Shown one piece after another: positions 1 through 64,000 of a stretch of DNA of 64,000 nucleotides (positions within the stretch are counted from its first letter, which is position 1; every line of letters starts with the position of its first letter). Source of the DNA: Lepidostoma basale (lineage: Eukaryota > Arthropoda > Insecta > Trichoptera > Lepidostomatidae). Under the pieces are notes generated by a model. The model was not told the origin of the DNA. It did not search any database and saw nothing but the letters and a program-made list of their open reading frames with translations. The DNA lies in NCBI GenBank assembly GCA_022606425.2, contig JAHDVF020001237.1, positions 1,385,001 to 1,449,000 of the forward strand. Reading direction: 5' to 3'. The translations under genes and the position numbers were made by a program.

Positions 1-299
1 AAAATCTTTAAGATTACAAAATTTTGGCTCTTGTCCTTAATATATATTATATTACAAAACTTTTCATTGCTTTTTCAAAAACTGACGAAGCTTTTTTATA
101 AGTATCGCTGTTGACGAGATGAAGTATAAAAGTTATAAATACTCTTATATTAACATAAATTTTGGTGACTTTCATGTTGAAGATACAATATGTTTGATTG
201 ATATAAGAATCTAAAATCTATCAATATTAAATGTAAAAACACATCATATTTCGAAATATTTCACTTGGATCATTCTATTATTGTTTTTTTTTATACTAC
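1..299. other. AT-rich DNA, nothing recognised
   Basis: No convincing coding frame, RNA gene or repeat seen. It runs directly into the antisense SINE that follows. Confidence 0.5.
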
Positions 300-505
300 A
301 GGTCGGTATACAAATTCTTATTTTTAGCTATTACATTGATTCTCATGACATATCATTGGTAGCCAATATATCGCCATTTTATTGTCACGTGAATTCTTCA
401 CCAGACCAAAGACCGTGTGACAGTCACACTGCCACCGCCAAGAATCGAAACTGGGACCTTCTGTGAGGCAGTCAAAGCACTTACTACTCGGCCACGAAGG
501 TCGTT
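300..505 (-). mobile_element. tRNA-derived SINE, family S copy 1
   Basis: Read on the minus strand this begins with a tRNA-like head: an A-box-like stretch near 490 and a worn B box near 443-455. It continues with the family body ending in the conserved block around GTGACAATAAAATGGCGATA and CATGTCACGAGAATCAAT. Five other copies lie at 2646, 10452, 25738, 45655 and 51329. It sits exactly beside a LINE B fragment, so it probably inserted into or next to that LINE. Confidence 0.75.
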
Positions 506-695
506 AATATATACTTTTTCTACCATTATTTTTTCATTCATTTTTTCCATATGTACAAACCATCTTAATGTTCCTTTAATTATTTTATTTATAACACTTT
601 CATTCGCACTGCATTCACTTCTTATACTTTTTTCGACACTCTTTCATACACAGATTTTCACATATTCATCTAAGAGATCTCATTATTATTATTTA
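505..695 (-). mobile_element. LINE family B, internal C-terminal fragment
   Basis: The plus strand matches 63597-63790 closely: 'ccatatgt(a/c)caaaccatctta', 'cgcattcacttctta' and 'tcatctaagagatctcatt' occur in the same order. It is therefore an antisense piece of the LINE reverse-transcriptase C-terminal region. Stops interrupt it and it has no function of its own. Confidence 0.7.
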
Positions 696-798
696 GGTCG
701 TTATTCTTTAAAAGAATTGAAGCTTGATAATGCAATTTTCAATTTTCAAATTGCAATTTGCAATTTTCAAATTTAGAACATACGATGTCAACTCCATT

Positions 799-1004
799 TT
801 TTAAATAATAATTAAATAAAACGATGTTTTTTAACTACTTCCACTTTTGTCTTTATTTAGACAGCGACCGGTTTCGCCAGACTCGCTGGCATCGACAGAC
901 CAGTCTGTCGATGCCAGCGAGTCTGGCGAAACCGGTCGCTGTCTAAATAAAGACAAAAGTGGAAGTAGTTAAAAAACATCGTTTTATTTAATTATTATTT
1001 AAAA
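799..1004. repeat. Perfect 206-bp palindrome with hammerhead-like cores
   Basis: Bases 799-900 and 903-1004 are reverse complements with no mismatch that I can find and a 2-base centre (CA). Each arm contains CTGTCGA, T, hairpin GCCAG-cgagt-CTGGC, GAAA, then the self-complementary ACCGGT and C (plus strand 905-937, minus strand 866-898). This is the hammerhead layout with one core change, A6 to T. GACAG before the core and CTGTC after it could form stem I. Perfect arms imply very recent formation or gene conversion. Confidence 0.85.
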
Positions 1005-1750
1005 TGAACTTCCATCAAGAGATTTCAGTAAAATCATTTGATTACCATTTTTTAATATTAACACCTACAACTGGGGATTTAGTTACATTACGTAAGGTGG
1101 ATTTTATCCCATTTTAAACTCAATTCACTCTCTCTTACTCTCCTCGCAGTACCGAGCGCTATCCAGTAGGGGAAATGAATCGGGGAGGTGTCAACACTCA
1201 TCCCTCTGAGCCGGAAAACAGGAGGATATACGAGTAGAATTCTATTCCCTTTCATATTGACAATACCCTCTCACGAGCCCTTCTGTCTACTCTCGCTACC
1301 TGCGGCTGCCTAACCCTTGCACCCTTTTGTTAGAACATCCCTCCTCCCTGCTTACAGATGCACTCCTTTGGGTGAATTATGTCTATATTTTGCTACGTAC
1401 ACCACTTAAATTGCGTTCTTTGAATTCGCATCAATAAATTTTCACAAAACTAGAACAAAACGTTTTGAATTTTTTAATTGTTCATATTACAGTTTAATTA
1501 TTTCGTAATAATAGTTTTTTAGTATTTATTATTATTAGGGTGGCCTTTATTTTCAACAACATTAATGTTATTTTGTAACTTGCCTTAAGTTGTTTTGTAA
1601 GAGTTTGGGAGTCGATAATGTTAAAGAATTCTAACTCGTGAATAATGCTTATATAAATGTAATTAAAAATCTTAATAGTGTATAATTGTTTGTATCAGAT
1701 AACTTTTAAACCATTTTACCCCATACATTAATTTTGAATATCCAAAATCT
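1005..1750. other. Unassigned; GC-richer patch at 1090-1380
   Basis: 1090-1380 is clearly richer in G+C than its surroundings and looks single-copy within the window. It has no long reading frame. It could be an old exon, a regulatory stretch or a decayed repeat. Confidence 0.4.
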
Positions 1751-1981
1751 TAGTAATTAATTTGAATGAAAACGTCTATCTTCAAGGAGTTTTATTATAT
1801 TTTAAATGGAATGACATGTGTCGCCCTTCTAAAGCATTATCAAATAAAAACATATGATAATATTTAGAAGGGCGAAACATGTCATTCTAATATATAATAA
1901 AACTCCTTGAAGACAGACGTTTTCATTCACGTTAATTATTGAATATGAAGGTTTACATCATTGTTCAATAAACAATAAACA
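1751..1981. mobile_element. Foldback family A, copy 1
   Basis: Two inverted arms: 'gaatgaaaacgtc...ggaatgacatg' and its complement 'catgtcattc...gacgttttcattc'. They are followed by the family's constant right end, around CATCATTGTTCAATAAACAA. No coding capacity. Each arm's inner end carries GGGCGAAACATGTC, the right half of the hammerhead-like layout described for the related foldbacks. Other copies are at 13218, 13599, 17786, 18195, 23430, 26190, 29455, 36960, 41795, 55745 and 63278. Confidence 0.75.
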
Positions 1982-1983
1982 AA

Positions 1984-2120
1984 ATCTTAACTAACTAACT
2001 AACTAACTAACCATCACGCCGTCTTTCCGAACTGGTAGGCAGCAAGAAAGGACTGCCACACTTTTCTTTCTTGACATATTTCCCTCGCTTCCTCAACATT
2101 CACACATCTTGACATGTTAT
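1984..2120 (-). mobile_element. LINE family B, 3' end with (TTAG)n tail
   Basis: The plus strand starts with CTAA repeats, then 'ccatcacgccgtct', 'ggtaggcag' and 'actgccacacttttct'. Read on the minus strand this is the last codons of the LINE (a '..YPSG..DGVMVS'-type ending) followed by a (TTAG)n tail. Same family as 10668, 16428, 22685, 38985, 47130, 55846 and 63379. Confidence 0.75.
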
Positions 2121-2325
2121 ATAACGCCTTAAGATTATATATATTTTTTCGATTTTTATCATCCTCAAAGCATAACCAGCTCTTTTGTGAATATATTTGT
2201 GAACCAATATTAAAAGTATTTTTTTTTATAAAAAAAAGACTAACACCAAAGATTTAAATAATCAATGATATTAGAATTTTTTTTACAATCTTCAATGTGA
2301 GCAGAAAATAGCTCATTATTATGAA

Positions 2326-2420
2326 GAAGGAATCTGGTCGTGTCCAGGCTCGAACCCAAGTCCCCTAGATCAGTAGCCAAGCGTTCTATCCCCTAGACCA
2401 CCACCCGATTTGGAGAGTAA
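2326..2420 (-). mobile_element. tRNA-like head, second SINE family or tRNA pseudogene
   Basis: On the minus strand there is a good A box (TGGTCTAGGGG, complement of 2390-2400) and a B box (GGTTCGAGCC, complement of 2347-2356) at tRNA-like spacing. Arm pairing is poor, so it is not a working tRNA. It differs from SINE family S. Confidence 0.6.
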
Positions 2421-2645
2421 TTAATGTCTTCTAGCGACCCATCGGTATGACAAAATCTTAGTTACCATTTTTTTAAATTTCATAATCTTTACATAATTCA
2501 ATTGAAAGATATTTTTTATCAATGAATAAATAGTTCACATGATACTCCCGAAATAAATTCACATATGAAGATAAATACACAAAAATATTTTTATATAATT
2601 ATTATTTTGTTGAGTCGATCTTTACAATAATACTTACAGGATATC

Positions 2646-2822
2646 TTTCATATTGATTTTCGTGACATGTAAGAGGTAGCTAATATATAGCCAATTTATT
2701 GTCACGTGAATTCTACACCAGACCAAAGAAAGTATGATAATCACACTGCCATCACTGAGAATCGAATCCAGGACCTTCGGTGTGGCAAACAAAAAACTTA
2801 CCACTCAGCCACGGTGGTCGTA
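2646..2822 (-). mobile_element. tRNA-derived SINE, family S copy 2
   Basis: Same order of blocks as copy 1: body with TTATTGTCACGTGAATTC, 'acaccagaccaaaga', a worn B box near 2755-2770, and the head ending in 'ggtggtcgta'. An insertion of A's splits the anticodon-side region. Confidence 0.75.
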
Positions 2823-3498
2823 CATATTATATAACAGCCAAAAGGCTTGCATAAGTGGTTTTTAAACGAATAAGATTTTTTAGTTGCACCTATTGTGAAT
2901 TCACGAATTATATTATGAGTAATCCATTATTGAATTAATTTTTGGTGCCAATCTGTGATGAATTCTCTGTAGCTTATGAAGCTTATGTTAACGCGATTCT
3001 AAGTGAAGTGAAACATGCAATTAATCATACATTCACTCTTCAGAGATAAATGTATGTACTTGTACATAAACTCTCGTATACATGTCAAATTATACATGTC
3101 AAATTATACATTTGGGTCCCTAGAAGACATTAATTACTTTCCAAATGACATTTCAATGTTGGTTCTCAGATATATTTACAAAAGAGCTGGTTATACTTTA
3201 AGTATAAATCTCCTAGACAAATGAGCGGTCAATATGTATATGATGGATTACGTCGATACAAACTCGACCTCTCAAAGATCACGATAAAAACTTTCGAAAC
3301 ATATCGAGTAACGCGGAAAAAATAGTGTAATAATAATTTGTATTAAATAAAAATGTTTTACCAGTGTCCTGTAACAGTATTTTGAGTATGGTTACACAAA
3401 ACGTGATTGTACAAAAAAAGGAATCGTTATGTTGTGAAGACTGGATGACTTATTTTCATCTCGTTTTGCCTTTTTCGAACGAAGGTTGGTAATCGAGT
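2823..3498. other. AT-rich DNA, nothing recognised
   Basis: Only short frames with unremarkable composition. A small local duplication of 'catgtcaaattata' lies near 3080-3110. Confidence 0.4.
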
Positions 3499-3500
3499 AT

Positions 3501-4119
3501 ACGAGGTCTGTCCATTAAATACTGCGTTGCTCAGAAGGTCTTCAATTGAAATTCGCGCAAGAGCGCTGGCTACTTTGTTGCCGGGTGAGCCACCAAGTGA
3601 ATCCTCAATCACCAAACCGTCGAGGTAAACGTACCACTCGAACGGGTAATTATTTTGTGGCATGTTTTTTTATGCTCTTGTCGACAATGGAGATTGACAA
3701 ACAGATATGAACCAACAAGTCAACATCAAATTTCTGGTGAAACTTTGGAAAAATTATCACATTCACCACTGATTGTCCACCAGTTTCTGACCCGAAATGC
3801 GATCTCTGTGATTGATCACCCTCCATTTTCACCAGATTTACCTCCTGGCGACTTCTTTTCTTTTTCCCGAAATGTAAAAAGGTCATGCGGGGCAGCACTG
3901 GGACGACGTGTAGACGATTAAACATAAACCGACAAAGCAGCTGAAGAGCCTGACTCCTGATGATTTCCAGGAATGTTTTGAGCAATAGAAACGGAGGTGG
4001 GACAAGTGCATTGATACAAATGGGGAGCATTTTGAAGGGGATTAAGATTGATCTACCCTAAATTTTGTAAAATAAAATTTAAAAAAAAATCAGTTCGCGT
4101 ATTTATTGGACGGACCTCG
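3501..4119 (+). pseudogene. Decayed mariner-type transposon
   Basis: Inverted ends CGAGGTCTGTCCATTAAATAC (left) and its near-complement at the right (4095-4119) flank a wrecked transposase. Near 3820-3850 the frame reads HPPFSPDLPPGDFF, the mariner third-D block (usually HPPYSPDLAP.D). Near 3945-4035 it reads TPDDFQECFEQ, a stop, then RRWDKCIDTNGEHFEGD, the usual C-terminus. Most of the 5' half is missing or replaced and frames are broken. It belongs to a different mariner lineage from the intact copy at 37.5 kb. Non-functional. Confidence 0.7.
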
Positions 4120-4374
4120 GATTTAACATCTGGAAAAAAACTAGTTAGAAAATAGTTTAATCCGACTTCGTAGGTATTTGAATTCAGATATCTGATGTCG
4201 ATTGAGTAATCTTCACCATTCAAATTATCCCATCTCTGTTGAACTAGTTTGGTTAAGTTATTAAATAGTTAAGTTAATTTTCTTCTGCTCTCGCTAGAGA
4301 TAAAATACTTTATTAATAAGTTGTTCGTTAAGCTCAAAACTGTAAACTTGCCCATTCGTTCCTTGTTTACTTGT

Positions 4375-4575
4375 ACAGATAAATATCAATATAAGGATTT
4401 TCCGGATGGAAGACACAGCGTGAGAAAACCGCGGCTTCGCTGGTTAGACGGTGTTCTGAAGGACCAGCAATTGTTAGTGGAAGTCCAGGATTCAGGATAG
4501 GGTCCACTGGAGAAACTTTTTGGAAGCGGCCGAGGTCCACCCAGGATTGTAGAGCCACAGAGAAGTAAAATGACA
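4375..4575 (+). pseudogene. LINE family E, 3' end
   Basis: Reads PRLRWLDGVLKD, then after a frame shift RIQDRVHWRNFLEAAEVHPGL and stop, followed by 'agccacagagaag'. This matches the common non-LTR retrotransposon C-terminal pattern (RWLD-x-V ... DR-x-x-WR-x-LLEAA-x-x-HPGL). Only the last 60 or so codons remain. Confidence 0.75.
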
Positions 4576-4659
4576 TTTATTTGATAGTAGAGAAGATAAA
4601 AAGTCTTTTAAACTTGAATAACTTCAAGAATAAACATGTACTAGTTGTTACAATATTTT

Positions 4660-5035
4660 TTGTGAATGTATGCTTATACTTGTATACGAATACTGGATTT
4701 CACCCACCGTGGGTTATCAATGCATGATTTAATTGTATCTCTATAGATTAACTATAGATTAACATAGGTAATCAAAATTTTCATAGATGGCACATTGAAA
4801 CTGACATGTGAAATCTGACATAGGACTTTAACATATATACAACTTCCAAAAAATTTGTCATACATGGTCATAAACAAAGGCGGAATGGGGAATGTTGTAA
4901 TTACATAAAGCGTGCGCTTAACCCAACCAATGACAGGTCATAAGTCCTGTAAACACATTGATCACCAATATTCAGTTTCCAATTTGCATCTTCGTCTCTA
5001 TTGAGATACAATTAAATCACGTTCTAGTTGATTTG
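4660..5035. mobile_element. Foldback family B, copy 1
   Basis: Shares 'ggcggaatggggaatgtt', AACCCAACCAATGACAGGTC, 'ataagtcctgtaaacac' and 'cttcgtctctattgagata' with 11556, 16740, 47945, 52100 and 52500. No coding capacity. The flanks carry 'atagatggc' and 'ctggatttcaccca' blocks that recur in inverted order in other copies. Confidence 0.7.
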
Positions 5036-5763
5036 AATAATATTATTTATTTGTATTATCTAAAATTTAATGAATTTGGCGGGAAAACACGAATACTACG
5101 ATTCAACTAAGTAAACTTGAAGATCACAAGTCTACAGGTCTTCTTTCTAAGAAAACAATTTGCATGTATAATCAAATTCTCAAATCCACGAATTTCTGCC
5201 AGGCATGTACGCTCTATCTACAAACAAAAGTCTACTCCGGCGAATTGTCTTTATATATTCACTAAGTCCCTATCTGCTGTGATAATTCGGCTGCGGAGCA
5301 CTTCAAGTGGGGTGTCGGGGGGCGTTTCATATCAAGATGAGTCGTTTTGTTTTCTGCAGATGATCTTATCCCCATCTCACCCTATTGGGCGGCGCAGCAC
5401 CGGAGCTACAAGGCTCGGCGCCCGGTTCAGACATCTCTGTTGATTAAAACTGAAAATAAAATGTTATATTTGTTTGTAGTTTATAAAAATGTTTTTCATT
5501 TTTGTATTTCGTAAGAATTTGTTCAACTATGAATGCTTTGATGTTGTCATTTTTACGCGAATACTTTTTTTTTATAAATTAATACTGTGGAATTCCATAA
5601 TGACGATTTTTTTAAAGAATTATAACACTGTTATATACACTTTAAAAAGAAGAAAAACAAGTGTATGAATTCATAGCCAATATTTGTGTAGGTACATAGG
5701 TACACAAAAATGTATTTCAATTTTGTATTTTGTAAGAAGTTATTAAACCATGAATGTTTTATA
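5036..5763. other. Unassigned; GC-richer patch 5270-5440
   Basis: A 108-codon frame (5117-5443) spans the GC-rich part but resembles nothing I know and has no clear start context. It may be an old coding or repeat remnant. The rest is AT-rich. Confidence 0.35.
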
Positions 5764-5890
5764 ACAATGATCAAATCAAATCAGTTTATTAACTCAAAAG
5801 ACATTACAAACCGCAAAATGTTTAACGCATCTATTGAGTACAGGTAAAATATTATAAAAATACAACATAATACCAGGAACACATTAGGTT
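5764..5890 (-). mobile_element. CR1/Jockey-like LINE, 3' tail only
   Basis: The plus strand begins 'aaatcaaatcagtttatt', then 'aaaagacattacaaac', 'gcatctattgagtacagg' and 'acataataccaggaacaca'. It is the antisense 3' end of the same element as 9572-9932 and 30656-30985. Truncated before the coding part. Confidence 0.65.
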
Positions 5891-6060
5891 AAATTCCATA
5901 TTATATAATTAATATAAATAAAAACGCCTGTCTTCCAGGAGTTTGATTGATTTTTTTATAATTAAACTGTAAACAACCGAAGTTTGTTTTTGTAACCCTG
6001 ACAAAGGTTGGTTTGATAAAACGAAATACAACGGGGTGAAATAAAAAAAGTATTTAAAAT
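5891..6060. repeat. Foldback fragments (family A left end and a family D-like piece)
   Basis: 5895-5945 matches the family A left end ('aattccatattatataattaata', 'aaaacgcctgtcttc'). 5960-6030 ('gtttgtttttgtaaccctgac') matches 14285-14315, part of foldback D. Confidence 0.5.
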
Positions 6061-6184
6061 TATTTTTAAATAACTAGCTTTAATGTTTTAATCATCGTTT
6101 AAAAAATGCCAGTTAATATTCTATAATGTATGGCTGTTGTTGTTAGCTTATAATGCTGGAGTTGATATTTTGAGACAAGAAGTG

Positions 6185-6385
6185 TTGCTATATGAAGTGC
6201 GTGGTATATATTATTATATATGAAGTGTGTGGTACATAATACACCATATGAAGTGCGTGGTATATAATATTTGAAGTTCGTGGTATACTATGTATTAAGT
6301 GCTTGGTAAATAATATATGAATTGCGTGGTATACATATAATAAACTAAGTGCGTGGTATATAATATTTGAAGTGCGTGACCGGGC
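6185..6385. repeat. Minisatellite, about seven units of 25-33 bp
   Basis: Imperfect tandem repeats of a 'gaagtgcgtggtatataata' unit. Units differ by point changes and length. Any apparent reading frame here is a product of the repeat. Confidence 0.85.
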
Positions 6386-6880
6386 CTGACAAGGAGTTTC
6401 AAAATACTTCCTTCTGTACAAGGCTAGTGTATAGTCCCAACAAGTCCAGGACGAATGGGCCATACGAGGGGAACGTGCCCGATATCTGTCAGAGGAAATT
6501 GCCTGCCTGAAGGTAGCCATTCTGATGATAACGTAATGCAATCATACCTATCTTCCTTTGTCTTCGTTTTACCTTATTTCGGCAGTCTTCGGCCTGTCGC
6601 TTTTGATCTGAAATGTGTGTTTATTTGATTTGAGTAGGTATGCGAAGATATTACAGTAATAAAATACCCAACTTCCTACATAAATAAAACATAAGGTTTC
6701 TAGGAGTTAAATTTTACGCGCTATGCGATTGTGAAACATTTTTAAAAAAATTTAATAATATCAACCCTTAGAATGGTTAACAATTGAAGTAGGTATAATC
6801 CTTTTTTTAATAGTACACTGTTTTGGCTGAAACAATCTGATACATCAACGTTATTAACTGTTAAATTATGAAACTCACAT
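6386..6880. other. Unassigned; GC-richer 6386-6545
   Basis: 6386-6545 is noticeably GC-richer and abuts the minisatellite. No family recognised. The rest is AT-rich. Confidence 0.35.
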
Positions 6881-6886
6881 AAATGG

Positions 6887-7025
6887 TATCACAATTTTAA
6901 ATTTTAAAATTTTCGCGACAGCTGTTTCGTTAATCTATGTTCATCATCAGGTGTTGCAATTTTTTAAAATATTAAAATGTACAAAATGGTGTTACAAAAT
7001 AATAAAAACTGTGATACCATAAACA
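6887..7025 (-). mobile_element. Foldback family C, copy 1, hammerhead-like core
   Basis: On the minus strand 6917-6950 reads CTGATGA, T, a weak hairpin, then CGAAACAGCTGTC. The core is intact and stem III (ACAGCTGT) is self-complementary. Flanking 'ggtatcacaatt' and 'gtgataccat' form the outer inverted ends. Only one core is present; the second arm is reduced. Related copies lie at 11955 and 53215. Confidence 0.7.
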
Positions 7026-8193
7026 AAGTTTTATTATTTAACATTTAATTTATTTTAAACAAACCAAATTAATAAGGAACAATATTGCAATATTGCATTT
7101 TAAACATATTGTAGCATCCAAAAAGTGAAACAATATAAATCTTGTAACATTTCATGAAACAAAATATTAATAAAAATAGTAATATCAGTACACACACACT
7201 TTGATAACCTATCTAGTAGGTAGGTCCACGGAACGTAAGCACAGCTGACACGAATCTAAACGACACGTTATATTAATAATAAAATGGCGCACAAACTTCG
7301 CAAAGTATGTAATATATTATTTTACAAGCGTAATTATAGTTAGTGCCCACCCCACAGGGTGTGCCGAAAACTTTTGCAGCTCCCCCTGTGTAAAAAGTTT
7401 ACCAATATAATGGACCTTTTTTTGGAGTACTACGCGAATATTCGTGTATGAAAAGATGGCAATTTTTCATTTTTCTTTGTACAGCATCGTTCTTTATTTC
7501 TGTATTGCCAACTCATCGAAAGGAAATTAATCAGAACGGAGATAATACGTAATGAAACCTTGTGCCGGTTAAGTACCTCGGAGGAGTATAGCGATCATGT
7601 TATTGATTTGGTTAACTAGGTACCTATAGGAACTAGGTAGGTAAGGAAGTTATCAAAGACGGACGCTTCATAATATTTTTTAACTGTGTTTTATCAGATT
7701 TTTTTAACTGTTATATTATCCATTGCATTTTTTTTTTACGTTTAGATTTGGATAAAAATATATAGTATGCAGACTGTCGAAAAAAAAAAAAATTATGTTG
7801 CTTTATTTCTAATAAAAATAATGATTTAGAGTGAAATGGAATTTTAATCTAGATACATTGGCCCATTTTGTGAACGAAATAGATTCAATTTGATTTGGAA
7901 AGAAAATTGAACATCAGTTAACGTAACAACCAGTACCTAGTAAATACAAAATAAGTTAGAGTTGCACCAAAAGCTGGAGAATATTTCCGAAACATGAATG
8001 TTTATTTTAATTTTTTACAATGAAAATATATAAATAGTGGTCTAACATAGAGTTAAAATTTCTTACTAAATTACAAGAATGGATTTTCACAGTGTAACGC
8101 CTTAGAATATGGAATAGAATAGAATATAATCTTTGAAATAAATATACAATTACATCAACTGTTTATTTTTTTTAATGTTTTTATTACTTTTCT
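7026..8193. other. AT-rich DNA, nothing recognised
   Basis: No frame, RNA gene or repeat that I can support. 7200-7620 is slightly GC-richer. Confidence 0.4.
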
Positions 8194-8500
8194 TAGAGTA
8201 GCAGAAGTGCGAACCCTACGCTCCATCGCAGGCAAAACCCTCAGAGATCGGATCAGAAATGAAACAATAAGGTCCGTGTGGGGTGTAGAGGACATAATGA
8301 GATGAGGAAGAAGGATAATGGGCTTTTGGAGAGCATGGACAATACAAGAATTGCAAAAATTGTTAAATATGAAAACCCAAGCAGCAAAAGACTATTAGAA
8401 AGGCCGCCAAAAAGATGAAGAGATTGCTGGACATCATCATCCCAAGACAACTCATCGTCACAAACAGGTCATACGACCTCAACTAAGAGGAAGAAGATGA
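8194..8500 (+). pseudogene. LINE family A, 3' end
   Basis: Begins AEVRTLRSIAGKTLRDRIRNE and passes through VEDIMR. It then decays, with several stops, to 'aggccgccaaaaagatg' and ends in a GAAGAAG-rich tail. The pattern EMRTLR-x-IAGKTLRDR-x-RN ... RWxRQRR ... H-x-x-RMD ... RPPGRPPKRW recurs at 10214, 14337, 15945, 18345, 20570, 35925, 44200, 46340 and 51725. This is the C-terminal tail of a non-LTR reverse transcriptase, probably RTE-like. Confidence 0.75.
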
Positions 8501-8559
8501 AGAAGGAGAAATTTTATAGAAATACATTAATGTAAGAGATACATAACAAGAACAATAAT

Positions 8560-8715
8560 AATAAACCATTATGCCGTTGACCGCAACTACGGTGGAAGAA
8601 TGATCTAAACAGACACGTCGGAATAACCTGGATGCAGTCTGCACAGGACAGAATGACATGGAAGCAAACGGAGGCAGCCTTTGTCCAGGAGTAGACGGGA
8701 ATAGACTGAGGAAGA
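8560..8715 (+). pseudogene. LINE family F, last codons
   Basis: Reads LRWKNDLNRHVGITWMQSAQ, then DRMTWKQTEAAFVQEWTGID and stop, followed by GGAAGAAGAAG. This is the classic LINE ending 'RW-D ... W-AQDR-W ... EAYVQQWT'. A second copy is at 50885-51295. Confidence 0.75.
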
Positions 8716-8724
8716 AGAAGAGAA

Positions 8725-9175
8725 GAATATGTCGTTTTCCCGGAAGGGTAGGCAGAGAGAATATGCGGCCACACTACTCTATTCTGACACACTTCTCGAG
8801 CATCCTCCACATTCATACAGCGAGTCCGACTTCGTACATGGCCGACTTTTAAATTTGGATTAATTTGGTCATGCCGTGTTTTCTTCGGTCTTTCTCGACT
8901 CCGTGCGGCATTCACATCGTTAACGTATACTCTTTTAAACATATTTTTTTTATCCATGCGTTCTATGTGTCCAATCTAACACAGTGATCCTTTCATAATA
9001 CTATCTTCCGCTCTAACATATATATCCCTTCTAAATGCATTTGAAATTCTGTCGTAGATCGTTTTACGTTTAAGGGATCTCATCTTTACTGAATTTATTG
9101 CTCTCATCCTTCTTTTTCCATGCTTCGCTTCCATACATAAGGATTGAAACTAAAACTCTATTGTGAATAATTTTT
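8725..9175 (-). pseudogene. LINE family B, C-terminal and 3' part
   Basis: On the minus strand there is NVEDAREVCQNRVVWPHILS, then AYPSGK, near 8770-8815. Upstream in the LINE come 'ccatgcttcgcttccatacataag' (9120-9140) and 'gggatctcat' (9073). Order and spacing match the copy at 63379-63880. Multiple stops and frame shifts. Confidence 0.75.
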
Positions 9176-9571
9176 TTTCGTTGATTAATTCTTGATGACA
9201 AAAACCGTTTTCAAAGAGAGATGTATAAATATTGTAAAATGCGTTACAGTTAGAGTAGTTACAGGGGTTACAAAGCACATGTAGAATATATTGATGCAGA
9301 TAGCTAGATGTATACATGTTGTATGTTATACAGTACGTAGTATCATTACGCTTATATCCATGACGGTTGCTCCGCTCCCGGGTATCCATTAACTTGTTTT
9401 GTCCAAATTAAGCGAGGCGTGATGGCTTGCAACAGGTAGGAACATGGAATATTGATTTTATGCTTCATTGTAGCGCATGTGTTATACATAAGCTGTATGT
9501 ACCATATGTTTGTGTAAATATATAGATTTTTATGTCGTCTTTATTGCTTACCCCAAAAAGTTTATATTTTT
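9176..9571. other. Unassigned spacer
   Basis: A 79-codon minus-strand frame (9150-9389) is partly LINE flank and not recognisable. 'cggttgctccgctcccggg' near 9363 is a short GC patch. Confidence 0.35.
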
Positions 9572-9932
9572 CAAATCAAATCAATTCATTTACTCAACAG
9601 ATATTCCAAACAGCTTAAATGTTTAAGGCATCTATTGAATACAAGTAAAATATTATATACTTACAACATAATATAAGAACACATAAGAGATGATTCGACA
9701 TTGAAAAGACATGATACTTTCCAAAGTAAAGAGTAGGTATTTGTCTTCTGAATGCACATTCACTAATATGAAAGACGTCGATCTCCGGGGAGACCGCGTT
9801 CAGCAGACTAATTGCTCTTCCCACCGGTGTCACCAGAGGCAGTTTGGTTTTGGCGGCCGGTAGGTAAAACAATCTGTGCTGTCGCTGTCGGAGATCAGGG
9901 ACAAAAAGACCAACATCCTTCAGCAGAGCCAA
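9572..9932 (-). pseudogene. CR1/Jockey-like LINE, C-terminal tail and 3' UTR
   Basis: The minus strand reads VPDLRQRQHRLFYLPAAKTK, then LPLVTPVGRAISLLN and SPEIDVFH. This is the ending typical of CR1/Jockey-type reverse transcriptases (short arginine/hydrophobic run, 'P-ARTN', 'AI-LLN', 'DIFH'). The 3' UTR runs to 9572 and ends in a TGATTTGATTT-type tail. Best-preserved copy; partner at 30656-30985. Confidence 0.7.
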
Positions 9933-10213
9933 GTTATTATTGTATGTTATATAATATTATATTAACTGTTAAATGTACAACATTGTTATAATTTCATTAA
10001 GAATAACTAATTTTATTGCTTGAAAATATGTTGTAATTCTTCTTCCTACATACTTGCCGAATTACGTTATTAAATTATTCCTTCTTTTATTTAAAAAAAA
10101 ATTTAAGTATTTGTTTTAAGCCGACCGACCACCATTTCTATATGGAAGTAAAGTATGGCAAGTTTAAACGATCCACGAAAAAAAATTATTTACGAGTGAA
10201 ATGTCGCGAGGGT
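9933..10213. other. AT-rich spacer
   Basis: Nothing recognised. Confidence 0.4.
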
Positions 10214-10320
10214 TACCAGGATTCTCCTCCTGTGATGCTGAACTCCAGTTATCTTTCCATCATTTTGGGGGTCTCCCTGGTGGACGCCGTCTATTTGGTA
10301 TTCCATGGAGAGCCATGTAT
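10214..10320 (-). pseudogene. LINE family A, short C-terminal scrap
   Basis: The minus strand reads HGIPNRRRPPGRPPK, stop, WKDNWSSAS, matching the GRPPGRPPKRWREGWSSSS block at 16010-16090. It faces an opposite-strand reverse-transcriptase scrap just downstream. Confidence 0.65.
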
Positions 10321-10451
10321 GGAAGATCAGCTTCAACTGCATACTGGATAACATCATTAAAGAGGTTGCATCTCTCAAGTTGGGTTACATTCTTCAAAAG
10401 GAATCAGTGGGAATTATCTGCTATGCTGACTACGCTACAATCATTGACGAC
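10305..10451 (+). pseudogene. LINE reverse-transcriptase scrap with YADY box
   Basis: Plus-strand frame: FNCILDNIIKEVASLKLGYI, then IICYADYATIID. This is the LINE palm motif around YADD, with the second catalytic aspartate changed to tyrosine. It is the only catalytic-core piece of a LINE reverse transcriptase I found in the window. It starts in opposite orientation to the C-terminal scrap next to it. Confidence 0.65.
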
Positions 10452-10665
10452 CTTCGTGCCCGAGTGGTAAGTGCATTGACTGCCACCCCGATTCCCGGCG
10501 TCTTTGTTTTTGTTTTAGAATTCACGTGACAATAAAATGACGATAATTAGCTACCTATCACATCCCACGAGAATTACTACGATAGCTATAATACCCTTTA
10601 CATCGATTTGGCTCATGATGTCATGATGTAAAGAGCGAAACAACAGAATAATAATAATAATAATA
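10452..10665 (+). mobile_element. tRNA-derived SINE, family S copy 3
   Basis: Head 'gaccttcgtgcccgagtgg' with A box near 10460. The B box is damaged by a short deletion ('ccccgattcccggcg'). Body 'attcacgtgacaataaaatg' and 'tatcacatcccacgagaat'. The 3' end reads 'catcgatttggctcatgatg', 'taaagagcga' and an (ATA)n tail. Confidence 0.8.
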
Positions 10666-10667
10666 AT

Positions 10668-10735
10668 CATAATATTCTTTCTGCTTACCCCTTTGGAGAG
10701 ATGGCGTGATGGTTAGTTAGTTAGTTAGTAATTAT
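10668..10735 (+). mobile_element. LINE family B, terminal 3' end
   Basis: 'attctttctgcttacccctt', 'tggagagatggcgtgatgg' and (TTAG)n. Only the last few codons plus tail; extreme 5' truncation directly after the SINE tail. Confidence 0.75.
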
Positions 10736-11555
10736 CATAGCCGAAAATAAAAATTACTTGCAGAGAATTCTTACAAGGTTTGATGTATCTAACTCAAAGT
10801 ACAATATGATTATCTCCATATCAAAAAAAAAACATGTAACGCAAGTACTAACAATTTATTTGATGGCTTATTTCCAGTACCGTCTCTGTATTAAGAATGT
10901 AATCCTGATTGAGTGCTCAAAATTACACCAAAAAATTTCCGAGATAAAAAAATAACAAAAAACTTGTCCGTCCTCGGTATTCTTTTGTTCTGCCTGTCTT
11001 ACGCAGGAAGTGGCGCCATTTTATGTTTTGGCGCCTTAACGACTTTTATCAATACAAATGATCCGGGGCTCTGGCCCACTTGTGAAAAAGTGGCCGCCAT
11101 TTCCAGTGGACACGCGCTATTCGGGGGGAACAACACCGACAGATAATATATAATAATTTCGTCTAAGATAAGTTAAGTAAGACGTAATCGACACTTCCAT
11201 AAAAAATGGGGATAAACTATGGCGGAGATAAACTTAAGCTAAGCACATGTAATATTTTAAGACTTTTTTCTTCGGGGTTCTTTTCCTTACAATTTTTTCG
11301 TTGATTTATCGGGGAAATTCTTAATGTTCTCAGAACGCCTTTTTCATAACTAACGTAGTCTATTATTTAACGATAAGAACAATATATATTATGATCTCGG
11401 AATTTTATATAAACTAACAAATTATACAAGAGTATGTGATTAAGTTTTCATATGATAATAATGTCATATTTAATGCCTTGAGTGCATTAAATTGTACATA
11501 ATACTTGCCAATTGTAATTTTTAAAAGTTATGAACTAATATACTTTCTAGCAATA
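10736..11555. other. Unassigned; GC-richer 10980-11140
   Basis: A 77-codon plus frame (10913-11146) has a hydrophobic stretch LSVLGILLFCLSYAGSGAIL and is GC-richer than its surroundings. I do not recognise it. It could be a decayed exon or repeat; no start context or splice sites are convincing. Confidence 0.35.
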
Positions 11556-11910
11556 CGATAATGGCGGGAGCCTTTCACATTGCGTTAAAAAGATCTGCCG
11601 CTTAATGCTTAAAATCCAATCTTCATAGATGGCGCTAGTGTGTAGATTGAAACTACCATGTAAATGGGTAACACCACCCTTTAGGGTGGTGTTACAGATT
11701 AACATATATACAACTTTCAAAAAAATTGTCAGACATGGTGGTCATAAGAAAAGGTGGAATGGGGAATGTTGTATTACATAAAGCGTACGCTTAACCCAAC
11801 CAATGACAGGTCATAAGTCCTGTAAACACCTCGATCACCATATTATGTTTCCAATTTGCATCTTCGTCTCTATTGAGATACAATTAATACTTTAATATAC
11901 TTGTTATTCA
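11556..11910. mobile_element. Foldback family B, copy 2
   Basis: Same blocks as 4660-5035, plus a small internal hairpin 'taacaccaccctttagggtggtgtta' (11668-11694, given here in two arms 'taacaccaccct' and 'agggtggtgtta'). Non-coding. Confidence 0.75.
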
Positions 11911-11954
11911 TATTCAATCTGACAGTAAATTATTACATATATAATAAACTGTTA

Positions 11955-12160
11955 AATTAAAAAAAAAATTGTATCACAATTGTATTTTACTTTACCCGAC
12001 AGCTATTTCATCCACCTATGTTGACATCATCAGGTGTTACATTAATATTATTGTAACACCTGATGATGTCAACATAAGTTGATGAAACAGCTGTCGCGTA
12101 AAATGAAATACAATTATGATACAAAAAACAAAGCTATTTAATTTAACAGTTTAAAATGTT
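11955..12160. mobile_element. Foldback family C, copy 2, two head-to-head hammerhead-like cores
   Basis: Inverted arms around 'attaatattattg'. Plus strand 12060-12095: CTGATGA, T, hairpin GTCAAC-ataa-GTTGAT, GAAA, then CAGCTGT and C. Minus strand 11998-12033 carries the mirror copy with GAAATAGCTGTC. Stem III is the self-complementary ACAGCTGT. ATTGTA (5') and TACAAT (3') can close stem I. Confidence 0.75.
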
Positions 12161-13217
12161 AAGGTATCATAGTATTTCGGCCAAACAATGGACTATTTAA
12201 AATATATATTATAATATTACAGATTTTAATTAATCAAACTTTTATTTTACCTCTAAAATAATTTTTATGATTATTATATTTTTATTTAGATACGCAACGA
12301 GTGATTTTATATAAATGATTGACAAAATAATCAAATGTGATATTTAGCAACAAAGAAAAAGGAACTTACAAATATTATAAACTATGTCTTTAAATATAAA
12401 GTAAACTAATATAAATGTATCAACTAAAACAATATATATACTAAGAAAGATTTATAATTAAATATGAATTAAATGTACACACTTCGCAATGGAACACATT
12501 GTCAACACCGCACTCGTTACCATATCAGAGTAAATTAGGAATGAGATAATTTTATAACCTTATTTAATAAATTAACCATATTTTTTTAGTAAAACAAAGT
12601 AGGTTTGAATTTCTCATACTACTCCATACACCTCCATACACCCATGTGATTTTAGCTACTAGTAATATCTTATAAAACGAATGCGGATACGCCCTATTCG
12701 ATGTTATTGTATCACAAACAATATTGTTTGTCAAACAAATTTACGTTCGGAGTCGAGCGCTGTCAAATGGCGTATGGAGGTACAGGATTATTTAATATAA
12801 TGTATTCGGCTAATATGATTATTGACAAGCTCTTGTCTACTAAGCACGTAACCGTACCTACCCCGGCCGGGGGTTGTGCCAAGGAAGGACGTGTTTGCAA
12901 AATGATTAGTCGTATCCTGTTAATTTGTCGCGAAGTAATATCGCAAGATGAGGTAATTTCAAGATACACGAATCTAGAATATGAAATGTTTACGTAATAT
13001 TATTATGTAGAGGTTCGTAATGTGTGGGGATACGTAATATGTAAAGGTACATATTATACTATGTAGAGGTAAGCGATATGCGAGCTAATTATTAACATTA
13101 CATTAAAACAGTTTAGGTATAACATATAAAATTACACAGCATATAATAAAATATGATAAGTACAGTGTCCTTGAGATGTTTAATTCATGAAAAATGCCGC
13201 TTTAAAAATAATCAAAT
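12161..13217. other. Unassigned; GC-richer 12690-12960
   Basis: A 98-codon plus frame (12701-12997) with a CTG-rich middle ('ccccggccgggggttgtgcc') has no recognisable motif. Treated as undetermined. Flanks are AT-rich. Confidence 0.35.
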
Positions 13218-13516
13218 TTATAATTTATACGAATGAAAACGTCAGTTTTCTAGATGTTTCATTATCTTTTATGGGAATGACATGTTTCACATTATCAAAT
13301 TTTAGCAGAAGTTAGAAGGGTTTTCTATAAATATTATTATAGTTTGAAAAAAAAAAACTTTTATGCGGCTCATTTAATAATGCCTCAAAAAGGCAAAATA
13401 TGTAATTTCCATAAATTATAACTAAGATAATAGAATAAGATAATAAAATATAATAAAGACGTTTTCAATCGCATTATTGAATTAATACAGAGTTGTTTAT
13501 CTTTGTTCAAGGAACA
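13218..13516. mobile_element. Foldback family A, degenerate copy 2
   Basis: Left arm 'acgaatgaaaacgtcagttt', right arm 'gacgttttcaatcgcatta', right end 'tttgttcaaggaacaacaat'. The centre is expanded and decayed. Confidence 0.65.
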
Positions 13517-13517
13517 A

Positions 13518-13580
13518 CAATAAAATTAAGACAGTAATGTACAATGGTGTTATTTTTCCGATCCTAATGTATGGAAGTGC
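13518..13580 (+). mobile_element. LINE family B scrap with YGS motif
   Basis: Reads KTVMYNGVIFPILMYGSASV, matching the 'tlMYGSEaW' block of the LINE C-terminal region. About 20 codons only, wedged between two family A foldbacks. Confidence 0.55.
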
Positions 13581-13598
13581 TTCAGTACTATAAACAAA

Positions 13599-13785
13599 GT
13601 GAAAATGAAAACGTCTGTTTTCTAGAAGTTTTATTATATTTTATGTGTGTGATATGTAACGCCTGTTATCAAACAATACAAAACATGTCATTCGCATAAA
13701 ATATAATAATACTTCTAGACAACAGAAGTTTTTATTGGTATTAATTAATTAATATGAAGTTTATAATTGTTCAAGAAAGTTTTTA
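13599..13785. mobile_element. Foldback family A, copy 3
   Basis: Arms 'aatgaaaacgtctgttttct' and its complement near 13700-13735, plus right end 'ataattgttcaagaaag'. Confidence 0.7.
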
Positions 13786-14215
13786 ATTGTGCGATAGACG
13801 TTGAGTTATTCTAAATCCTTTCTCTCTGAAGTTTTTCTTGTTTAATCTTTTTCATATAATTGCACTTTCTTTTAAGCGGTGCTCTTCTTTGTTTAAGCCA
13901 CTAATTAATATTCTCTTTCGCGGAAGGATTCCATGTTGGGAGTCATTCTGTTGGAAGATTCATGGCCGCAGATCTCTCCTTGGTCTGACCTCAGCATCAT
14001 TTATTTCGCCCAACGATTAATCAACGACTGTATTGTAATATCGCTGTACCCAGTATTCTCCAGGAATCTACAGAGATTCATGGAGTTTATTTGACTTAAA
14101 TAAAACAAAATAAACCACCATTATCTCATCCACAATTGCGTAGTTCAAATGTCAGTTAAAAGAATGAATATTTTTAGCACTTAATTTAAATCACTTTGTT
14201 TATGTACTATTTTTT
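13786..14215. other. Unassigned; GC-richer 13900-14080
   Basis: No motif recognised in a short plus frame (13838-14020). Confidence 0.35.
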
Positions 14216-14335
14216 TTTCGAACTAACAGATTTTGCTTCCGCCGAAGCATCGTCAGTGTAACAAAAACAAACTTCGCCAGGGTTACAGTTTGTTTTTGTA
14301 ACCCTGACGGAGTTCCGGCGTGAGCGAAACAGGCT
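14216..14335. mobile_element. Foldback D with worn hammerhead-like core
   Basis: Minus strand 14225-14256: CTGACGA, T, hairpin GCTTC-cggcg-GAAGC, then AAAATCTGTT. The CTGANGA half and stem II are intact; the first G of GAAA is changed to A. A second, more decayed plus-strand arm (14312-14335) has CTGACGGA and GCGAAACAGG. Confidence 0.55.
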
Positions 14336-14336
14336 T

Positions 14337-14725
14337 ATTCTTTTTCTTCTTCTTCTTCTTACTTATTGTAGACCTATGTGGTCTGTTCTCCAGAGTGTTG
14401 CCCCTCCTGTGAGGTAGATTTCCAACTGTCCTTCCATCTTTTAGAAGGTCTTCCGCGAGAACGAGTCCCATGAGGTTGATTATGAAATACAATATAGGGG
14501 AGTCTGGTGGTGTCCATTCTTTGGACATGACCGTACCAGTCCCTTTTTCGCTGTCTGCTCCATCTTATAATATTCTTAACCTCACATATCTCTCTTATTC
14601 TGGTGTTCCTCACGCGATCCCTCAGGGTCTTGCCTGCTATCGTCCTCAGTGTCTTCATTTCAGAAGTCCTCAAAACTTGTTTGGTCCTGTTTATTTTGGT
14701 CCGGTTTATTCGATAAAATAAAATA
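14337..14725 (-). pseudogene. LINE family A, C-terminal tail
   Basis: Minus strand: EMKTLRTIAGKTLRDRVRNT, IREICEV, IIRWSRQRKRDWYGHVQRMD, RSRGRPSKRWKDSW, then SQEGQ and a GAAGAAGAAGAA-type tail. Open for about 125 codons, so a relatively young copy. Close relative at 46340-46720. Confidence 0.8.
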
Positions 14726-15944
14726 AGGAGGTGTGAACCAAAATTACACAATTTTAAAATTATTAAAGAAAGAACTATTCGAAATATTGTGTTTTGATTG
14801 GTGATGCCGTACGTTTCATTATTGTACAGTTATTACTAACGTTTATTCGGCTAAAACAGTTTTTTCTGTTCAATATTTAAATAAATTTGTAAATTTTAAA
14901 ATGTTTTATAAAGCCGTTAAAGGCCATATTTTACATCTATAAATTTTTAACATCTTTAAGACTTTTCCAGCATCTTTAATAATATATATTTTACTTGTTA
15001 AATCTGTAGAAAGAAGGGCACGATGTCTTTTTCTCATCATTTATTATGTAAGGTATCCGAGTATTAAGCCCGGAGCTCTTATTTCAAGCCATTTCGTAAA
15101 TTGAAAACTAAGGAGTATATTTTTCACAGATGAAGCATTGAAATGAAAATTTATCACAAACTTTTAGAAAATAGATATGTTTTAATGTAGAAACATAATA
15201 AATACATACTAACAATTTACGGGCTTATGTAAAATGTACAACATGTTATATATTGTAATATACATACTTCGATCTACTTGCAAGGTTTGGATATTATCCC
15301 AAGGCAGTTAGAGAAAGTTTAAATTACTATGTTAGAGCTAGTAAAACTATTGTTAGGAGTAACGTGGAGGGATGCTTAACTTAGATTGGCAAGAATATGG
15401 CATTATCTAGGTGAGGATTTGGGATACCTCCCTACTTTGTGTACATTCCTAACTATGTAACATTATTACGTGCCAGGTGTATTGTGCTCGTACTTCAGAT
15501 AGATATTTAGTGGACTTGAAGATTTCATTTCAAAGATATTCTCCCTGAGTTATGTTGCTTTTGTTGGGGCAACATGCCTTAACATTAATATTGTCCTCAA
15601 ACTCTAACTAGGAACCTTTAATCAGAGGAACGGTATTTTATAACAAACCACCTCATGGCTTTATAAGTATATAGAATTATAATACAAATTTAGTAGAAAA
15701 CCACGAACTTATGTAATTTGCAAAAACATATTTTTTATATGATCGAGAATAATCATGTGATAGATAGTTAAGTGTGTAAAAAGCTATGCTAAACCAGTTT
15801 CTTGTAAAATATCACGTTTGTTTATTATTACAGAATTTTATGAATGACATGTTTCGATTTGCTGACAACATCAATGTGCTTGGCATTAATATTTAAAACT
15901 GACATTTAATTTTATTTTAACTTTCGGTCAATATAAGAAATAAT
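14726..15944. other. AT-rich spacer, nothing recognised
   Basis: 15250-15640 is less AT-rich and looks single-copy in the window, but has no usable frame or motif. Confidence 0.4.
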
Positions 15945-16310
15945 AATTCTTCTTCTTCTCTTGATTGTAGATCTTGCGATCTGTTTATGCAGTGATGAAG
16001 ACGACCAGCCTTCTCTCCATCTCTTTGGAGGTCGTCCTGGTGGTCGACGGCCCTCTAGAGTCTCGTGCATCACGTTATTAGGAATTCTTGCTGAATCCAT
16101 TCTCTCGATGTGGTCCCTCCAGAGTCGTCTTCTCTGCTTACTCCATCTCACTATGTCTTCAATTTTGAAGAATTTGCGAATTTTTTCATTGGGTATCCTA
16201 TCTCTAAGGGTTCTCCCCACAATAGGTCGCAATGTTCTCATTTCTGCTACTCTTAAGATATGTTTGGTTCTGACAGTGTCTGCCTCTGCTTTGATTCCGT
16301 AAAGAATAAT
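15945..16310 (-). pseudogene. LINE family A, C-terminal tail
   Basis: Minus strand: MRTLRPIVGRTLRDRIPNEK, EDIVRWSKQRRRLWRDHIER, RRPPGRPPKRWREGWSSSS, then a GAAGAAGAA tail at 15950. The frame is open for 109 codons. Confidence 0.8.
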
Positions 16311-16427
16311 TTATATTAATATATCAGTTATAATATTAACGTTTAAAACAAAAATAAAAATGTTTAGCAAAATGTATTTTTAGGTTGCAACCAAAGATCA
16401 ATTAAAAGCAACTGATCAAAAAAACTA

Positions 16428-16605
16428 ATCTAACTAACTAACTAACTAACCATCACGCCATCTCCCTGAAAGGGTAGGCAGAAAGAATGGACTGTCACAC
16501 TTTTACTGATGCGGCACTCCATCCTTCTCTTTTCGCTCCGCGGGAGACGCGGTGTGATGGGTTGCGAACCTCATCGCCACCAATAGGCATCTCCCGCGCA
16601 CACTT
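16428..16605 (-). mobile_element. LINE family B 3' end plus GC-rich block
   Basis: Starts with CTAA repeats and the family B 3' end (to about 16500), then a GC-rich block 'cgcgggagacgcggtgtgat', 'gggttgcgaacctcatcgcc'. The block matches, in reverse orientation, 51100-51200, where it interrupts another LINE. Confidence 0.7.
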
Positions 16606-16739
16606 TGATTTGCAACACCCACAAAAACGAATCATTCTTTGAAATTTCGGAAAAAGTCTTGTTGAAAGTTATGATTAAAAAAAATGTATTAAGTTATGGA
16701 AAGAACAATGTTGGGGATCATTATAGTGAACATGGTGAT

Positions 16740-17010
16740 AAACACCACTGTTATAATTTAAACAGGAGTGTCGGAATCTACACTAGCGCCATCTATTAAG
16801 ATTGGATTGGCGGAATGGGGAATGTTATTACATAAAGCGTGCACTTAACCCAACCAATGACAGGTCATAAGTCCTGTAATTGCCATCTGTTTCCAATTTG
16901 CATCTTCGTCTCTATTGAGATACAATTAATCCTTAAAATGATAACCCACAATGGGTAAAATCCAGTATTCGTCTACAAGTATTTGTATATATTCAAAATG
17001 TTGTAAATAT
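16740..17010. mobile_element. Foldback family B, copy 3 (internally deleted)
   Basis: 'cactagcgccatctattaag', 'ggcggaatggggaatgtt', AACCCAACCAATGACAGGTC, 'cttcgtctctattgagata' and 'acccacaatgggtaaaatcc'. Lacks the TGTCAGACATGGTGG segment of fuller copies. Confidence 0.75.
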
Positions 17011-17785
17011 AGTTGGTTTCTTAACTATTCATCTTCATATTATACCATTGGTAGTTAAAGATTCAACGATTGTCATCGTTCGAGTTTTACCTCCATGATT
17101 AGCCGCGCAAAATGTCATTTTATCAATAAATTTACCATCTTATAAATCGAATGTTATTAAGCGAAATGGTTAATATAAAGTTTTACGTTAACGCTCAAGC
17201 AGCCGTCAAACTGTTAATGATTTCCTTTTACGCCTCTGTGAAATGAGGAAACACGATATAAATTTAATTAAATCAGTTAAAAGTTTATTTAATGTTCACC
17301 CTTTATTAACAAACGACATATTTATTGAACATCCTGTCGAACTGTCGGGGCTCAGATCTTTTATGGAAAACAATCAGGGCTTTTGGAGAGCTTTCGGGAT
17401 TTAAAACTTTTATCTGCATCCCGATGTCGTAGAGAGGTTTATCCCATCAGGTATCCGATCCAGATTCAACGCTTGGATCTTTTCTCCCAGGCTAAATCAA
17501 TATTTGTATTCGATCCCTTTCAAAGCTCACCTATCTAAAATAAACAAGGCCCATTATTTTACGGTAAAGATTAATTAAAATTCTCTTCCCTTCCTTGATA
17601 AATATATAATATAATTTCATATTTCGAACACACAAAAATCTTTTTTACAACGGTTTATTTAAGGTTAAATTATGTGTTGCTTAAAAATATGAAAATAACA
17701 TTTGATCATTAAAAAATTGGTTCTATTATGTGTGATTAGAATTAATTCATAATTGTAAACACCATTGTTAATTTGTTTTACTTGG
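17011..17785. other. Unassigned; GC-richer 17330-17500
   Basis: No recognisable coding or repeat content. Confidence 0.4.
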
Positions 17786-18005
17786 ATAATTAATATGAAT
17801 GAAAACGTCTGTCTTCTACGAGTTTTATTATATTCATGATGGAATGTCATGTTTCGCCCTTCTAAGGCATTATAAAATGGCCTTAGAAGGGCGGAACATG
17901 TCGTTCCATCTTAAATATACAAAAATTAAACTCCTAGAAGACAGACATTTTTATTCGTATTAATTATTTAATATAAAGTTTTACATCATTGTTCAAGAAA
18001 CAATA
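17786..18005. mobile_element. Foldback family A, copy 4 (well preserved)
   Basis: Left arm 'gaatgaaaacgtctgtcttc' to 'cgcccttctaaggcattat'; right arm 'ggccttagaagggcggaac' to 'agacatttttattcgtatta'; right end CATCATTGTTCAAGAAACAA. Confidence 0.8.
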
Positions 18006-18194
18006 AATAGTTTTACTTGGATTTAATTTATATAATAAATTGTAAAAATACTAGTGACAAATTTGTTTCGCCTTGCGAGGGCATTCCCAAACAAAGAGAG
18101 AATTTGGTATTTTTACAAAACTAATACCTAAATTATCAATTAAAATAAATGTCGCTTTCCAAATGGTTACCGAAAGTTATTTTTTTCTTACTTG

Positions 18195-18350
18195 AAAATT
18201 ATTTATTAGATATTAATAAATACGAATGAAAACGTATGTTTTTTTAGAAATTTCATAATATATTATGGTAATGTATGTTTCCCATTGTTAAGGTATTATC
18301 AAATGATAATAATAATAATGTTGGGGTTGTACATCATCGTTCAAGAAACC
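18195..18350. mobile_element. Foldback family A, copy 5 (interrupted)
   Basis: Left arm 'acgaatgaaaacgtatgttt' to 'attatcaaatgataa', then the right end 'tacatcatcgttcaagaaac' running straight into a LINE A fragment. The right arm is missing, so LINE insertion or deletion broke this copy. Confidence 0.65.
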
Positions 18351-18695
18351 TCTTCCTCTTCTTCTTCTTCTCCTTATAGACCTTTGGTCTGTTCCTGAAA
18401 TCAGGCTGGCCTCTCTTGGGAGGCAGCCGGCAGGAATCTGATGCGCCACAGCGTGTGGGATTCTGGTGGGATCCATCCTCTGCACGTGCGCATTCCGGTA
18501 TCTTCTGCGTTGTCTGCCCCATCTCACGACAACCTCCACCTTGCAGATCTCGCTGATGGCCGTGTTCCTCACCCTATCTCGAATAGTCCTTCCTGCTATC
18601 ATCCTCAGCGTCCTCATCTCTGCCACCCGTACTTTAGCCTACGTTCTTGCGGTATCCGCTCTGGTCTCAATGCTATATATCAGTATAGGCCTTCA
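18345..18695 (-). pseudogene. LINE family A, C-terminal tail
   Basis: Minus strand: MAEMRTLRMIAGRTIRDRVR, ISEICKVEVVVRWGRQRRRY, VQRMDPTRIPHAVAHQIPAG, then a block ending RNRPK and a GAAGAAGAAG tail. Nearly identical in layout to 44200-44610 but with a deletion around the PPGRPPKRW block. Confidence 0.8.
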
Positions 18696-19729
18696 TATAT
18701 GTCGGTATAGTTCAAGAATCATTGAATTAAATATTATATTATATTCTTGTAAAATTATAATACAAAATTCTGTAGAGAAATGGTTTGATGTTAATAAGAA
18801 AATATGTAAAATACGTAAAATTACAATATAAAAAAATGTTTAAGCAAAAATTAAATATGCGAAAATTTATTGCGAAAGATTAGTTTCAAAGGGACATTGT
18901 AGATAAGTTTTTGTTTTAGTTAGAAACATTACACTTTCCTTTATCTCAACCCTCCGAATCTCTTCTCCGGAGCCAATGCGGGGTACAGGGTTGTTGGATT
19001 AAGGGTTATAATATCTGGTTACTTGAGTCATTAAGTAAAGGTTAGTTCCATTGTGCTCGCTAAAGGCCTTGGGTGGACGCGCATTATGGGAATATGTGCC
19101 CTTGAAACTAGCATTAGTGCGGGTCCTAATGAATTCCTAGCTAAACTTGCGATCTAATGAAATATATACACGTACATGTAAGTAACTTACGTAATATAGC
19201 ACATATGTTGTATGGTAACAAGGACGAGAGTTTTGAAAGATAATATTATTTATGTGTCAATAAAAAAAAACGGATTCAAATTCTTTAACTAATGATTATT
19301 TCTTTGTAAACAACACTGTATTAATTTTTTAAATAAATTAACACAAAAATATTTCCTACACAGAACGCCTTCATCAGCGTAGTTCTTTATTTTATATACA
19401 AAATAAACATTTAAACAAAATTTTCATGAATGTGGTCAGTTTTGAAAGATATTAAAACATTTTATATATACAACAATTAACTACAGAGATGAAGGACTTC
19501 TGTGTCAAAAACATGTTTGTGTTCGTTTAATTAATTTTTATAAGAAAGTGTTGTTTAAAAAAAAACATTACTGTTGTTGCATCTTTGGTAATATGTTGGA
19601 TATTCTTGGCTGCAGTGCTGTCTCTGACGAAATGCTGCATTCACGTGCAGTCTATTCCTTTGTTTCGATTTTATTGAGGGCATGAACGAAAATACTTTTT
19701 CGTATAAATAATCTTACATTTAATATTTT
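18696..19729. other. Unassigned spacer
   Basis: 18935-19140 is GC-richer with no motif. On the minus strand near 19362-19382 a lone CTGATGAAGGCGTTCTG resembles the first half of the hammerhead-like cores, without the GAAA half. Confidence 0.4.
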
Positions 19730-19833
19730 TGCAGGGCTTATTTCTTGAAATTTGGCACACTGTTTGCGGCCCGACGGAACGCCTTTGCAGCCCGGCACCG
19801 GGCGTCGGACCACTGGTTGAGAAACACTGCCTT
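19730..19833. mobile_element. hAT-type DNA transposon terminal remnant
   Basis: Ends in 'ctggttgagaaacactg'. Its complement CAGTGTTTCTCAACC is a typical hAT terminal inverted repeat, preceded by a GC-rich 'ggcccgacggaacg...gcccggcacc' subterminal stretch. No partner end seen. Confidence 0.5.
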
Positions 19834-20569
19834 AGATAGTGTGGGCCCAGGATTGGACTTGATAGTCAAATTAGGACCCATATTCACGAAGGGCAGTCTT
19901 CATCGTATACGAGGAACAGCCAATGATGAATTTTAATTATTTTATTAGAAAAAACTGTAATATTCACCGTAACCAAAGTATTACCATTAACAAAAACACC
20001 CGCTTTAAACTCATTTACGCAAATTGGCAGTCGGTGGCTGAGATTACAATCTCGTCTAAAACAATAATTCGGTAATGAAAACCAAAGAAAATCAATTAAT
20101 ATGATTAACGAAACAACGTATTTACTTACCGCAATAACACCATTGTATTTCTTTGAAGGAATTTCTTGATTCCATTCCCCCAGGCGAATCATTCGTCTAT
20201 TTAGGGGAGAGAAAACCGTATACGCACGCCCCGTCTCCCTTCATAAATCCAATTCCCAAATAAGCTAATGTCGCGTTCAGCAGAATTACTTATTGTAAAA
20301 ATAATGCTTTCAAGAGAGCGGCAAATTCGAGTTTTACGATCACAAAGGACGAACCGATTTTCCACTTTTACTTGGTTCCTCTGAAGAAACTATGCGGTAT
20401 TCAAATTATTGTAAATAACTTGTTTTTGCTTAGGAATAACTAAGTGTTTACTACGCGAAAAATACGTGTCATAGCTTCTAAATGGGGGTGTTTTAGATGC
20501 CTGGATTTTGTATATAATTTTGAATGCTACTGATTTATGATTTATTGTGAAACATATTTATTATAAGAA
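19834..20569. other. Unassigned spacer
   Basis: A 102-codon minus frame (19884-20192) has no recognisable motif. Otherwise nothing. Confidence 0.4.
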
Positions 20570-20775
20570 TGAGGAAGATACTGGAACGAGAATGTCTTTC
20601 GTATATCAGAAAATGTGATCCCAAAGATCGCCAAAGAAAATCAACAGGAGGGTTCCCGATCACGTGACCGATCACCGATCGACGGGGAAAAAGTTGGCAG
20701 TCTACGTCCCAGAAAGACAGAGATACAACCTACAACAGGTATGCAGATGTATCATATGAATAAGAAGAAGTTGAC
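20570..20775 (+). pseudogene. LINE family A, decayed 3' end
   Basis: Plus strand reads VIPKIAKENQQEGSRSRDRS, PIDGEKVGSLRPRK and, in a shifted frame, SWQSTSQKDRD, ending in GAATAAGAAGAAG. It matches the '..RRIDGEKVESQPPKK..' frame of the 44200-44610 copy. Confidence 0.65.
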
Positions 20776-22684
20776 GATAAAATGAACCGGTGTGAATTAT
20801 ATTTTAATATAATTCACAATGTAAGAAATGCGTGAGATATGAATATAAGCCAATTATAAATTTGGATTGACGGGTTGGTATTACCAGTACTGAACTTTAA
20901 ATTCTTATTTGATTGAAAATCGACAATTTCAACGAAACCTATTAATTAACTGATTTATTATTTTTCCCCTTCTAGAAGAACATTCAAATGCGAACTCCAA
21001 GTATTATTATCATAATGTTAAATTCGCTGTCTTTGATTTTTTGTTTCATAGCGCAATAGAATTCTGATTTTAAAAACCGTTTTCGGTTAAAAAATATTGC
21101 CCATTGATCTGCGCTCTTTTGAAGTAATGTTGATTTTGCGACCCTTTCAATGGAATTGCTCAGTTTCCCTCCTTTGTTCTAGAGTGCTCCCTCCCAGGCA
21201 GGCAGATAGTGTTCCGGAGCTAGGGGCGGGGAAGGGTAGAAGGAGAACGGTATTTCTTACGCACTTTCTATTGCATCTCATCGGATGGAGATCCCATCCC
21301 ATCGAGGGTTGTGCTAGGAGAAAAAATATATTTTCTCTTTTTAATTATTAAATGAATGAATAAAAATTACAGCTCGTGTTAAAATTATTAATAAAATATA
21401 AACTATTCCATTAAATTTTCGTGCATACCTAATAAAATATTTTGCAACAAAGTTTTTTTTTCAAAGGTTTTTTCTTACATACCTCTTTTTGTTCATAATA
21501 TTTATTGTACGCATAAGAAAATCAACATAAATTTATTTAAGAAGATTTTTCACTGCACTTTAAAAGTGCTAAAATTTAGATAAGACGGTTTTTTTTCTTT
21601 TGATTTTCCAGCAAACGATTAAAACGGGAAAATAAATCGATTTCCAAAAATGACAGTTTTGATATTCAGTTTTGAATTTAAAATTATTATATTTGTCAAG
21701 AGTCAAAAGGAATTTTTCATTAGTCAGGATCGACCAAAAATTTTTTCCATTAAATTTTATGCCCTGAAATCGAGAAATTTTGCTTTAATATAAACACCAT
21801 TGAGTAAACAATAATGATATCGGTTTTGTTGCTTAATTAGATATACTCGTATTAATACTTATATCTAACAAATTTCCTCAAAAATAATATAGAGTCCTTA
21901 GCATGCTACCGTCAAAGATTCTATAAATGAAGGCTGTAAAATTAATAACGGTGGGTCCTTTTACCCTAGCACAAAAGAGTTTCCAGTGAATACAGCCACG
22001 TGCGTGTGAGGGAGACAATAAAATTTTCCGCCCCCTTTATATTTGATTCTCGCTCGCACTTAGGCATTTCAAGGGGGATGATAGAGCTTTTCCAATTTAA
22101 CGCCAGTTGGCGACACGGTGGCGCGGCGGTAGGGCACGCGTGCGAGGAAGTGAGGTTATGTTACGTTATTTTCAAAATCAAAGTCGTAGCAACAAACCGA
22201 CGAAATCGTCCTAAAAACAAGTGAAACTTAGTGTGTTTTCAAGTAGGTTTAATAACATAATGTAGTACTTTAATAATTATATTTAAATTACTACAAAAAC
22301 TTTTTTCAGTTTCATAAACTACATTTGAACAAATGTAAACAGTATGATCTATAAAACTATGTTTTGTATTCTTGTGTTTCGGCAAGCAACAATTATAATT
22401 AATCTGTGAAGAGGATTCTAAGAAGGATTCGCAGACAAGTATGATTTTTTATTTACTAAAAAAATTATATTTCTTTTGTTATTTACACATTACCTTCCAA
22501 AATATCATTATGTTATAATTGTTCGGGAATCGTTAACGATATAACGGTTTGCCTACTAGAGATAAGGTTGAGCATGTTTCGAAACCCTCCTAACTCATAA
22601 TTTACGGATTAATTCTAAAGGGCTGGATGCTGAAGATACTTTTAGGTAACGTTAATTGTGCCAAAAAATGTGTTCGGTTTATAT
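20776..22684. other. Unassigned; GC-rich patches 21090-21320 and 21970-22230
   Basis: The two GC-rich patches have short open frames (21097-21351, 22000-22224) without recognised motifs. They are single-copy within the window and could be regulatory or exonic remnants. The rest is AT-rich. Confidence 0.35.
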
Positions 22685-23060
22685 AACACAAATAACTAAC
22701 GATCACGCCGTTTATCCGGAAGGGTAGGCAGAGAGGATGGACCGCCATACTGCTTTGTCCTGACAAACATTTTGAGATTTCTCTACATTCATACATCGTA
22801 ACATGCACGTTCATCGATTTTTCCGACTTTGAATGTGGCCGACTTTTAATATTTGATTAATTTGGTCTCGCCATGCTTTTCTTGGTCTTTCGTGGCTTTT
22901 CTTTCCACTCACATTGCTTGTATACAACATATTGACCATTCTTCTCTCATTCATTCGTTTCATATATCCAAACCATCTCTGGGATCCTTTTTAAATTTTA
23001 CTTATGCAATCATCTACTTTACATTTCTTCCTAATTGTGTACACATGAATTTTTATTTTA
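22685..23060 (-). pseudogene. LINE family B, C-terminal and 3' part
   Basis: Plus strand order 'cgatcacgccgtttatccgg', 'aagggtaggcagagagga', 'ctctacattcatacatcgta', 'gtggccgacttttaat', 'ggtcttt', 'atatatccaaaccatctctg' matches 8725-9175 and 63379-63880 read in the same orientation. Confidence 0.75.
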
Positions 23061-23065
23061 TGGTT

Positions 23066-23370
23066 TAAAACAAAGGTTCCCAAACTATTTTGTCCCGTAG
23101 ACCCCTTGCCGATTCTTCTATTTTGTATAGACCCCAGGAGTCTACGACAACTTGCAAAGGGTCCATGTCAGCGAAAAAAAATTGGGGGTCTATGAAATGA
23201 AAATAGGGGTCCACGATAGTGGATCTCATGTCGGATGGTCGAAACGAATGTCCGATCTTTGCCGAATGAGCTAAAAAAAAGAAAAAGTCGCCAAACGTTT
23301 CGACCAGCAGATTTTCCCCAATAAGCTTAAAAGGTGTAAAAATTATTAGGTATTGTGCATGCATAAAATT
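23066..23370. mobile_element. hAT-like end with 'proline-tract' remnant frame
   Basis: Begins CAAAGGTTCCCAAACTATTT, a common hAT-type terminal sequence, then 'cgtagacccctt' style subterminal repeats. A 99-codon minus frame runs through it but has no transposase motif. A matching right end was not found. Confidence 0.5.
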
Positions 23371-23429
23371 TTTGCAAAATAATAATATACTATATATTTA
23401 TCTATGAAATAATGTTGTTTAATTATAAA

Positions 23430-23650
23430 AATATTTAATATTTATGAAAACTTCCGATTTATATAATTTGTATTATATTTTATTTGAGTGACATTTAAAG
23501 CAATATATTATTAAATGTTCAATTTCATAAGGCCCCAAAAAGCGAAACCCAACATTTTTTAATGCAACTTCTGGAAAAAGAACGCTATGATCAATATTAA
23601 ATAGAATATGGAAAATATGGAGTTTTACATCATTGTTCAAGAAACAATAA
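23430..23650. mobile_element. Foldback family A, degenerate copy 6
   Basis: 'tatgaaaacttccgat', 'gccccaaaaagcgaaaccc' and right end CATCATTGTTCAAGAAACAA are recognisable; arms are heavily mutated. Confidence 0.6.
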
Positions 23651-23669
23651 ATTACGTATGTGTGTGAAC

Positions 23670-23880
23670 CGATGAAAGGAAGTAGATAGGATGAGAGTAG
23701 TAAATTAGATCAAAAAGAGAAATTGACGTGTGTGCATGACACGATGTATGAATGTTGAGGAAACGAGAGAAGTGTGGGAGGAATGAACTTGTGGAGATCC
23801 ATTTTTTTTCCACTAATATGCGATCTCATAGATTTTCTGCCTATGAGATCGCATATTAGTGAATTAGTTAGTTATTTTTT
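23670..23880 (+). mobile_element. LINE family B 3' end carrying a perfect hairpin
   Basis: 'gtgcatgacacgatgtatga', 'gttgaggaaacgagagaagt' match 47580-47640. The usual 'gtccattctttctgcctaccc' end is replaced by a perfect 21-bp hairpin (23811-23831 and 23841-23861, loop ATTTTCTGC), then 'ttagttagttat'. Confidence 0.7.
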
Positions 23881-24904
23881 TATAAAAAATTAACAAAGAG
23901 TTTGATCTTGGATACGCGTACAGACATAACTGGGTAGCGACCATGTCCTCCCTGTTAACAATTGATTATTTTATCAGCTTAGTACATTTGATTATAGAAG
24001 TCTATCTATAAAGATTATTTACCTTGGATTGGAGGATTATTTATATATAATAGATAAAGAGGATTATTTACATAGATAAGGATTCTTTATACAAAAGGAT
24101 ATTGCATCATTTTTATTAAGAAAAATCTCAATAACAATGAAACTATATCGAGCAGAATCTATTTTTACTAGGTGGAAAATTTTCAGTCCGCCTAATATGT
24201 TTTTCAATATTACAGTTTAAATATTTACTCTGCATACTATTATCGTGAAAAGATAAACAAAGATAAAATTTACTTCACCCTTGTTTTAAAAAAATATGAA
24301 ATCATCGCAATTTTATGTATTAAAAAAAAACATAGTAGGTACTTGTATCTACATTCTAGTAAGTATATTTAATATATAATACCCTTTATCGGCTTAAGTC
24401 TGGCTGGGGGAAGAAACTCCAGTGGGCTTCATAATATCTTCAGACGTAATCATAACTATAATAATATGTATGTAAATGTAGAAGGCGTCGCGCAGGGATG
24501 TTGCTGTCCCTTCACATACTCACCCTTGTTTGTAAACATTGTTGGTAGTTTAGTCCGTGAGAATATGTTATATCAATGTATTGAATATTTGCTTATTTAT
24601 AAGTGGGGGGTCATAAAAGTAAAGTTGATAGGTTTTAAATAACGAAAAACTACATATAATAGAAGAATATGACAAAATGTCTAATAAAATGTGTAAAGAA
24701 ATTATCATATTTTCGATTGTCAAGTTCAGTTGAATTTAATTTAAAAATGCTTAGTATATATTCAATTCATCGACTTACCCAGTGAATGGATTGGGCTTTC
24801 TGCTTCAAAACTAAGTAAGAACTTGTAATTATATTATAATGGATTTATCTTGTTAGGGCATAAAAATATTCAATATGAATGTTTTTATTTCTCAAAAAAT
24901 TAAA
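23881..24904. other. AT-rich spacer, nothing recognised
   Basis: 24390-24540 is slightly GC-richer without motif. Confidence 0.4.
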
Positions 24905-25410
24905 TACATCTTAGGGATTGATTTGCAACAAAGTCTTCACTCTCTTCTTTCCATTGCGCCCGGTTTTCTGCAGCCATATTCAACTCAACATGTGATACGC
25001 AGTTCATGTCATCGCTCACCTGTTTTAGATATGGGGCGCCCTCTATAATTTATCTTCTGAACCGTCCTCTCCATGTCATGCAGGAGACCTTCATTGCATA
25101 ATATGGCCGATCCATTGGGCTCACTTCTCTGAATTTGCTTCTCTCCTTCGATTCTGCTGAGAATCTCGTCATTTGTGATGTGATCCTTCCGGGAAATTCA
25201 TAATATTCTTCAGTAACACCACATTTTCAAAGACCACCGGTCTGTTATTATCTCTTTTGATGAGGTACCATGTCTCGTAGCCGTACTGCATATGTTTTAG
25301 TAAGCTGCTTTCGCAGCTTCAGATTTACGTTATTTGACTCGAAAATCTCACATTTTTTTAAGGCAAGCCTTGTCTGATGTACACGGCTATCGATTTCACT
25401 TCTTGTTCTG
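24905..25410 (-). pseudogene. LINE family D, C-terminal region
   Basis: Minus strand frames give YGYETWYLIKRDNNRPVVFE, then a shifted HITNDEILSRI, REKQIQRSEPMGRPYYAM and NRAQWKEESEDFVANQS. These line up with the usual LINE tail YG-ETW ... HVTNEE-L-R ... RRLQ-FGHI-R ... DR--W. Several frame shifts. Confidence 0.65.
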
Positions 25411-25737
25411 AAATAAAATAAATTATATTATATTAATCTTCAATTAAATTCTATATCATACATACAAACATTTTGATACCAAACATATTCATCCTGAGGC
25501 ATACAACCAGCAAAACACCTAGTGATAAAAAAGTCGACTTACGCGAAGAAACGCGGAGAAAAAAAATGAAGAAGACATAAATATATAATACTATTATATA
25601 ATATAAAATATTAAATAGTTTGTTTTTTAAATTTCTTTTTCGTATTTAATAAAAATACTTACAAACATTCAGTATAAATGGTGTAGACGTTTTATTGATA
25701 CATTATAATGTTACATAAATGATATCAGTGACCCACA
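25411..25737. other. AT-rich spacer
   Basis: Nothing recognised. Confidence 0.4.
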
Positions 25738-25965
25738 GATGACGACCTTCGTGGCAGAGTGGTTACGAGCTCTGACTTCCATGCCGAAGGTCCTGGGTTC
25801 GATTCCCGGCGATGGCAGTGTGATTGTCACACTGTCTTTGGTCTGGTGTAGAATTCATGTGACAATAAAATGGCGATAGATTGGCTACCTATCACATGTC
25901 ACGAGAATCAATATAATAGCTAAAAAATAAAATTGTATACAGTAATTGGGTCCAAACGACCTGTT
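25738..25965 (+). mobile_element. tRNA-derived SINE, family S copy 4 (reference copy)
   Basis: Best-preserved copy. A box TGGCAGAGTGG at 25752-25762 and B box GGTTCGATTCC at 25796-25806, 33 bases apart, form a working-looking internal RNA polymerase III promoter of tRNA-Ser/Leu style. Body 'ggcagtgtgattgtcacact', 'tctggtgtagaattcatgtg' and 'acaataaaatggcgatag', then 'cacatgtcacgagaatcaat'. Such SINEs rely on a LINE for movement; the partner is not evident from the tail. Confidence 0.85.
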
Positions 25966-26189
25966 GTGTACATAAAAAAAAAAAATACTAAAGATAAAAT
26001 AAACGTTTTTTTAAATCTTAAAATACATTAACAAAGCTGCCAGCGAGACTGAAATTTGACCAGTAAATTAAAAATCGGAGATAAAGTCGTTTAGATTACA
26101 TTGTGATTATTTTAAGAGATGTTCAAAACAAATATATATCCATCAAATATTTTTTTATTATAATATTTTTTCGTCAATTATCACAATAG
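25966..26189. other. AT-rich spacer
   Basis: Nothing recognised. Confidence 0.4.
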
Positions 26190-26612
26190 AAATAATTAAT
26201 ACGAATGAAAACGTCAGTTTTCTAGAAGTTTTATAATATTTAATGGGTATGATATGTTCCGCCCTTTTAAGGTAATATCAAATATGGCATAATTTCAGCT
26301 CGTTGCTGTTTATGTACACTAGTAAATGGAGCAGAATATGATTATTAACGAAAATTGATGTAGCTTTATACGTTTTTAACAAACAATTATTTGGGTATTT
26401 TTGTAACCATAATTACCATATTCTGCTCTTACTAGTGTATATAAACATGAACGAGCTGAAATTTCGCAACATTTAATAATGCCTTAGAAGGGCGAAATAT
26501 GTCATTCCCATAAAATATAATAAAACTTCTAGAAAACTGACGTTTTCATTCGTATTAGTTATTTAATACGAAGTTTTACATCATTGTTCAAGAAACAATA
26601 AAAATAGAATAT
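26190..26612. mobile_element. Foldback family A, long copy 7
   Basis: Outer arms as in other copies (26209-26285 and 26475-26555). The inner arms extend the palindrome with 'tttcagctcgttgctgttta' and 'taaacatgaacgagctgaaa', then 'gagcagaatatg' and 'catattctgctc'. Central loop about 26346-26401. Right end CATCATTGTTCAAGAAACAA. Likely the fullest form of the family. Confidence 0.8.
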
Positions 26613-27039
26613 TGTTATATTATTTAGTGTACCAGATATAAAAACGAATAAACTTATTGTTATACCAAATAGCAACATTGAACACCAAATAGCAACATTG
26701 AACACATGTGTTTCTATAATATAAACGTTCTTTGATTTTAAGAGGTGCTGGTAGGTAGGTTCTGGTTAAGAGAAGTTTGCCGAATTTGGGATTCAGATTA
26801 GACCAATGAATATTATTAGTCACACTTCATTACTTAAGAGTCTGTGTAGTACTATATAATATTGAGATGAATGACTAGATGATTAGAATACACCATTTGT
26901 TATGTGTGATAAATTGTGGCATCAGTACACATAATCTTTGAATTTTCCACTCTAAATAACGTTAACTTGTAACACTATTCTGGCGCTGTTTTGGAGCAAA
27001 TAATTTATTTCGATGATAAAATCACTATTTGAAATTACA
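26613..27039. other. Unassigned; 20-bp direct duplication at 26672-26713
   Basis: 'caaatagcaacattgaacac' occurs twice in tandem. Nothing else recognised. Confidence 0.5.
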
Positions 27040-27140
27040 TCTTCTTCTTCTTAAGTCTATATTCCTCCACTGCTAGTTATAGGCCTCTTCCATTTTCCTC
27101 CAATCGTCCTTGCATTGTCCTTTCTGTATCCAGATCGTTC
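27040..27140 (-). mobile_element. LINE family D-like 3' scrap
   Basis: 'cttcttcttcttaagtctat', 'cctccactgctagttatagg' and 'cctcttccattttcctccaat' resemble antisense LINE endings of the 'ccactgctggacataggcctc' kind. Short. Confidence 0.5.
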
Positions 27141-27513
27141 CAGCGATTATATAATCTACTCGATATAAAGTTTTGTATCGATAAGTTACATTTATTAGAA
27201 ATATGTACATTAAATGTTGATAAGTGACTTCACAGAATTCGTTAATGATCGCGTTTATACGAAAACAGCACTTTCAAGAAGGCTTTCAAAGACCTTTTCT
27301 AAAAAACTAAATAGTATAGTTGATAATGTAGATATCTCATACCTTATTCTATTTTTAAAATAATCGATAAAATATAGATCTACTTCTCAAGAATGAACCA
27401 CTTTAAAATAGCGTGACTGGAGTTTCATTTTTAGAATTTATTTTCAAACCTGATTACTCAATCATAACTGTTATGTACTTTTGATAATGACGATAATATA
27501 TAAGACAACTATT

Positions 27514-27860
27514 TTATAAAGTTCTGATCGTTAAATCAAATGTCACTGACATCCAAAAACTTGTCAGAAAACAGCAAATGCCAATTTCACAGACGCAATT
27601 AAAGGACAAAGAAAGTGCCTTGAGGTCAGGGGCGGGGGCGGGGCGGAGAAGGCGGGAGATCGTGAGCGGGAGTCGACAATAATAGATGGCATTCTTACAC
27701 TGCCACACATGACATACATACTACGGGAGTAGCGACCGCACAGGCAGTCCTTTCAGCGGAGTCTAGCTGGCCTAGGTACCTCAATCCACTACTACTATCG
27801 CGGTATCAGTGAGGTCTGTTAACTTTACATACAATTTTCATACGAAAGCTCTAGGAACTT
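27514..27860. promoter_or_regulatory. GC-box cluster, possible regulatory region
   Basis: 27620-27680 contains overlapping GGGGCGG boxes ('ggggcgggggcggggcgg') in otherwise AT-rich DNA. 27720-27830 is balanced in composition and carries an Inr-like TCAGT near 27810. No transcript structure can be shown. A 64-codon minus frame here looks incidental. Confidence 0.35.
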
Positions 27861-28699
27861 GAATCGTGAATATCAAGAGAGGCAGAAGAGTAGTATATAA
27901 TCGCTTGACTCCAGAAAGATATTTAAATACGAGTCTAACCAAAATCGTTGAAATAAGCCCCAAATAAGACTTACTCAAGAAAACGGCGCTATACAAATTA
28001 ATCTATTTTTTATAATTATTATTGTATTTCGTGAGTCCCAAATTAAAAATTAATTTCTTCTACATTTGCTATCACTTTGTGTTGTGGATTCACATTTGAA
28101 TTACTTTTTGGTAACATTGTATTATCTCAATAAAAATGTTTTTTTTTTTTTATATATATATTTTAAATCAATCGGTACTTATGTATTTTTTAATAGGATC
28201 AATACTTCCCACTGATACTTCTTAGAATACTCATTATTCGCAAGAAAAAAATATGTACATTTTTTTTAAATTATTGTTTTTAATATACAATTTTTTTAAA
28301 TAAATGTTTTGAATTAAAAAACTATTAATATAAATCTTTTTTAAATAAACCTCATTCCCACTTATGAAATAGGATATACACTGAAATTCAGATTAAATCA
28401 CCAGCTATGTATATATTATACAGTGAAATAGGAAACGTAATTCCCACTGATCTTTTAAGAGCAATTTCGAAAGTGGGAAAACGTATTCCCACCACCCACG
28501 AAAGGGTTGAAAACTTAAAAAAAGAAAACTTAAATATTGTGTCACGATTAAAATCAAATTGTGTTCAAAATGTATTTGTCACCTAAGATCCTAAGATAAT
28601 CCTAAGAAAAAAAAACTGTTTTAGATCAGCCATATCAAGCAATTCATTTTAATATATTGTGTTATTTGGTGAGAAAATCCCGTAAGCCGCTACTGACTA
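27861..28699. other. AT-rich spacer, nothing recognised
   Basis: Two short repeats of 'attcccac(t/c)' at 28350-28500; otherwise nothing. Confidence 0.4.
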
Positions 28700-28951
28700 T
28701 TGCTAGACACTCTCAACCCGCCCTTTGACGATACAGATTCTATACGAAATCCTCGAACAAAGGTGATGATACGAGGTCCGCACGAAGCCCCGGAAATACT
28801 ATTGAACAAAGATGGCGATACGTTTCAGGAGCGACAAAAAGTTCCTCTGATGTCAGGAAATAATAATCAAAATGTGACTCGGAGCAAGCCTTGGTGTGAT
28901 CTTACGACACACAAAGGGCCCGGGTGGATCTTTTGTATGCGTAAACAATAA
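28700..28951 (+). other. Unrecognised 83-codon frame
   Basis: The frame opens at a TTG, not an ATG, and has protein-like, polar composition with balanced codons (for example HEAPEILLNKDGDTFQERQK) inside AT-rich DNA. No domain recognised and no splice signals convince me. It may be a decayed exon or transposon piece. Confidence 0.3.
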
Positions 28952-29185
28952 ATAATGCAGTGGAATCCTTTTCGAAGTTAGTTAATCACAAAAATACATT
29001 TTGGGGAACCATGAATCATTCTTCTTAATATTTTAATCTACCCCATATTTTTAACGAATAGTGCAAATTGAATATATAATATTAACAATTAAATATTATA
29101 TTATACAATATTTTTATTAATTAGTTTTGGTTTCCTTGAATTTTAATGATTGATGACATTTCAGACATAAACCTATTTATTGAAT

Positions 29186-29450
29186 GCTAAGGCATTAACA
29201 CTGTGGAGTTCCATTGTAATATACTTAGAAAATTGAAAATAACTTTGATTAATCCACTATTTATTAAAAACATATAAAAAACACGACATGTTTCGGAGGA
29301 TACTTCCATCTTCAGGTGTACAAAAATATAATATATTATATTTTTACACCACAAAAAAAATATTTTTGATAAAATGTTCATTTTAAACAAAATTTTATTT
29401 TCAACAAAAAGTTTATTCTGAACAAAAATGTTTATATCAACTAAAATGTT
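29186..29450 (-). mobile_element. Foldback E with intact hammerhead-like core
   Basis: Minus strand 29281-29319: ACAC, CTGAAGA, T, hairpin GGAAG-tat-CCTCC, GAAA, CATGT, C, GTGT. ACAC/GTGT form stem I directly at the core; stem III is the self-complementary ACATGT; C17 is present. The second arm is lost; downstream is a run of 'aaaatgtttat' repeats (29370-29450). Confidence 0.65.
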
Positions 29451-29454
29451 TATA

Positions 29455-29637
29455 ATTAATACAAATGAAAACATCAGTTTTCTAGAAGTTTTATTGTATT
29501 TTATGGGAATGACATGTTTCGCCCTTCTAAGGTATTATCAAATGTGATATTTGACATTTGATAATAGAAAACTGACGTTTTCATTCGTATTAATTATTTA
29601 ATATGGGTTTAACATCATTGTTGAAGAAACAATAAAT
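29455..29637. mobile_element. Foldback family A, copy 8
   Basis: Left arm 'acaaatgaaaacatcagttt' to 'cgcccttctaaggtattat'; shortened right arm 'gaaaactgacgttttcattc'; right end 'aacatcattgttgaagaaac'. Confidence 0.75.
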
Positions 29638-29809
29638 AAAATGTTTATATTTCACTAGTTCATTAAATGGAGCTACAGCGCCCTTGAGATGATTTATTTA
29701 TAAAAATGGCGCTCTATAAATCGTCCAATTTATTATTATTATTATTATAACATTTATCAGACCAGTTTCAACATATGTATCTTCGAACTTCGAACCCATT
29801 AAGGATGGT
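29638..29809. other. AT-rich spacer
   Basis: Nothing recognised. Confidence 0.4.
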
Positions 29810-30070
29810 CAGAATAATCTGATTTTTTGGCTAGATTTATTATAATGCATGGGGGATATGGAGTCCCCAATTATAGTTGTTTTAAAACCCAATAAGACGA
29901 AAAAGCGCCAGCAGACTGATATTGCGATGGTGGGATGGTGTCGTGGCAAACCGTCAGGCTCTGTCAGGGCAGCAAAACTGGAGCGGCTAGAGACATAGAA
30001 TTGTGTAGACATTTCTTGGAGGTTGCTGGAACCTTACAAGGGTTGTAACGCTGAATATGACGATTATATA
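29810..30070 (+). pseudogene. LINE family E, decayed 3' end
   Basis: Plus strand reads LRWWDGVVANRQALSGQQNW and then, in another frame, FLEVAGTLQGL and stop, ending in 'atatgacgattatata'. This is the 'RWWDGVEADLR-LG--NW ... LEEA-THPGL' tail of a LINE with frame shifts. Confidence 0.55.
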
Positions 30071-30536
30071 ACATAATAAAAATTATTTATAAAAGGCTCG
30101 GGCTTACGAATCTATTCACTGAAAAATGGGCGTAATCAAAATTACTGAAAATAATAAAATCTAAAATTATTTTAATGAAATCAAATTTTATAATACAATT
30201 TAAAGATATACTCGTAAACCAATAGACTTATTGACAATTAGTACATCTATTGAATCCATCTTTAGTTGTCGTATATAAAAACACGATTAAACGTTTGATT
30301 TCAAAGTGCGCTAATTTATTAAATTATAGAACATCAAAGATTTAAATTCCTTTTACTGAAATATCTTTCTGATGTCTTTGATGATCATTTTATTATTTTG
30401 ACATATTTTTGACGATTCACAATCCCAAGGGAATCTTTGATAGCGGCAAATATTATTAACCTGGAGATTTTGAAAGCTTTACCATTTACTATGCAATAAA
30501 TTTATTATCTTGACATAAAACAAATACGAATGTTTG
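30071..30536. other. AT-rich spacer
   Basis: Nothing recognised. Confidence 0.4.
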
Positions 30537-30655
30537 GACATATACAAAAAATGAATGGAGAAATAATGGTAAAGAAAGATTATGTAAACGACGTACCATA
30601 AATGGAACAAGAAAAAAATGAAGATAGAAGTAAACGTAGAACGATCAAATTAATT
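30537..30655 (+). mobile_element. LINE family B fragment
   Basis: Reads MFGHIQKMNGEIMVKKDYVN, then DVP and stop, then 'cgtagaacgatcaaatta'. Equivalent to the RMNxxxxVKKxYVNDV block at 47320-47400. Confidence 0.65.
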
Positions 30656-30985
30656 AAATATTCAATCAATCAATCAATCGATCAATCGAAACAGATTTTT
30701 TTACTCAAAAGACATTACAAACAGCATAAATGTTTAGGGCATCTATTGAGTACAGGTAATATAACATAATACCAGGAACGCGTATTAAAGATGGTTCGAC
30801 ATTAGGAAGACAAGATACTTTTCAAGTCGAGAGCATTTGTCATCTGACGTACCTTCAATAATATGAAAGACGTCGATCTCCGAGGAGACAGCGTCCAGCA
30901 GACTAATAGCTCTCTTCCCACCAGTGTCACCAGAGGCAGATTGGTTCTGGCGGCCGGTAGGTAAACAATCTGTACGGGACAGATT
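30656..30985 (-). pseudogene. CR1/Jockey-like LINE, C-terminal tail and 3' UTR
   Basis: Minus strand: VYLPAARTNLPLVTLVGREL, then RRSTSFILLKVRQMT. Close to 9572-9932, with a frame shift near 30905. The 3' end at 30656 ends in ATCAATCAATCAAT-type repeats. Confidence 0.7.
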
Positions 30986-31085
30986 GCTCCCCCCGTACTA
31001 TTAATATTTATTTTGGCCGCTGACTGCTGCTCGTCTCCGATGTGGTGTGGATGGTAAAACGGAGAATACGGCGTGATGATGATTG

Positions 31086-31486
31086 TGTAATAAAACAAAG
31101 TTTTATTATATGCGGCAATCGGTGCAGGGTAGAAGCAAAGAGAAGTTTACAGTAGCTCAAATACTGGTTTTTACGTAATTAAGAGCGCCAAGCCTCTTAC
31201 GCGCAGCGTGTCCACGCGTGTCAGAATTTGAAGGAAGAGAGAAGGCCGAGTCCTTACAAGACCCGCTTATATAGTCTCCGCAAACTAGAAAAAACGGTTA
31301 TTTAACGTTTTTTCCAATTTCGGAGAAATTTAGTTGCAGCCGATGTGTTGCTAAGGCCTCTGATTGGCTGTTAACATCACGCGATCAACCGCAAAATTAT
31401 TCCAAGAATAATCTCGATTGAGCTACTGCATAATCTCGTTGCTATGCGCTTTCACGCGACTACCGATTGCCTTATTTATTTTAACA
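31086..31486 (-). mobile_element. Putative solo LTR (minus orientation)
   Basis: Ends are TGTAATAAAAC (left) and TTTTAACA (right), an imperfect TG..CA inverted pair. On the minus strand a TATA box CTATATAAGC (31265-31274) is followed about 160 bp later by AATAAA (31102-31107), the order expected for an LTR promoter and polyadenylation signal. The composition is balanced, unlike its flanks. No target duplication is visible, so an unrelated promoter is possible. Confidence 0.45.
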
Positions 31487-31639
31487 TAAACAAATTAAAC
31501 TTAAACGAATTAAACTTAAATTAATACAAAATACAAACATGAATTAAATAATAAAATTAGTATAGTTAAAAATCAAATAAAAATTAATAAAATAATAAAA
31601 AATTATTAAAATTAAAACTACTCGCATACGTCCGATACA

Positions 31640-31735
31640 CAATCATTCCACGTTTTCCTCTGTCTTTGTCTATTTCTTGTTCCATTTATCATTATCATTC
31701 ATTTTTTATATGTATACAAACCTTCGTAGTTATAT
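31640..31735 (-). mobile_element. LINE family B scrap
   Basis: 'ccacgttttcctctgtcttt' and 'ctatttcttgttccattta' match 63552-63590 in the same orientation. Confidence 0.55.
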
Positions 31736-32140
31736 AAATTTATCGTAAAGTAAATGGTAATATTAAGCGTTGAATATCAAATGAAGAAACCACGCATTTT
31801 TAAATTAATTCCACGCGACGATTACTTAGTCTTCTTCACGTCGTATCAATGGCAAGCTTCTTTTGTAGAGATAGTCCTAAAATTACCAAGTCTCACCTTC
31901 TCTCTTCCCATTGTAGTGGAAGGTTTGCGACTATGTGTCGTTTTCATGGGCGCCGGTTGTTATTGTTATAGTTTTAGTATCACCACACGTGGAGTCACCT
32001 TCCTTGCCCCTACTATTAGTTTACCAACAAACTAACGATTAATATTACAAAGCTTCTATATTTATTGAAAAGTGGTTAATGATTTGAAGGTCTATGGTAT
32101 TTCGTAAGTAAGAAGAAGTTGCAAGTAAGCTGTAGACGTT
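31736..32140. other. Unassigned; unrecognised 93-codon frame 31754-32035 (+)
   Basis: The frame starts with ATG and has hydrophobic segments, but shows no motif I know. It is not supported as a gene. Confidence 0.3.
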
Positions 32141-32187
32141 TCATACTACAGTCCACCGCTCTACCAACTGAACTATATAAGGCCCTT
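32141..32187 (-). pseudogene. 5' half of a tRNA-Tyr-like sequence
   Basis: Minus strand: GGGCCTTATATAGTTCAGTT, GGTAGAGCGGTGGACTGTAG, TAT. The D-arm/A-box and the GTA anticodon loop are those of tRNA-Tyr. The sequence then departs; no B box or T arm follows. Either a truncated tRNA gene or a SINE head. Confidence 0.6.
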
Positions 32188-32854
32188 ATTTAATATAATA
32201 ATTCAGAGCGAATAGTAATGTTTGCATTTTGTGAAAACCCTTCACTCCCGATACCACCTCGGCCGCAGCCACAGTATCATGAATCACCTCCCCCCATAAT
32301 TCACCGTTTATTACCATCGTGATAAAACATTCTGTATATAAATTGCGTTACGGCGAATAATATTTCTGTAAGAAAATTAATGCTATTTGTTTGACATAGT
32401 TTACAGCATCCCCGCGCGACCTTTACCCAGAAAACAAAATAAACACACCGAAACGATATTATATTATGCAGGCATAAAATAACAACTCTTTAAAAGTGTG
32501 TTATGTTAAGTCCGAAAAATTTTCAATTCCGTAAATTTCATGTTTCCCGGAAACGAGGAAACAGGTAAAAGGGTGTCCTCGTGATGATTAATTACTGGGA
32601 TATTTTTCGTTTAAGTTAACAAGGGTCGCAGCAGAAATATAAAGCATGCCACTTAGCTATTTAAATTTAAATATTTATCTACGTAGGTCCCATAAGACGT
32701 TTATTTCAAATGAACCGAATTTTTTTATAAACAACGGTCACATACGAAATTAAATACTTTAAAATATCCAGTTTGATATTTTGAATATGTTTAATTGAGT
32801 AAATTATTGAAATCTCAGCTACCCAGTAATATAATTTATGATTCACTTCTTCGC
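32188..32854. other. AT-rich spacer, nothing recognised
   Basis: GC-richer patch 32240-32300 without motif. Confidence 0.4.
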
Positions 32855-33010
32855 CAGCTGGTTTCCATTTACTGCTGGACGTAAGCCTCTCCACCCCCAC
32901 GCCATCCCTCTCGGTCTCTCGCCAGGGTTCTCAAGGCCCTTCCTGCTGTTCGAACAATATCTACGCTCTACCTGGTAGGCTGTCTGCCGACACTTCTTCG
33001 GCAGTAATCC
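32855..33010 (-). mobile_element. Possible LINE 3' scrap
   Basis: 'ccatttactgctggacgtaa', 'gcctctccacccccacgcca' resembles antisense LINE tails of the 'actgctggacataggcctctcc' kind. Weak. Confidence 0.35.
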
Positions 33011-33544
33011 CCTAGCTAGTTTTACTTATTAGATTACCAAGTTTATTTATAATGATAATTCACATTATGTAAGTCTCGCGTAAGGAAGGCGGGTCTGAGG
33101 ATTGTATGAGCGAAGCTGACAATAGGGCGCCGCTGCGTCCTATAACAGCTTCGGGTAGGCGGTGGGAAACCTTCTTTGTCTTTATTTAACTGTATGATTG
33201 TTCATTTGTATGTGTAATAACAATCACTGTATTTAACCCTTCAATAAATAAATATAAATCACTTTATATATTAATTTCCTTAAAATATAAATATGTCGTT
33301 TGTACTAAAATATAAAATATGTAAATCGAAAATATTTATAAAATATAAAAAAACTAATCAACGTTCTAGTAAATTATCGTGTTAAAATAAGTAGGTAATT
33401 TATAGAATAGAATTTCCTTTAGAAATGAAATTATCAATGTTAATATTTTTATTTTTTCAAATACGTATTTCATTATTGTATTAGTTTTTTATATCTAAAT
33501 ATTAAACATGCAACGTAAAACACGTAATTGAAAAGATAAAATAG
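33011..33544. other. Unassigned
   Basis: 33070-33180 is GC-richer ('gggcgccgctgcgtcc'); no motif. The rest is AT-rich. Confidence 0.35.
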
Positions 33545-33800
33545 TAAACATATAATACTTCTTCTTTTTCTTCAAATGCCCTGTCGGGTCCCCTCAACGT
33601 TGGCGATCACCTCGGCGAACCTGTCCCTGCCCTGCACCGCTCGGAACAGCTCCTCCACACTTCGTATGCTGGTCCAATCCCTCCCGTTTCGCAGCCAGGA
33701 CATTTGTCTCCTACCGGGCCCTCGGCGTCCCTCAATTTCCCCCTCCAATATCATTTGGAGAAGGTGATACTTTTTCCCACGCAGTATATGACCCAGATGG
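33545..33800 (-). pseudogene. LINE family D, C-terminal tail
   Basis: Minus strand: LGHILRGKKYHLLQMILEGE, IEGRRGPGRRQMSWLRNGRD, WTSIRSVEELFRAVQGRDRF and AEVIANVEG, stop, then GAAGAAAAAGAAGAAG. A clean match to the non-LTR retrotransposon ending 'GHIxRxxKYxLLQLIxEGKIxGKRGxGRRxxSWLxN...DRxxxxxVIANV'. Confidence 0.8.
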
Positions 33801-34535
33801 TGGTATCATACTAGCATTTCTAAAGTGACACTAGCCAAAAAGTGATTTTGACATGTCGCACGCTTAATAGAACACTGACTTAACTCAAAAAAGCAAGTTT
33901 TGCTCAATCCGACATGAGTCGGTGTTTTAACAAAAACAGTCAAAAAACACTTACGAATGGATAGCGTTAACATTGTGAACGATTATCGTACTACAAATGG
34001 ATAGCGTTAACACAAGCCTCTGTCTAATGTTAAATCAATTATGACCTAAACCATAATCGGTCAGTTTACTATTAAGCGTGAGATGTGTCACTTTATAAAT
34101 TCAAGATGGACTTCTACCACTACATTTGAGTTAAAACATTTTTTTTTCTTATTTTAGCAAACATTTATAAATAAAATGGAATGTGGCTCTAATTTTCTTG
34201 TAAATTAAGAGAAATGACTAGAAAAGCGTTAAATTTATGGGCCATTTTGAAAGTAAACTAGAAATTTCAATTATTTGTATACATTTATACACCACCTTTT
34301 CCCCTCACTTGTTAGTGTCACATGGGAACAAAATAAGAAAGGTATTTTTTATATCTTTTAAAACACGGAGGGAACTTTGTAATCAAATCACGTATTCAAC
34401 AACATTTTCTCTCCGACGTTATGGTAATAAGTTATACTGAGCGCTACTAAGAATCTCCTAAGTCTACGCGAAGAAGGCACTTGGCAAGTCAAATACACGT
34501 CGCTACATTCTAGCGTAGCCACGTTTCGTAGCATA
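33801..34535. other. AT-rich spacer with short direct repeats
   Basis: 'atggatagcgttaaca' appears twice (33957 and 33998). A small minus and plus frame exist; none recognised. Confidence 0.4.
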
Positions 34536-34552
34536 CCCTCCAGCCGCGCAAG

Positions 34553-34610
34553 GGGTATAAGACGCGCTACGCCGGTCGGCTTGGCTCACAGCATGTTCGG
34601 CCGGCAGTGA
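34553..34610 (+). promoter_or_regulatory. TATA-box core promoter
   Basis: GGGTATAAGACG with TATAA at 34556-34560, and CTCACA with its A at 34588, 32 bases from the first T of TATA. That is the spacing of insect TATA/initiator promoters. The region 34500-34660 is GC-rich and sharply different from its AT-rich surroundings. Confidence 0.6.
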
Positions 34611-34748
34611 GTCCGGACTCGCCGTAGCACCGTAGCTCGTAGCGCTCTCCGTAGATTCCGCGGGTTTAGCAACAGATTGCACAGTCTTTGAATAGAAACT
34701 TTTCTCACAATTTCGGTTAAGTAAAGTGAAATTTCCTGATTTAACAAT
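34588..34748 (+). other. Putative 5'-UTR exon 1 ending in a split start codon
   Basis: A transcript starting at 34588 would contain a five-codon upstream frame (34593-34610). It would end at AACAAT followed by the strong donor GTAAGTATT (34749 on). If spliced there, the last two exon bases AT would need G from exon 2 to form ATG, in a good insect start context (AACAATG). Very short first exons are known in insect cuticle and secreted-protein genes. Exon 2 was not found in the following 1.2 kb, so the protein is unknown. Confidence 0.5.
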
Positions 34749-34760
34749 GTAAGTATTTTA

Positions 34761-35924
34761 TCTTATTGAATTGTTCATTACTGCGATCACCAAATTTACA
34801 ATTTACTAATTTCTACATATTTTAAATAAAATACAAACTGTATTTCTCATTAAAAGCCACTTGTGTACATATATAAAATAGCAAAATAAACTATCAAATC
34901 CACAAACCAATATTGTTAAGATATTAGTTTGAATAAATATATTGTAGATAAATATTATTATAATATTATATTACGTATTTTAAAAAGCTCATAGTAAAAG
35001 CAATAATAAAAAAACTAAATATATTGGCACTGACATTAATTATATTTTTGAATAACCTACAATTGTATTACTATGTTTGTGTGACTTTTTAAAATTTGAA
35101 CAATATTACAAGTAAAAGAAAGAATTTTTCGTAAACTCTTTTTAATTCCTCAAATTATTATCACTTTATTATACAGATTTAATAATCAATCATATTTTTC
35201 ACTTTGTATTTAATGTTTATACAAGAATTATGTGAAACTTCATAAAATTTTCAATTCTTATTTATTGTATTATTATAACACAAATCAATTAACATATAAT
35301 ACATGATTCAGGTCTTAACATTTTTTTTGTCAAATTTAAAAAAAAAATCAAAAAAAAATAAACAAATAAACAAATGTAAGCATTTTGAAAACACAAAATT
35401 TTTATACATAATTGAAATGCAGGTTTCCTTTTACGGTTTTCGAATAAATGTGTATTCCCATGAGGTTCGAGAATATTTTGTATTCATTATTCATATATGC
35501 GTAATAAATGTTTTATTTTTAAATTAAATATGAACGAACTCGTTTTATCACGAAGTGAATATTATTGAGAAGGCTCCACACTATTTATCTAAATATTTAA
35601 TCGACTCTTAATTACTGTAAAAAATCTGTTACTCGTTACTTTTGTAGATTTAAATTAATATTGTTTGATTGATTGGATTTTTATTGTAGGCTTATTACTA
35701 CGATGGAACGATTTCATTAAAATATATATATATTCGCTTCATTTCCAATGAGTTCTAGAAATATTATGTAGCCGCTTGAAATATTATTTTTCCATTTTTG
35801 AATTTTGTGTGCAATCGTATTGTGTCGGGGACAATAGAAAATTGACGTTTTTTCCGGGGTAAAAAATAATCATTAATTCGTCGTCCAGAGAATTTCAACG
35901 TATATCAATTAAACTAAGAAAGAT
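34761..35924. other. AT-rich, intron-like DNA
   Basis: No repeats or frames of note. Consistent with intron 1 of the candidate gene, but also with plain intergenic DNA. Confidence 0.4.
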
Positions 35925-36045
35925 TCTTCTTCTTCTTCTGAATGTAGATCTTGCGCTCTGTTTATGCAGGATATCAACTTTTTTATGTGATGAAGACGAG
36001 CAGCCATCCCTCTATCTCGTTGGTGGTCTTCCTCGTGGAAAGATT
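35925..36045 (-). mobile_element. LINE family A, short 3' end
   Basis: 'attcttcttcttcttctgaa', 'tgtagatcttgcgctctgtt', 'tatgcag', 'gatgaagacgagcagccatc' match 15950-16030 in the same orientation, with a small insertion near 35970. Confidence 0.65.
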
Positions 36046-36599
36046 CATTGTAATAAACCTTCGACTTGCATTATGCGGAATTTTCGAAAAACCGCAGGAC
36101 CGCGCTGGGAACTTTTCCGATAACTCGATAATGGCATTAGGGAAACTTTGCAGGGAGGAATTACATGGCTGTGCGGCCGGGGAATACGGCTGTGGGCAGG
36201 AGCGCCGGCCCTGGCTTAAATATGTAAAACGAATTCATTTACTTTACATAATAAGAGTTTTTTATATTCGACAAAATCAGAAATAAATTCAATTACAGAT
36301 CTTTTTTTTCATTATTTTTAAATACCTATTATTTGGTTTTTACAAAAATTATACAACAAGATTTTTTATTAATTAAAACTTTGAAGGCTTCGAAATATGT
36401 CAAGAACAATTAACTCAAAATTGAAAAAAAAAAACAGTAATTTACGATAATAAAAAAAATCGTCATTATGGAATTTCACAGTGTTGACGCTTTAAGTTAA
36501 TCCAAATTATAACATTTTTAACATAATTGTCGAAGGTAAAGAGGTTAATTTGGAAGTAGATTTTTTTACACTGTATTATTTGTTTTATTGATTATTGTA
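36046..36599. other. Unassigned; GC-richer 36060-36225
   Basis: Part of a 111-codon plus frame (35951-36286) that begins in the LINE scrap. The GC-rich piece has no recognised motif. Confidence 0.35.
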
Positions 36600-36720
36600 A
36601 ATAAAAAATACATATTAAAAATATCATATACCACATGTTTTGTAGGCGCCTTCCTTCATCCTCAGATGGATCCTACAAACCAAAGAAAGGCTCATGAAAT
36701 AAAAATATTTTGTTAAAATA
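36600..36720 (-). mobile_element. Foldback F, decayed hammerhead-like core
   Basis: Minus strand 36631-36665: CTGAGGA, T, GAAGGAAGGCGCCTAC, AAAACATGTGG. The first core half is intact; GAAA has become AAAA and the final C is G. Flanks 'tttgtaggcgcc' and 'ggatcctacaaac' form a short inverted repeat. Confidence 0.45.
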
Positions 36721-36959
36721 TCTAATACATAAAGTGGACATTACAGTGTTTAAAATTCAACTTCCAATATTTTGACATAACACAAAAGGCAAGGAATACA
36801 TAAATACTTGAATAACAAAACTCAAAATCGTTTTAAACGTGACCGAATGTACATCGCACATTGGTTCTTAAATATTGAACAAACCGATAATTAGTCAAAA
36901 TATTGTTTTAATTTCTGACAAAGAAACTGGAAAACAGATTGTTCCATCCATGTATTTGT

Positions 36960-37160
36960 TTTATTATTTCTTGAACAAGGAAGTAAAACTTCACATTAAC
37001 TAATAAAACCGAATACAAATTACGCTTTCTATAAGTTTTATTATGTTTTATGGGAACATCATGTTTCACATTTAAAAATGTCTTAGTAGAAATGTCATTC
37101 TCCGTAAAAATAATTAAACTTCTATTAAACTGATGTTGTCAATAGTTTTAATGATGTATT
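36960..37160. mobile_element. Foldback family A, degenerate copy 9 (inverted)
   Basis: 'tatttcttgaacaaggaagt' is the complement of the family's right end. 'aagttttattatgttttatg' and 'gggaacatcatgtttcaca' are arm blocks. Confidence 0.6.
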
Positions 37161-37470
37161 TGATATTACCCGACTATTTTTATGAAACGATCGCTATTTT
37201 GATTTCACATAAGAAGAAAGAATTTAAACTTTATTTTATTATGCCCTGATTGTTAATTTCTTCCAATTTCATACAGTGACACAAGATGTTAACATTTTAA
37301 TGCATTAATCATACAATCACACAAATTCATCATCTCTTTTCTCATATAAATAGTATTCAAATAAAACGAAGCTGATTTTATGCTTAATATCGAATTTTTT
37401 ATAATAATGTTCAATAAATAAGATTCTAAAATCATACAGGTGTATTGGGGTAAGTAGAGTTTTTTTTATA
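37161..37470. other. AT-rich spacer
   Basis: Nothing recognised. Bases 37469-37470 (TA) are the left copy of the mariner target duplication. Confidence 0.5.
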
Positions 37471-38757
37471 TTAGGTGTATAACTTTGCTTCCGTCGTTTT
37501 TTTCCGAAATTCGAGGCTTTATCGTAAAAAACTGGTTATACATTTATGATTCAAAGTATTGTCCATCGCTGGCCACTACTTTCTCCCATCTTTCGGGCAG
37601 CATACGAATCCCGCGTTGAAAAAACTGGTCATCTTTTGAAGCGATCCACGAATCGATCCAATTTTTTACTTCTTCATAAGACCGGAAGTGCTGGTCAGCT
37701 AGGCCGTGTGCCATTGATCGAAACAAGTGATAGTCCGAGGGAGCAACGTCTGGAGAATACGGCGGGTGGGGTAGGACTTCCCATTTCAAAGTTTCCAAGT
37801 ATGTCTTGACCACTTTCGCAACATGGGGTCGAGCATTGTCATGCTGTAAAATCACTTTATCATGTCTCTCGTTGTATTGCGGCCGTTTGTCTTTCAATGC
37901 TCGGCTCAAACGCATTAATTGCGTTCGATAACGATCGCCTGTGATTGTTTCAGTCGGTTTTAACAACTCATAATACACTACGCCGAGCTGGTCCCACCAA
38001 ATACTGAGCATAACCTTGGAACCGTGAATATTCGGTTTGGCCGTCGACGTGGAAACATGGCCGGGATATCCCCATGATTTTCTGCGCTTGGGATTATCGT
38101 AATGAACCCATTTCTCGTCCCCAGTCACAATGCGATGCAGAAATCCCTTCCGTCTTTGCCTTGCAAGCAGCTGTTCACAAACACACAAACGCCGTTCAAC
38201 ATCTCTCGGCTTCAACTCGTACGGCACCCAATTTCCTTGTTTCTGAATCATTCCCATGACTTTCAGGCGTTTTGAAATGGCTGGTTGCGTCACTCCCAAT
38301 GATCCTGTCAATTCTTGTTGCGTTTGACACGAGTCTTGATCAAGTAATGCCTCCAATTCTGCATCTTCGAAAACCTTCTCTCTTTCACCGCCATGCTGGT
38401 CTTCGACGTTAAAATCACCGTTCTTGAAGCGTTGAAACCACTCTCGGCACGTTCTTTCACTAATAGCGGCCTCACCATAGGTATTTGAGAGCATTCGATG
38501 AGCGTCAGCCGCAAATTTTTTCATATTAAAGCATAAAATTAAAACCTCCCGCAAATGACGAGAATTTGGCTCGTAAGCTGACATGTTTAATCGGGAATAA
38601 CTTTATGATGCAGACACAAATCGACTAATATTTCGATGGCGTTATGTTTACAAATACTTAAGCTTATTGTATGACATCTATGATCTATTTATTCCAACTA
38701 CCACTTACCGCTACTGCCATCTATTGCAAAACGGCGGAAGCAAAGTTATACACCTAA
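37471..38757 (-). mobile_element. Complete mariner transposon, 1287 bp
   Basis: Terminal inverted repeats start TTAGGTGTATAACTTTGCTT at 37471. The complement ends ...CACCTAA at 38757. About 25 of the first 27 bases agree, the main difference being CCGTCG versus CCGCCG. TA lies immediately outside both ends (37469-37470 and 38758-38759), the target duplication of the Tc1/mariner superfamily. It encloses one full-length transposase. Total length is typical for mariner. Confidence 0.95.
37544..38584 (-). CDS. Mariner transposase, apparently intact
   Basis: A 346-codon uninterrupted frame, the usual length for mariner. It cuts and pastes its own element by binding the terminal repeats as a dimer in the nucleus. 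The N-terminal half holds two helix-turn-helix regions: residues about 5-50 with ISERTCREWFQRF, and about 75-110 with SLGVTQPAISKRLKVM. The linker motif WVPYEL is at 119-124. The catalytic triad is D156 (VTGDEKW), D249 (LQHDNARPH) and D284 (APSDYH), with 34 residues between the last two: D,D34D. YSPDVAP (277-282) matches the family's YSPDLAP. The ATG is 173 bp inside the right end of the element. No stop or frame shift, so it may still be active or only recently silenced. Subfamily not assigned. Confidence 0.93.
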   Translation of the reverse strand: MSAYEPNSRHLREVLILCFNMKKFAADAHRMLSNTYGEAAISERTCREWFQRFKNGDFNVEDQHGGEREKVFEDAELEALLDQDSCQTQQELTGSLGVTQPAISKRLKVMGMIQKQGNWVPYELKPRDVERRLCVCEQLLARQRRKGFLHRIVTGDEKWVHYDNPKRRKSWGYPGHVSTSTAKPNIHGSKVMLSIWWDQLGVVYYELLKPTETITGDRYRTQLMRLSRALKDKRPQYNERHDKVILQHDNARPHVAKVVKTYLETLKWEVLPHPPYSPDVAPSDYHLFRSMAHGLADQHFRSYEEVKNWIDSWIASKDDQFFQRGIRMLPERWEKVVASDGQYFES

Positions 38758-38759
38758 TA

Positions 38760-38984
38760 TTATTCATGATATTATTCATTAATGAATAACAAAATAATGG
38801 TTGAATTGCAGAAAACATAATATTTATAAATAAAAAAACGATTATTATAAACAAAATATTCCTCGTTTAATTTCATTATCATCGTCTGACATATATTATA
38901 TTGTATAGTATTATAAATAATTAGTTTTATATTGTATAAATTAAAAAATAATTGTTGTAAACAAGCTGTGTGATTAGTAAGAGA
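38760..38984. other. AT-rich spacer
   Basis: Nothing recognised. Confidence 0.4.
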
Positions 38985-39165
38985 AGCCGTGGAAAACTAT
39001 GGGAAGCATGGCATGACCAATTAATCAAATACAAAAGCGGTTACTATGTATGAGTGTAGAAGAAGCTCGAAAGGCATGTAAGGACAAAGCAGTATGGCGG
39101 TCCATCATCTCTGGCTACCCTTCCGGGGAAATGGCGAGATTTTTAGTTAGTTAGTTAGTTTAAAA
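38985..39165 (+). mobile_element. LINE family B, 3' end with (TTAG)n tail
   Basis: Reads MSVEEARKACKDKAVWRSII, SGYPSGEMARFLVS, then (TTAG)4. Cleanest example of the family's C-terminus and tail. Confidence 0.8.
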
Positions 39166-40599
39166 AAATGATTCGAATTTTTTTTGTATCAAATACAATC
39201 GCATGAAAATTTTTGAAATACTATATTTCTTACTTTATTTTATGGTATATGAAATGCTATATTCTAGAGTATTTCGAGTGTAATCTCAAATGCATGTAGG
39301 AGCTAAAATTGGCAAACAGCATACGAGAGGTGTTAATAGCACGAGTATTTGATTTAAAAAGAAATTGCCAATTTTCTGCCATGTGCATTAAATTCCAAAT
39401 CTTGCTCGTCTCGAGCTCCATTAAATATTCTGAAATTCGTTTTAAAACGATATTTACGTGCTACGTTATTTGAAAATGTATACTCTACTCATCGTTAATG
39501 ACATAAGATGAAAATGTATTCCAAATTTAAAATGACACCTTACTAGCGCATTTCAACAATGCCTTGATACAAATAACTTCGATACAATACACTTCAATAC
39601 AATACAAAAAACCCGCAAAAATCCTTGATGCTGCTGATAAATTTTATTCAACTTTTTGGAATAATAGTGAATTGGTTGAAACGTTTGTATGGTGACGACA
39701 TAAGAAGTGTGTACTTTTAGTTTTAAAATGTGTCAGATTCACAGATTTTTAAATCAAATTTTCCAACACAAAGCAATCACATATATAACTTGAGATATCC
39801 AAAGATCTCTTAAGACTGTAGGTACACACATGTGTACCTTTAAATTTTAAATGGAATCAGTGCCATTTATGTGGCTGTTTTTTTTATACTCAGAAAAGAC
39901 TTGTTGTAAATTAGTTCAGGATTTACAAGGTAGATATGACACATCTGATTCGGATAAAAAAATTGGATTGTTACAATTTCGCAGTGGCTTGAACTTATGC
40001 GACTTATGAATTATTCAGATATAACAATTAAATTGCAGTAACAACCCGTCATTTGAATTAGTTTTCATAATAATATCATTCAAAGAGTGTATGTTATTGT
40101 AATTTTGAAATCTAAATACGTGAAATTAATACATTTACCTCAAAGTTGAGTGTCATGTATGTACCTTGAAGGGTCTGAAACATGTTGTTACACATATTTC
40201 ACAAAGCACTGGACCATGATCAAATAATTCAATTACAGAATAAAAGGAATGCCCACTTTTTGGATATTGTCAAAAATAATGTTTTTCTGTATTAGAAATA
40301 TAAATTAATGTGGTTTTAGACCCGAGGGCCACATGTGTACGTATGGTATTTTATTAATAAATTAAAAACTACAATACATTTATTTTATTTAGGGGTAAAC
40401 ATAACTTTTTTAGTTCATCACGTATATTTCTACCTCAAGCCTTAAGAGAATATGTAAATAGATACCATGGATATGTGTTTTTTTTTATATTTCAACAAGT
40501 AAAAAAATAAATAAATTTTATATTTTGGACTGATAAACCAGAATATTTGCATTTTTTCTATGTTCGCCATACTTTGTGTTGTAGATGTTTTTTTTTTGT
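39166..40599. other. AT-rich spacer, nothing recognised
   Basis: Short inverted repeats such as 'ggtacacacatgtgtacc' (39821-39838) but no element or gene. Confidence 0.4.
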
Positions 40600-40915
40600 A
40601 TTTTTATGTTTTAATATACTTTGTATATACAACACTATTAACATTACATATCAGACATGTTTCGGACAACCAGTCCTTCTTCAGTGATCTTCTTCTTCTT
40701 CTTCGATGGCCCTACAGCCCATATCGAGCCTTAGTCTCCAGTATTCTTCGCCTCCAACTCCTCCTGTCCTCCGCTTCCTTCTTCAGTGATACATATTTTA
40801 AATATGTATCTTTATAATATGTATCACTGAAGAAAGACTGGTTGTCCGAAACATGTCTGATATGTAATTTTAATAGTGTTGTATGTACCTACAAAGTATA
40901 TATTATTAAAAAAAG
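40600..40915. mobile_element. Foldback G with two hammerhead-like cores
   Basis: Inverted arms 'actttgtatatacaacacta' and 'tagtgttgtatgtacctaca'. Plus strand 40819-40865: ATGTATCA, CTGAAGA, A, hairpin AGAC-tggtt-GTCC, GAAA, CATGT, C, TGATATGT. ATGTATCA pairs with TGATATGT to give an 8-bp stem I with two G-T pairs. Minus strand (from 40646) carries the mirror core with a perfect GGAC/GTCC stem II. The left arm is split by a LINE scrap at 40689-40775. Confidence 0.75.
40689..40775 (-). mobile_element. LINE family C, 87-bp 5'-truncated insertion
   Basis: Matches 41903-41995 ('cttcgatggccc(t/c)acagcc', 'catatcgagccttag', 'tcctcctgtcctccgct'). Flanked by a perfect 15-bp target duplication TCCTTCTTCAGTGAT at 40674-40688 and 40776-40790. 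On the minus strand it ends in (GAA)n. A textbook target-primed insertion. Confidence 0.9.
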
Positions 40916-40932
40916 GGAAAGACAAAATGAAT

Positions 40933-41342
40933 GTTTCCATTTTGGATTTTTTCGTTGTTCTAGATTATCACAAATTTTCGAAAATTTCATTAAAAACATT
41001 AGTTTATACCATATCGATTATTAAGGAGGGGCCGCCTTATATTCATGCCCCAAATATAGAAGGTAACAATAAATTCACAACTCGCGATTAACAAAATGGT
41101 GCCTTCAATGGCGGAATTGTTTACATATCACATTGTGGTTTCCATTTTGGATTTTTTCGTTGTTCTAGATTATCACAAATTTTCGAAAATTTCATTAAAA
41201 ACATTAGTTTATACCATATCGATTATTAAGGAGGGGCCGCCTTATATTCATGCCCCAAATATAGAAGGTAACAATAAATTCACAACTCGCGATTAACAAA
41301 ATGGTGCCTTCAATGGCGGAATTGTTTACATATCACATTGTG
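40933..41342. repeat. Perfect 205-bp tandem duplication
   Basis: 40933-41137 and 41138-41342 appear identical. Each copy holds the same open frame VSILDFFVVLDYHKFSKISL ... IIKEGPPYIHAPNIEG ... TTRD. The unit does not match the other repeats here. Confidence 0.9.
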
Positions 41343-41794
41343 GTTTCTGACAGTTAGAAGGTGTTTTTTGTATTGTGCTTTATTAAGTACATCTTTACTC
41401 CTTAAAAACGATATGGTTAACCATATTGAAAGACAAGCTTAAAAAAACCCAAATATTTCGAGGAATACGCATAATCCATGATTCCAATTTCATGTTTGTG
41501 TTGGCACGTGGTGCCGAAATAATCAACAACTTTGGGTTTGCTAGAAAATTTTGTATCACGGAAAATAATATCAGACAAAGCCGAATGGCTGAGGAATTAT
41601 CGATTGAAATATAAAACTAAAATCGATTGAAGGATATTTCATAATACATAATTTCATAATGGTGAGTGAAATGTGATTTTTATTAGTCAATTGAAATTAT
41701 AGGGCCGATACTGTATTTCACAATTTATTAATTATGCGTGATGAAATTACATTATTTATTATTTCTTAAAAAATGAAGTAAAATTCCATATTAC
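41343..41794. other. Unassigned
   Basis: A 62-codon plus frame (41426-41614) with IRIIHDSNFMFVLARGAE is protein-like but unrecognised. It could belong with the duplicated frame just upstream as a decayed gene. Confidence 0.3.
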
Positions 41795-42560
41795 ATAATT
41801 AATACGAACGAAAATAACTGAAAATATAATATTTTACATTTTTAAGGCATTATCAATGTCATTTCCATAAATTGTAATAAAACTTGTCTTCTTTTTTCTT
41901 TTTCTTCCTATTCTTTTTCTTCGATGGCCCCACAGCCCATATCGAGCCTTAGCCTCCAGTATTCTTCACCTTCAACTCCTCCTGTCCTCCGCTTCGACAC
42001 TCCAATCTGGCACTCGTAACAATTTCGCCCCATCTCTCCTAACTTCATCTACCCATCCGTCCCTTGGTCGTCCAATTAGTTTTCTACCACCTGGGTGCCT
42101 TTCCAGCAATCTTTTTGGGGTTCGCGATGACGGCATCCTCTGCACGTGACTGGCCCATCTAAGTCTATTCAGTCTAACCTGTGTGGAGAGACTGGGAGCT
42201 TTGTAAATATTGTACAGCTCGACATTATGCCGCACTCTCCAGCCTTCGCCGTCATTCACAGATCCTAGAATTCTGCGCAGCACCCTTCTCTCAAAAGTAT
42301 CCAGTCGCTCTGCGGATTTCGCTGTCATTGTCCACGCCTCACACCCATAGGTCACCACTATTCGAATGATTGTATTATACAGGAAGATTTTGGTTTTTCT
42401 GTGTACGTTTCTTGATTTGAGCACTGGTAGTAGAGAGAAGAATGTTTTGTTGCCAATTGTGATTCTTCTTTCGATTTCCTTGTGATCTTTTTTTTTTTCT
42501 ATTTCCATAAATTATAATAAACTTCTCCTAGAAAATAGACGCTTTCATTCGTATTAATTA
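41795..42560. mobile_element. Foldback family A, copy 10, split by a LINE
   Basis: Left part 41795-41886 ('aattaatacgaacgaaaata' to 'aattgtaataaaactt'), right part 42503-42560 ('atttccataaattataataa', 'gacgctttcattcgtatt'). The LINE C copy sits between. Confidence 0.75.
41887..42502 (-). pseudogene. LINE family C, C-terminal 178 codons
   Basis: Minus-strand frame open from 42508 to 41972. EIERRITIGNKTFFSLLPVL, LYNTIIRIVVTYGCEAWTMT, FERRVLRRILGSVNDGEGWR, RHNVELYNIY, RLRWASHVQRMPSSRTPKRL, GRPRDGWVDEVRRD. This is the conserved tail downstream of the reverse-transcriptase palm in RTE-like LINEs (YGCEAW; FERKVLR; RLRW-GHV-RM). The catalytic palm is absent, so it cannot move itself. The 3' end is (GAA/AAG)-rich. 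Flanked by an imperfect duplication of about 23 bp ('atttccataaatt(g/a)taata', 'aaactt'). Confidence 0.85.
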
Positions 42561-43254
42561 TTGAAATTACATTATGCAATCAAAAGTTAATCTTAAAAAT
42601 TTAATAATTTCTTATGTTTATTTTTAATTATTTATTTTATAACATAAAATAGTTATACTCGTACTGTATTCTCATGAGTATAATACTCATACTCATTGAT
42701 AACATTATAGTACATAATACGAGATATTCTTATATTGGAAATTTAGCTGATATTCTTATATTGGAAAAAATAAATACTTAAGGGTAATCTTATTTCTCTC
42801 GCTGTGAAAGGATGAGAATTCTGATAATAATTGTTGACTACAAAGGAGAACTTCGGAAGTTAAGGAAGAACATTGGATAATGGTCTACTTGGCAAAGGCT
42901 TCCTCGAATATAACGGGATATCTGTACTCCTTGTATACTTATATAAGTTAGTACTACCCTGATATTGCAGTAAGATAATCTATTAAATTAAGTGTACTCT
43001 AACATGAAATATTAACTCAGCTTATTCAGACTCATTCACTTAATACATACATAATATAATATTATCATATACATTTTTTTCCGCACCATTCAAATTATAA
43101 AATGTCATTCTTCACACATGTAAAGTATTTTTACATCGCTGGAATCGAAACACTTTTCTCTCTAGATTAGTTGATTTTAACATTTTAATTGATATTGTTT
43201 GTGACATAGAATGTCAAAAAAAAATGACGTTTACGGTCAGTACATATTACTTTC
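42561..43254. other. AT-rich spacer, nothing recognised
   Basis: No frame or repeat of note. Confidence 0.4.
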
Positions 43255-43382
43255 GAGTAAATCATGTTTTCCCTTGTCTCGCTAATGTCGAACCATCTCT
43301 CATGCGTTCCTGGTATTATATTGTACTCGTATATACCTGTAGGTAATATAATGATATAACTGATTTGATTTGCTTTGATTTA
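43255..43382 (+). mobile_element. CR1/Jockey-like LINE, 3' tail only
   Basis: 'gtctcgctaatgtcgaacca', 'tctcatgcgttcctggtatt', 'actgatttgatttgctttga' is the sense version of the 9572 and 30656 tails. Confidence 0.65.
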
Positions 43383-44199
43383 AAAGTTTTTGTTGATAAT
43401 TACTTTCGAACTGAATAAATTAGGTATTTTTAAATTACGCAATTGAAAGTTATTTGCAATAGTCATGTATTAAACTATAGTAAAACTCCTATCATATTGA
43501 TATTGATACGATTTCCTCTATCATATTGATACGATTTTGAATGCATTGTAATTTCTCTAAATCTAGAGATTTTCCAATTCCCCAAAAACTCTTTTAAAGT
43601 ATATTTTTAAATTAAAACTTAGGACATCGACATTGTTAAAAAATCTTTCACAATTTTCGTTTAGATTTATTTGAATGTAATTATATAATGAGGCGTGCTA
43701 ACATATTTTTATCTACAAAAGAATCTCTTGTTTTTACTGAAATCGCCTTCAAGAGTCATAACGTTTTTATCTTCCGAGAAAGATTTTTTATTTGGTCTGG
43801 ATTTACGTGACCGAGCCATCTCATGATAGCGAAGCGACGGAGTGTTTTAATTTATGTATTTAATAGTCTAAATTTCCAAGGGACTATCTTAAGACAAAAA
43901 GGTTTTAAAAGAAATATATAAAATGTACCATACACTATCCAATATCGCAGCCGCTTTTTCAGAGTTGCAGTTTTTGGTGTGATCTACTCTTCATTTAATA
44001 ATGTCATTTATATTCCACAGATAGATAAAATTGTATCGTATTCGAATAATCCAGATATGTTCATAGCATTTAGGAGTAAATTAACAATGTATTAATGCTT
44101 TTTCTATCATATTAATACAATTTTGTATATTAGGTGTTCTCACCGGGTGACACAATAAATTTAAAAATGCCACATACCTACAATAAAAAAATAAACTGT
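43383..44199. other. AT-rich spacer
   Basis: Small direct repeat 'ctatcatattgata' near 43490-43535; otherwise nothing. Confidence 0.4.
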
Positions 44200-44610
44200 C
44201 GGTGTCTTCTTCTCCTTATAATCCTTTGGTCTGTTCCTGAAATCAGGCTGGCCTTTCTTGGGAGGTTGACTCTCAACTTTCTCTCCGTCTATTCGGCGGT
44301 CTTCCGGGGGGACGGCAGCCGGCAGGAATCTGATGTGCCACAGCGTGTGGGATTCTGGTGGGATCCATCCTCTGCACGGGCGCATTCCAGTATCTTCTGC
44401 GTCATCTGCCCCATCTCACGACATCCTCCACCTTGCGAATCTCGCGGATGGCCGTGTTCCTCACCCTATCTCGAATAGTCCTTCCTGCTATCATCCTCAG
44501 CGTCCTCATCTTTGCCACCCGTACTTTAGCCTTCGTTCTTGTGGTATCCGCTCTGGTCTCAATGGTATATGTTAGTATAGGCCTTACGCAGGTTGTATGT
44601 GCTTTTGGTC
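44200..44610 (-). pseudogene. LINE family A, C-terminal tail
   Basis: Minus strand: a block equivalent to MAEMRTLRMIAGRTIRDRVR (18345 copy), then RMDPTRIP-type, PPEDRRIDGEKVESQPPKKG and FRNRPKDYKEKK. Very similar to 18345-18695 but retains the segment deleted there. Ends in a GAAGAAGA tail at 44205. Confidence 0.75.
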
Positions 44611-45654
44611 TGTGGTTTTATGTTTATTGTCGGTGTCAATAACATTTAAACATTTTGCATAAATAATACATAATGAATACTTAAAATAAAAATATTCGTT
44701 TATATCGTGACATGGCAATAAGATTTTTTAATTCCGTTGTTTAATTTATAATATTTATAATAGATTAAATCTCATAAAAATAATACATTTAATTAAATTT
44801 AACCGCGTTTCGTTCAAATATTCAACTGCTCCTTACCAAGAAATTTTCCTTACATCAAAACATTATGTTATGTGTATATAAAATAAAAGTAAATAAGCAA
44901 ATTTGCTTGATTAAATTGTTACATTTCTCATAGAGCGCCAGAATTCGCCCAAAATATTGAAGTTGAAATATTTTTGATTGTACAGAAATTCCGAATAATT
45001 CTCAAATATCCCAGATGCTCCTTATCCGGGAAGGTCTAAAGCTTTCCTTTAACTTGCAACATCTAAAGAAATACCTTTTCTCCAAAGAGGAAAATGAGGG
45101 TTTTTAATATCAGTCACTGTTGTGGAAAATACGCTTTTCCTCTCATTAAAATGTTGCTTCGTTATTTACATGATCAGAGCAGAGGGGTCCACATTGATAA
45201 TTTTATTTTAAAAACATTTTTATATTTCTGAAATGAATTTTATATAAATTATATAATTGAAAATCAAATTTCATGATTAATTAAGCCATGATGTAGAAAT
45301 ACATGTAAACCCACTTTTACTAATTAATTAAATTGTAACATGTTTGCCTTATGTGTATTTTAGATAAGTACACATTAAAAGAGGGTATGTCTACATAAAA
45401 AATACAAAAAATTAAGCGATTACTGACGAAAAAATCTATACATTTTAACATACACATGAAAATATGTTTTATTATTATTATTATTATTGCCGCTTATTTA
45501 ATTTTCTTTCTTATATCACATTACTACAAAAATTGAGCAATCAATCTATAAACCGTCTATTTTGGTCTTCCACGATTTTGTATTTTTTTCTTGTGTGCAA
45601 TGGGTCGTTTGAACCCAATTACTGTATACAATTTATTTTAGCTATTATATTGAT
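44611..45654. other. AT-rich spacer, nothing recognised
   Basis: No supported feature. 44930-45180 slightly GC-richer. Confidence 0.4.
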
Positions 45655-45745
45655 TCTCGTGACATGTGATAGGTAACCTATCTATCGCAATTTTATTGTC
45701 ACGTGAATTCTACACCAGACCAAAGACAGTGTGACAATCACTACG
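45655..45745 (-). mobile_element. SINE family S copy 5, head missing
   Basis: 'gattctcgtgacatgtgata', 'ttttattgtcacgtgaattc', 'accagaccaaagacagtgtg'. The tRNA-like head is absent, consistent with 5' truncation. The preceding 'gtcgtttgaacccaattact' matches the 3' end of copy 4. Confidence 0.75.
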
Positions 45746-46091
45746 ATATTTTCATTATTATTCAGTTGTCCACATTTTAACGAACCATGTAACAATTATT
45801 TTTTAATGCAATAATTTTTTAAACAGCACTTTAATCCCTCCCTTTATTATCATCTCGTGAGATCAACAATGTTTAATTTAACCCATATTTATCTAACATC
45901 CTTTTCTTTTGTTCTGTCCACGCTTATATTACCAACGGACACCAATAAGTTCACAAATTAAAATTTGATTATCTGTTTTCAATTACATTAATACCAAATA
46001 GTTTTGTCACTTTAAATTAATTTCCATTTTTAAAATGTTTTTACTATTGAAGCCCAGAAAAACACATTAAACTGCAAAAATGTTATACTGT
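45746..46091. other. AT-rich spacer
   Basis: Nothing recognised. Confidence 0.4.
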
Positions 46092-46170
46092 CATCTTCTT
46101 CTTTTGCCTTGCTATTTCCTGTTATTTTGGGTCGGCTCCCCTTATATGGCTCCACCAAGTTTTTTTAAAA
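46092..46170 (-). mobile_element. Possible LINE 3' scrap of another family
   Basis: 'atcttcttcttttgccttgc', 'tatttcctgttattttgggt', 'cggctcccctt' has the (GAA)n end on the minus strand seen in the other LINE copies. Confidence 0.4.
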
Positions 46171-46339
46171 AAAAAAAAATTATACAGTAATACCGGAATT
46201 TATTAGGCACAGACAAAGTAAATAATCGGTATAAAGATGCTATTAAAATATGTTGGTTATTGATGATTCATAAATTTAGAGTGAAAATCGTATTCATTTA
46301 CATAATATAACTTGTTACTAAACTTTTGTAATAATATAA
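46171..46339. other. AT-rich spacer
   Basis: Nothing recognised. Confidence 0.4.
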
Positions 46340-46720
46340 TAACATATGGCGTCGAAGCAAGGGCAGACACAGTAAGGACCAAATAAGTTTTGAGGACTTC
46401 CGAAATGAAGACACTGAGGACGATAGCAGGCAAGACACTGAGAGATCGCGTGAGGAACACCAGAATAAGAGAGATATGTGAGGTTGAGGATATTATAAGA
46501 TGGAGCAGACAGCGAAAAGGGGACTGGTACGGTCATGTTAAAAGAATGGACACCACAAGACTCCCCTATATTGCATTGTATAATCAGCCTCATGGGACTC
46601 GTTCTGGTGAAAGATCTCCTAAATTATGGAAGGACAGCTAGGAGTCTACCTCACAGGAAGAGCAACACTCTGGAGAACAGACCACATTGGTCAACAACAA
46701 GGAAAAAGAAGAAAAAGACT
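46340..46720 (+). pseudogene. LINE family A, C-terminal tail
   Basis: MRTSEMKTLRTIAGKTLRDR, VRNTRIREICEVEDIIRWSR, QRKGDWYGHVKRMDTTRLPY, then RSGERSPKLWKDS. Sister of 14337-14725 with a few changes (GRPSKRW is now ERSPKLW). Ends AAAAAGAAGAAAAAG. Confidence 0.8.
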
Positions 46721-47129
46721 TTACTTTTGAAAACACTTCACCAAAACTACTCTTATAGATTACGAGAATGTGACCTTTCCATGTGAAAAACAACAAATAT
46801 GAAGGCAAACAGTTCGAGTGTAGAAATTTAGATTCGAGCGGTCGTTGTCCGCAGTTACAGGGTGTTCTTATACTACACGTAGGAAAGTTAGCACTAGTAC
46901 CTATATTGGCTCTAACTTATCTGTTCAACGACACACACGTCTAGGCGTACTCCATCTTGTATAGATTAAAATCTTTACGTTCTAACATTTTGATATATAT
47001 TTTTTAATTGTGGGACTATTACACCCCGTCACCGTCGTTTCAATGGGTTATCATTTATTAGTGCTTAAAAATATATATAAAAAAACACATTAATTTAAAA
47101 TAAATGGTGCACTTAAAGTGAAAAAGCTA
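46721..47129. other. Unassigned spacer
   Basis: Nothing recognised. Confidence 0.4.
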
Positions 47130-47720
47130 AAATGGTAGAACACAATGGTGTCCGACCCTTATGTATGGAATCGAATCATGAAACAGCAAAAGAAGGATGA
47201 AAGTAATAAGGATATATGTGTCGAAATTTTGTGTATGATAGAATAAGTGAATGGAATGCGAATGAAAGTGTTATGACCAAAATAACGAACGGTCATTAAA
47301 ATGGTTTGAATACATGGAAAGAATAAATGAATAACGAATGGTAAAGAAAGTATATGTTAACGACGAAAAAAAGAGCAAGGAAGGCCGAAGAAAACGTGGC
47401 ACGATCAAATCAAATCAAGAAACGTTGGTTTAAGATTGTTAAGATACATGGAAAGAATGAATGGAAAAGAAAATATATATTAACGATGTAAACGAAAGAA
47501 AACAATGAGAAAAACCATGGAAATTGTGGGACGATCAAATCTATCAAATATTAAATATCAGTCACGCAAGGAGTCAGAGAAGTCGACGTCCGTGCATGAT
47601 ACGATGAATGAATGTAGAAGAAACGAGAGAAGTGTGTCATGACAGAACAATGTGGTGGTCCATTCTTTCTGCCAATCCTTTCGGAGAGCGTCTAGCCTCG
47701 TCCGATATACCACGCGGAGT
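47130..47720 (+). pseudogene. LINE family B, C-terminal and 3' part, partly duplicated
   Basis: 'gtccgacccttatgtatgga' (YG motif), 'ggtttgaatacatggaaaga', 'gtatatgttaacgacg', then the block 'atacatggaaagaatgaatg', 'atatattaacgatgtaaacg' again, and finally MNVEETREVCHDRTMWWSIL, SANPFGE. The RMN..YVNDV block appears twice, showing an internal duplication or a nested copy. Many stops. Confidence 0.75.
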
Positions 47721-47944
47721 TAAACACGTAAGTGCTGAAAAATTGGTTTCTCATGGGATGTTTATTTTTGGCGGCAACAGTCTATCAATTCTCTGCTTAT
47801 AGTGAGAGGAGTGAAGGTACGACGTGGAAGAAATGTCATAAAACGTGACGACTTTTTTTAATGCATAATATTATAGTTGGGAAACCTGCGAGAAAGACCC
47901 AAATCGAAGAGTGTTTCCAAAAGTCAAAAAATGATAATAAGATT
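47721..47944. other. Unassigned spacer
   Basis: Slightly GC-richer continuation after the LINE; nothing recognised. Confidence 0.35.
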
Positions 47945-48310
47945 TTGAATGTATACAAATTCTTGTAGACAAGTACTGGATTTCACCCATTGCGGATAAA
48001 TTATTTTTATTTTACAAGGATTAATTGTATCTCAATAGAGACGGAAATGCAAATTATTTTCTGGGAACAGAAGGTGGTGGCCGAGGCGCTTACAGGACTT
48101 ATGACCTGTCATTGGTTGGGTTGAGCGATCGCTTTATGTTTAACAACATTCCCCATTCCGCCGTTATGACCACCACATCTGACAAATTTTTGGAACTTGT
48201 ATATATGGTAGGTTTCTACGCCTATTTTTACATTTTTATGTTCACTCTACACTAGCGTCATCTATTGAGATTAAAAAGCATTAAGCAGAAAACCTTTATT
48301 AATGTACTAT
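47945..48310. mobile_element. Foldback family B, copy 4 (reverse orientation)
   Basis: Complement of the 4660 copy: 'ggacttatgacctgtcattg', 'gttgggttgagcgatcgctt', 'acattccccattccgccg', 'tatgaccaccacatctgaca', 'actagcgtcatctattgaga', 'ttaagcattaagcaga'. An apparent 76-codon frame (48025-48255) is incidental. Confidence 0.75.
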
Positions 48311-48604
48311 GAAAGAAATATATTTTCGATGTGATTGTTTTAATGAAAAACATTAATGGTGCGGTCGCATAATACACCTTAATCTGATAATGAAAAAAAG
48401 CCCTTTATAGTATGTATAATCTTTAGTTTTACTTTATTGAAGGATAACGCGTTAACACTATGTAATTGCATTACAATTTTGAATAGAAATATATAACTAA
48501 ACAAAGGAGTTTACCTCCACACGTGATTAATATTTTTATGCTGTGAAAATATTTAATAAATAAAAGTGGATAAACAGTGTTATTAATTCTATTCCAAATA
48601 CCTA
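48311..48604. other. AT-rich spacer
   Basis: Nothing recognised. Confidence 0.4.
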
Positions 48605-48725
48605 ATTATGTTTCACTCCGCTTGATTTTTAGTTTCGACCGGTTTCTGCAGCTCGCTACCATGTTCTGGTCCGGAAGACAGCAGCAAGTTGCAGAAAACT
48701 GTCGAAACCAAAAATCGATCGACAC
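48605..48725. mobile_element. Foldback H, decayed hammerhead-like cores
   Basis: Minus strand 48633-48669: CAGAACA, T, hairpin-like GGTAGCGAGCTGCA, GAAACCGGTC. The GAAA half with self-complementary ACCGGT is intact; CTGANGA is mutated. Plus arm 'agcagcaagttgcagaaaac', 'tgtcgaaacc' mirrors it. Confidence 0.55.
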
Positions 48726-50884
48726 ATTCAATTAAATATTTTTATTTGCGTTACTAACAATAAATTTCTACCGCGAAGTTTTAATGATCGACATAAATAC
48801 AACTAAATTTGGTATTTAACAATTTGATTCCTTCCTGTTACTTAGCTGTACCTACAGCCGACCCGTGTCGAAACTAATCATTGTTTTGATTAAATCAATC
48901 GTACCTTTCACTAAAATTTACTAGAAAAATCATTATAACTTTGTGATATATCAAAATCACATTAGTTTCAATAATTTAAAAAAATCTATGTGTTCAACAC
49001 TTCTTTAATATGACAAAGTATAAGGGTACGTCTTTCCTTTATGAGAGATGATATATTTCTAATATTTATCTTCAACTCGGGTTAAGAAATGTTATGGTTT
49101 ATTAAAAATATTAATAAAAAACTCTTTGAGCATTAAACAACTCTTATAATAGACTCATCGCAACAAAATGTATCTCACCTTAACATGTGAATCATGTAGT
49201 GTTTACATAAATAATTTTTACTATTTTGGTAAATATTTTTTGGTGATACACAGTTTCTCTAGTTTAGTTTATTCTTCTAGTGAATTCTAGGAGCACTGTA
49301 TTTTAATCTCCTCGCCCCGCCAGGAATTCGCTTTGTAGGTACCACAAAGAAGGCTAGGAAATCGTGGGTATGAGATTCCTCAGTTAAAATGTAAATCCCA
49401 AATATGGCATAGGCAACAAAAGGAATTTAGGACATTAAATATTTACTAGACTAACAACGCGTTTACAATGTGCGTATGGTTCTTTATCCTCTGCTTAACA
49501 TAACCATAGCCTTGTGAGACCTACCCGTCACATACTAAATCTCTTGCTAATTTGAATTCCGGGGTTCATACGTTTAAGGGTAATTAATTGTTCATATTTT
49601 ATGATATTAAATTATTTGATATTAATTCATTAGTCTGCAAATGCCCTACGGATCAGAATACCGGGCCGCAAGGCGACAAGAAGAACAAACGATAAAAAAA
49701 TCACAATCAACACCACCAAATTGTTCTCCTGTTGTTTTTTTACAGTACTTCAGACAAAAATAATCTGAACAAAATTCAAAATAACCCAGAACGTTTTCGG
49801 GCATGCGCTTTGAGTTCAGGGAATCGAACTATAACTCTCTCTCTGTCTTGTATTCAAAACATTATGACATTCGGGTTTTTGCCTATTTATATTATGATAA
49901 GTTTGCAATAAAGCATAAAAGTATTTTTAAACCACTAGGAAAAAAATCAGTAACAATTGTCGAAAATTATATTAACTTGTAGATATATTTAAATACAATG
50001 AAAGGTTTTACTAATGTTATATATTTTTTGTAGAAATTTGTTTAAATCTGCTTTACAGGCAACTTTCAGAAACTATACGAATTTAATATAAAGAAGATAA
50101 CGGCTCTTCAACATTTTTAATTAATTTGGGAGTGCGGGAAGAGGATAATCATACGAATCAGAATACACCGCTCTAAGACGTACTGATTTATAAGGAAAAG
50201 GTATTTTCGCTTACCAAAAACATTGTAAGTTAAATGTTTTATTTTTTCAATTTGTGATATTTTAAAATTAAATTTATGTTTTTAACCCTTTCTAACCGAA
50301 ATTGTGACGATATCAACAATGAAAATTATCTTGTATGCAAAATTTTAATTCAAAATTATGTAATTATGATTTCCATAAATATTTTTGAATTAAGGCATAA
50401 AATTGTGAGGGGGTCGTTTTGCGGTAGAATGGGTCCTTTATTAAATTCAACGAGTGTTTCTTATTGCGGCTCGTTTTCTGAATTGTACAGAAAATTAGAT
50501 TGCATTAGGACGATAATGCAGGCTCTAATTTGATAATTCGTCTGAAATGGCATCCATTTACGCAATTTTCATATAATTCAGTTGAAAATATTACCACATT
50601 GCAGTTATTAAAAGTAGATACGCCGTATTTAGAATGATTGTAAATAAAACATATTTTTTTAATTCTTACAACATACTTTTTCCATGAGTGAAAGCAAGAG
50701 AAATAACGATAGAACAAATGGGTTAGCGTACAATCATGTGTACCCTACCATTAATTTTTCATATATATTATAATATAATCTTAAAATGACGGAAAATAGT
50801 GGGAAGCTGCCGAAACCGATGAAAATAGTACGGTATTCACAGCTGAAATGTGCACAAGACAGTGCAGTGAGCGACAATACCTAA
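48726..50884. other. Unassigned AT-rich stretch
   Basis: About 2.1 kb without a recognised gene or repeat. GC-richer islands at 49290-49390, 49650-49690 and 50405-50480; a plus frame 50276-50533 has no motif. Confidence 0.35.
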
Positions 50885-51295
50885 TACCAAAATCAGACAC
50901 CGGACAAAGCTTGTCGATATTATGGACAAACTGAAGTGGTAATTGACAGGACATATCGCTAGACAGGAAACAAAGAGATGGGCACCCAGAGTCTTGACAG
51001 GGAAACCGTTAGAGGAAAAAATGAGCAACGGTCGACCCCAACAAATATGGGCTCGCGACCTAATTCGAATCGGGGAAAGAAGATGGATGGATGAGTGTGT
51101 GCGGAAGATGTGACGAGGTTCGCAACCCATTACACCGTGTCTCCCGCGGAGGCGAAATGAGAAGGACGGAGCACCGCATCGGTTAAAGTGTACCAATCCA
51201 TTATTTCTGAAGAATCGCACAGGATACAGAACAATGGAGAACGTTTGAGGAAGCTTACATCAAGCAGTGCAGATTTGGTTAAGGAAGAGGAAGAA
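50885..51295 (+). pseudogene. LINE family F, C-terminal tail with a foreign block
   Basis: IRHRTKLVDIMDKLKW, stop, TGHIARQETKRWAPRVLTGK, PLEEKMSNGRPQQIWARDLI, RIGERRWM, then about 120 bp of unrelated GC-rich sequence (51090-51210), then AQDTEQWRTFEEAYIKQCRF, G and stop, and a GAAGAGGAAGAA tail. The two halves are in order and the LINE motif W-x-AQD is split exactly there. The block matches 16510-16600 in reverse orientation. Confidence 0.75.
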
Positions 51296-51328
51296 TTATA
51301 AAAATATAATTATTATAACTAACGTATT

Positions 51329-51590
51329 ATGACGACCTTCGTTGCTGATTGGTAAGTGCATTGACTGCCACCCCGAATGTTACGGGTTTGATTTCAGGCG
51401 AGGGCAGTGTGATTGCCACATTATCATTGGTCTGGTGTAGAATTCACGTGACAATAAAATGGCGATAAATTAGCGACTTATCACATGTCACGAGAATTAC
51501 TATGATAGCTATAATATACTTTACATCGATTTGGCTCATGCTATCATGATGTAAAGAGCGATTCAACAAAATGATAATAGTAATATTAAT
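51329..51590 (+). mobile_element. tRNA-derived SINE, family S copy 6
   Basis: Head 'tgacgaccttcgttgctgat' (A box worn), B-box region 'cgggtttgatttcaggc', body 'gaattcacgtgacaataaaa', 'tggcgataaattagcgac', tail 'catcgatttggctcatgcta', 'taaagagcga' then an (ATA)n-type tail. Shares the longer 3' end with copy 3. Confidence 0.8.
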
Positions 51591-51724
51591 TGTAATTATT
51601 TACAATCTTTTATGAGAATACAGAATTTTAGTTAACAGTTGGTTATTTCTTATTTTTATGAAATAAATAAGATGGTAGTTCAAAAATAAAAACAAATACA
51701 CCATCTACAAAAAGTGAATCAGAC

Positions 51725-52095
51725 TGAATCGACTGTAATGACTGAAATCGAAGCAAAAGCAGACATTATTAGAATCAAACATTTTTTAAGAACAGCAGAA
51801 ATGAAAACATTGCCACCTATTGTGGGTAGATCCCTTAGAGATAAGATACCCAACGAAGAAAATCGCAGATCCTGCAAAATGGTGACATAGAGAGATGGAG
51901 TAGGCAGAGAATACGATTCTGGAGGGAGCACATCGAGATGATGAACTAAGCTAAGTTTTCCAAGATCGTGATGCACGAGACTCCTGGGGGCGTCGACCAC
52001 CAAAGAGATGGAAAGAAAGCTGGACGTGTTCCTGACAGGACTAAATTTGATATCTTGTCTAAACAGATCCCAAGATCAGGGAGAAGGGAGAAAAA
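51725..52095 (+). pseudogene. LINE family A, C-terminal tail
   Basis: 'aagaacagcagaaatgaaaa' gives RTAEMKTLPPIVGRSLRDKI, then 'agatggagtaggcagagaat' (RWSRQR) and 'gaccaccaaagagatggaaa'. Closest to the 15945-16310 copy, with frame shifts. Ends near 'gggagaagggagaaa'. Confidence 0.75.
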
Positions 52096-52099
52096 TAAA

Positions 52100-52430
52100 T
52101 ATTCCAAAGAATTTTGTATAACTTAAAAATGTTATTAAGGATTAATTTTATCTCAATAGAGACGAAGATGTAAATTGTTTTTTTTTCTTTCTTTTTTTTG
52201 GAATTGTTGTCATAGGTTGGGTTAAGCGATCGCTTTATGTAATACTACATTCCCCATTCCGTCCTTCTTACGACCTCCACGTCTGACAAATTTTTGAAAG
52301 ATGTATATATGCTTATATGTTGAGGAACACTTCACATATTTTTGTTCAATCTTTATAGCGCCATCTATTAAGATAAGGTTAAGCATTAAGCAGAAAATCG
52401 TTATTAATGCAATGTGAAAGGCTTCGCAAT
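52100..52430. mobile_element. Foldback family B, copy 5 (reverse orientation)
   Basis: 'attaattttatctcaataga', 'gggttaagcgatcgctttat', 'acattccccattccgtcc', 'cacgtctgacaaatttttga', 'atagcgccatctattaagat', 'taagcattaagcaga'. Confidence 0.75.
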
Positions 52431-52499
52431 TATCTTACATTGCTAGATAACGCCTGAAGAGGGCTCTCCAATTTTTATGCTTTAACTTGAACCAGTTTT

Positions 52500-52745
52500 T
52501 TTATACAACATGGAAATTTTGTATTACATAAAGCGATCGCTTAACCCAACCAATGACAGGTCATAAGTCCTGTAAACGCCTCGACCACCATATTGTTGAA
52601 TAAAAATATAAAAAAAACAATTTACATTTTCGTCTCTTTTGAGATAAAATTAATCCTTAAAAAAAAAAATAGCCCGCAAGGGGTTAAATCCAGTATTTGT
52701 ATACAAGTATTTGTATACATTCAAAATGTCGTTAAAAATGTTTCT
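52500..52745. mobile_element. Foldback family B, copy 6 (forward orientation)
   Basis: 'ttacataaagcgatcgctta', ACCCAACCAATGACAGGTCA, 'taagtcctgtaaacgcctcg', 'ggttaaatccagtatttgta', 'tacaagtatttgtatacatt'. With copy 5 it forms a large inverted pair around 52430-52500. Confidence 0.75.
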
Positions 52746-53214
52746 TTGTATTTGTTTTTGGTTAAATTGAAATATTAGATGGTAAAATCTTTTTTATATA
52801 AAATAACGTTATTTATATGAAAATAAATATTTGCTTCATCTGAGGAATAACTCTCTGAATCATTTTAAGATGAATATCATGTTCTGTTAAGCAAAACAGA
52901 TCATTCAGTAATAAGAGAAATACTCGAGTGTTGTGAAGTTGGAGACAATTTTCTTTTGTTTCAAAGGATTCTAAAATATGAAAGACATTTTTCAAGAGTA
53001 AACTCGTTTACGCCGTTGACAGATTCGTTTGAGGTATGTAGATAAAACATAATAAAATGGAAGATGGAATAAGATAAATGTTTCTTCGAAAAACGCGACA
53101 AGCTCTGGAAACTTTATTAATGATACAACGCTGCAGTAGATAATAAACGGATTATTTTTGTTTTATATTTTTTAAATAAAAGAAATAATATATTTACTCT
53201 TAAATTATAAAATG
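52746..53214. other. Unassigned spacer
   Basis: Nothing recognised. Confidence 0.4.
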
Positions 53215-53430
53215 CCTTTTTAATGGTATCACAATTATAATTATTTAAATTTTTTGCGACAGCTGTTTCGTCAACCTACTCGTATGTTGAGATCATCAGG
53301 TGTTACAATATTTTTTTCAACAGTTAAAATTTAAACATTTGAAACAAATATTGTAACACCTGACAATGAAAACATAGCTTGACGAAATAGCTGTCGCAAA
53401 ACAAATTGTGATACCATAAAAATGGCGTTT
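53215..53430. mobile_element. Foldback family C, copy 3, two head-to-head cores
   Basis: Minus strand 53258-53299: CTGATGA, T, hairpin CTCAAC...GTTGAC with a longer loop, GAAA, CAGCTGT, C. Plus strand 53360-53395: CTGACAA (G8 lost) ... GACGAAATAGCTGTC. The minus core is intact; the plus core has decayed. Outer ends 'tggtatcacaatt' and 'attgtgatacca'. Confidence 0.75.
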
Positions 53431-53954
53431 TATAATATGAACCATTTAGAAAAAAAATATTATACAATAATATTAAACGAGTAAAATACCTAAACAAACA
53501 AAAATGTTATGGTTACCTTTTGATATGAAAATTGAACTAATTTTCATCTCTTGGTAAAAGTACTTATGAGGGTTGTTGCTGCAAACTTTTAATAAATGTG
53601 TATATCTACACACACTTTCTTACACATATACATATATACAATACATATATACATATATAGAATACAAATATAGATATATTATATAAAATATATGTTTATT
53701 GGTTGAAAAGTGTGCTATTAGGGTTACTCGTATAACATAATTTTAAAGCAAAAATAAATAACATGAATTAAGTTCAATTAAAATTATTGAATATACTTAT
53801 GGTAATTATAAATCAAAATTGATTCAAACAGAATCCTAGAGGCATCTTAAAAAAATAATATTGTTATTTGAAATTTCATGGTAGAAGTTCATTGTAAATA
53901 ATGAAAATATATTTTTTTGTAAAAATCTTTTTAAAATGTATATTCAGTAAAAAT
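53431..53954. other. AT-rich spacer with TA-type microsatellite
   Basis: 53620-53695 is a (TATACA)n/(TA)n-like microsatellite. Nothing else. Confidence 0.5.
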
Positions 53955-54030
53955 TTACTAATATTTGTGTCCAAGACCGATTTCGGCAGCTCACTGCCAT
54001 CTTCTGATGGCTAAAACCGGACGAAGACAC
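53955..54030. mobile_element. Foldback H-like, hammerhead-like core
   Basis: Minus strand 53975-54006: CAGAAGA, T, hairpin GGCAG-tgag-CTGCC, GAAA, TCGGT, C. One core base (U4) differs; stem II is perfect. The plus arm 'cttctgatggctaaaaccgg' is decayed. Confidence 0.55.
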
Positions 54031-54456
54031 AAACATTAGTGGATTTTAACAAAATATACATTTTAAAATGATTTTTTTGATAATTTTAAATAAGCATGGT
54101 TTTTATACCTATGTATTATATTTAATATTTTTTGGGCATATTTAAAAAAAGAAAACTAATTAGATACACGTTACAAGTGTATCAAACATAGTTTTACAAA
54201 TTTAATTCTATCTCACAATAAAACATCATGGTTTCTTTGTATGATTTTTTTTCAATCTTCTTTGGTTTGTCAAAATAGAAAAATGAAATTGCGTGCAGCT
54301 TAAAAATTCCTATCCATATATATGTTTTTTGAACATAAATTATAACGCATGACTGGATGTGATATCGGGAAAAAAGTTTGAGTGGTTTTACTTATGACTG
54401 CACAAAAAATGTTAAAGGGTTTACAAATTTTGGGGAGGAATAAGCGCAATTTTCAT
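54031..54456. other. AT-rich flank of the gypsy element
   Basis: No gene. The left boundary of the retrotransposon is at 54456/54457. Confidence 0.4.
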
Positions 54457-56009
54457 TGTAACGTAAGTTACTATTTCTTATTTATTTTCGGTTATCTTAA
54501 TATTCAGTGTTTAGCTCTAGACCCCATTCAAACCCCTAGTTCCCGTTTTTACCACCAGAGTGCTACTTTAAACTCTTGTTCCCGCGCGCTTCTCGGATTT
54601 GGCGCTAAATTCACCCCGATGTGTGCGCCCTCTGCAGTTCACTCTCAGCCCCTTCTGCGCAACCCATTCTGCGCAGCCGATTCGGCCCGACTTCACTTCG
54701 CTTTGAGCTGTCAACTTCGCGGCATCGATTGGAGGATCGCCGTTTCGACCCGCGATTTTCCCGATGGGATAATCCGTTTTCATCTAGCCTCATCCGCCAT
54801 GGAATAACTTCGAGCAAGGTATTTGCGGTACTTGCCATCGTGCCCATAAAATCTGTGGCATTATTTCAGGTTTTCTGCCAACTTGTCCTGCGCTATGGCG
54901 ATGCCAAAAGTGCATATCCGCTCCCAGGCCGTTTGTCAAGCCCGACCTTGCTGCGGTTGATTCCCTCCGCCACGGTCCGAGCCATCCTCTGCTCCCGAAA
55001 TTGCCGCCCACGTGTTGTCGCACATCATGCCCCGACAACGTGGTTGACCTCACCACCATGCGGAACTGCGAGGACCACTTCACGCCGCTTCAGACAGCAC
55101 CAACAGGTTAGGGAACCTCGTGTCTGCCAGGTGACGCTCTACATATTGATTTGCTGACCCACCATCTTCTGGTCAGCGTCGCTGATAACGTCTACGGACG
55201 ACGTCGCCGGTCGATGTCCTGACGAGCACGCCGTCGAGGAATCGCCTCAAACTGCCTCTTCATTATTTCACCATGTGCCTCTTTTTTTGTATACGTACGA
55301 CATCTCTAGCCCCTAGATAATAATTTTAACTATTGTATGTGTTATAATAAACCCTCATGTATTCCGTCATATGTCTTTCTTTACACCTTTCCCTATTCGA
55401 ATGACAAACAGCCGGAAAGTATCTCACGAGAAAACCGGAGATCTAAGGGCCCGCTCTCTGCGCTAGCCGAGGTAGGGAGAGACCCATTACATCATTACAC
55501 ACGGCTGCCCAGAAACGACTTTAAGCGAGGGGGCTTAAGAGCGTTTTTGCTGAACGTGTGGTAGAATGCAATTTTCCATAGGTTTACTTTCTGACAAGTC
55601 GGCATTATCGAGTGCCACGGAAGAAGGGCGCGGCTTCAAAGTGGTTCAGCCCTGTATTTATGTATGCGCAGGGTTTGCCGTCCTAAAGTCAACATTTACG
55701 CTTTATAAATCCATTTATTTTCAAGCAATTATAATGTTTCTTTTTATAAATACGAATGAAAACATCTGCTTTTTAAAAGCTTTATTAAAGTTTATAGGCA
55801 TGACTTGTTTCGCCTTTCTAAGGCATTATCAAATGATAAATAACTAACTAACCAACCATCACGCCGTCTCCCCGAAGGGGTAGGCAGAAAAAAATGGACT
55901 GCCACACTTTTCTTTCCTGACGTATTTCTCTGGCTTACTCAACATTCATACATCGTGTCATGCACGCGCGTCGATTTCTCTGACTCCTCACTTGGCCTAT
56001 TTGATTTAT
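54457..56009 (+). repeat. Left 1553-bp direct repeat (5' LTR plus extra sequence)
   Basis: Starts TGTAACGTAAGTTAC. Promoter-like GC-rich 54540-55260, then a TTATAATAAACC polyadenylation-like site at 55342-55353. 55745-55838 is a half foldback A; 55846-56009 is antisense LINE B 3' end. Apparent frames inside (54621-55157 and others) repeat identically in the right copy and are not known proteins. A donor-like CAG/GTGACG is at 55128-55136. Confidence 0.85.
55745..55838. mobile_element. Half foldback family A inside the left repeat
   Basis: 'aaatacgaatgaaaacatct', 'ggcatgacttgtttcgcct', 'ttctaaggcattatcaaatg'. Only the left arm; the identical copy is at 63278-63371. Confidence 0.75.
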
Positions 56010-56051
56010 ATGACTTTGATTTTATTTCTCTGACTCCTCACTTGGCCTATT
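55846..56051 (-). mobile_element. LINE family B 3' end fused to gag, with 50-bp duplication
   Basis: CTAACTAACCAACCATCACG and on, in antisense. The piece 'tttctctgactcctcacttg' occurs at 55975 and again at 56025, a 50-bp tandem duplication. LINE sequence ends at about 56051 and gag-frame sequence begins at once. Confidence 0.75.
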
Positions 56052-56057
56052 GTTCAG

Positions 56058-56894
56058 GCTGAGGAATTCAACTCACGGACGAGTGATGTCGTTCCACTCA
56101 CCATACCCCCCACCGTCGCTGACCTGCCGACCTCCGCCCCCCTTTCAATCGTGTCCTCTTCATCGGTTTCTCTAACACGACCCCCTGTAGAGCTTCAGCC
56201 CTTGAATGTTGATTTCGCATCGTGGCCTGTGCAACATTTCACCGGCGCGGAAGATGTGCGCGAATTTTTCACCCGTCTAGAAGAAATCGCCAAATCTAGA
56301 CGCTTCGACTCCCAATTGTTGCCATCTGTACTTCCCGAATTCCTCAAAGGCCGCGCTCTGACACACTATAGAGCGTATTGTACGACCTCCAGTGACTGGT
56401 TGCTCCTTAAGTCACAGTTCCTGCAGCGTTTCGAGGATGACGATTATGTCATCTCAAAGAAGCTGGAGATATGGTCCTCGCGCCAGTCTCAAAATGAATT
56501 AGCGGCAGACTACTTCGCCCGGGTAGTGAGCACCAATAATACCATTGGGGAGGACGGTCTCTCTGACCAGGAGATCCTCAAGGTATTAAGGAAGGGACTT
56601 TCGCCCAAATTAGCCCCCGTAATAATTTCAGCCAACTTCTCCTCCGTCGTGGAACTGGAGAGAGCATGCCAGACCTACGAAAGATTGATTGGTGGTTCGG
56701 ACCACCCCAGCCGCTCTGAACCTAAATCCGGCCCCTACGTCCAGAAATCCCTAGCTGCCGTTCGTGTGCCTCCCAAGAGCCCCCTAAGATGTTTCTCCTG
56801 CAAAAACCTGGGCCATATCGCCAAGAATTGCAGAAAAAAAAACCTTCCTGACACCTCTAGACCACCCCCCAGTTTTTTCGCAACAAAAAACTAG
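56058..56894 (+). CDS. gag: Gag protein, 5' end incomplete
   Basis: Structural protein of the retrotransposon particle; binds and packages the element RNA. The frame is open from 56034 to the stop at 56892-56894. It has no ATG at all; the earliest alternative is GTG at 56151. The C-terminus carries one CCHC zinc knuckle, CFSCKNLGHIAKNC (about 56790-56833), spacing C-2-C-4-H-4-C. The centre is a retrotransposon-gag type helical region with WLLLKSQFLQRFEDDDY and YFARVV. Missing ATG means the start is lost by rearrangement, supplied by an upstream exon (a good acceptor TTGTTCAG precedes 56058), or non-AUG. It ends at a programmed -1 frameshift site into pol. Confidence 0.85.
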   Translation, partial: AEEFNSRTSDVVPLTIPPTVADLPTSAPLSIVSSSSVSLTRPPVELQPLNVDFASWPVQHFTGAEDVREFFTRLEEIAKSRRFDSQLLPSVLPEFLKGRALTHYRAYCTTSSDWLLLKSQFLQRFEDDDYVISKKLEIWSSRQSQNELAADYFARVVSTNNTIGEDGLSDQEILKVLRKGLSPKLAPVIISANFSSVVELERACQTYERLIGGSDHPSRSEPKSGPYVQKSLAAVRVPPKSPLRCFSCKNLGHIAKNCRKKNLPDTSRPPPSFFATKN

Positions 56895-56950
56895 CAGCTA
56901 GCCAGTCTCCCATAATCCCGCGCTCAGCGGAGTGGTTAGACTGGCTGGCT
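56885..56950 (+). promoter_or_regulatory. Programmed -1 ribosomal frameshift signal
   Basis: Slippery heptamer A AAA AAC at 56885-56891, in the gag frame as ACA AAA AAC TAG. Four bases later a 13-bp stem starts: 56896-56908 pairs with 56938-56950 (one G-T pair), with a nested 4-bp CCGC/GCGG hairpin in the 29-base loop (56918-56930). Slipping back one base enters the pol frame, which is open without a stop from 56891 to 60085. Heptamer type, spacing and stem agree with known retroviral and retrotransposon -1 signals. Confidence 0.85.
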
Positions 56951-59900
56951 TCGGTAAAATTATTCCACGAAACCTGGTATCTCCATGCGGTAAAAATTAC
57001 AAATGCCCGTGACAATCGCCCATACTTGAATTTTAAAATCCACAGTGTCCCCTTTCGCGGTCTGCTTGATTCCGGTGCAGCCATCAACATCTTAGGCGGA
57101 AATCTGTACCAATCCTTTATTAATCTCAATTATAAAATCACCCCTGGTAATTGTTCAATTCACACGGTCGATAATACCTCCCACCGTAGTATCGGAACCG
57201 TTACCTTGCCCATTCGTTATGACAATACCACCACCTGGGTATCATTCGTCCTAGTCCCTTCCCTAAACGACTGTTTCATCCTTGGAGTCCCTTTTCTTGA
57301 ATCATCTGGACTCACTCCCAGGCTATTTCCTGGACATCTGGATAACAAACCAGCCAAACAGTCAAATACTCAACCCGTGTACTCAGTGAATCCCTCGCCA
57401 TCTTGTCTCGTCCCTGCCGAAGAATTGAATCCTGCTCAGTCCAAGGACTTGGACCGAATTAAAAACTTGTTCGAACAAATTTCTTTCGAAAAGATAGGTC
57501 TGGGCAGGACCCACCTTGTTAATCACGAGATCGACACGGGTAACCATCCGCCGGTTAAACAGAAAACATTCCCCCAATCCCATGTTCGCCGCCAACAATT
57601 AATAGAGGAACTAGAGAGAATGATCTCGCTGGACGTAGTTGAACCCTGCAAGAGCCCGTGGCTAAATAATGTATTTATTGTCCCCAAAAAGGATGGTTCT
57701 GCACGATTCGTTCTGGATCCGCGAAAACTAAATTCGATTACCAAAGCCGACTGTTATCGCTTACCGAACATTGACCGAATTCTAAGCAACCTGCGTGACA
57801 CTAAATACCTTACTGCCCTTGATTTAAGCATGGGGTTCTGGCAGATGCCCCTGACTAGAGAATCAATGATTAAAACCGCATTCTTTATTGAGGGTAGGGG
57901 TCAGTTTTGTTTCAAAGTTACTCCATTCGGGATCGCCAATATACCGAGCCAGTTGCAAAGGTTAATGGATGCTCTATTTTGTGATCTCGGTGACCATGTT
58001 TTTTGTTATCTCGATGACATTCTTATTTGCAGTCCAGATTTTGAATCTCACGTCAGCACACTCGCCCTGGTTTGCGAACGTCTGCGCGAGGCCAACCTCA
58101 CTATTCGTCTAGGCAAATCAGAATTCTGCAAATCTTCACTGAAGTACTTAGGCCATGTGATTGATCGTGAAGGAATAAGAACTGACCCAGATAAGATTAA
58201 GGTAATGATTGATTTCCCCCGTCCCACATCTACCAAAGAAGTTAAATCCTTCTTAGGCTGTGCCAGTTACTATCGTAAATTCATTGCACATTTTGCCGAA
58301 ATTGCTGCCCCTTTATGCCGTTTAACAAGTATAAAGCTTAAAGGCACTTCCTTCCAATGGAACGAAGAGGCTGAACAATCATTTGTTGCCCTAAAAAATA
58401 TTATGACTACCGCCCCTGTGTTGAAACCCCCTGATTATTCTGTACCCTACATTCTTACTTGTGATGCCAGTGGTATTAGTATTGGTAGCTTCCTTGCCCA
58501 AAAAATGCCTGACGGTTCCGAGCATGCTATAGCGTATTTTTCCCGAAAACTGACTGCTCCTGAACGTTCCTATTCTACCACTGAACGCGAACTATTGTCT
58601 ATTGTGGATTCGGTACATCATTTCAGGAGTTACCTGGATGGCACACACTTTACGGTCCAAAGTGATCATGGCTGTCTCAAATATTTGAACAATCTGTCAT
58701 CGCCAGGAGGCAGACTCGCCAGATGGGCTTGCCGTCTATCACAATATAGTTTCGATTTTGTATATAAAAAAGGTTGCGAAAACAATTTAGCTGATGCCCT
58801 AAGTCGCATCGAAGTGTCCTCCCTGACCTTCCCTCCGCCCTTCACTAACGTGACTGATCAAACCTATCTAAATCTATATTCGGCATGTAAGGATAACCCG
58901 CAGTCGACAGCCAACTATCTTATCAATAACAAACACCTGTACCGTTATTCGAAATCAGGAAACTCCTCGCGCCCTGACTCCAGCAGCTACCTCTGGAAGG
59001 TTGTTGTACCCGCTAATGAAATCCCCCATGTTATATCTGACTTTCATAACAACTTCTGTCATCCCGGGATTGAAAAAACATTTAGAACCCTCTCGCAAAC
59101 ATTTTATTGGAGCAATATGCGTCGCACTATCAAACAATTCATAAAAACTTGCGACACCTGCAAGGCCTATAAGCATAGCACGCAGTCCCCTTTAGGTTTA
59201 ATGACGGTGCCTAAACGCCTTTCTAAACCCCTCGTCTCCTTGTCTGCAGACCTCGTAGGGCCACTCCCGATGTCCAATCATCGCTTCTGTCACATTCTGA
59301 CAGTAGTAGACAACTTTTCAAAATTTGTTTGGGCGTTTCCCCTTAGGACAGCCAACTCCAAAACTGTAATTAAATTACTCGAGGAGAAAATATTTCTGCC
59401 TTACTCTGTTCCCCGTACGCTTATTATCGACAACAGAAGTCAATTTGTCTCCAAGGAGTTCCGTAAGTTCACTGAAACCTATGGAATACAAGACTTGTAC
59501 TACAACGCCCGCTATCATCCTCAGAACAATGTAAGCGAACGTCATAATGCAAACATCATTACCGCACTGGCAATTCTGGTAGGGAATAATCAACGGACTT
59601 GGTGTTCAAAGCTTCCACAGATCTCATCTTGCTTAAATAATACTGTCAGTATTGCTACAGGATATACCCCGTTCTTTCTTTTGCACGGCTTTGAAACTGC
59701 TCCCCACGGTTCATTTCACAATAAATTTGTTCGTGAATCAAACTCCCATAATCCATCTGACATCACCTCGGACTACGCATCTGGCCTACTTAGAATGGAA
59801 AATGTCTATGAAGAAGTTTCTTCCGCACTACTCCAAGCCTTCCAACGGAACGCTACTCGGTATAATCTAAGGCGTAAATCTTGTACCTTGCATGTCGGAC

Positions 59901-60085
59901 AACTGGTCTGGCGCCGTGCCTTCCTTCAATCTGACGCTTCAAGGTACATATCTGCCAAACTGTGTCCCAGATTTATCAAGTGCAGGATACTCAAAAGAAT
60001 TTCAGATACCATATATGAACTGTCTGATATGGCTGGAAAAAGTATCGGTACATTTCACATCAAGGACTTAGTCAAACAGGAATAG
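56891..60085 (+). CDS. pol: Pol polyprotein: protease, RT, RNase H, integrase
   Basis: Made as a gag-pol fusion by -1 frameshift; there is no ATG at its start (the first in-frame candidate is TTG at 57026; residues below count from there). Protease: DSGA at 15-18. Reverse transcriptase: FVLDPRKLN near 228-236, LDLS at 265-268, catalytic YLDD at 328-331. RNase H: D480 (TCDASG), E522 (ERELL), D547 (QSDHG). Integrase: zinc finger H674, H679, C709, C712; catalytic D742, D802 and E838 with 35 residues between the last two. The integrase block usually DNGSQF reads DNRSQF. A GPY/F-like C-terminal module ends the protein; no chromodomain. No stop or frame shift over 1065 codons. Copies the element RNA into DNA and inserts it. 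Confidence 0.93.
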   Translation, partial: LAASQSPIIPRSAEWLDWLASVKLFHETWYLHAVKITNARDNRPYLNFKIHSVPFRGLLDSGAAINILGGNLYQSFINLNYKITPGNCSIHTVDNTSHRSIGTVTLPIRYDNTTTWVSFVLVPSLNDCFILGVPFLESSGLTPRLFPGHLDNKPAKQSNTQPVYSVNPSPSCLVPAEELNPAQSKDLDRIKNLFEQISFEKIGLGRTHLVNHEIDTGNHPPVKQKTFPQSHVRRQQLIEELERMISLDVVEPCKSPWLNNVFIVPKKDGSARFVLDPRKLNSITKADCYRLPNIDRILSNLRDTKYLTALDLSMGFWQMPLTRESMIKTAFFIEGRGQFCFKVTPFGIANIPSQLQRLMDALFCDLGDHVFCYLDDILICSPDFESHVSTLALVCERLREANLTIRLGKSEFCKSSLKYLGHVIDREGIRTDPDKIKVMIDFPRPTSTKEVKSFLGCASYYRKFIAHFAEIAAPLCRLTSIKLKGTSFQWNEEAEQSFVALKNIMTTAPVLKPPDYSVPYILTCDASGISIGSFLAQKMPDGSEHAIAYFSRKLTAPERSYSTTERELLSIVDSVHHFRSYLDGTHFTVQSDHGCLKYLNNLSSPGGRLARWACRLSQYSFDFVYKKGCENNLADALSRIEVSSLTFPPPFTNVTDQTYLNLYSACKDNPQSTANYLINNKHLYRYSKSGNSSRPDSSSYLWKVVVPANEIPHVISDFHNNFCHPGIEKTFRTLSQTFYWSNMRRTIKQFIKTCDTCKAYKHSTQSPLGLMTVPKRLSKPLVSLSADLVGPLPMSNHRFCHILTVVDNFSKFVWAFPLRTANSKTVIKLLEEKIFLPYSVPRTLIIDNRSQFVSKEFRKFTETYGIQDLYYNARYHPQNNVSERHNANIITALAILVGNNQRTWCSKLPQISSCLNNTVSIATGYTPFFLLHGFETAPHGSFHNKFVRESNSHNPSDITSDYASGLLRMENVYEEVSSALLQAFQRNATRYNLRRKSCTLHVGQLVWRRAFLQSDASRYISAKLCPRFIKCRILKRISDTIYELSDMAGKSIGTFHIKDLVKQE

Positions 60086-61012
60086 TTTCTAAGTTAAACT
60101 TAAAACTTAGTGGCGCCCAAATATATTAACCTATGACTCAAACCTTTGTCTTAATATGTATTTTTGTTCTCAAGGGACTCGCATAATTTCCATCATTTCG
60201 CGAGGACGGGTAAGCGACCCCGGGACCCTAGCCATTACTGCTATTCCTAGCATACTTTCCCCCATAGCAGTAGTGTCCTTCAATCTAACCTTGTTTCCTT
60301 CCTCATTATGCATCCTATCCCCACTATGATTGCCCCCTTCCTTGTGCCAATTTCTATCTTACTTGCGTTTGTAGTGTCTATTGTGTTATGGTATGTATGA
60401 ATAAGCGCCTGATGAAGAATAAACTGCCCCCATTCACCACTTGATCTAGTTGTGTTAGGAGCGCTCTAAGAGAAGATGCCTGTATCCATCGAATGCATGA
60501 ATAATTGTAAATTTCCCGAACGCTAGAGACACTTGGTAGACCTACAGATGCATTTGTATTATGGTTTGGTTATATTTTCCCTTCCTACTTGAGTGTTCCA
60601 TGTTCTTGTGTGTTCTGGATGGTTTAAAAACTTCTTTTATTTGTGTGGAATACAAGATTGTCCATCACTTATAATATTATGAACTTTTCCATCTCACCTG
60701 AACAGAAATTTTATTGACATATCATTTTTGTATGTGCAAATTGTCTAAATTTATAACTATTGTAACACCAATTTCTTTATAAACTTGTTTGTTTTTTACT
60801 TCTTATTTATTATTATATATGTTCATGTGTGTTTTGGGTCGTGAGTCAGTTAAAGGTGTTGCATATTGGATTGGTAATCACTTTTACGATTGAGTTCACT
60901 TCTCTGATTCACCTGAACAATAACGTCCATTATATGTTTTAAAATGTTGTAGATATATATGTTGTTTCAGTCACCTGTAGAATTTGTTTTTGTAGAGAAT
61001 AGAAGGAGTCAG
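60086..61012 (+). other. Non-coding 3' region of the retrotransposon
   Basis: No env-like frame; stops in all frames. A TGGCGCCCAA decamer at 60111-60120 resembles the start of a tRNA primer-binding site but lies on the wrong side of pol. Confidence 0.6.
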
Positions 61013-61210
61013 AACGCTATAGGTATACAGCCTTAGAATATGTAGATGTGCCTTATTTTCCGAGGCGAAAGGGAGCCAGACCCTAATAAAAAGCAACGCT
61101 ATAGGTATACAGCCTTAGAATATGTAGATGTGCCTTATTATCCGAGGCGAAAGGGAGCTAGACCCTAATACAAAGCAACGCTATAGGTATACAGCCTCAT
61201 AATATGTAAA
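61013..61210 (+). repeat. 82-bp tandem repeat, 2.4 units
   Basis: Units start at 61013, 61095 and 61177 with 'aacgctataggtatacagcc'. Units one and two differ by only a few bases. Confidence 0.9.
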
Positions 61211-61479
61211 CGGACATGCCTCTGCTGTATGTAATTTAAATTTTTGTTTTTACTGGTGACTGAACACATAATATTGTTGTAACTGTTTTTCTTTATAATC
61301 TATCATCTAGGCTAGAGATGTCCAACAATAATTTACCTCAAGACCCTAACCCCTTCTCCTTTTAGAATCAGTGAGTGCTATTTACCTGCAAAGGAAAAAA
61401 AAAACAATTGTCTCTTTTGTGCTGTGGAAACTTTAAAACAATGATAATTTTTGTATTTATAACTTAACTGTGTTTGTGT

Positions 61480-61930
61480 TTTTACCTGAACTATAATTTG
61501 TATTTTTTTTTAAACTTAACAATTTGTAATATGTCAAACTAACTGCTAACCTAAGACTTAAACCTGCTTTCTCTGTGTTTAATGATCATTAATATTCAGA
61601 ATTAAACTATGATTTGTTTTTTTTAAAATAAATTTTGTTTGTAAAATGTTTAACTAACTGTAACCTAGGATTTAAACCTGTTTTTATTGTGTTTAATGAT
61701 CCTTAATTTTCTGAACTTGTGACTATAGTTTGTATTTTTAAACTAAACTTAACAATTTGTAATATGTCAAACTAACTGCTACCTTTTAGGATATAAACCT
61801 CTCCCATGTGTATAATGATACATTTTTTTAACTTGTGAATCTAATTTGTACTTTGAAATAAACTGTCTTTGTATTTCTCAATTGTCCAAACTGTCACCTT
61901 CTAGGATTTAATCCACGTGTAACTTTTGTA
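61480..61930 (+). repeat. About 117-bp tandem repeat, four diverged units
   Basis: Blocks 'aactaactg', 'taacctaggatttaaacctg', 'tgtgtttaatgatc' and 'gaactt..gactata' recur with a period near 115-120. Diverged and AT-rich. Confidence 0.75.
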
Positions 61931-61978
61931 TGCCATTCACTGAAGGAGCTTTTTTTTTATTATTTTTTTTTATTCCAC

Positions 61979-61989
61979 ATAAGAGCGAG
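61979..61989 (+). other. Possible polypurine tract
   Basis: 'ataagagcgag' directly before the right repeat is the only purine-rich stretch in the correct place for plus-strand priming. Short and imperfect. Confidence 0.4.
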
Positions 61990-63542
61990 TGTAACGTAAG
62001 TTACTATTTCTTATTTATTTTCGGTTATCTTAATATTCAGTGTTTAGCTCTAGACCCCATTCAAACCCCTAGTTCCCGTTTTTACCACCAGAGTGCTACT
62101 TTAAACTCTTGTTCCCGCGCGCTTCTCGGATTTGGCGCTAAATTCACCCCGATGTGTGCGCCCTCTGCAGTTCACTCTCAGCCCCTTCTGCGCAACCCAT
62201 TCTGCGCAGCCGATTCGGCCCGACTTCACTTCGCTTTGAGCTGTCAACTTCGCGGCATCGATTGGAGGATCGCCGTTTCGACCCGCGATTTTCCCGATGG
62301 GATAATCCGTTTTCATCTAGCCTCATCCGCCATGGAATAACTTCGAGCAAGGTATTTGCGGTACTTGCCATCGTGCCCATAAAATCTGTGGCATTATTTC
62401 AGGTTTTCTGCCAACTTGTCCTGCGCTATGGCGATGCCAAAAGTGCATATCCGCTCCCAGGCCGTTTGTCAAGCCCGACCTTGCTGCGGTTGATTCCCTC
62501 CGCCACGGTCCGAGCCATCCTCTGCTCCCGAAATTGCCGCCCACGTGTTGTCGCACATCATGCCCCGACAACGTGGTTGACCTCACCACCATGCGGAACT
62601 GCGAGGACCACTTCACGCCGCTTCAGACAGCACCAACAGGTTAGGGAACCTCGTGTCTGCCAGGTGACGCTCTACATATTGATTTGCTGACCCACCATCT
62701 TCTGGTCAGCGTCGCTGATAACGTCTACGGACGACGTCGCCGGTCGATGTCCTGACGAGCACGCCGTCGAGGAATCTCCTCAAACAGCCTCTTCATTATT
62801 TCACCATGTGCCTCTTTTTTTGTATACGTACGACATCTCTAGCCCCTAGATAATAATTTTAACTATTGTATGTGTTATAATAAACCCTCATGTATTCCGT
62901 CATATGTCTTTCTTTACACCTTTCCCTATTCGAATGACAAACAGCCGGAAAGTATCTCACGAGAAAACCGGAGATCTAAGGGCCCGCTCTCTGCGCTAGC
63001 CGAGGTAGGGAGAGACCCATTACATCATTACACACGGCTGCCCAGAAACGACTTTAAGCGAGGGGGCTTAAGAGCGTTTTTGCTGAACGTGTGGTAGAAT
63101 GCAATTTTCCATAGGTTTACTTTCTGACAAGTCGGCATTATCGAGTGCCACGGAAGAAGGGCGCGGCTTCAAAGTGGTTCAGCCCTGTATTTATGTATGC
63201 GCAGGGTTTGCCGTCCTAAAGTCAACATTTACGCTTTATAAATCCATTTATTTTCAAGCAATTATAATGTTTCTTTTTATAAATACGAATGAAAACATCT
63301 GCTTTTTAAAAGCTTTATTAAAGTTTATAGGCATGACTTGTTTCGCCTTTCTAAGGCATTATCAAATGATAAATAACTAACTAACCAACCATCACGCCGT
63401 CTCCCCGAAGGGGTAGGCAGAAAAAAATGGACTGCCACACTTTTCTTTCCTGACGTATTTCTCTGGCTTACTCAACATTCATACATCGTGTCATGCACGC
63501 GCGTCGATTTCTCTGACTCCTCACTTGGCCTATTTGATTTAT
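61990..63542 (+). repeat. Right 1553-bp direct repeat (3' LTR plus extra sequence)
   Basis: Same content as 54457-56009. It runs without a break into LINE B, which continues to about 63880. The end of identity at 63542 is therefore inside a LINE and not at an LTR edge. Confidence 0.85.
63278..63371. mobile_element. Half foldback family A inside the right repeat
   Basis: Identical to 55745-55838. In this copy it sits directly before the 3' end of the continuous LINE B. Confidence 0.75.
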
Positions 63543-63880
63543 TTGATTGTGCTACGTTTTCCTCGGTCTTCCTCTATTTCTGGTTCCATTTACATCATTA
63601 ACATATAATTTTTTTATCATTCTTTCTTCATTCACTCTTTCCATATGTCCAAACCATCTTAATGATCCTTTCATTATTTTGTTCATGACACATTCACACC
63701 ATCATTCGCAACGCATTCACTTCTTATATTTTCATTGGACACTCTATCATTCACAGAGTATCCATACATTCGTCTAAGAGATCTCATTTCTACTGCATTT
63801 ATTCTACTTTCATTCTTCTTTTGCCAGTTCCATGCTTCGCTTCCATACATAAGGGTACTTCGATCTTTCATCTCTCATCA
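63379..63880 (-). pseudogene. LINE family B, C-terminal and 3' part (longest)
   Basis: Minus strand starts LMYGSEAWNWQKKNESRINA, VEMRSLRRMYGYSVNDRVSN, ENIRSEC near 63683-63871, then decays toward the (TTAG)n end at 63379. This reads like the 'YGSE-W ... AVEMR-LRR..G....DR..N..IR' tail of a LINE reverse transcriptase and defines family B best. Confidence 0.8.
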
Positions 63881-63894
63881 AATGATAATGTTTA

Positions 63895-64000
63895 ATAAGG
63901 CGATCACATTCGAAAAATCGACGAGCGTGCATGTTGCGATGAATGAATGTAGAGGAATGCCGAGAAGTGTGTCAGGACAGAGCAGTATAACATCCTCTCT
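63895..64000 (+). mobile_element. LINE family B, opposite-orientation piece at window edge
   Basis: 'atcgacgagcgtgcatgttg', 'cgatgaatgaatgtagagga', 'cgagaagtgtgtcaggacag' is the sense 3' part (compare 47590-47650). It is head to head with the previous copy and runs off the window. Confidence 0.7.

What the first reader, a model, noticed from the sequence alone, without database searches (positions are those of the whole stretch)
866..54006. One RNA layout shared by at least seven unrelated foldback families
CTGANGA + one base + hairpin + GAAA + palindrome + TC is found, with decay, at 866-937, 6917, 12000-12095, 14225, 29281, 36631, 40646-40865, 48633, 53258-53395 and 53975. Family A has a mutated version (TTGATAA ... 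GGGCGAAACATGTC). Stem II is GCCAG/CTGGC, GTCAAC/GTTGAC, GCTTC/GAAGC, GGAC/GTCC or GGCAG/CTGCC. Stem III is ACCGGT, ACAGCTGT or ACATGT. Change of paired sequence with a constant core is the mark of selection on RNA structure. Most are arranged as two opposed copies, which is unusual and not explained by simple DNA-transposon ends.
Basis: inference. Interest (0 to 1): 0.8.

Follow-up and report, generated by a model that had tools for sequence, protein, structure and literature searches.

The report
Opposed hammerhead ribozymes in Penelope-type foldbacks
Several short hairpin-shaped repeat families in this animal (arthropod-like) genome carry a tiny RNA-cutting motif, the hammerhead ribozyme, mostly in two opposed copies, which looks like the footprint of Penelope-type retrotransposition rather than a new kind of RNA or a DNA transposon.

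Summary
The layout is a minimal type I hammerhead ribozyme (HHR) with a loopless palindromic stem III: 7 sites reach descriptor score 18, against 0 in 30 shuffled windows, and stems II and I stay paired across families. Energy folding does not single out the hammerhead dimer (1 of 5 arms). The repeats look like non-coding insertions made by Penelope-like element (PLE) machinery. HHRs lie head to head. In family A the whole insert is flanked by target-site duplications of varying length: 9-14 bp in 5 of 9 two-ended copies, a marginal 7 bp in one, none found in 3. A 41-nt 'tail' sits on one end only (9 copies, one weak). These are published PLE signatures. Arms resemble each other by copy more than by side, so each foldback was probably made anew. 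Family A's 'mutated' core is the compensated U3-A8 pair, reported in natural HHRs. No PLE protein was found (0 of 40 ORFs of 100 aa or more), and the host genome could not be reached. Known parts, unusually stripped arrangement; moderate interest.

The parts
799..1004 (.). Family C foldback; HHRs 898-866 (-) and 905-937 (+), stem III ACCGGT, core CTGTCGA
   Evidence: arms 102 nt, 100% complementary, 2 nt apart; descriptor scores 18.8 and 19.2; cut to arm end 67 nt both sides
1754..1979 (.). Family A foldback with tail on the right (1939-1979), TSD CAAAATCTTA
6804..6960 (-). Family B single arm with tail; HHR 6950-6917, stem II damaged
   Evidence: 73.6% match to 12202-12050; alignment
11945..12202 (.). 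Family B foldback; HHRs 12033-11998 (-) and 12060-12095 (+), stem III ACAGCTGT; tail on the right only
   Evidence: self-inverse 11945-12153 and match of 6804-6960 up to 12202; scores 18.0 and 21.5; alignment
13221..13520 (.). Family A copy 13a; right arm and tail at noise level, no TSD found
13604..13778 (.). Family A copy 13b, tail right, no TSD found
14231..14329 (.). Family I foldback; HHR-like 14252-14225 (-), stem II GCTTC/GAAGC, stem III decayed
   Evidence: self-inverse 74%; sequence
17787..18007 (.). Family A foldback, tail right, TSD GTTTTACTTGGAT
23432..23651 (.). Family A copy, tail right, no TSD found; right arm itself too diverged for the arm scan
26193..26602 (.). Family A foldback with longer 5' parts on both arms; tail right; TSD AATAGAA (7 bp, marginal)
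29240..29390 (.). Family E; HHR 29315-29285 (-), stem I ACAC/GTGT, stem II GGA/TCC, stem III ACATGT; other side of the short palindrome lacks the HHR
   Evidence: score 19.5; self-inverse only 29315-29350; outer bounds guessed
29453..29636 (.). Family A foldback, right arm shortened, tail right, TSD TAAAATGTTTATA
36600..36690 (-). Family H, weak HHR-like motif 36665-36631
   Evidence: score 14.2, within the shuffled range
36960..37152 (.). Family A copy, tail on the left, TSD ATGTATTTG
40614..40901 (.). Family D foldback; HHRs 40684-40654 (-) and 40827-40857 (+, stem II damaged); centre interrupted by another insert
   Evidence: 91% self-inverse; score 20.5 for the left; 9-bp stem I in the fold of the right arm
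41755..42560 (.). Family A foldback opened by a LINE-like insert; tail on the left; TSD TGAAATTACATTAT
48600..48740 (.). Family G; decayed HHR 48664-48633 (-), stem III ACCGGT
   Evidence: sequence; bounds approximate; below the descriptor threshold
53204..53436 (.). Family B foldback; HHRs 53299-53258 (-) and 53360-53395 (+); no tail seen on either arm
   Evidence: self-inverse 73%; score 20.0 for the left; alignment
53921..54076 (.). Family F foldback; HHR 54006-53975 (-), the right arm has lost stem II
   Evidence: self-inverse 73%; cut to arm end 54 nt both sides; below the descriptor threshold

Best explanation
The repeats are short PLE-type retrotransposon insertions without coding sequence. 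Most consist of two head-to-head arms; an arm is a minimal type I hammerhead ribozyme plus 40-67 nt up to a first reverse-transcription start, and in families A and B a further 40-50 nt 'tail' leads to a second start. Shown: hammerhead sequence layout with pairing kept across dissimilar families; constant orientation (5' side of the HHR to the centre); TSDs of varying length and a one-sided tail in family A; similar spacing in A and B; arms that agree by copy more than by side. Inferred: a PLE reverse transcriptase/GIY-YIG nuclease encoded elsewhere in the genome binds the RNA, cuts both strands of an AT-rich target, starts copying inside the RNA at one of two starts, runs back through the HHR and ends just upstream. 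The second arm is made by self-priming of the cDNA or by priming from the other target strand. The HHR would cut the source RNA as a dimer through the palindromic stem III, or with help of the protein. An opposed pair gives only one sense HHR per transcript, so the foldbacks are likely end products of other source RNAs rather than the replicating form.
For: Descriptor 7 v 0 in 30 shuffles; stems II and I paired across families. The dimer fold of one B arm pairs all 8 palindrome bases between strands. Family A TSDs of 10, 13, 13, 14 and 9 bp, random-pair p 0.0006-0.006, plus a marginal 7 bp (p 0.047), among 9 two-ended copies. Tail on exactly one end in those 9, one weak. HHR cut to arm end 55-64 nt in A (4 arms) and 53-59 in B (3 arms); to tail end 96-105 (3 arms) and 105-110 (2 arms); C 67, D 40 and 44, F 54, B53 54 and 41. 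Sites grouping arms by copy/side/cross: 28:7:2 in A, 7:0:2 in B. 2 of 4 exact-pattern sites of the window have an inverted 14-mer within 600 nt against 0 of 134 chance matches in viral contigs. Published PLE features: inverted pLTRs, 8-10 bp TSDs, a 31-bp tail on one inverted pLTR, palindromes at head-to-head junctions (PMC3846280); a PLE protein that cuts and extends both strands, with two internal RT starts that define the tail (PMC11167929).
Against: No PLE RT or GIY-YIG domain among 40 of 40 stop-to-stop ORFs of 100 aa or more (shorter or broken pieces not searched). The host genome was never reached. TSDs are shown only for family A: B, C, D, E, F, G, H and I gave none beyond controls (approximate bounds), and 3 of 9 A copies have none; for the 7-bp one a cross-copy control reached 8. 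B53 has no tail. Minimum-energy dimer folds pair the palindrome with itself in 1 of 5 arms only, and no monomer fold of those five exact arms shows all of stems I and II as drawn (one search showed both for D, but on a blended string). No hammerhead match in Rfam for the window or three short stretches. Stem I is poor in A, H, G and I (2, 2, 1 and 1 of 4 pairs). Activity was not tested.
Confidence: 0.82

Rival explanations
1. Foldback/MITE DNA transposons whose terminal inverted repeats happen to hold the motif, moved by a transposase.
For: Long inverted arms (C: 102 of 102); several copies in A and B; no coding sequence.
Against: TSD length varies 7-14 bp within family A; one end is about 41 nt longer than the other; arms group by copy more than by side; ribozyme-like pairing kept across families. 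Families C to I have too few copies for the first two tests.
Confidence: 0.07
2. A self-propagating class of foldback elements, copied as whole hairpins (RNA or DNA), with PLE enzymes only borrowed at insertion.
For: Short arm-only structure in most copies; 5' ends of arms lie within roughly 100 nt upstream of the HHR core (read, not measured by script), unlike random 5' truncation of a long element.
Against: Arms of one copy share copy-specific letters, which needs re-copying of one arm from the other or gene conversion; a transcript of a foldback holds one sense and one antisense HHR, so no cis dimer.
Confidence: 0.1
3. Metazoan retrozymes (tandem, 150-450 bp, canonical type I HHR, circular RNA).
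For: Type I HHR, non-coding, AT-rich, TSDs larger than 4 bp (PMC7229834, passages).
Against: Two-armed copies are head to head, not in tandem; stem III has no loop of its own; a one-sided tail is a PLE mark.
Confidence: 0.05
4. Chance motif matches in AT-rich palindromes.
For: At low scores hits approach the shuffled number (26 v 16.1); exact-pattern scans of viral contigs gave 134 chance-like matches, 21 of them with a stem II of 3 bp or more.
Against: 0 of 30 shuffles reach score 18, where the window has 7; stem I pairing.
Confidence: 0.02

Closest known systems
Minimal type I hammerhead ribozymes of Penelope-like elements (Cervera & de la Pena 2014; Lunse et al. 2017: neither held here, recalled, and cited through passages of PMC7761336 and PMC6155905)
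   Same: Core; very short or absent own stem III; proposed action as dimers; thousands dispersed in animal non-coding DNA, some in PLE pLTRs
   Different: Here placed in short opposed pairs, in family A with TSD and tail; the passages I read do not describe the context of the dispersed copies
Inverted pLTRs of Penelope elements in Adineta vaga (PMC3846280; passages and Discussion read)
   Same: Head-to-head inverted units, 8-10 bp TSD in some copies, 31-bp tail on one unit, palindromes at the junction
   Different: There the pLTRs (about 180-220 bp) mostly accompany an ORF or captured DNA, though solo pLTRs occur; here the arms are about 100 nt and usually nothing lies between them
PAc, Poseidon of Anolis (PMC11167929; parts 1-2 of 4 and passages read)
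   Same: HHR upstream of two internal RT starts 30-40 nt apart; protein extends both target strands; commonest start is 85-92 nt after the HHR cut by my arithmetic (111-118 minus 26)
   Different: PAc is autonomous and tandem; its HHR overlaps the ORF start
Natural HHRs with U3-A8 in place of C3-G8 (PMC3088659, section 8 read)
   Same: Same compensated core pair as family A; the paper's legend of Figure S8 also notes palindromic stem III in Aedes and other HHRs
   Different: Here in a whole repeat family
Metazoan retrozymes (PMC7229834, passages read)
   Same: Non-coding repeats with type I HHR
   Different: Tandem, canonical HHRs; no tail mentioned in the passages seen

Membership tests
Hammerhead ribozyme, minimal type I | Core CUGANGA ... 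GAAA with H17 (GUC) | tested here: met
   B, D, E exact; C and F with one core change. Family A has U3/A8: of 16 arms, 15 could be aligned; C3 is T in 14 and G8 is A in 15. Of these, 17R reads through the centre, 13bL aligns poorly, 55 and 63 are copies of one insertion, and G5 is changed in 5 of 15
Hammerhead ribozyme, minimal type I | Three stems kept by compensatory change | tested here: met
Stem II 25/27, stem I 24/36, stem III 26/27 pairs over 9 representatives; 0, 53 and 991 of 20000 partner shuffles as good.
Hammerhead ribozyme, minimal type I | Dimer through palindromic stem III favoured in folding | tested here: inconclusive
   Palindrome pairs with itself in the minimum-energy dimer of 1 of 5 exact arms (B12R); B53L, C, D, E pair otherwise
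Hammerhead ribozyme, minimal type I | Self-cleavage | not testable with these tools
   No wet assay
Hammerhead ribozyme, minimal type I | Match to an Rfam hammerhead family | tested here: not met
   No hammerhead match in the whole window or in three short stretches; a minimal stem III probably scores too low, which I did not check against the models
Penelope-like element, insertion structure | Head-to-head inverted terminal units | tested here: met
   HHR 5' side faces the centre in the two-armed copies with a readable HHR
Penelope-like element, insertion structure | 30-40 bp tail on one end | tested here: met
   Family A, 9 two-ended copies, one weak; B12 and the single arm B6.9; not B53; C to I not testable (one copy each)
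Penelope-like element, insertion structure | TSD round the whole insert | tested here: met
   Family A, 5 of 9 clear and 1 marginal; not shown in the other families
Penelope-like element, autonomous | ORF with telomerase-like RT and usually GIY-YIG nuclease | tested here: not met
   0 of 40 ORFs; the one RT found belongs to a gypsy element. Not filed as an autonomous PLE
Penelope-like element, non-autonomous | A PLE in the same genome with the same ends | not tested
   The genome search did not complete; the fetch from genomes was not tried
DNA transposon / MITE | Fixed-length TSD and symmetrical ends | tested here: not met
   Family A only: TSD 7-14 bp, one-sided 41-nt tail
Metazoan retrozyme | Direct tandem arrangement | tested here: not met
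   Two-armed copies in the window are inverted

The most novel reading that the evidence does not exclude
A distinct class of minimal PLE satellite: two opposed arms, each only an HHR and two RT-start sites at fixed spacing (cut to first start about 55 nt, to second about 100 nt), re-made from one RNA at every insertion by self-primed or two-sided reverse transcription. Many unrelated families would have kept or converged on this layout, and they would account for the thousands of minimal hammerheads dispersed in animal non-coding DNA.
Probability: 0.3. Interest if true: 0.7.

Novelty: new member of a known kind. Interest (0 to 1): 0.5.

Why it matters
PLEs are a poorly understood class of eukaryotic retrotransposon, and the in vivo role of their minimal hammerheads is called a mystery in print (PMC7761336, passage). 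These small inserts show ribozyme, reverse-transcription start spacing, tail and TSD together, without a large element round them. They are natural insertion products with which the two-sided and self-primed models can be tested, and they suggest a context for dispersed minimal hammerheads.

Tried and rejected
Rfam: the 11 matches in the window (miRNA, bacterial sRNA and other models) all lie below their gathering scores and look like hairpin artefacts (also 20-22). DNA-transposon reading set aside on TSD and tail of family A. Related loci by pattern in viral contigs: 134 matches in 134 stretches, 21 with stem II of 3 bp or more and 3 of those with 4 or more, 0 with an inverted 14-mer within 600 nt, i.e. 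chance level (one search lists 80 of its 119). TSDs for families other than A: nothing beyond cross-copy controls. The TSD table used slightly different bounds; the second is reported. A mariner search (120 of 3500 hits listed) was used only to place the host: the named hits in the list are arthropod proteins, which does not fix the species because mariners jump between hosts. Gene conversion between arms as the cause of within-copy similarity cannot be excluded.

Literature limits: Cervera 2014, Lunse 2017 and Craig 2021 are not held (one search used a wrong DOI for Lunse), so I do not claim that such foldbacks are undescribed. Paper searches. Passages also seen in PMC6431247, PMC10085705 and PMC12910113, of little use here.
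Full report
What was checked. The window is 34% GC and full of repeats. A mariner transposase ORF whose named relatives in the listed hits are arthropod proteins and a gypsy-type element point to an animal, probably arthropod, genome; the species was not identified. The finding lists about ten places with the layout CTGANGA, one base, hairpin, GAAA, palindrome, TC.

The motif is real. Seven sites score 18 or more; none does in 30 dinucleotide shuffles. They belong to five repeats (C, B at 12 kb, E, D, B at 53 kb). Six lie inside inverted arms; that of E lies beside a short palindrome. The 15 short foldbacks that I picked by hand cover 4.7% of the window; 11 of the 15 belong to families with the motif by my reading, and those at 11658, 19299, 23811 and 52132 do not. 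Lower down, signal and noise mix (26 sites at score 13 against a mean of 16.1), so the sites at 36631, 48633 and 14225 stand only by analogy. In hammerhead terms (numbering from established knowledge) the layout is: C3-A9, an extra base, stem II, G12-A14, a stem III that is a 6 or 8 nt palindrome with no loop (ACATGT, ACCGGT, ACAGCTGT), and U16.1-C17, after which the RNA would be cut.

Pairing. Across nine representatives the three outer pairs of stem II are formed in 25 of 27 cases (mean 15.9 with partners shuffled; 0 of 20000 as good), four pairs of stem I in 24 of 36 (15.9; 53 of 20000) and stem III in 26 of 27 (22.7; 991 of 20000). Energy folding is less kind. In five exact arms the palindrome pairs with itself in the minimum-energy dimer only for B12R (8 of 8); in B53L, C.R, D.R and E.L other pairings win. 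The right arm of D forms a 9-bp stem I, and a blended D string formed both stem I and stem II. Rfam reports no hammerhead here. The case for a hammerhead thus rests on core sequence, conserved pairing and context, not on folding energy.

Of 16 arms, 15 could be aligned; C3 is T in 14 and G8 is A in 15. Two of these arms are doubtful (17R reads through the centre, 13bL aligns poorly), two (55.7 and 63.3 kb) are the LTR copies of one insertion, and G5 is changed in 5 of 15, as expected of old copies. C3 and G8 pair with each other; U3-A8 is reported as a natural covariation, and such ribozymes as active in vitro (PMC3088659 section 8). Stem II and III are intact in the family consensus; stem I is weak (2 of 4 pairs). 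The family may thus descend from a working variant; I did not test it.

What carries the motif. In the two-armed foldbacks with a readable HHR the 5' side of the HHR faces the centre and the cleavage site faces outward. Family A gives the best view, with nine two-ended copies. Each has, on one end only, up to 41 nt beyond the point where the other arm stops. Copy 13a is weak: its right-end scores (36 and 33) are below the best chance match in the reversed window (37); two further tail-like matches near that level (18326, 35209) were left unassigned. The insert including the tail is flanked by direct repeats: CAAAATCTTA, GTTTTACTTGGAT, TAAAATGTTTATA, TGAAATTACATTAT and ATGTATTTG in five copies (random-pair p 0.0006-0.006), a marginal AATAGAA in a sixth (p 0.047; a cross-copy control reached 8), none in three. 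The lengths vary, as in retrotransposition and unlike cut-and-paste transposition. Family B has a tail on the right arm of the 12-kb copy and on the single arm at 6.9 kb, and none on the 53-kb copy. For the other families no TSD stood out, with approximate bounds.

Common spacing. From the HHR cut to the arm end is 55-64 nt in A (4 arms) and 53-59 in B (3 arms); to the tail end 96-105 (3 arms) and 105-110 (2 arms), measured to end motifs that I chose from the alignments. In C, F and D the arms end 67, 54 and 40-44 nt after the cut, in B53 54 and 41. Two families without BLAST similarity thus share both distances. A fold of a typed family A consensus puts the end of the shorter arm in the loop of a 10-bp hairpin and the end of the tail just after a second hairpin; B is less clear.

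How the arms arise. For four two-armed A copies compared in six pairs, 28 sites group the arms by copy, 7 by side and 2 crosswise; for B12 against B53, 7, 0 and 2. The pairs are not independent, and by overall identity the two arms of a copy are nearest neighbours only for the 1.8-kb copy. Still, lasting left and right lineages are not seen, so each foldback was likely made at insertion from one RNA, or kept alike by gene conversion. Arms meet with 0-2 nt between them in B12, B53 and C; the reported gap is 11 nt in A17, 25 in A13b, 30 in F, 63 in A26 and 83 in A1.8, where the inner parts have diverged. Near-loopless centres suit self-priming; the wider ones do not decide.

Comparison. Adineta Penelope elements have inverted pLTRs, TSDs of 8-10 bp in some copies, a 31-bp tail on one of the inverted pLTRs, and palindromes at head-to-head junctions that the authors read as self-priming (PMC3846280; passages and Discussion). 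The Anolis PLE protein cuts and extends both target strands and starts reverse transcription at two internal sites; the sequence between them is the tail; its HHR cuts only with the protein present and is not needed for insertion in vitro (PMC11167929; parts 1-2 of 4 and passages). Minimal type I HHRs are said to occur by the thousand in animal genomes, mostly dispersed, in some cases in PLE pLTRs (PMC7761336; passages). The window fits all three. What I did not see in the passages read is the arm-only foldback, here mostly about 160-410 bp, as a product in several families. The two key papers on PLE hammerheads are not held, so no claim of priority is made.

Limits. No PLE protein was found (40 of 40 ORFs of 100 aa or more searched; shorter pieces not). 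The own-genome search did not complete eight times, so copy number, a parent PLE and genome-wide TSDs remain open. Activity is inferred from sequence.

Noticed in passing
37468-38760: Mariner element with 33-bp terminal repeats (97%) and an uninterrupted 352-aa transposase ORF (37544-38602, minus strand), 93% identical to the nearest listed database protein.
   Followed up: partly
54457-63546: Gypsy-type element with 1557-nt direct end repeats 99.8% identical and gag/pol ORFs; each end repeat contains the same family A arm (55746-55794, 63279-63327).
   Followed up: partly
40693-40777 and 41911-41995: The same LINE-like 3' end (94% alike) sits inside two different foldbacks (D and the 41.7-42.6 kb family A copy), near the centre; palindromic centres may be a favoured target.
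   Followed up: partly
40933-41347: Direct repeat: 210 nt, 100% identical, at a period of 205 nt.
   Followed up: no
52132-52663 and 19299-19565: Two foldbacks in which no HHR was recognised; the first has GCGATCGC-bearing arms and relatives at 4.8, 11.7, 16.8 and 48.1 kb.
   Followed up: no
5970-6010: A stretch like the family I arm (GTTTGTTTTTGTAACCCTGAC) directly beside a family A arm with part of a tail.
   Followed up: partly
families A and B, tail: The tails of A and of the 6.9-kb B copy end just after a TTGTT...AACA-type hairpin although the families are otherwise dissimilar; possibly a protein-binding or RT-start signal. The 12-kb B copy does not fold so.
   Followed up: partly
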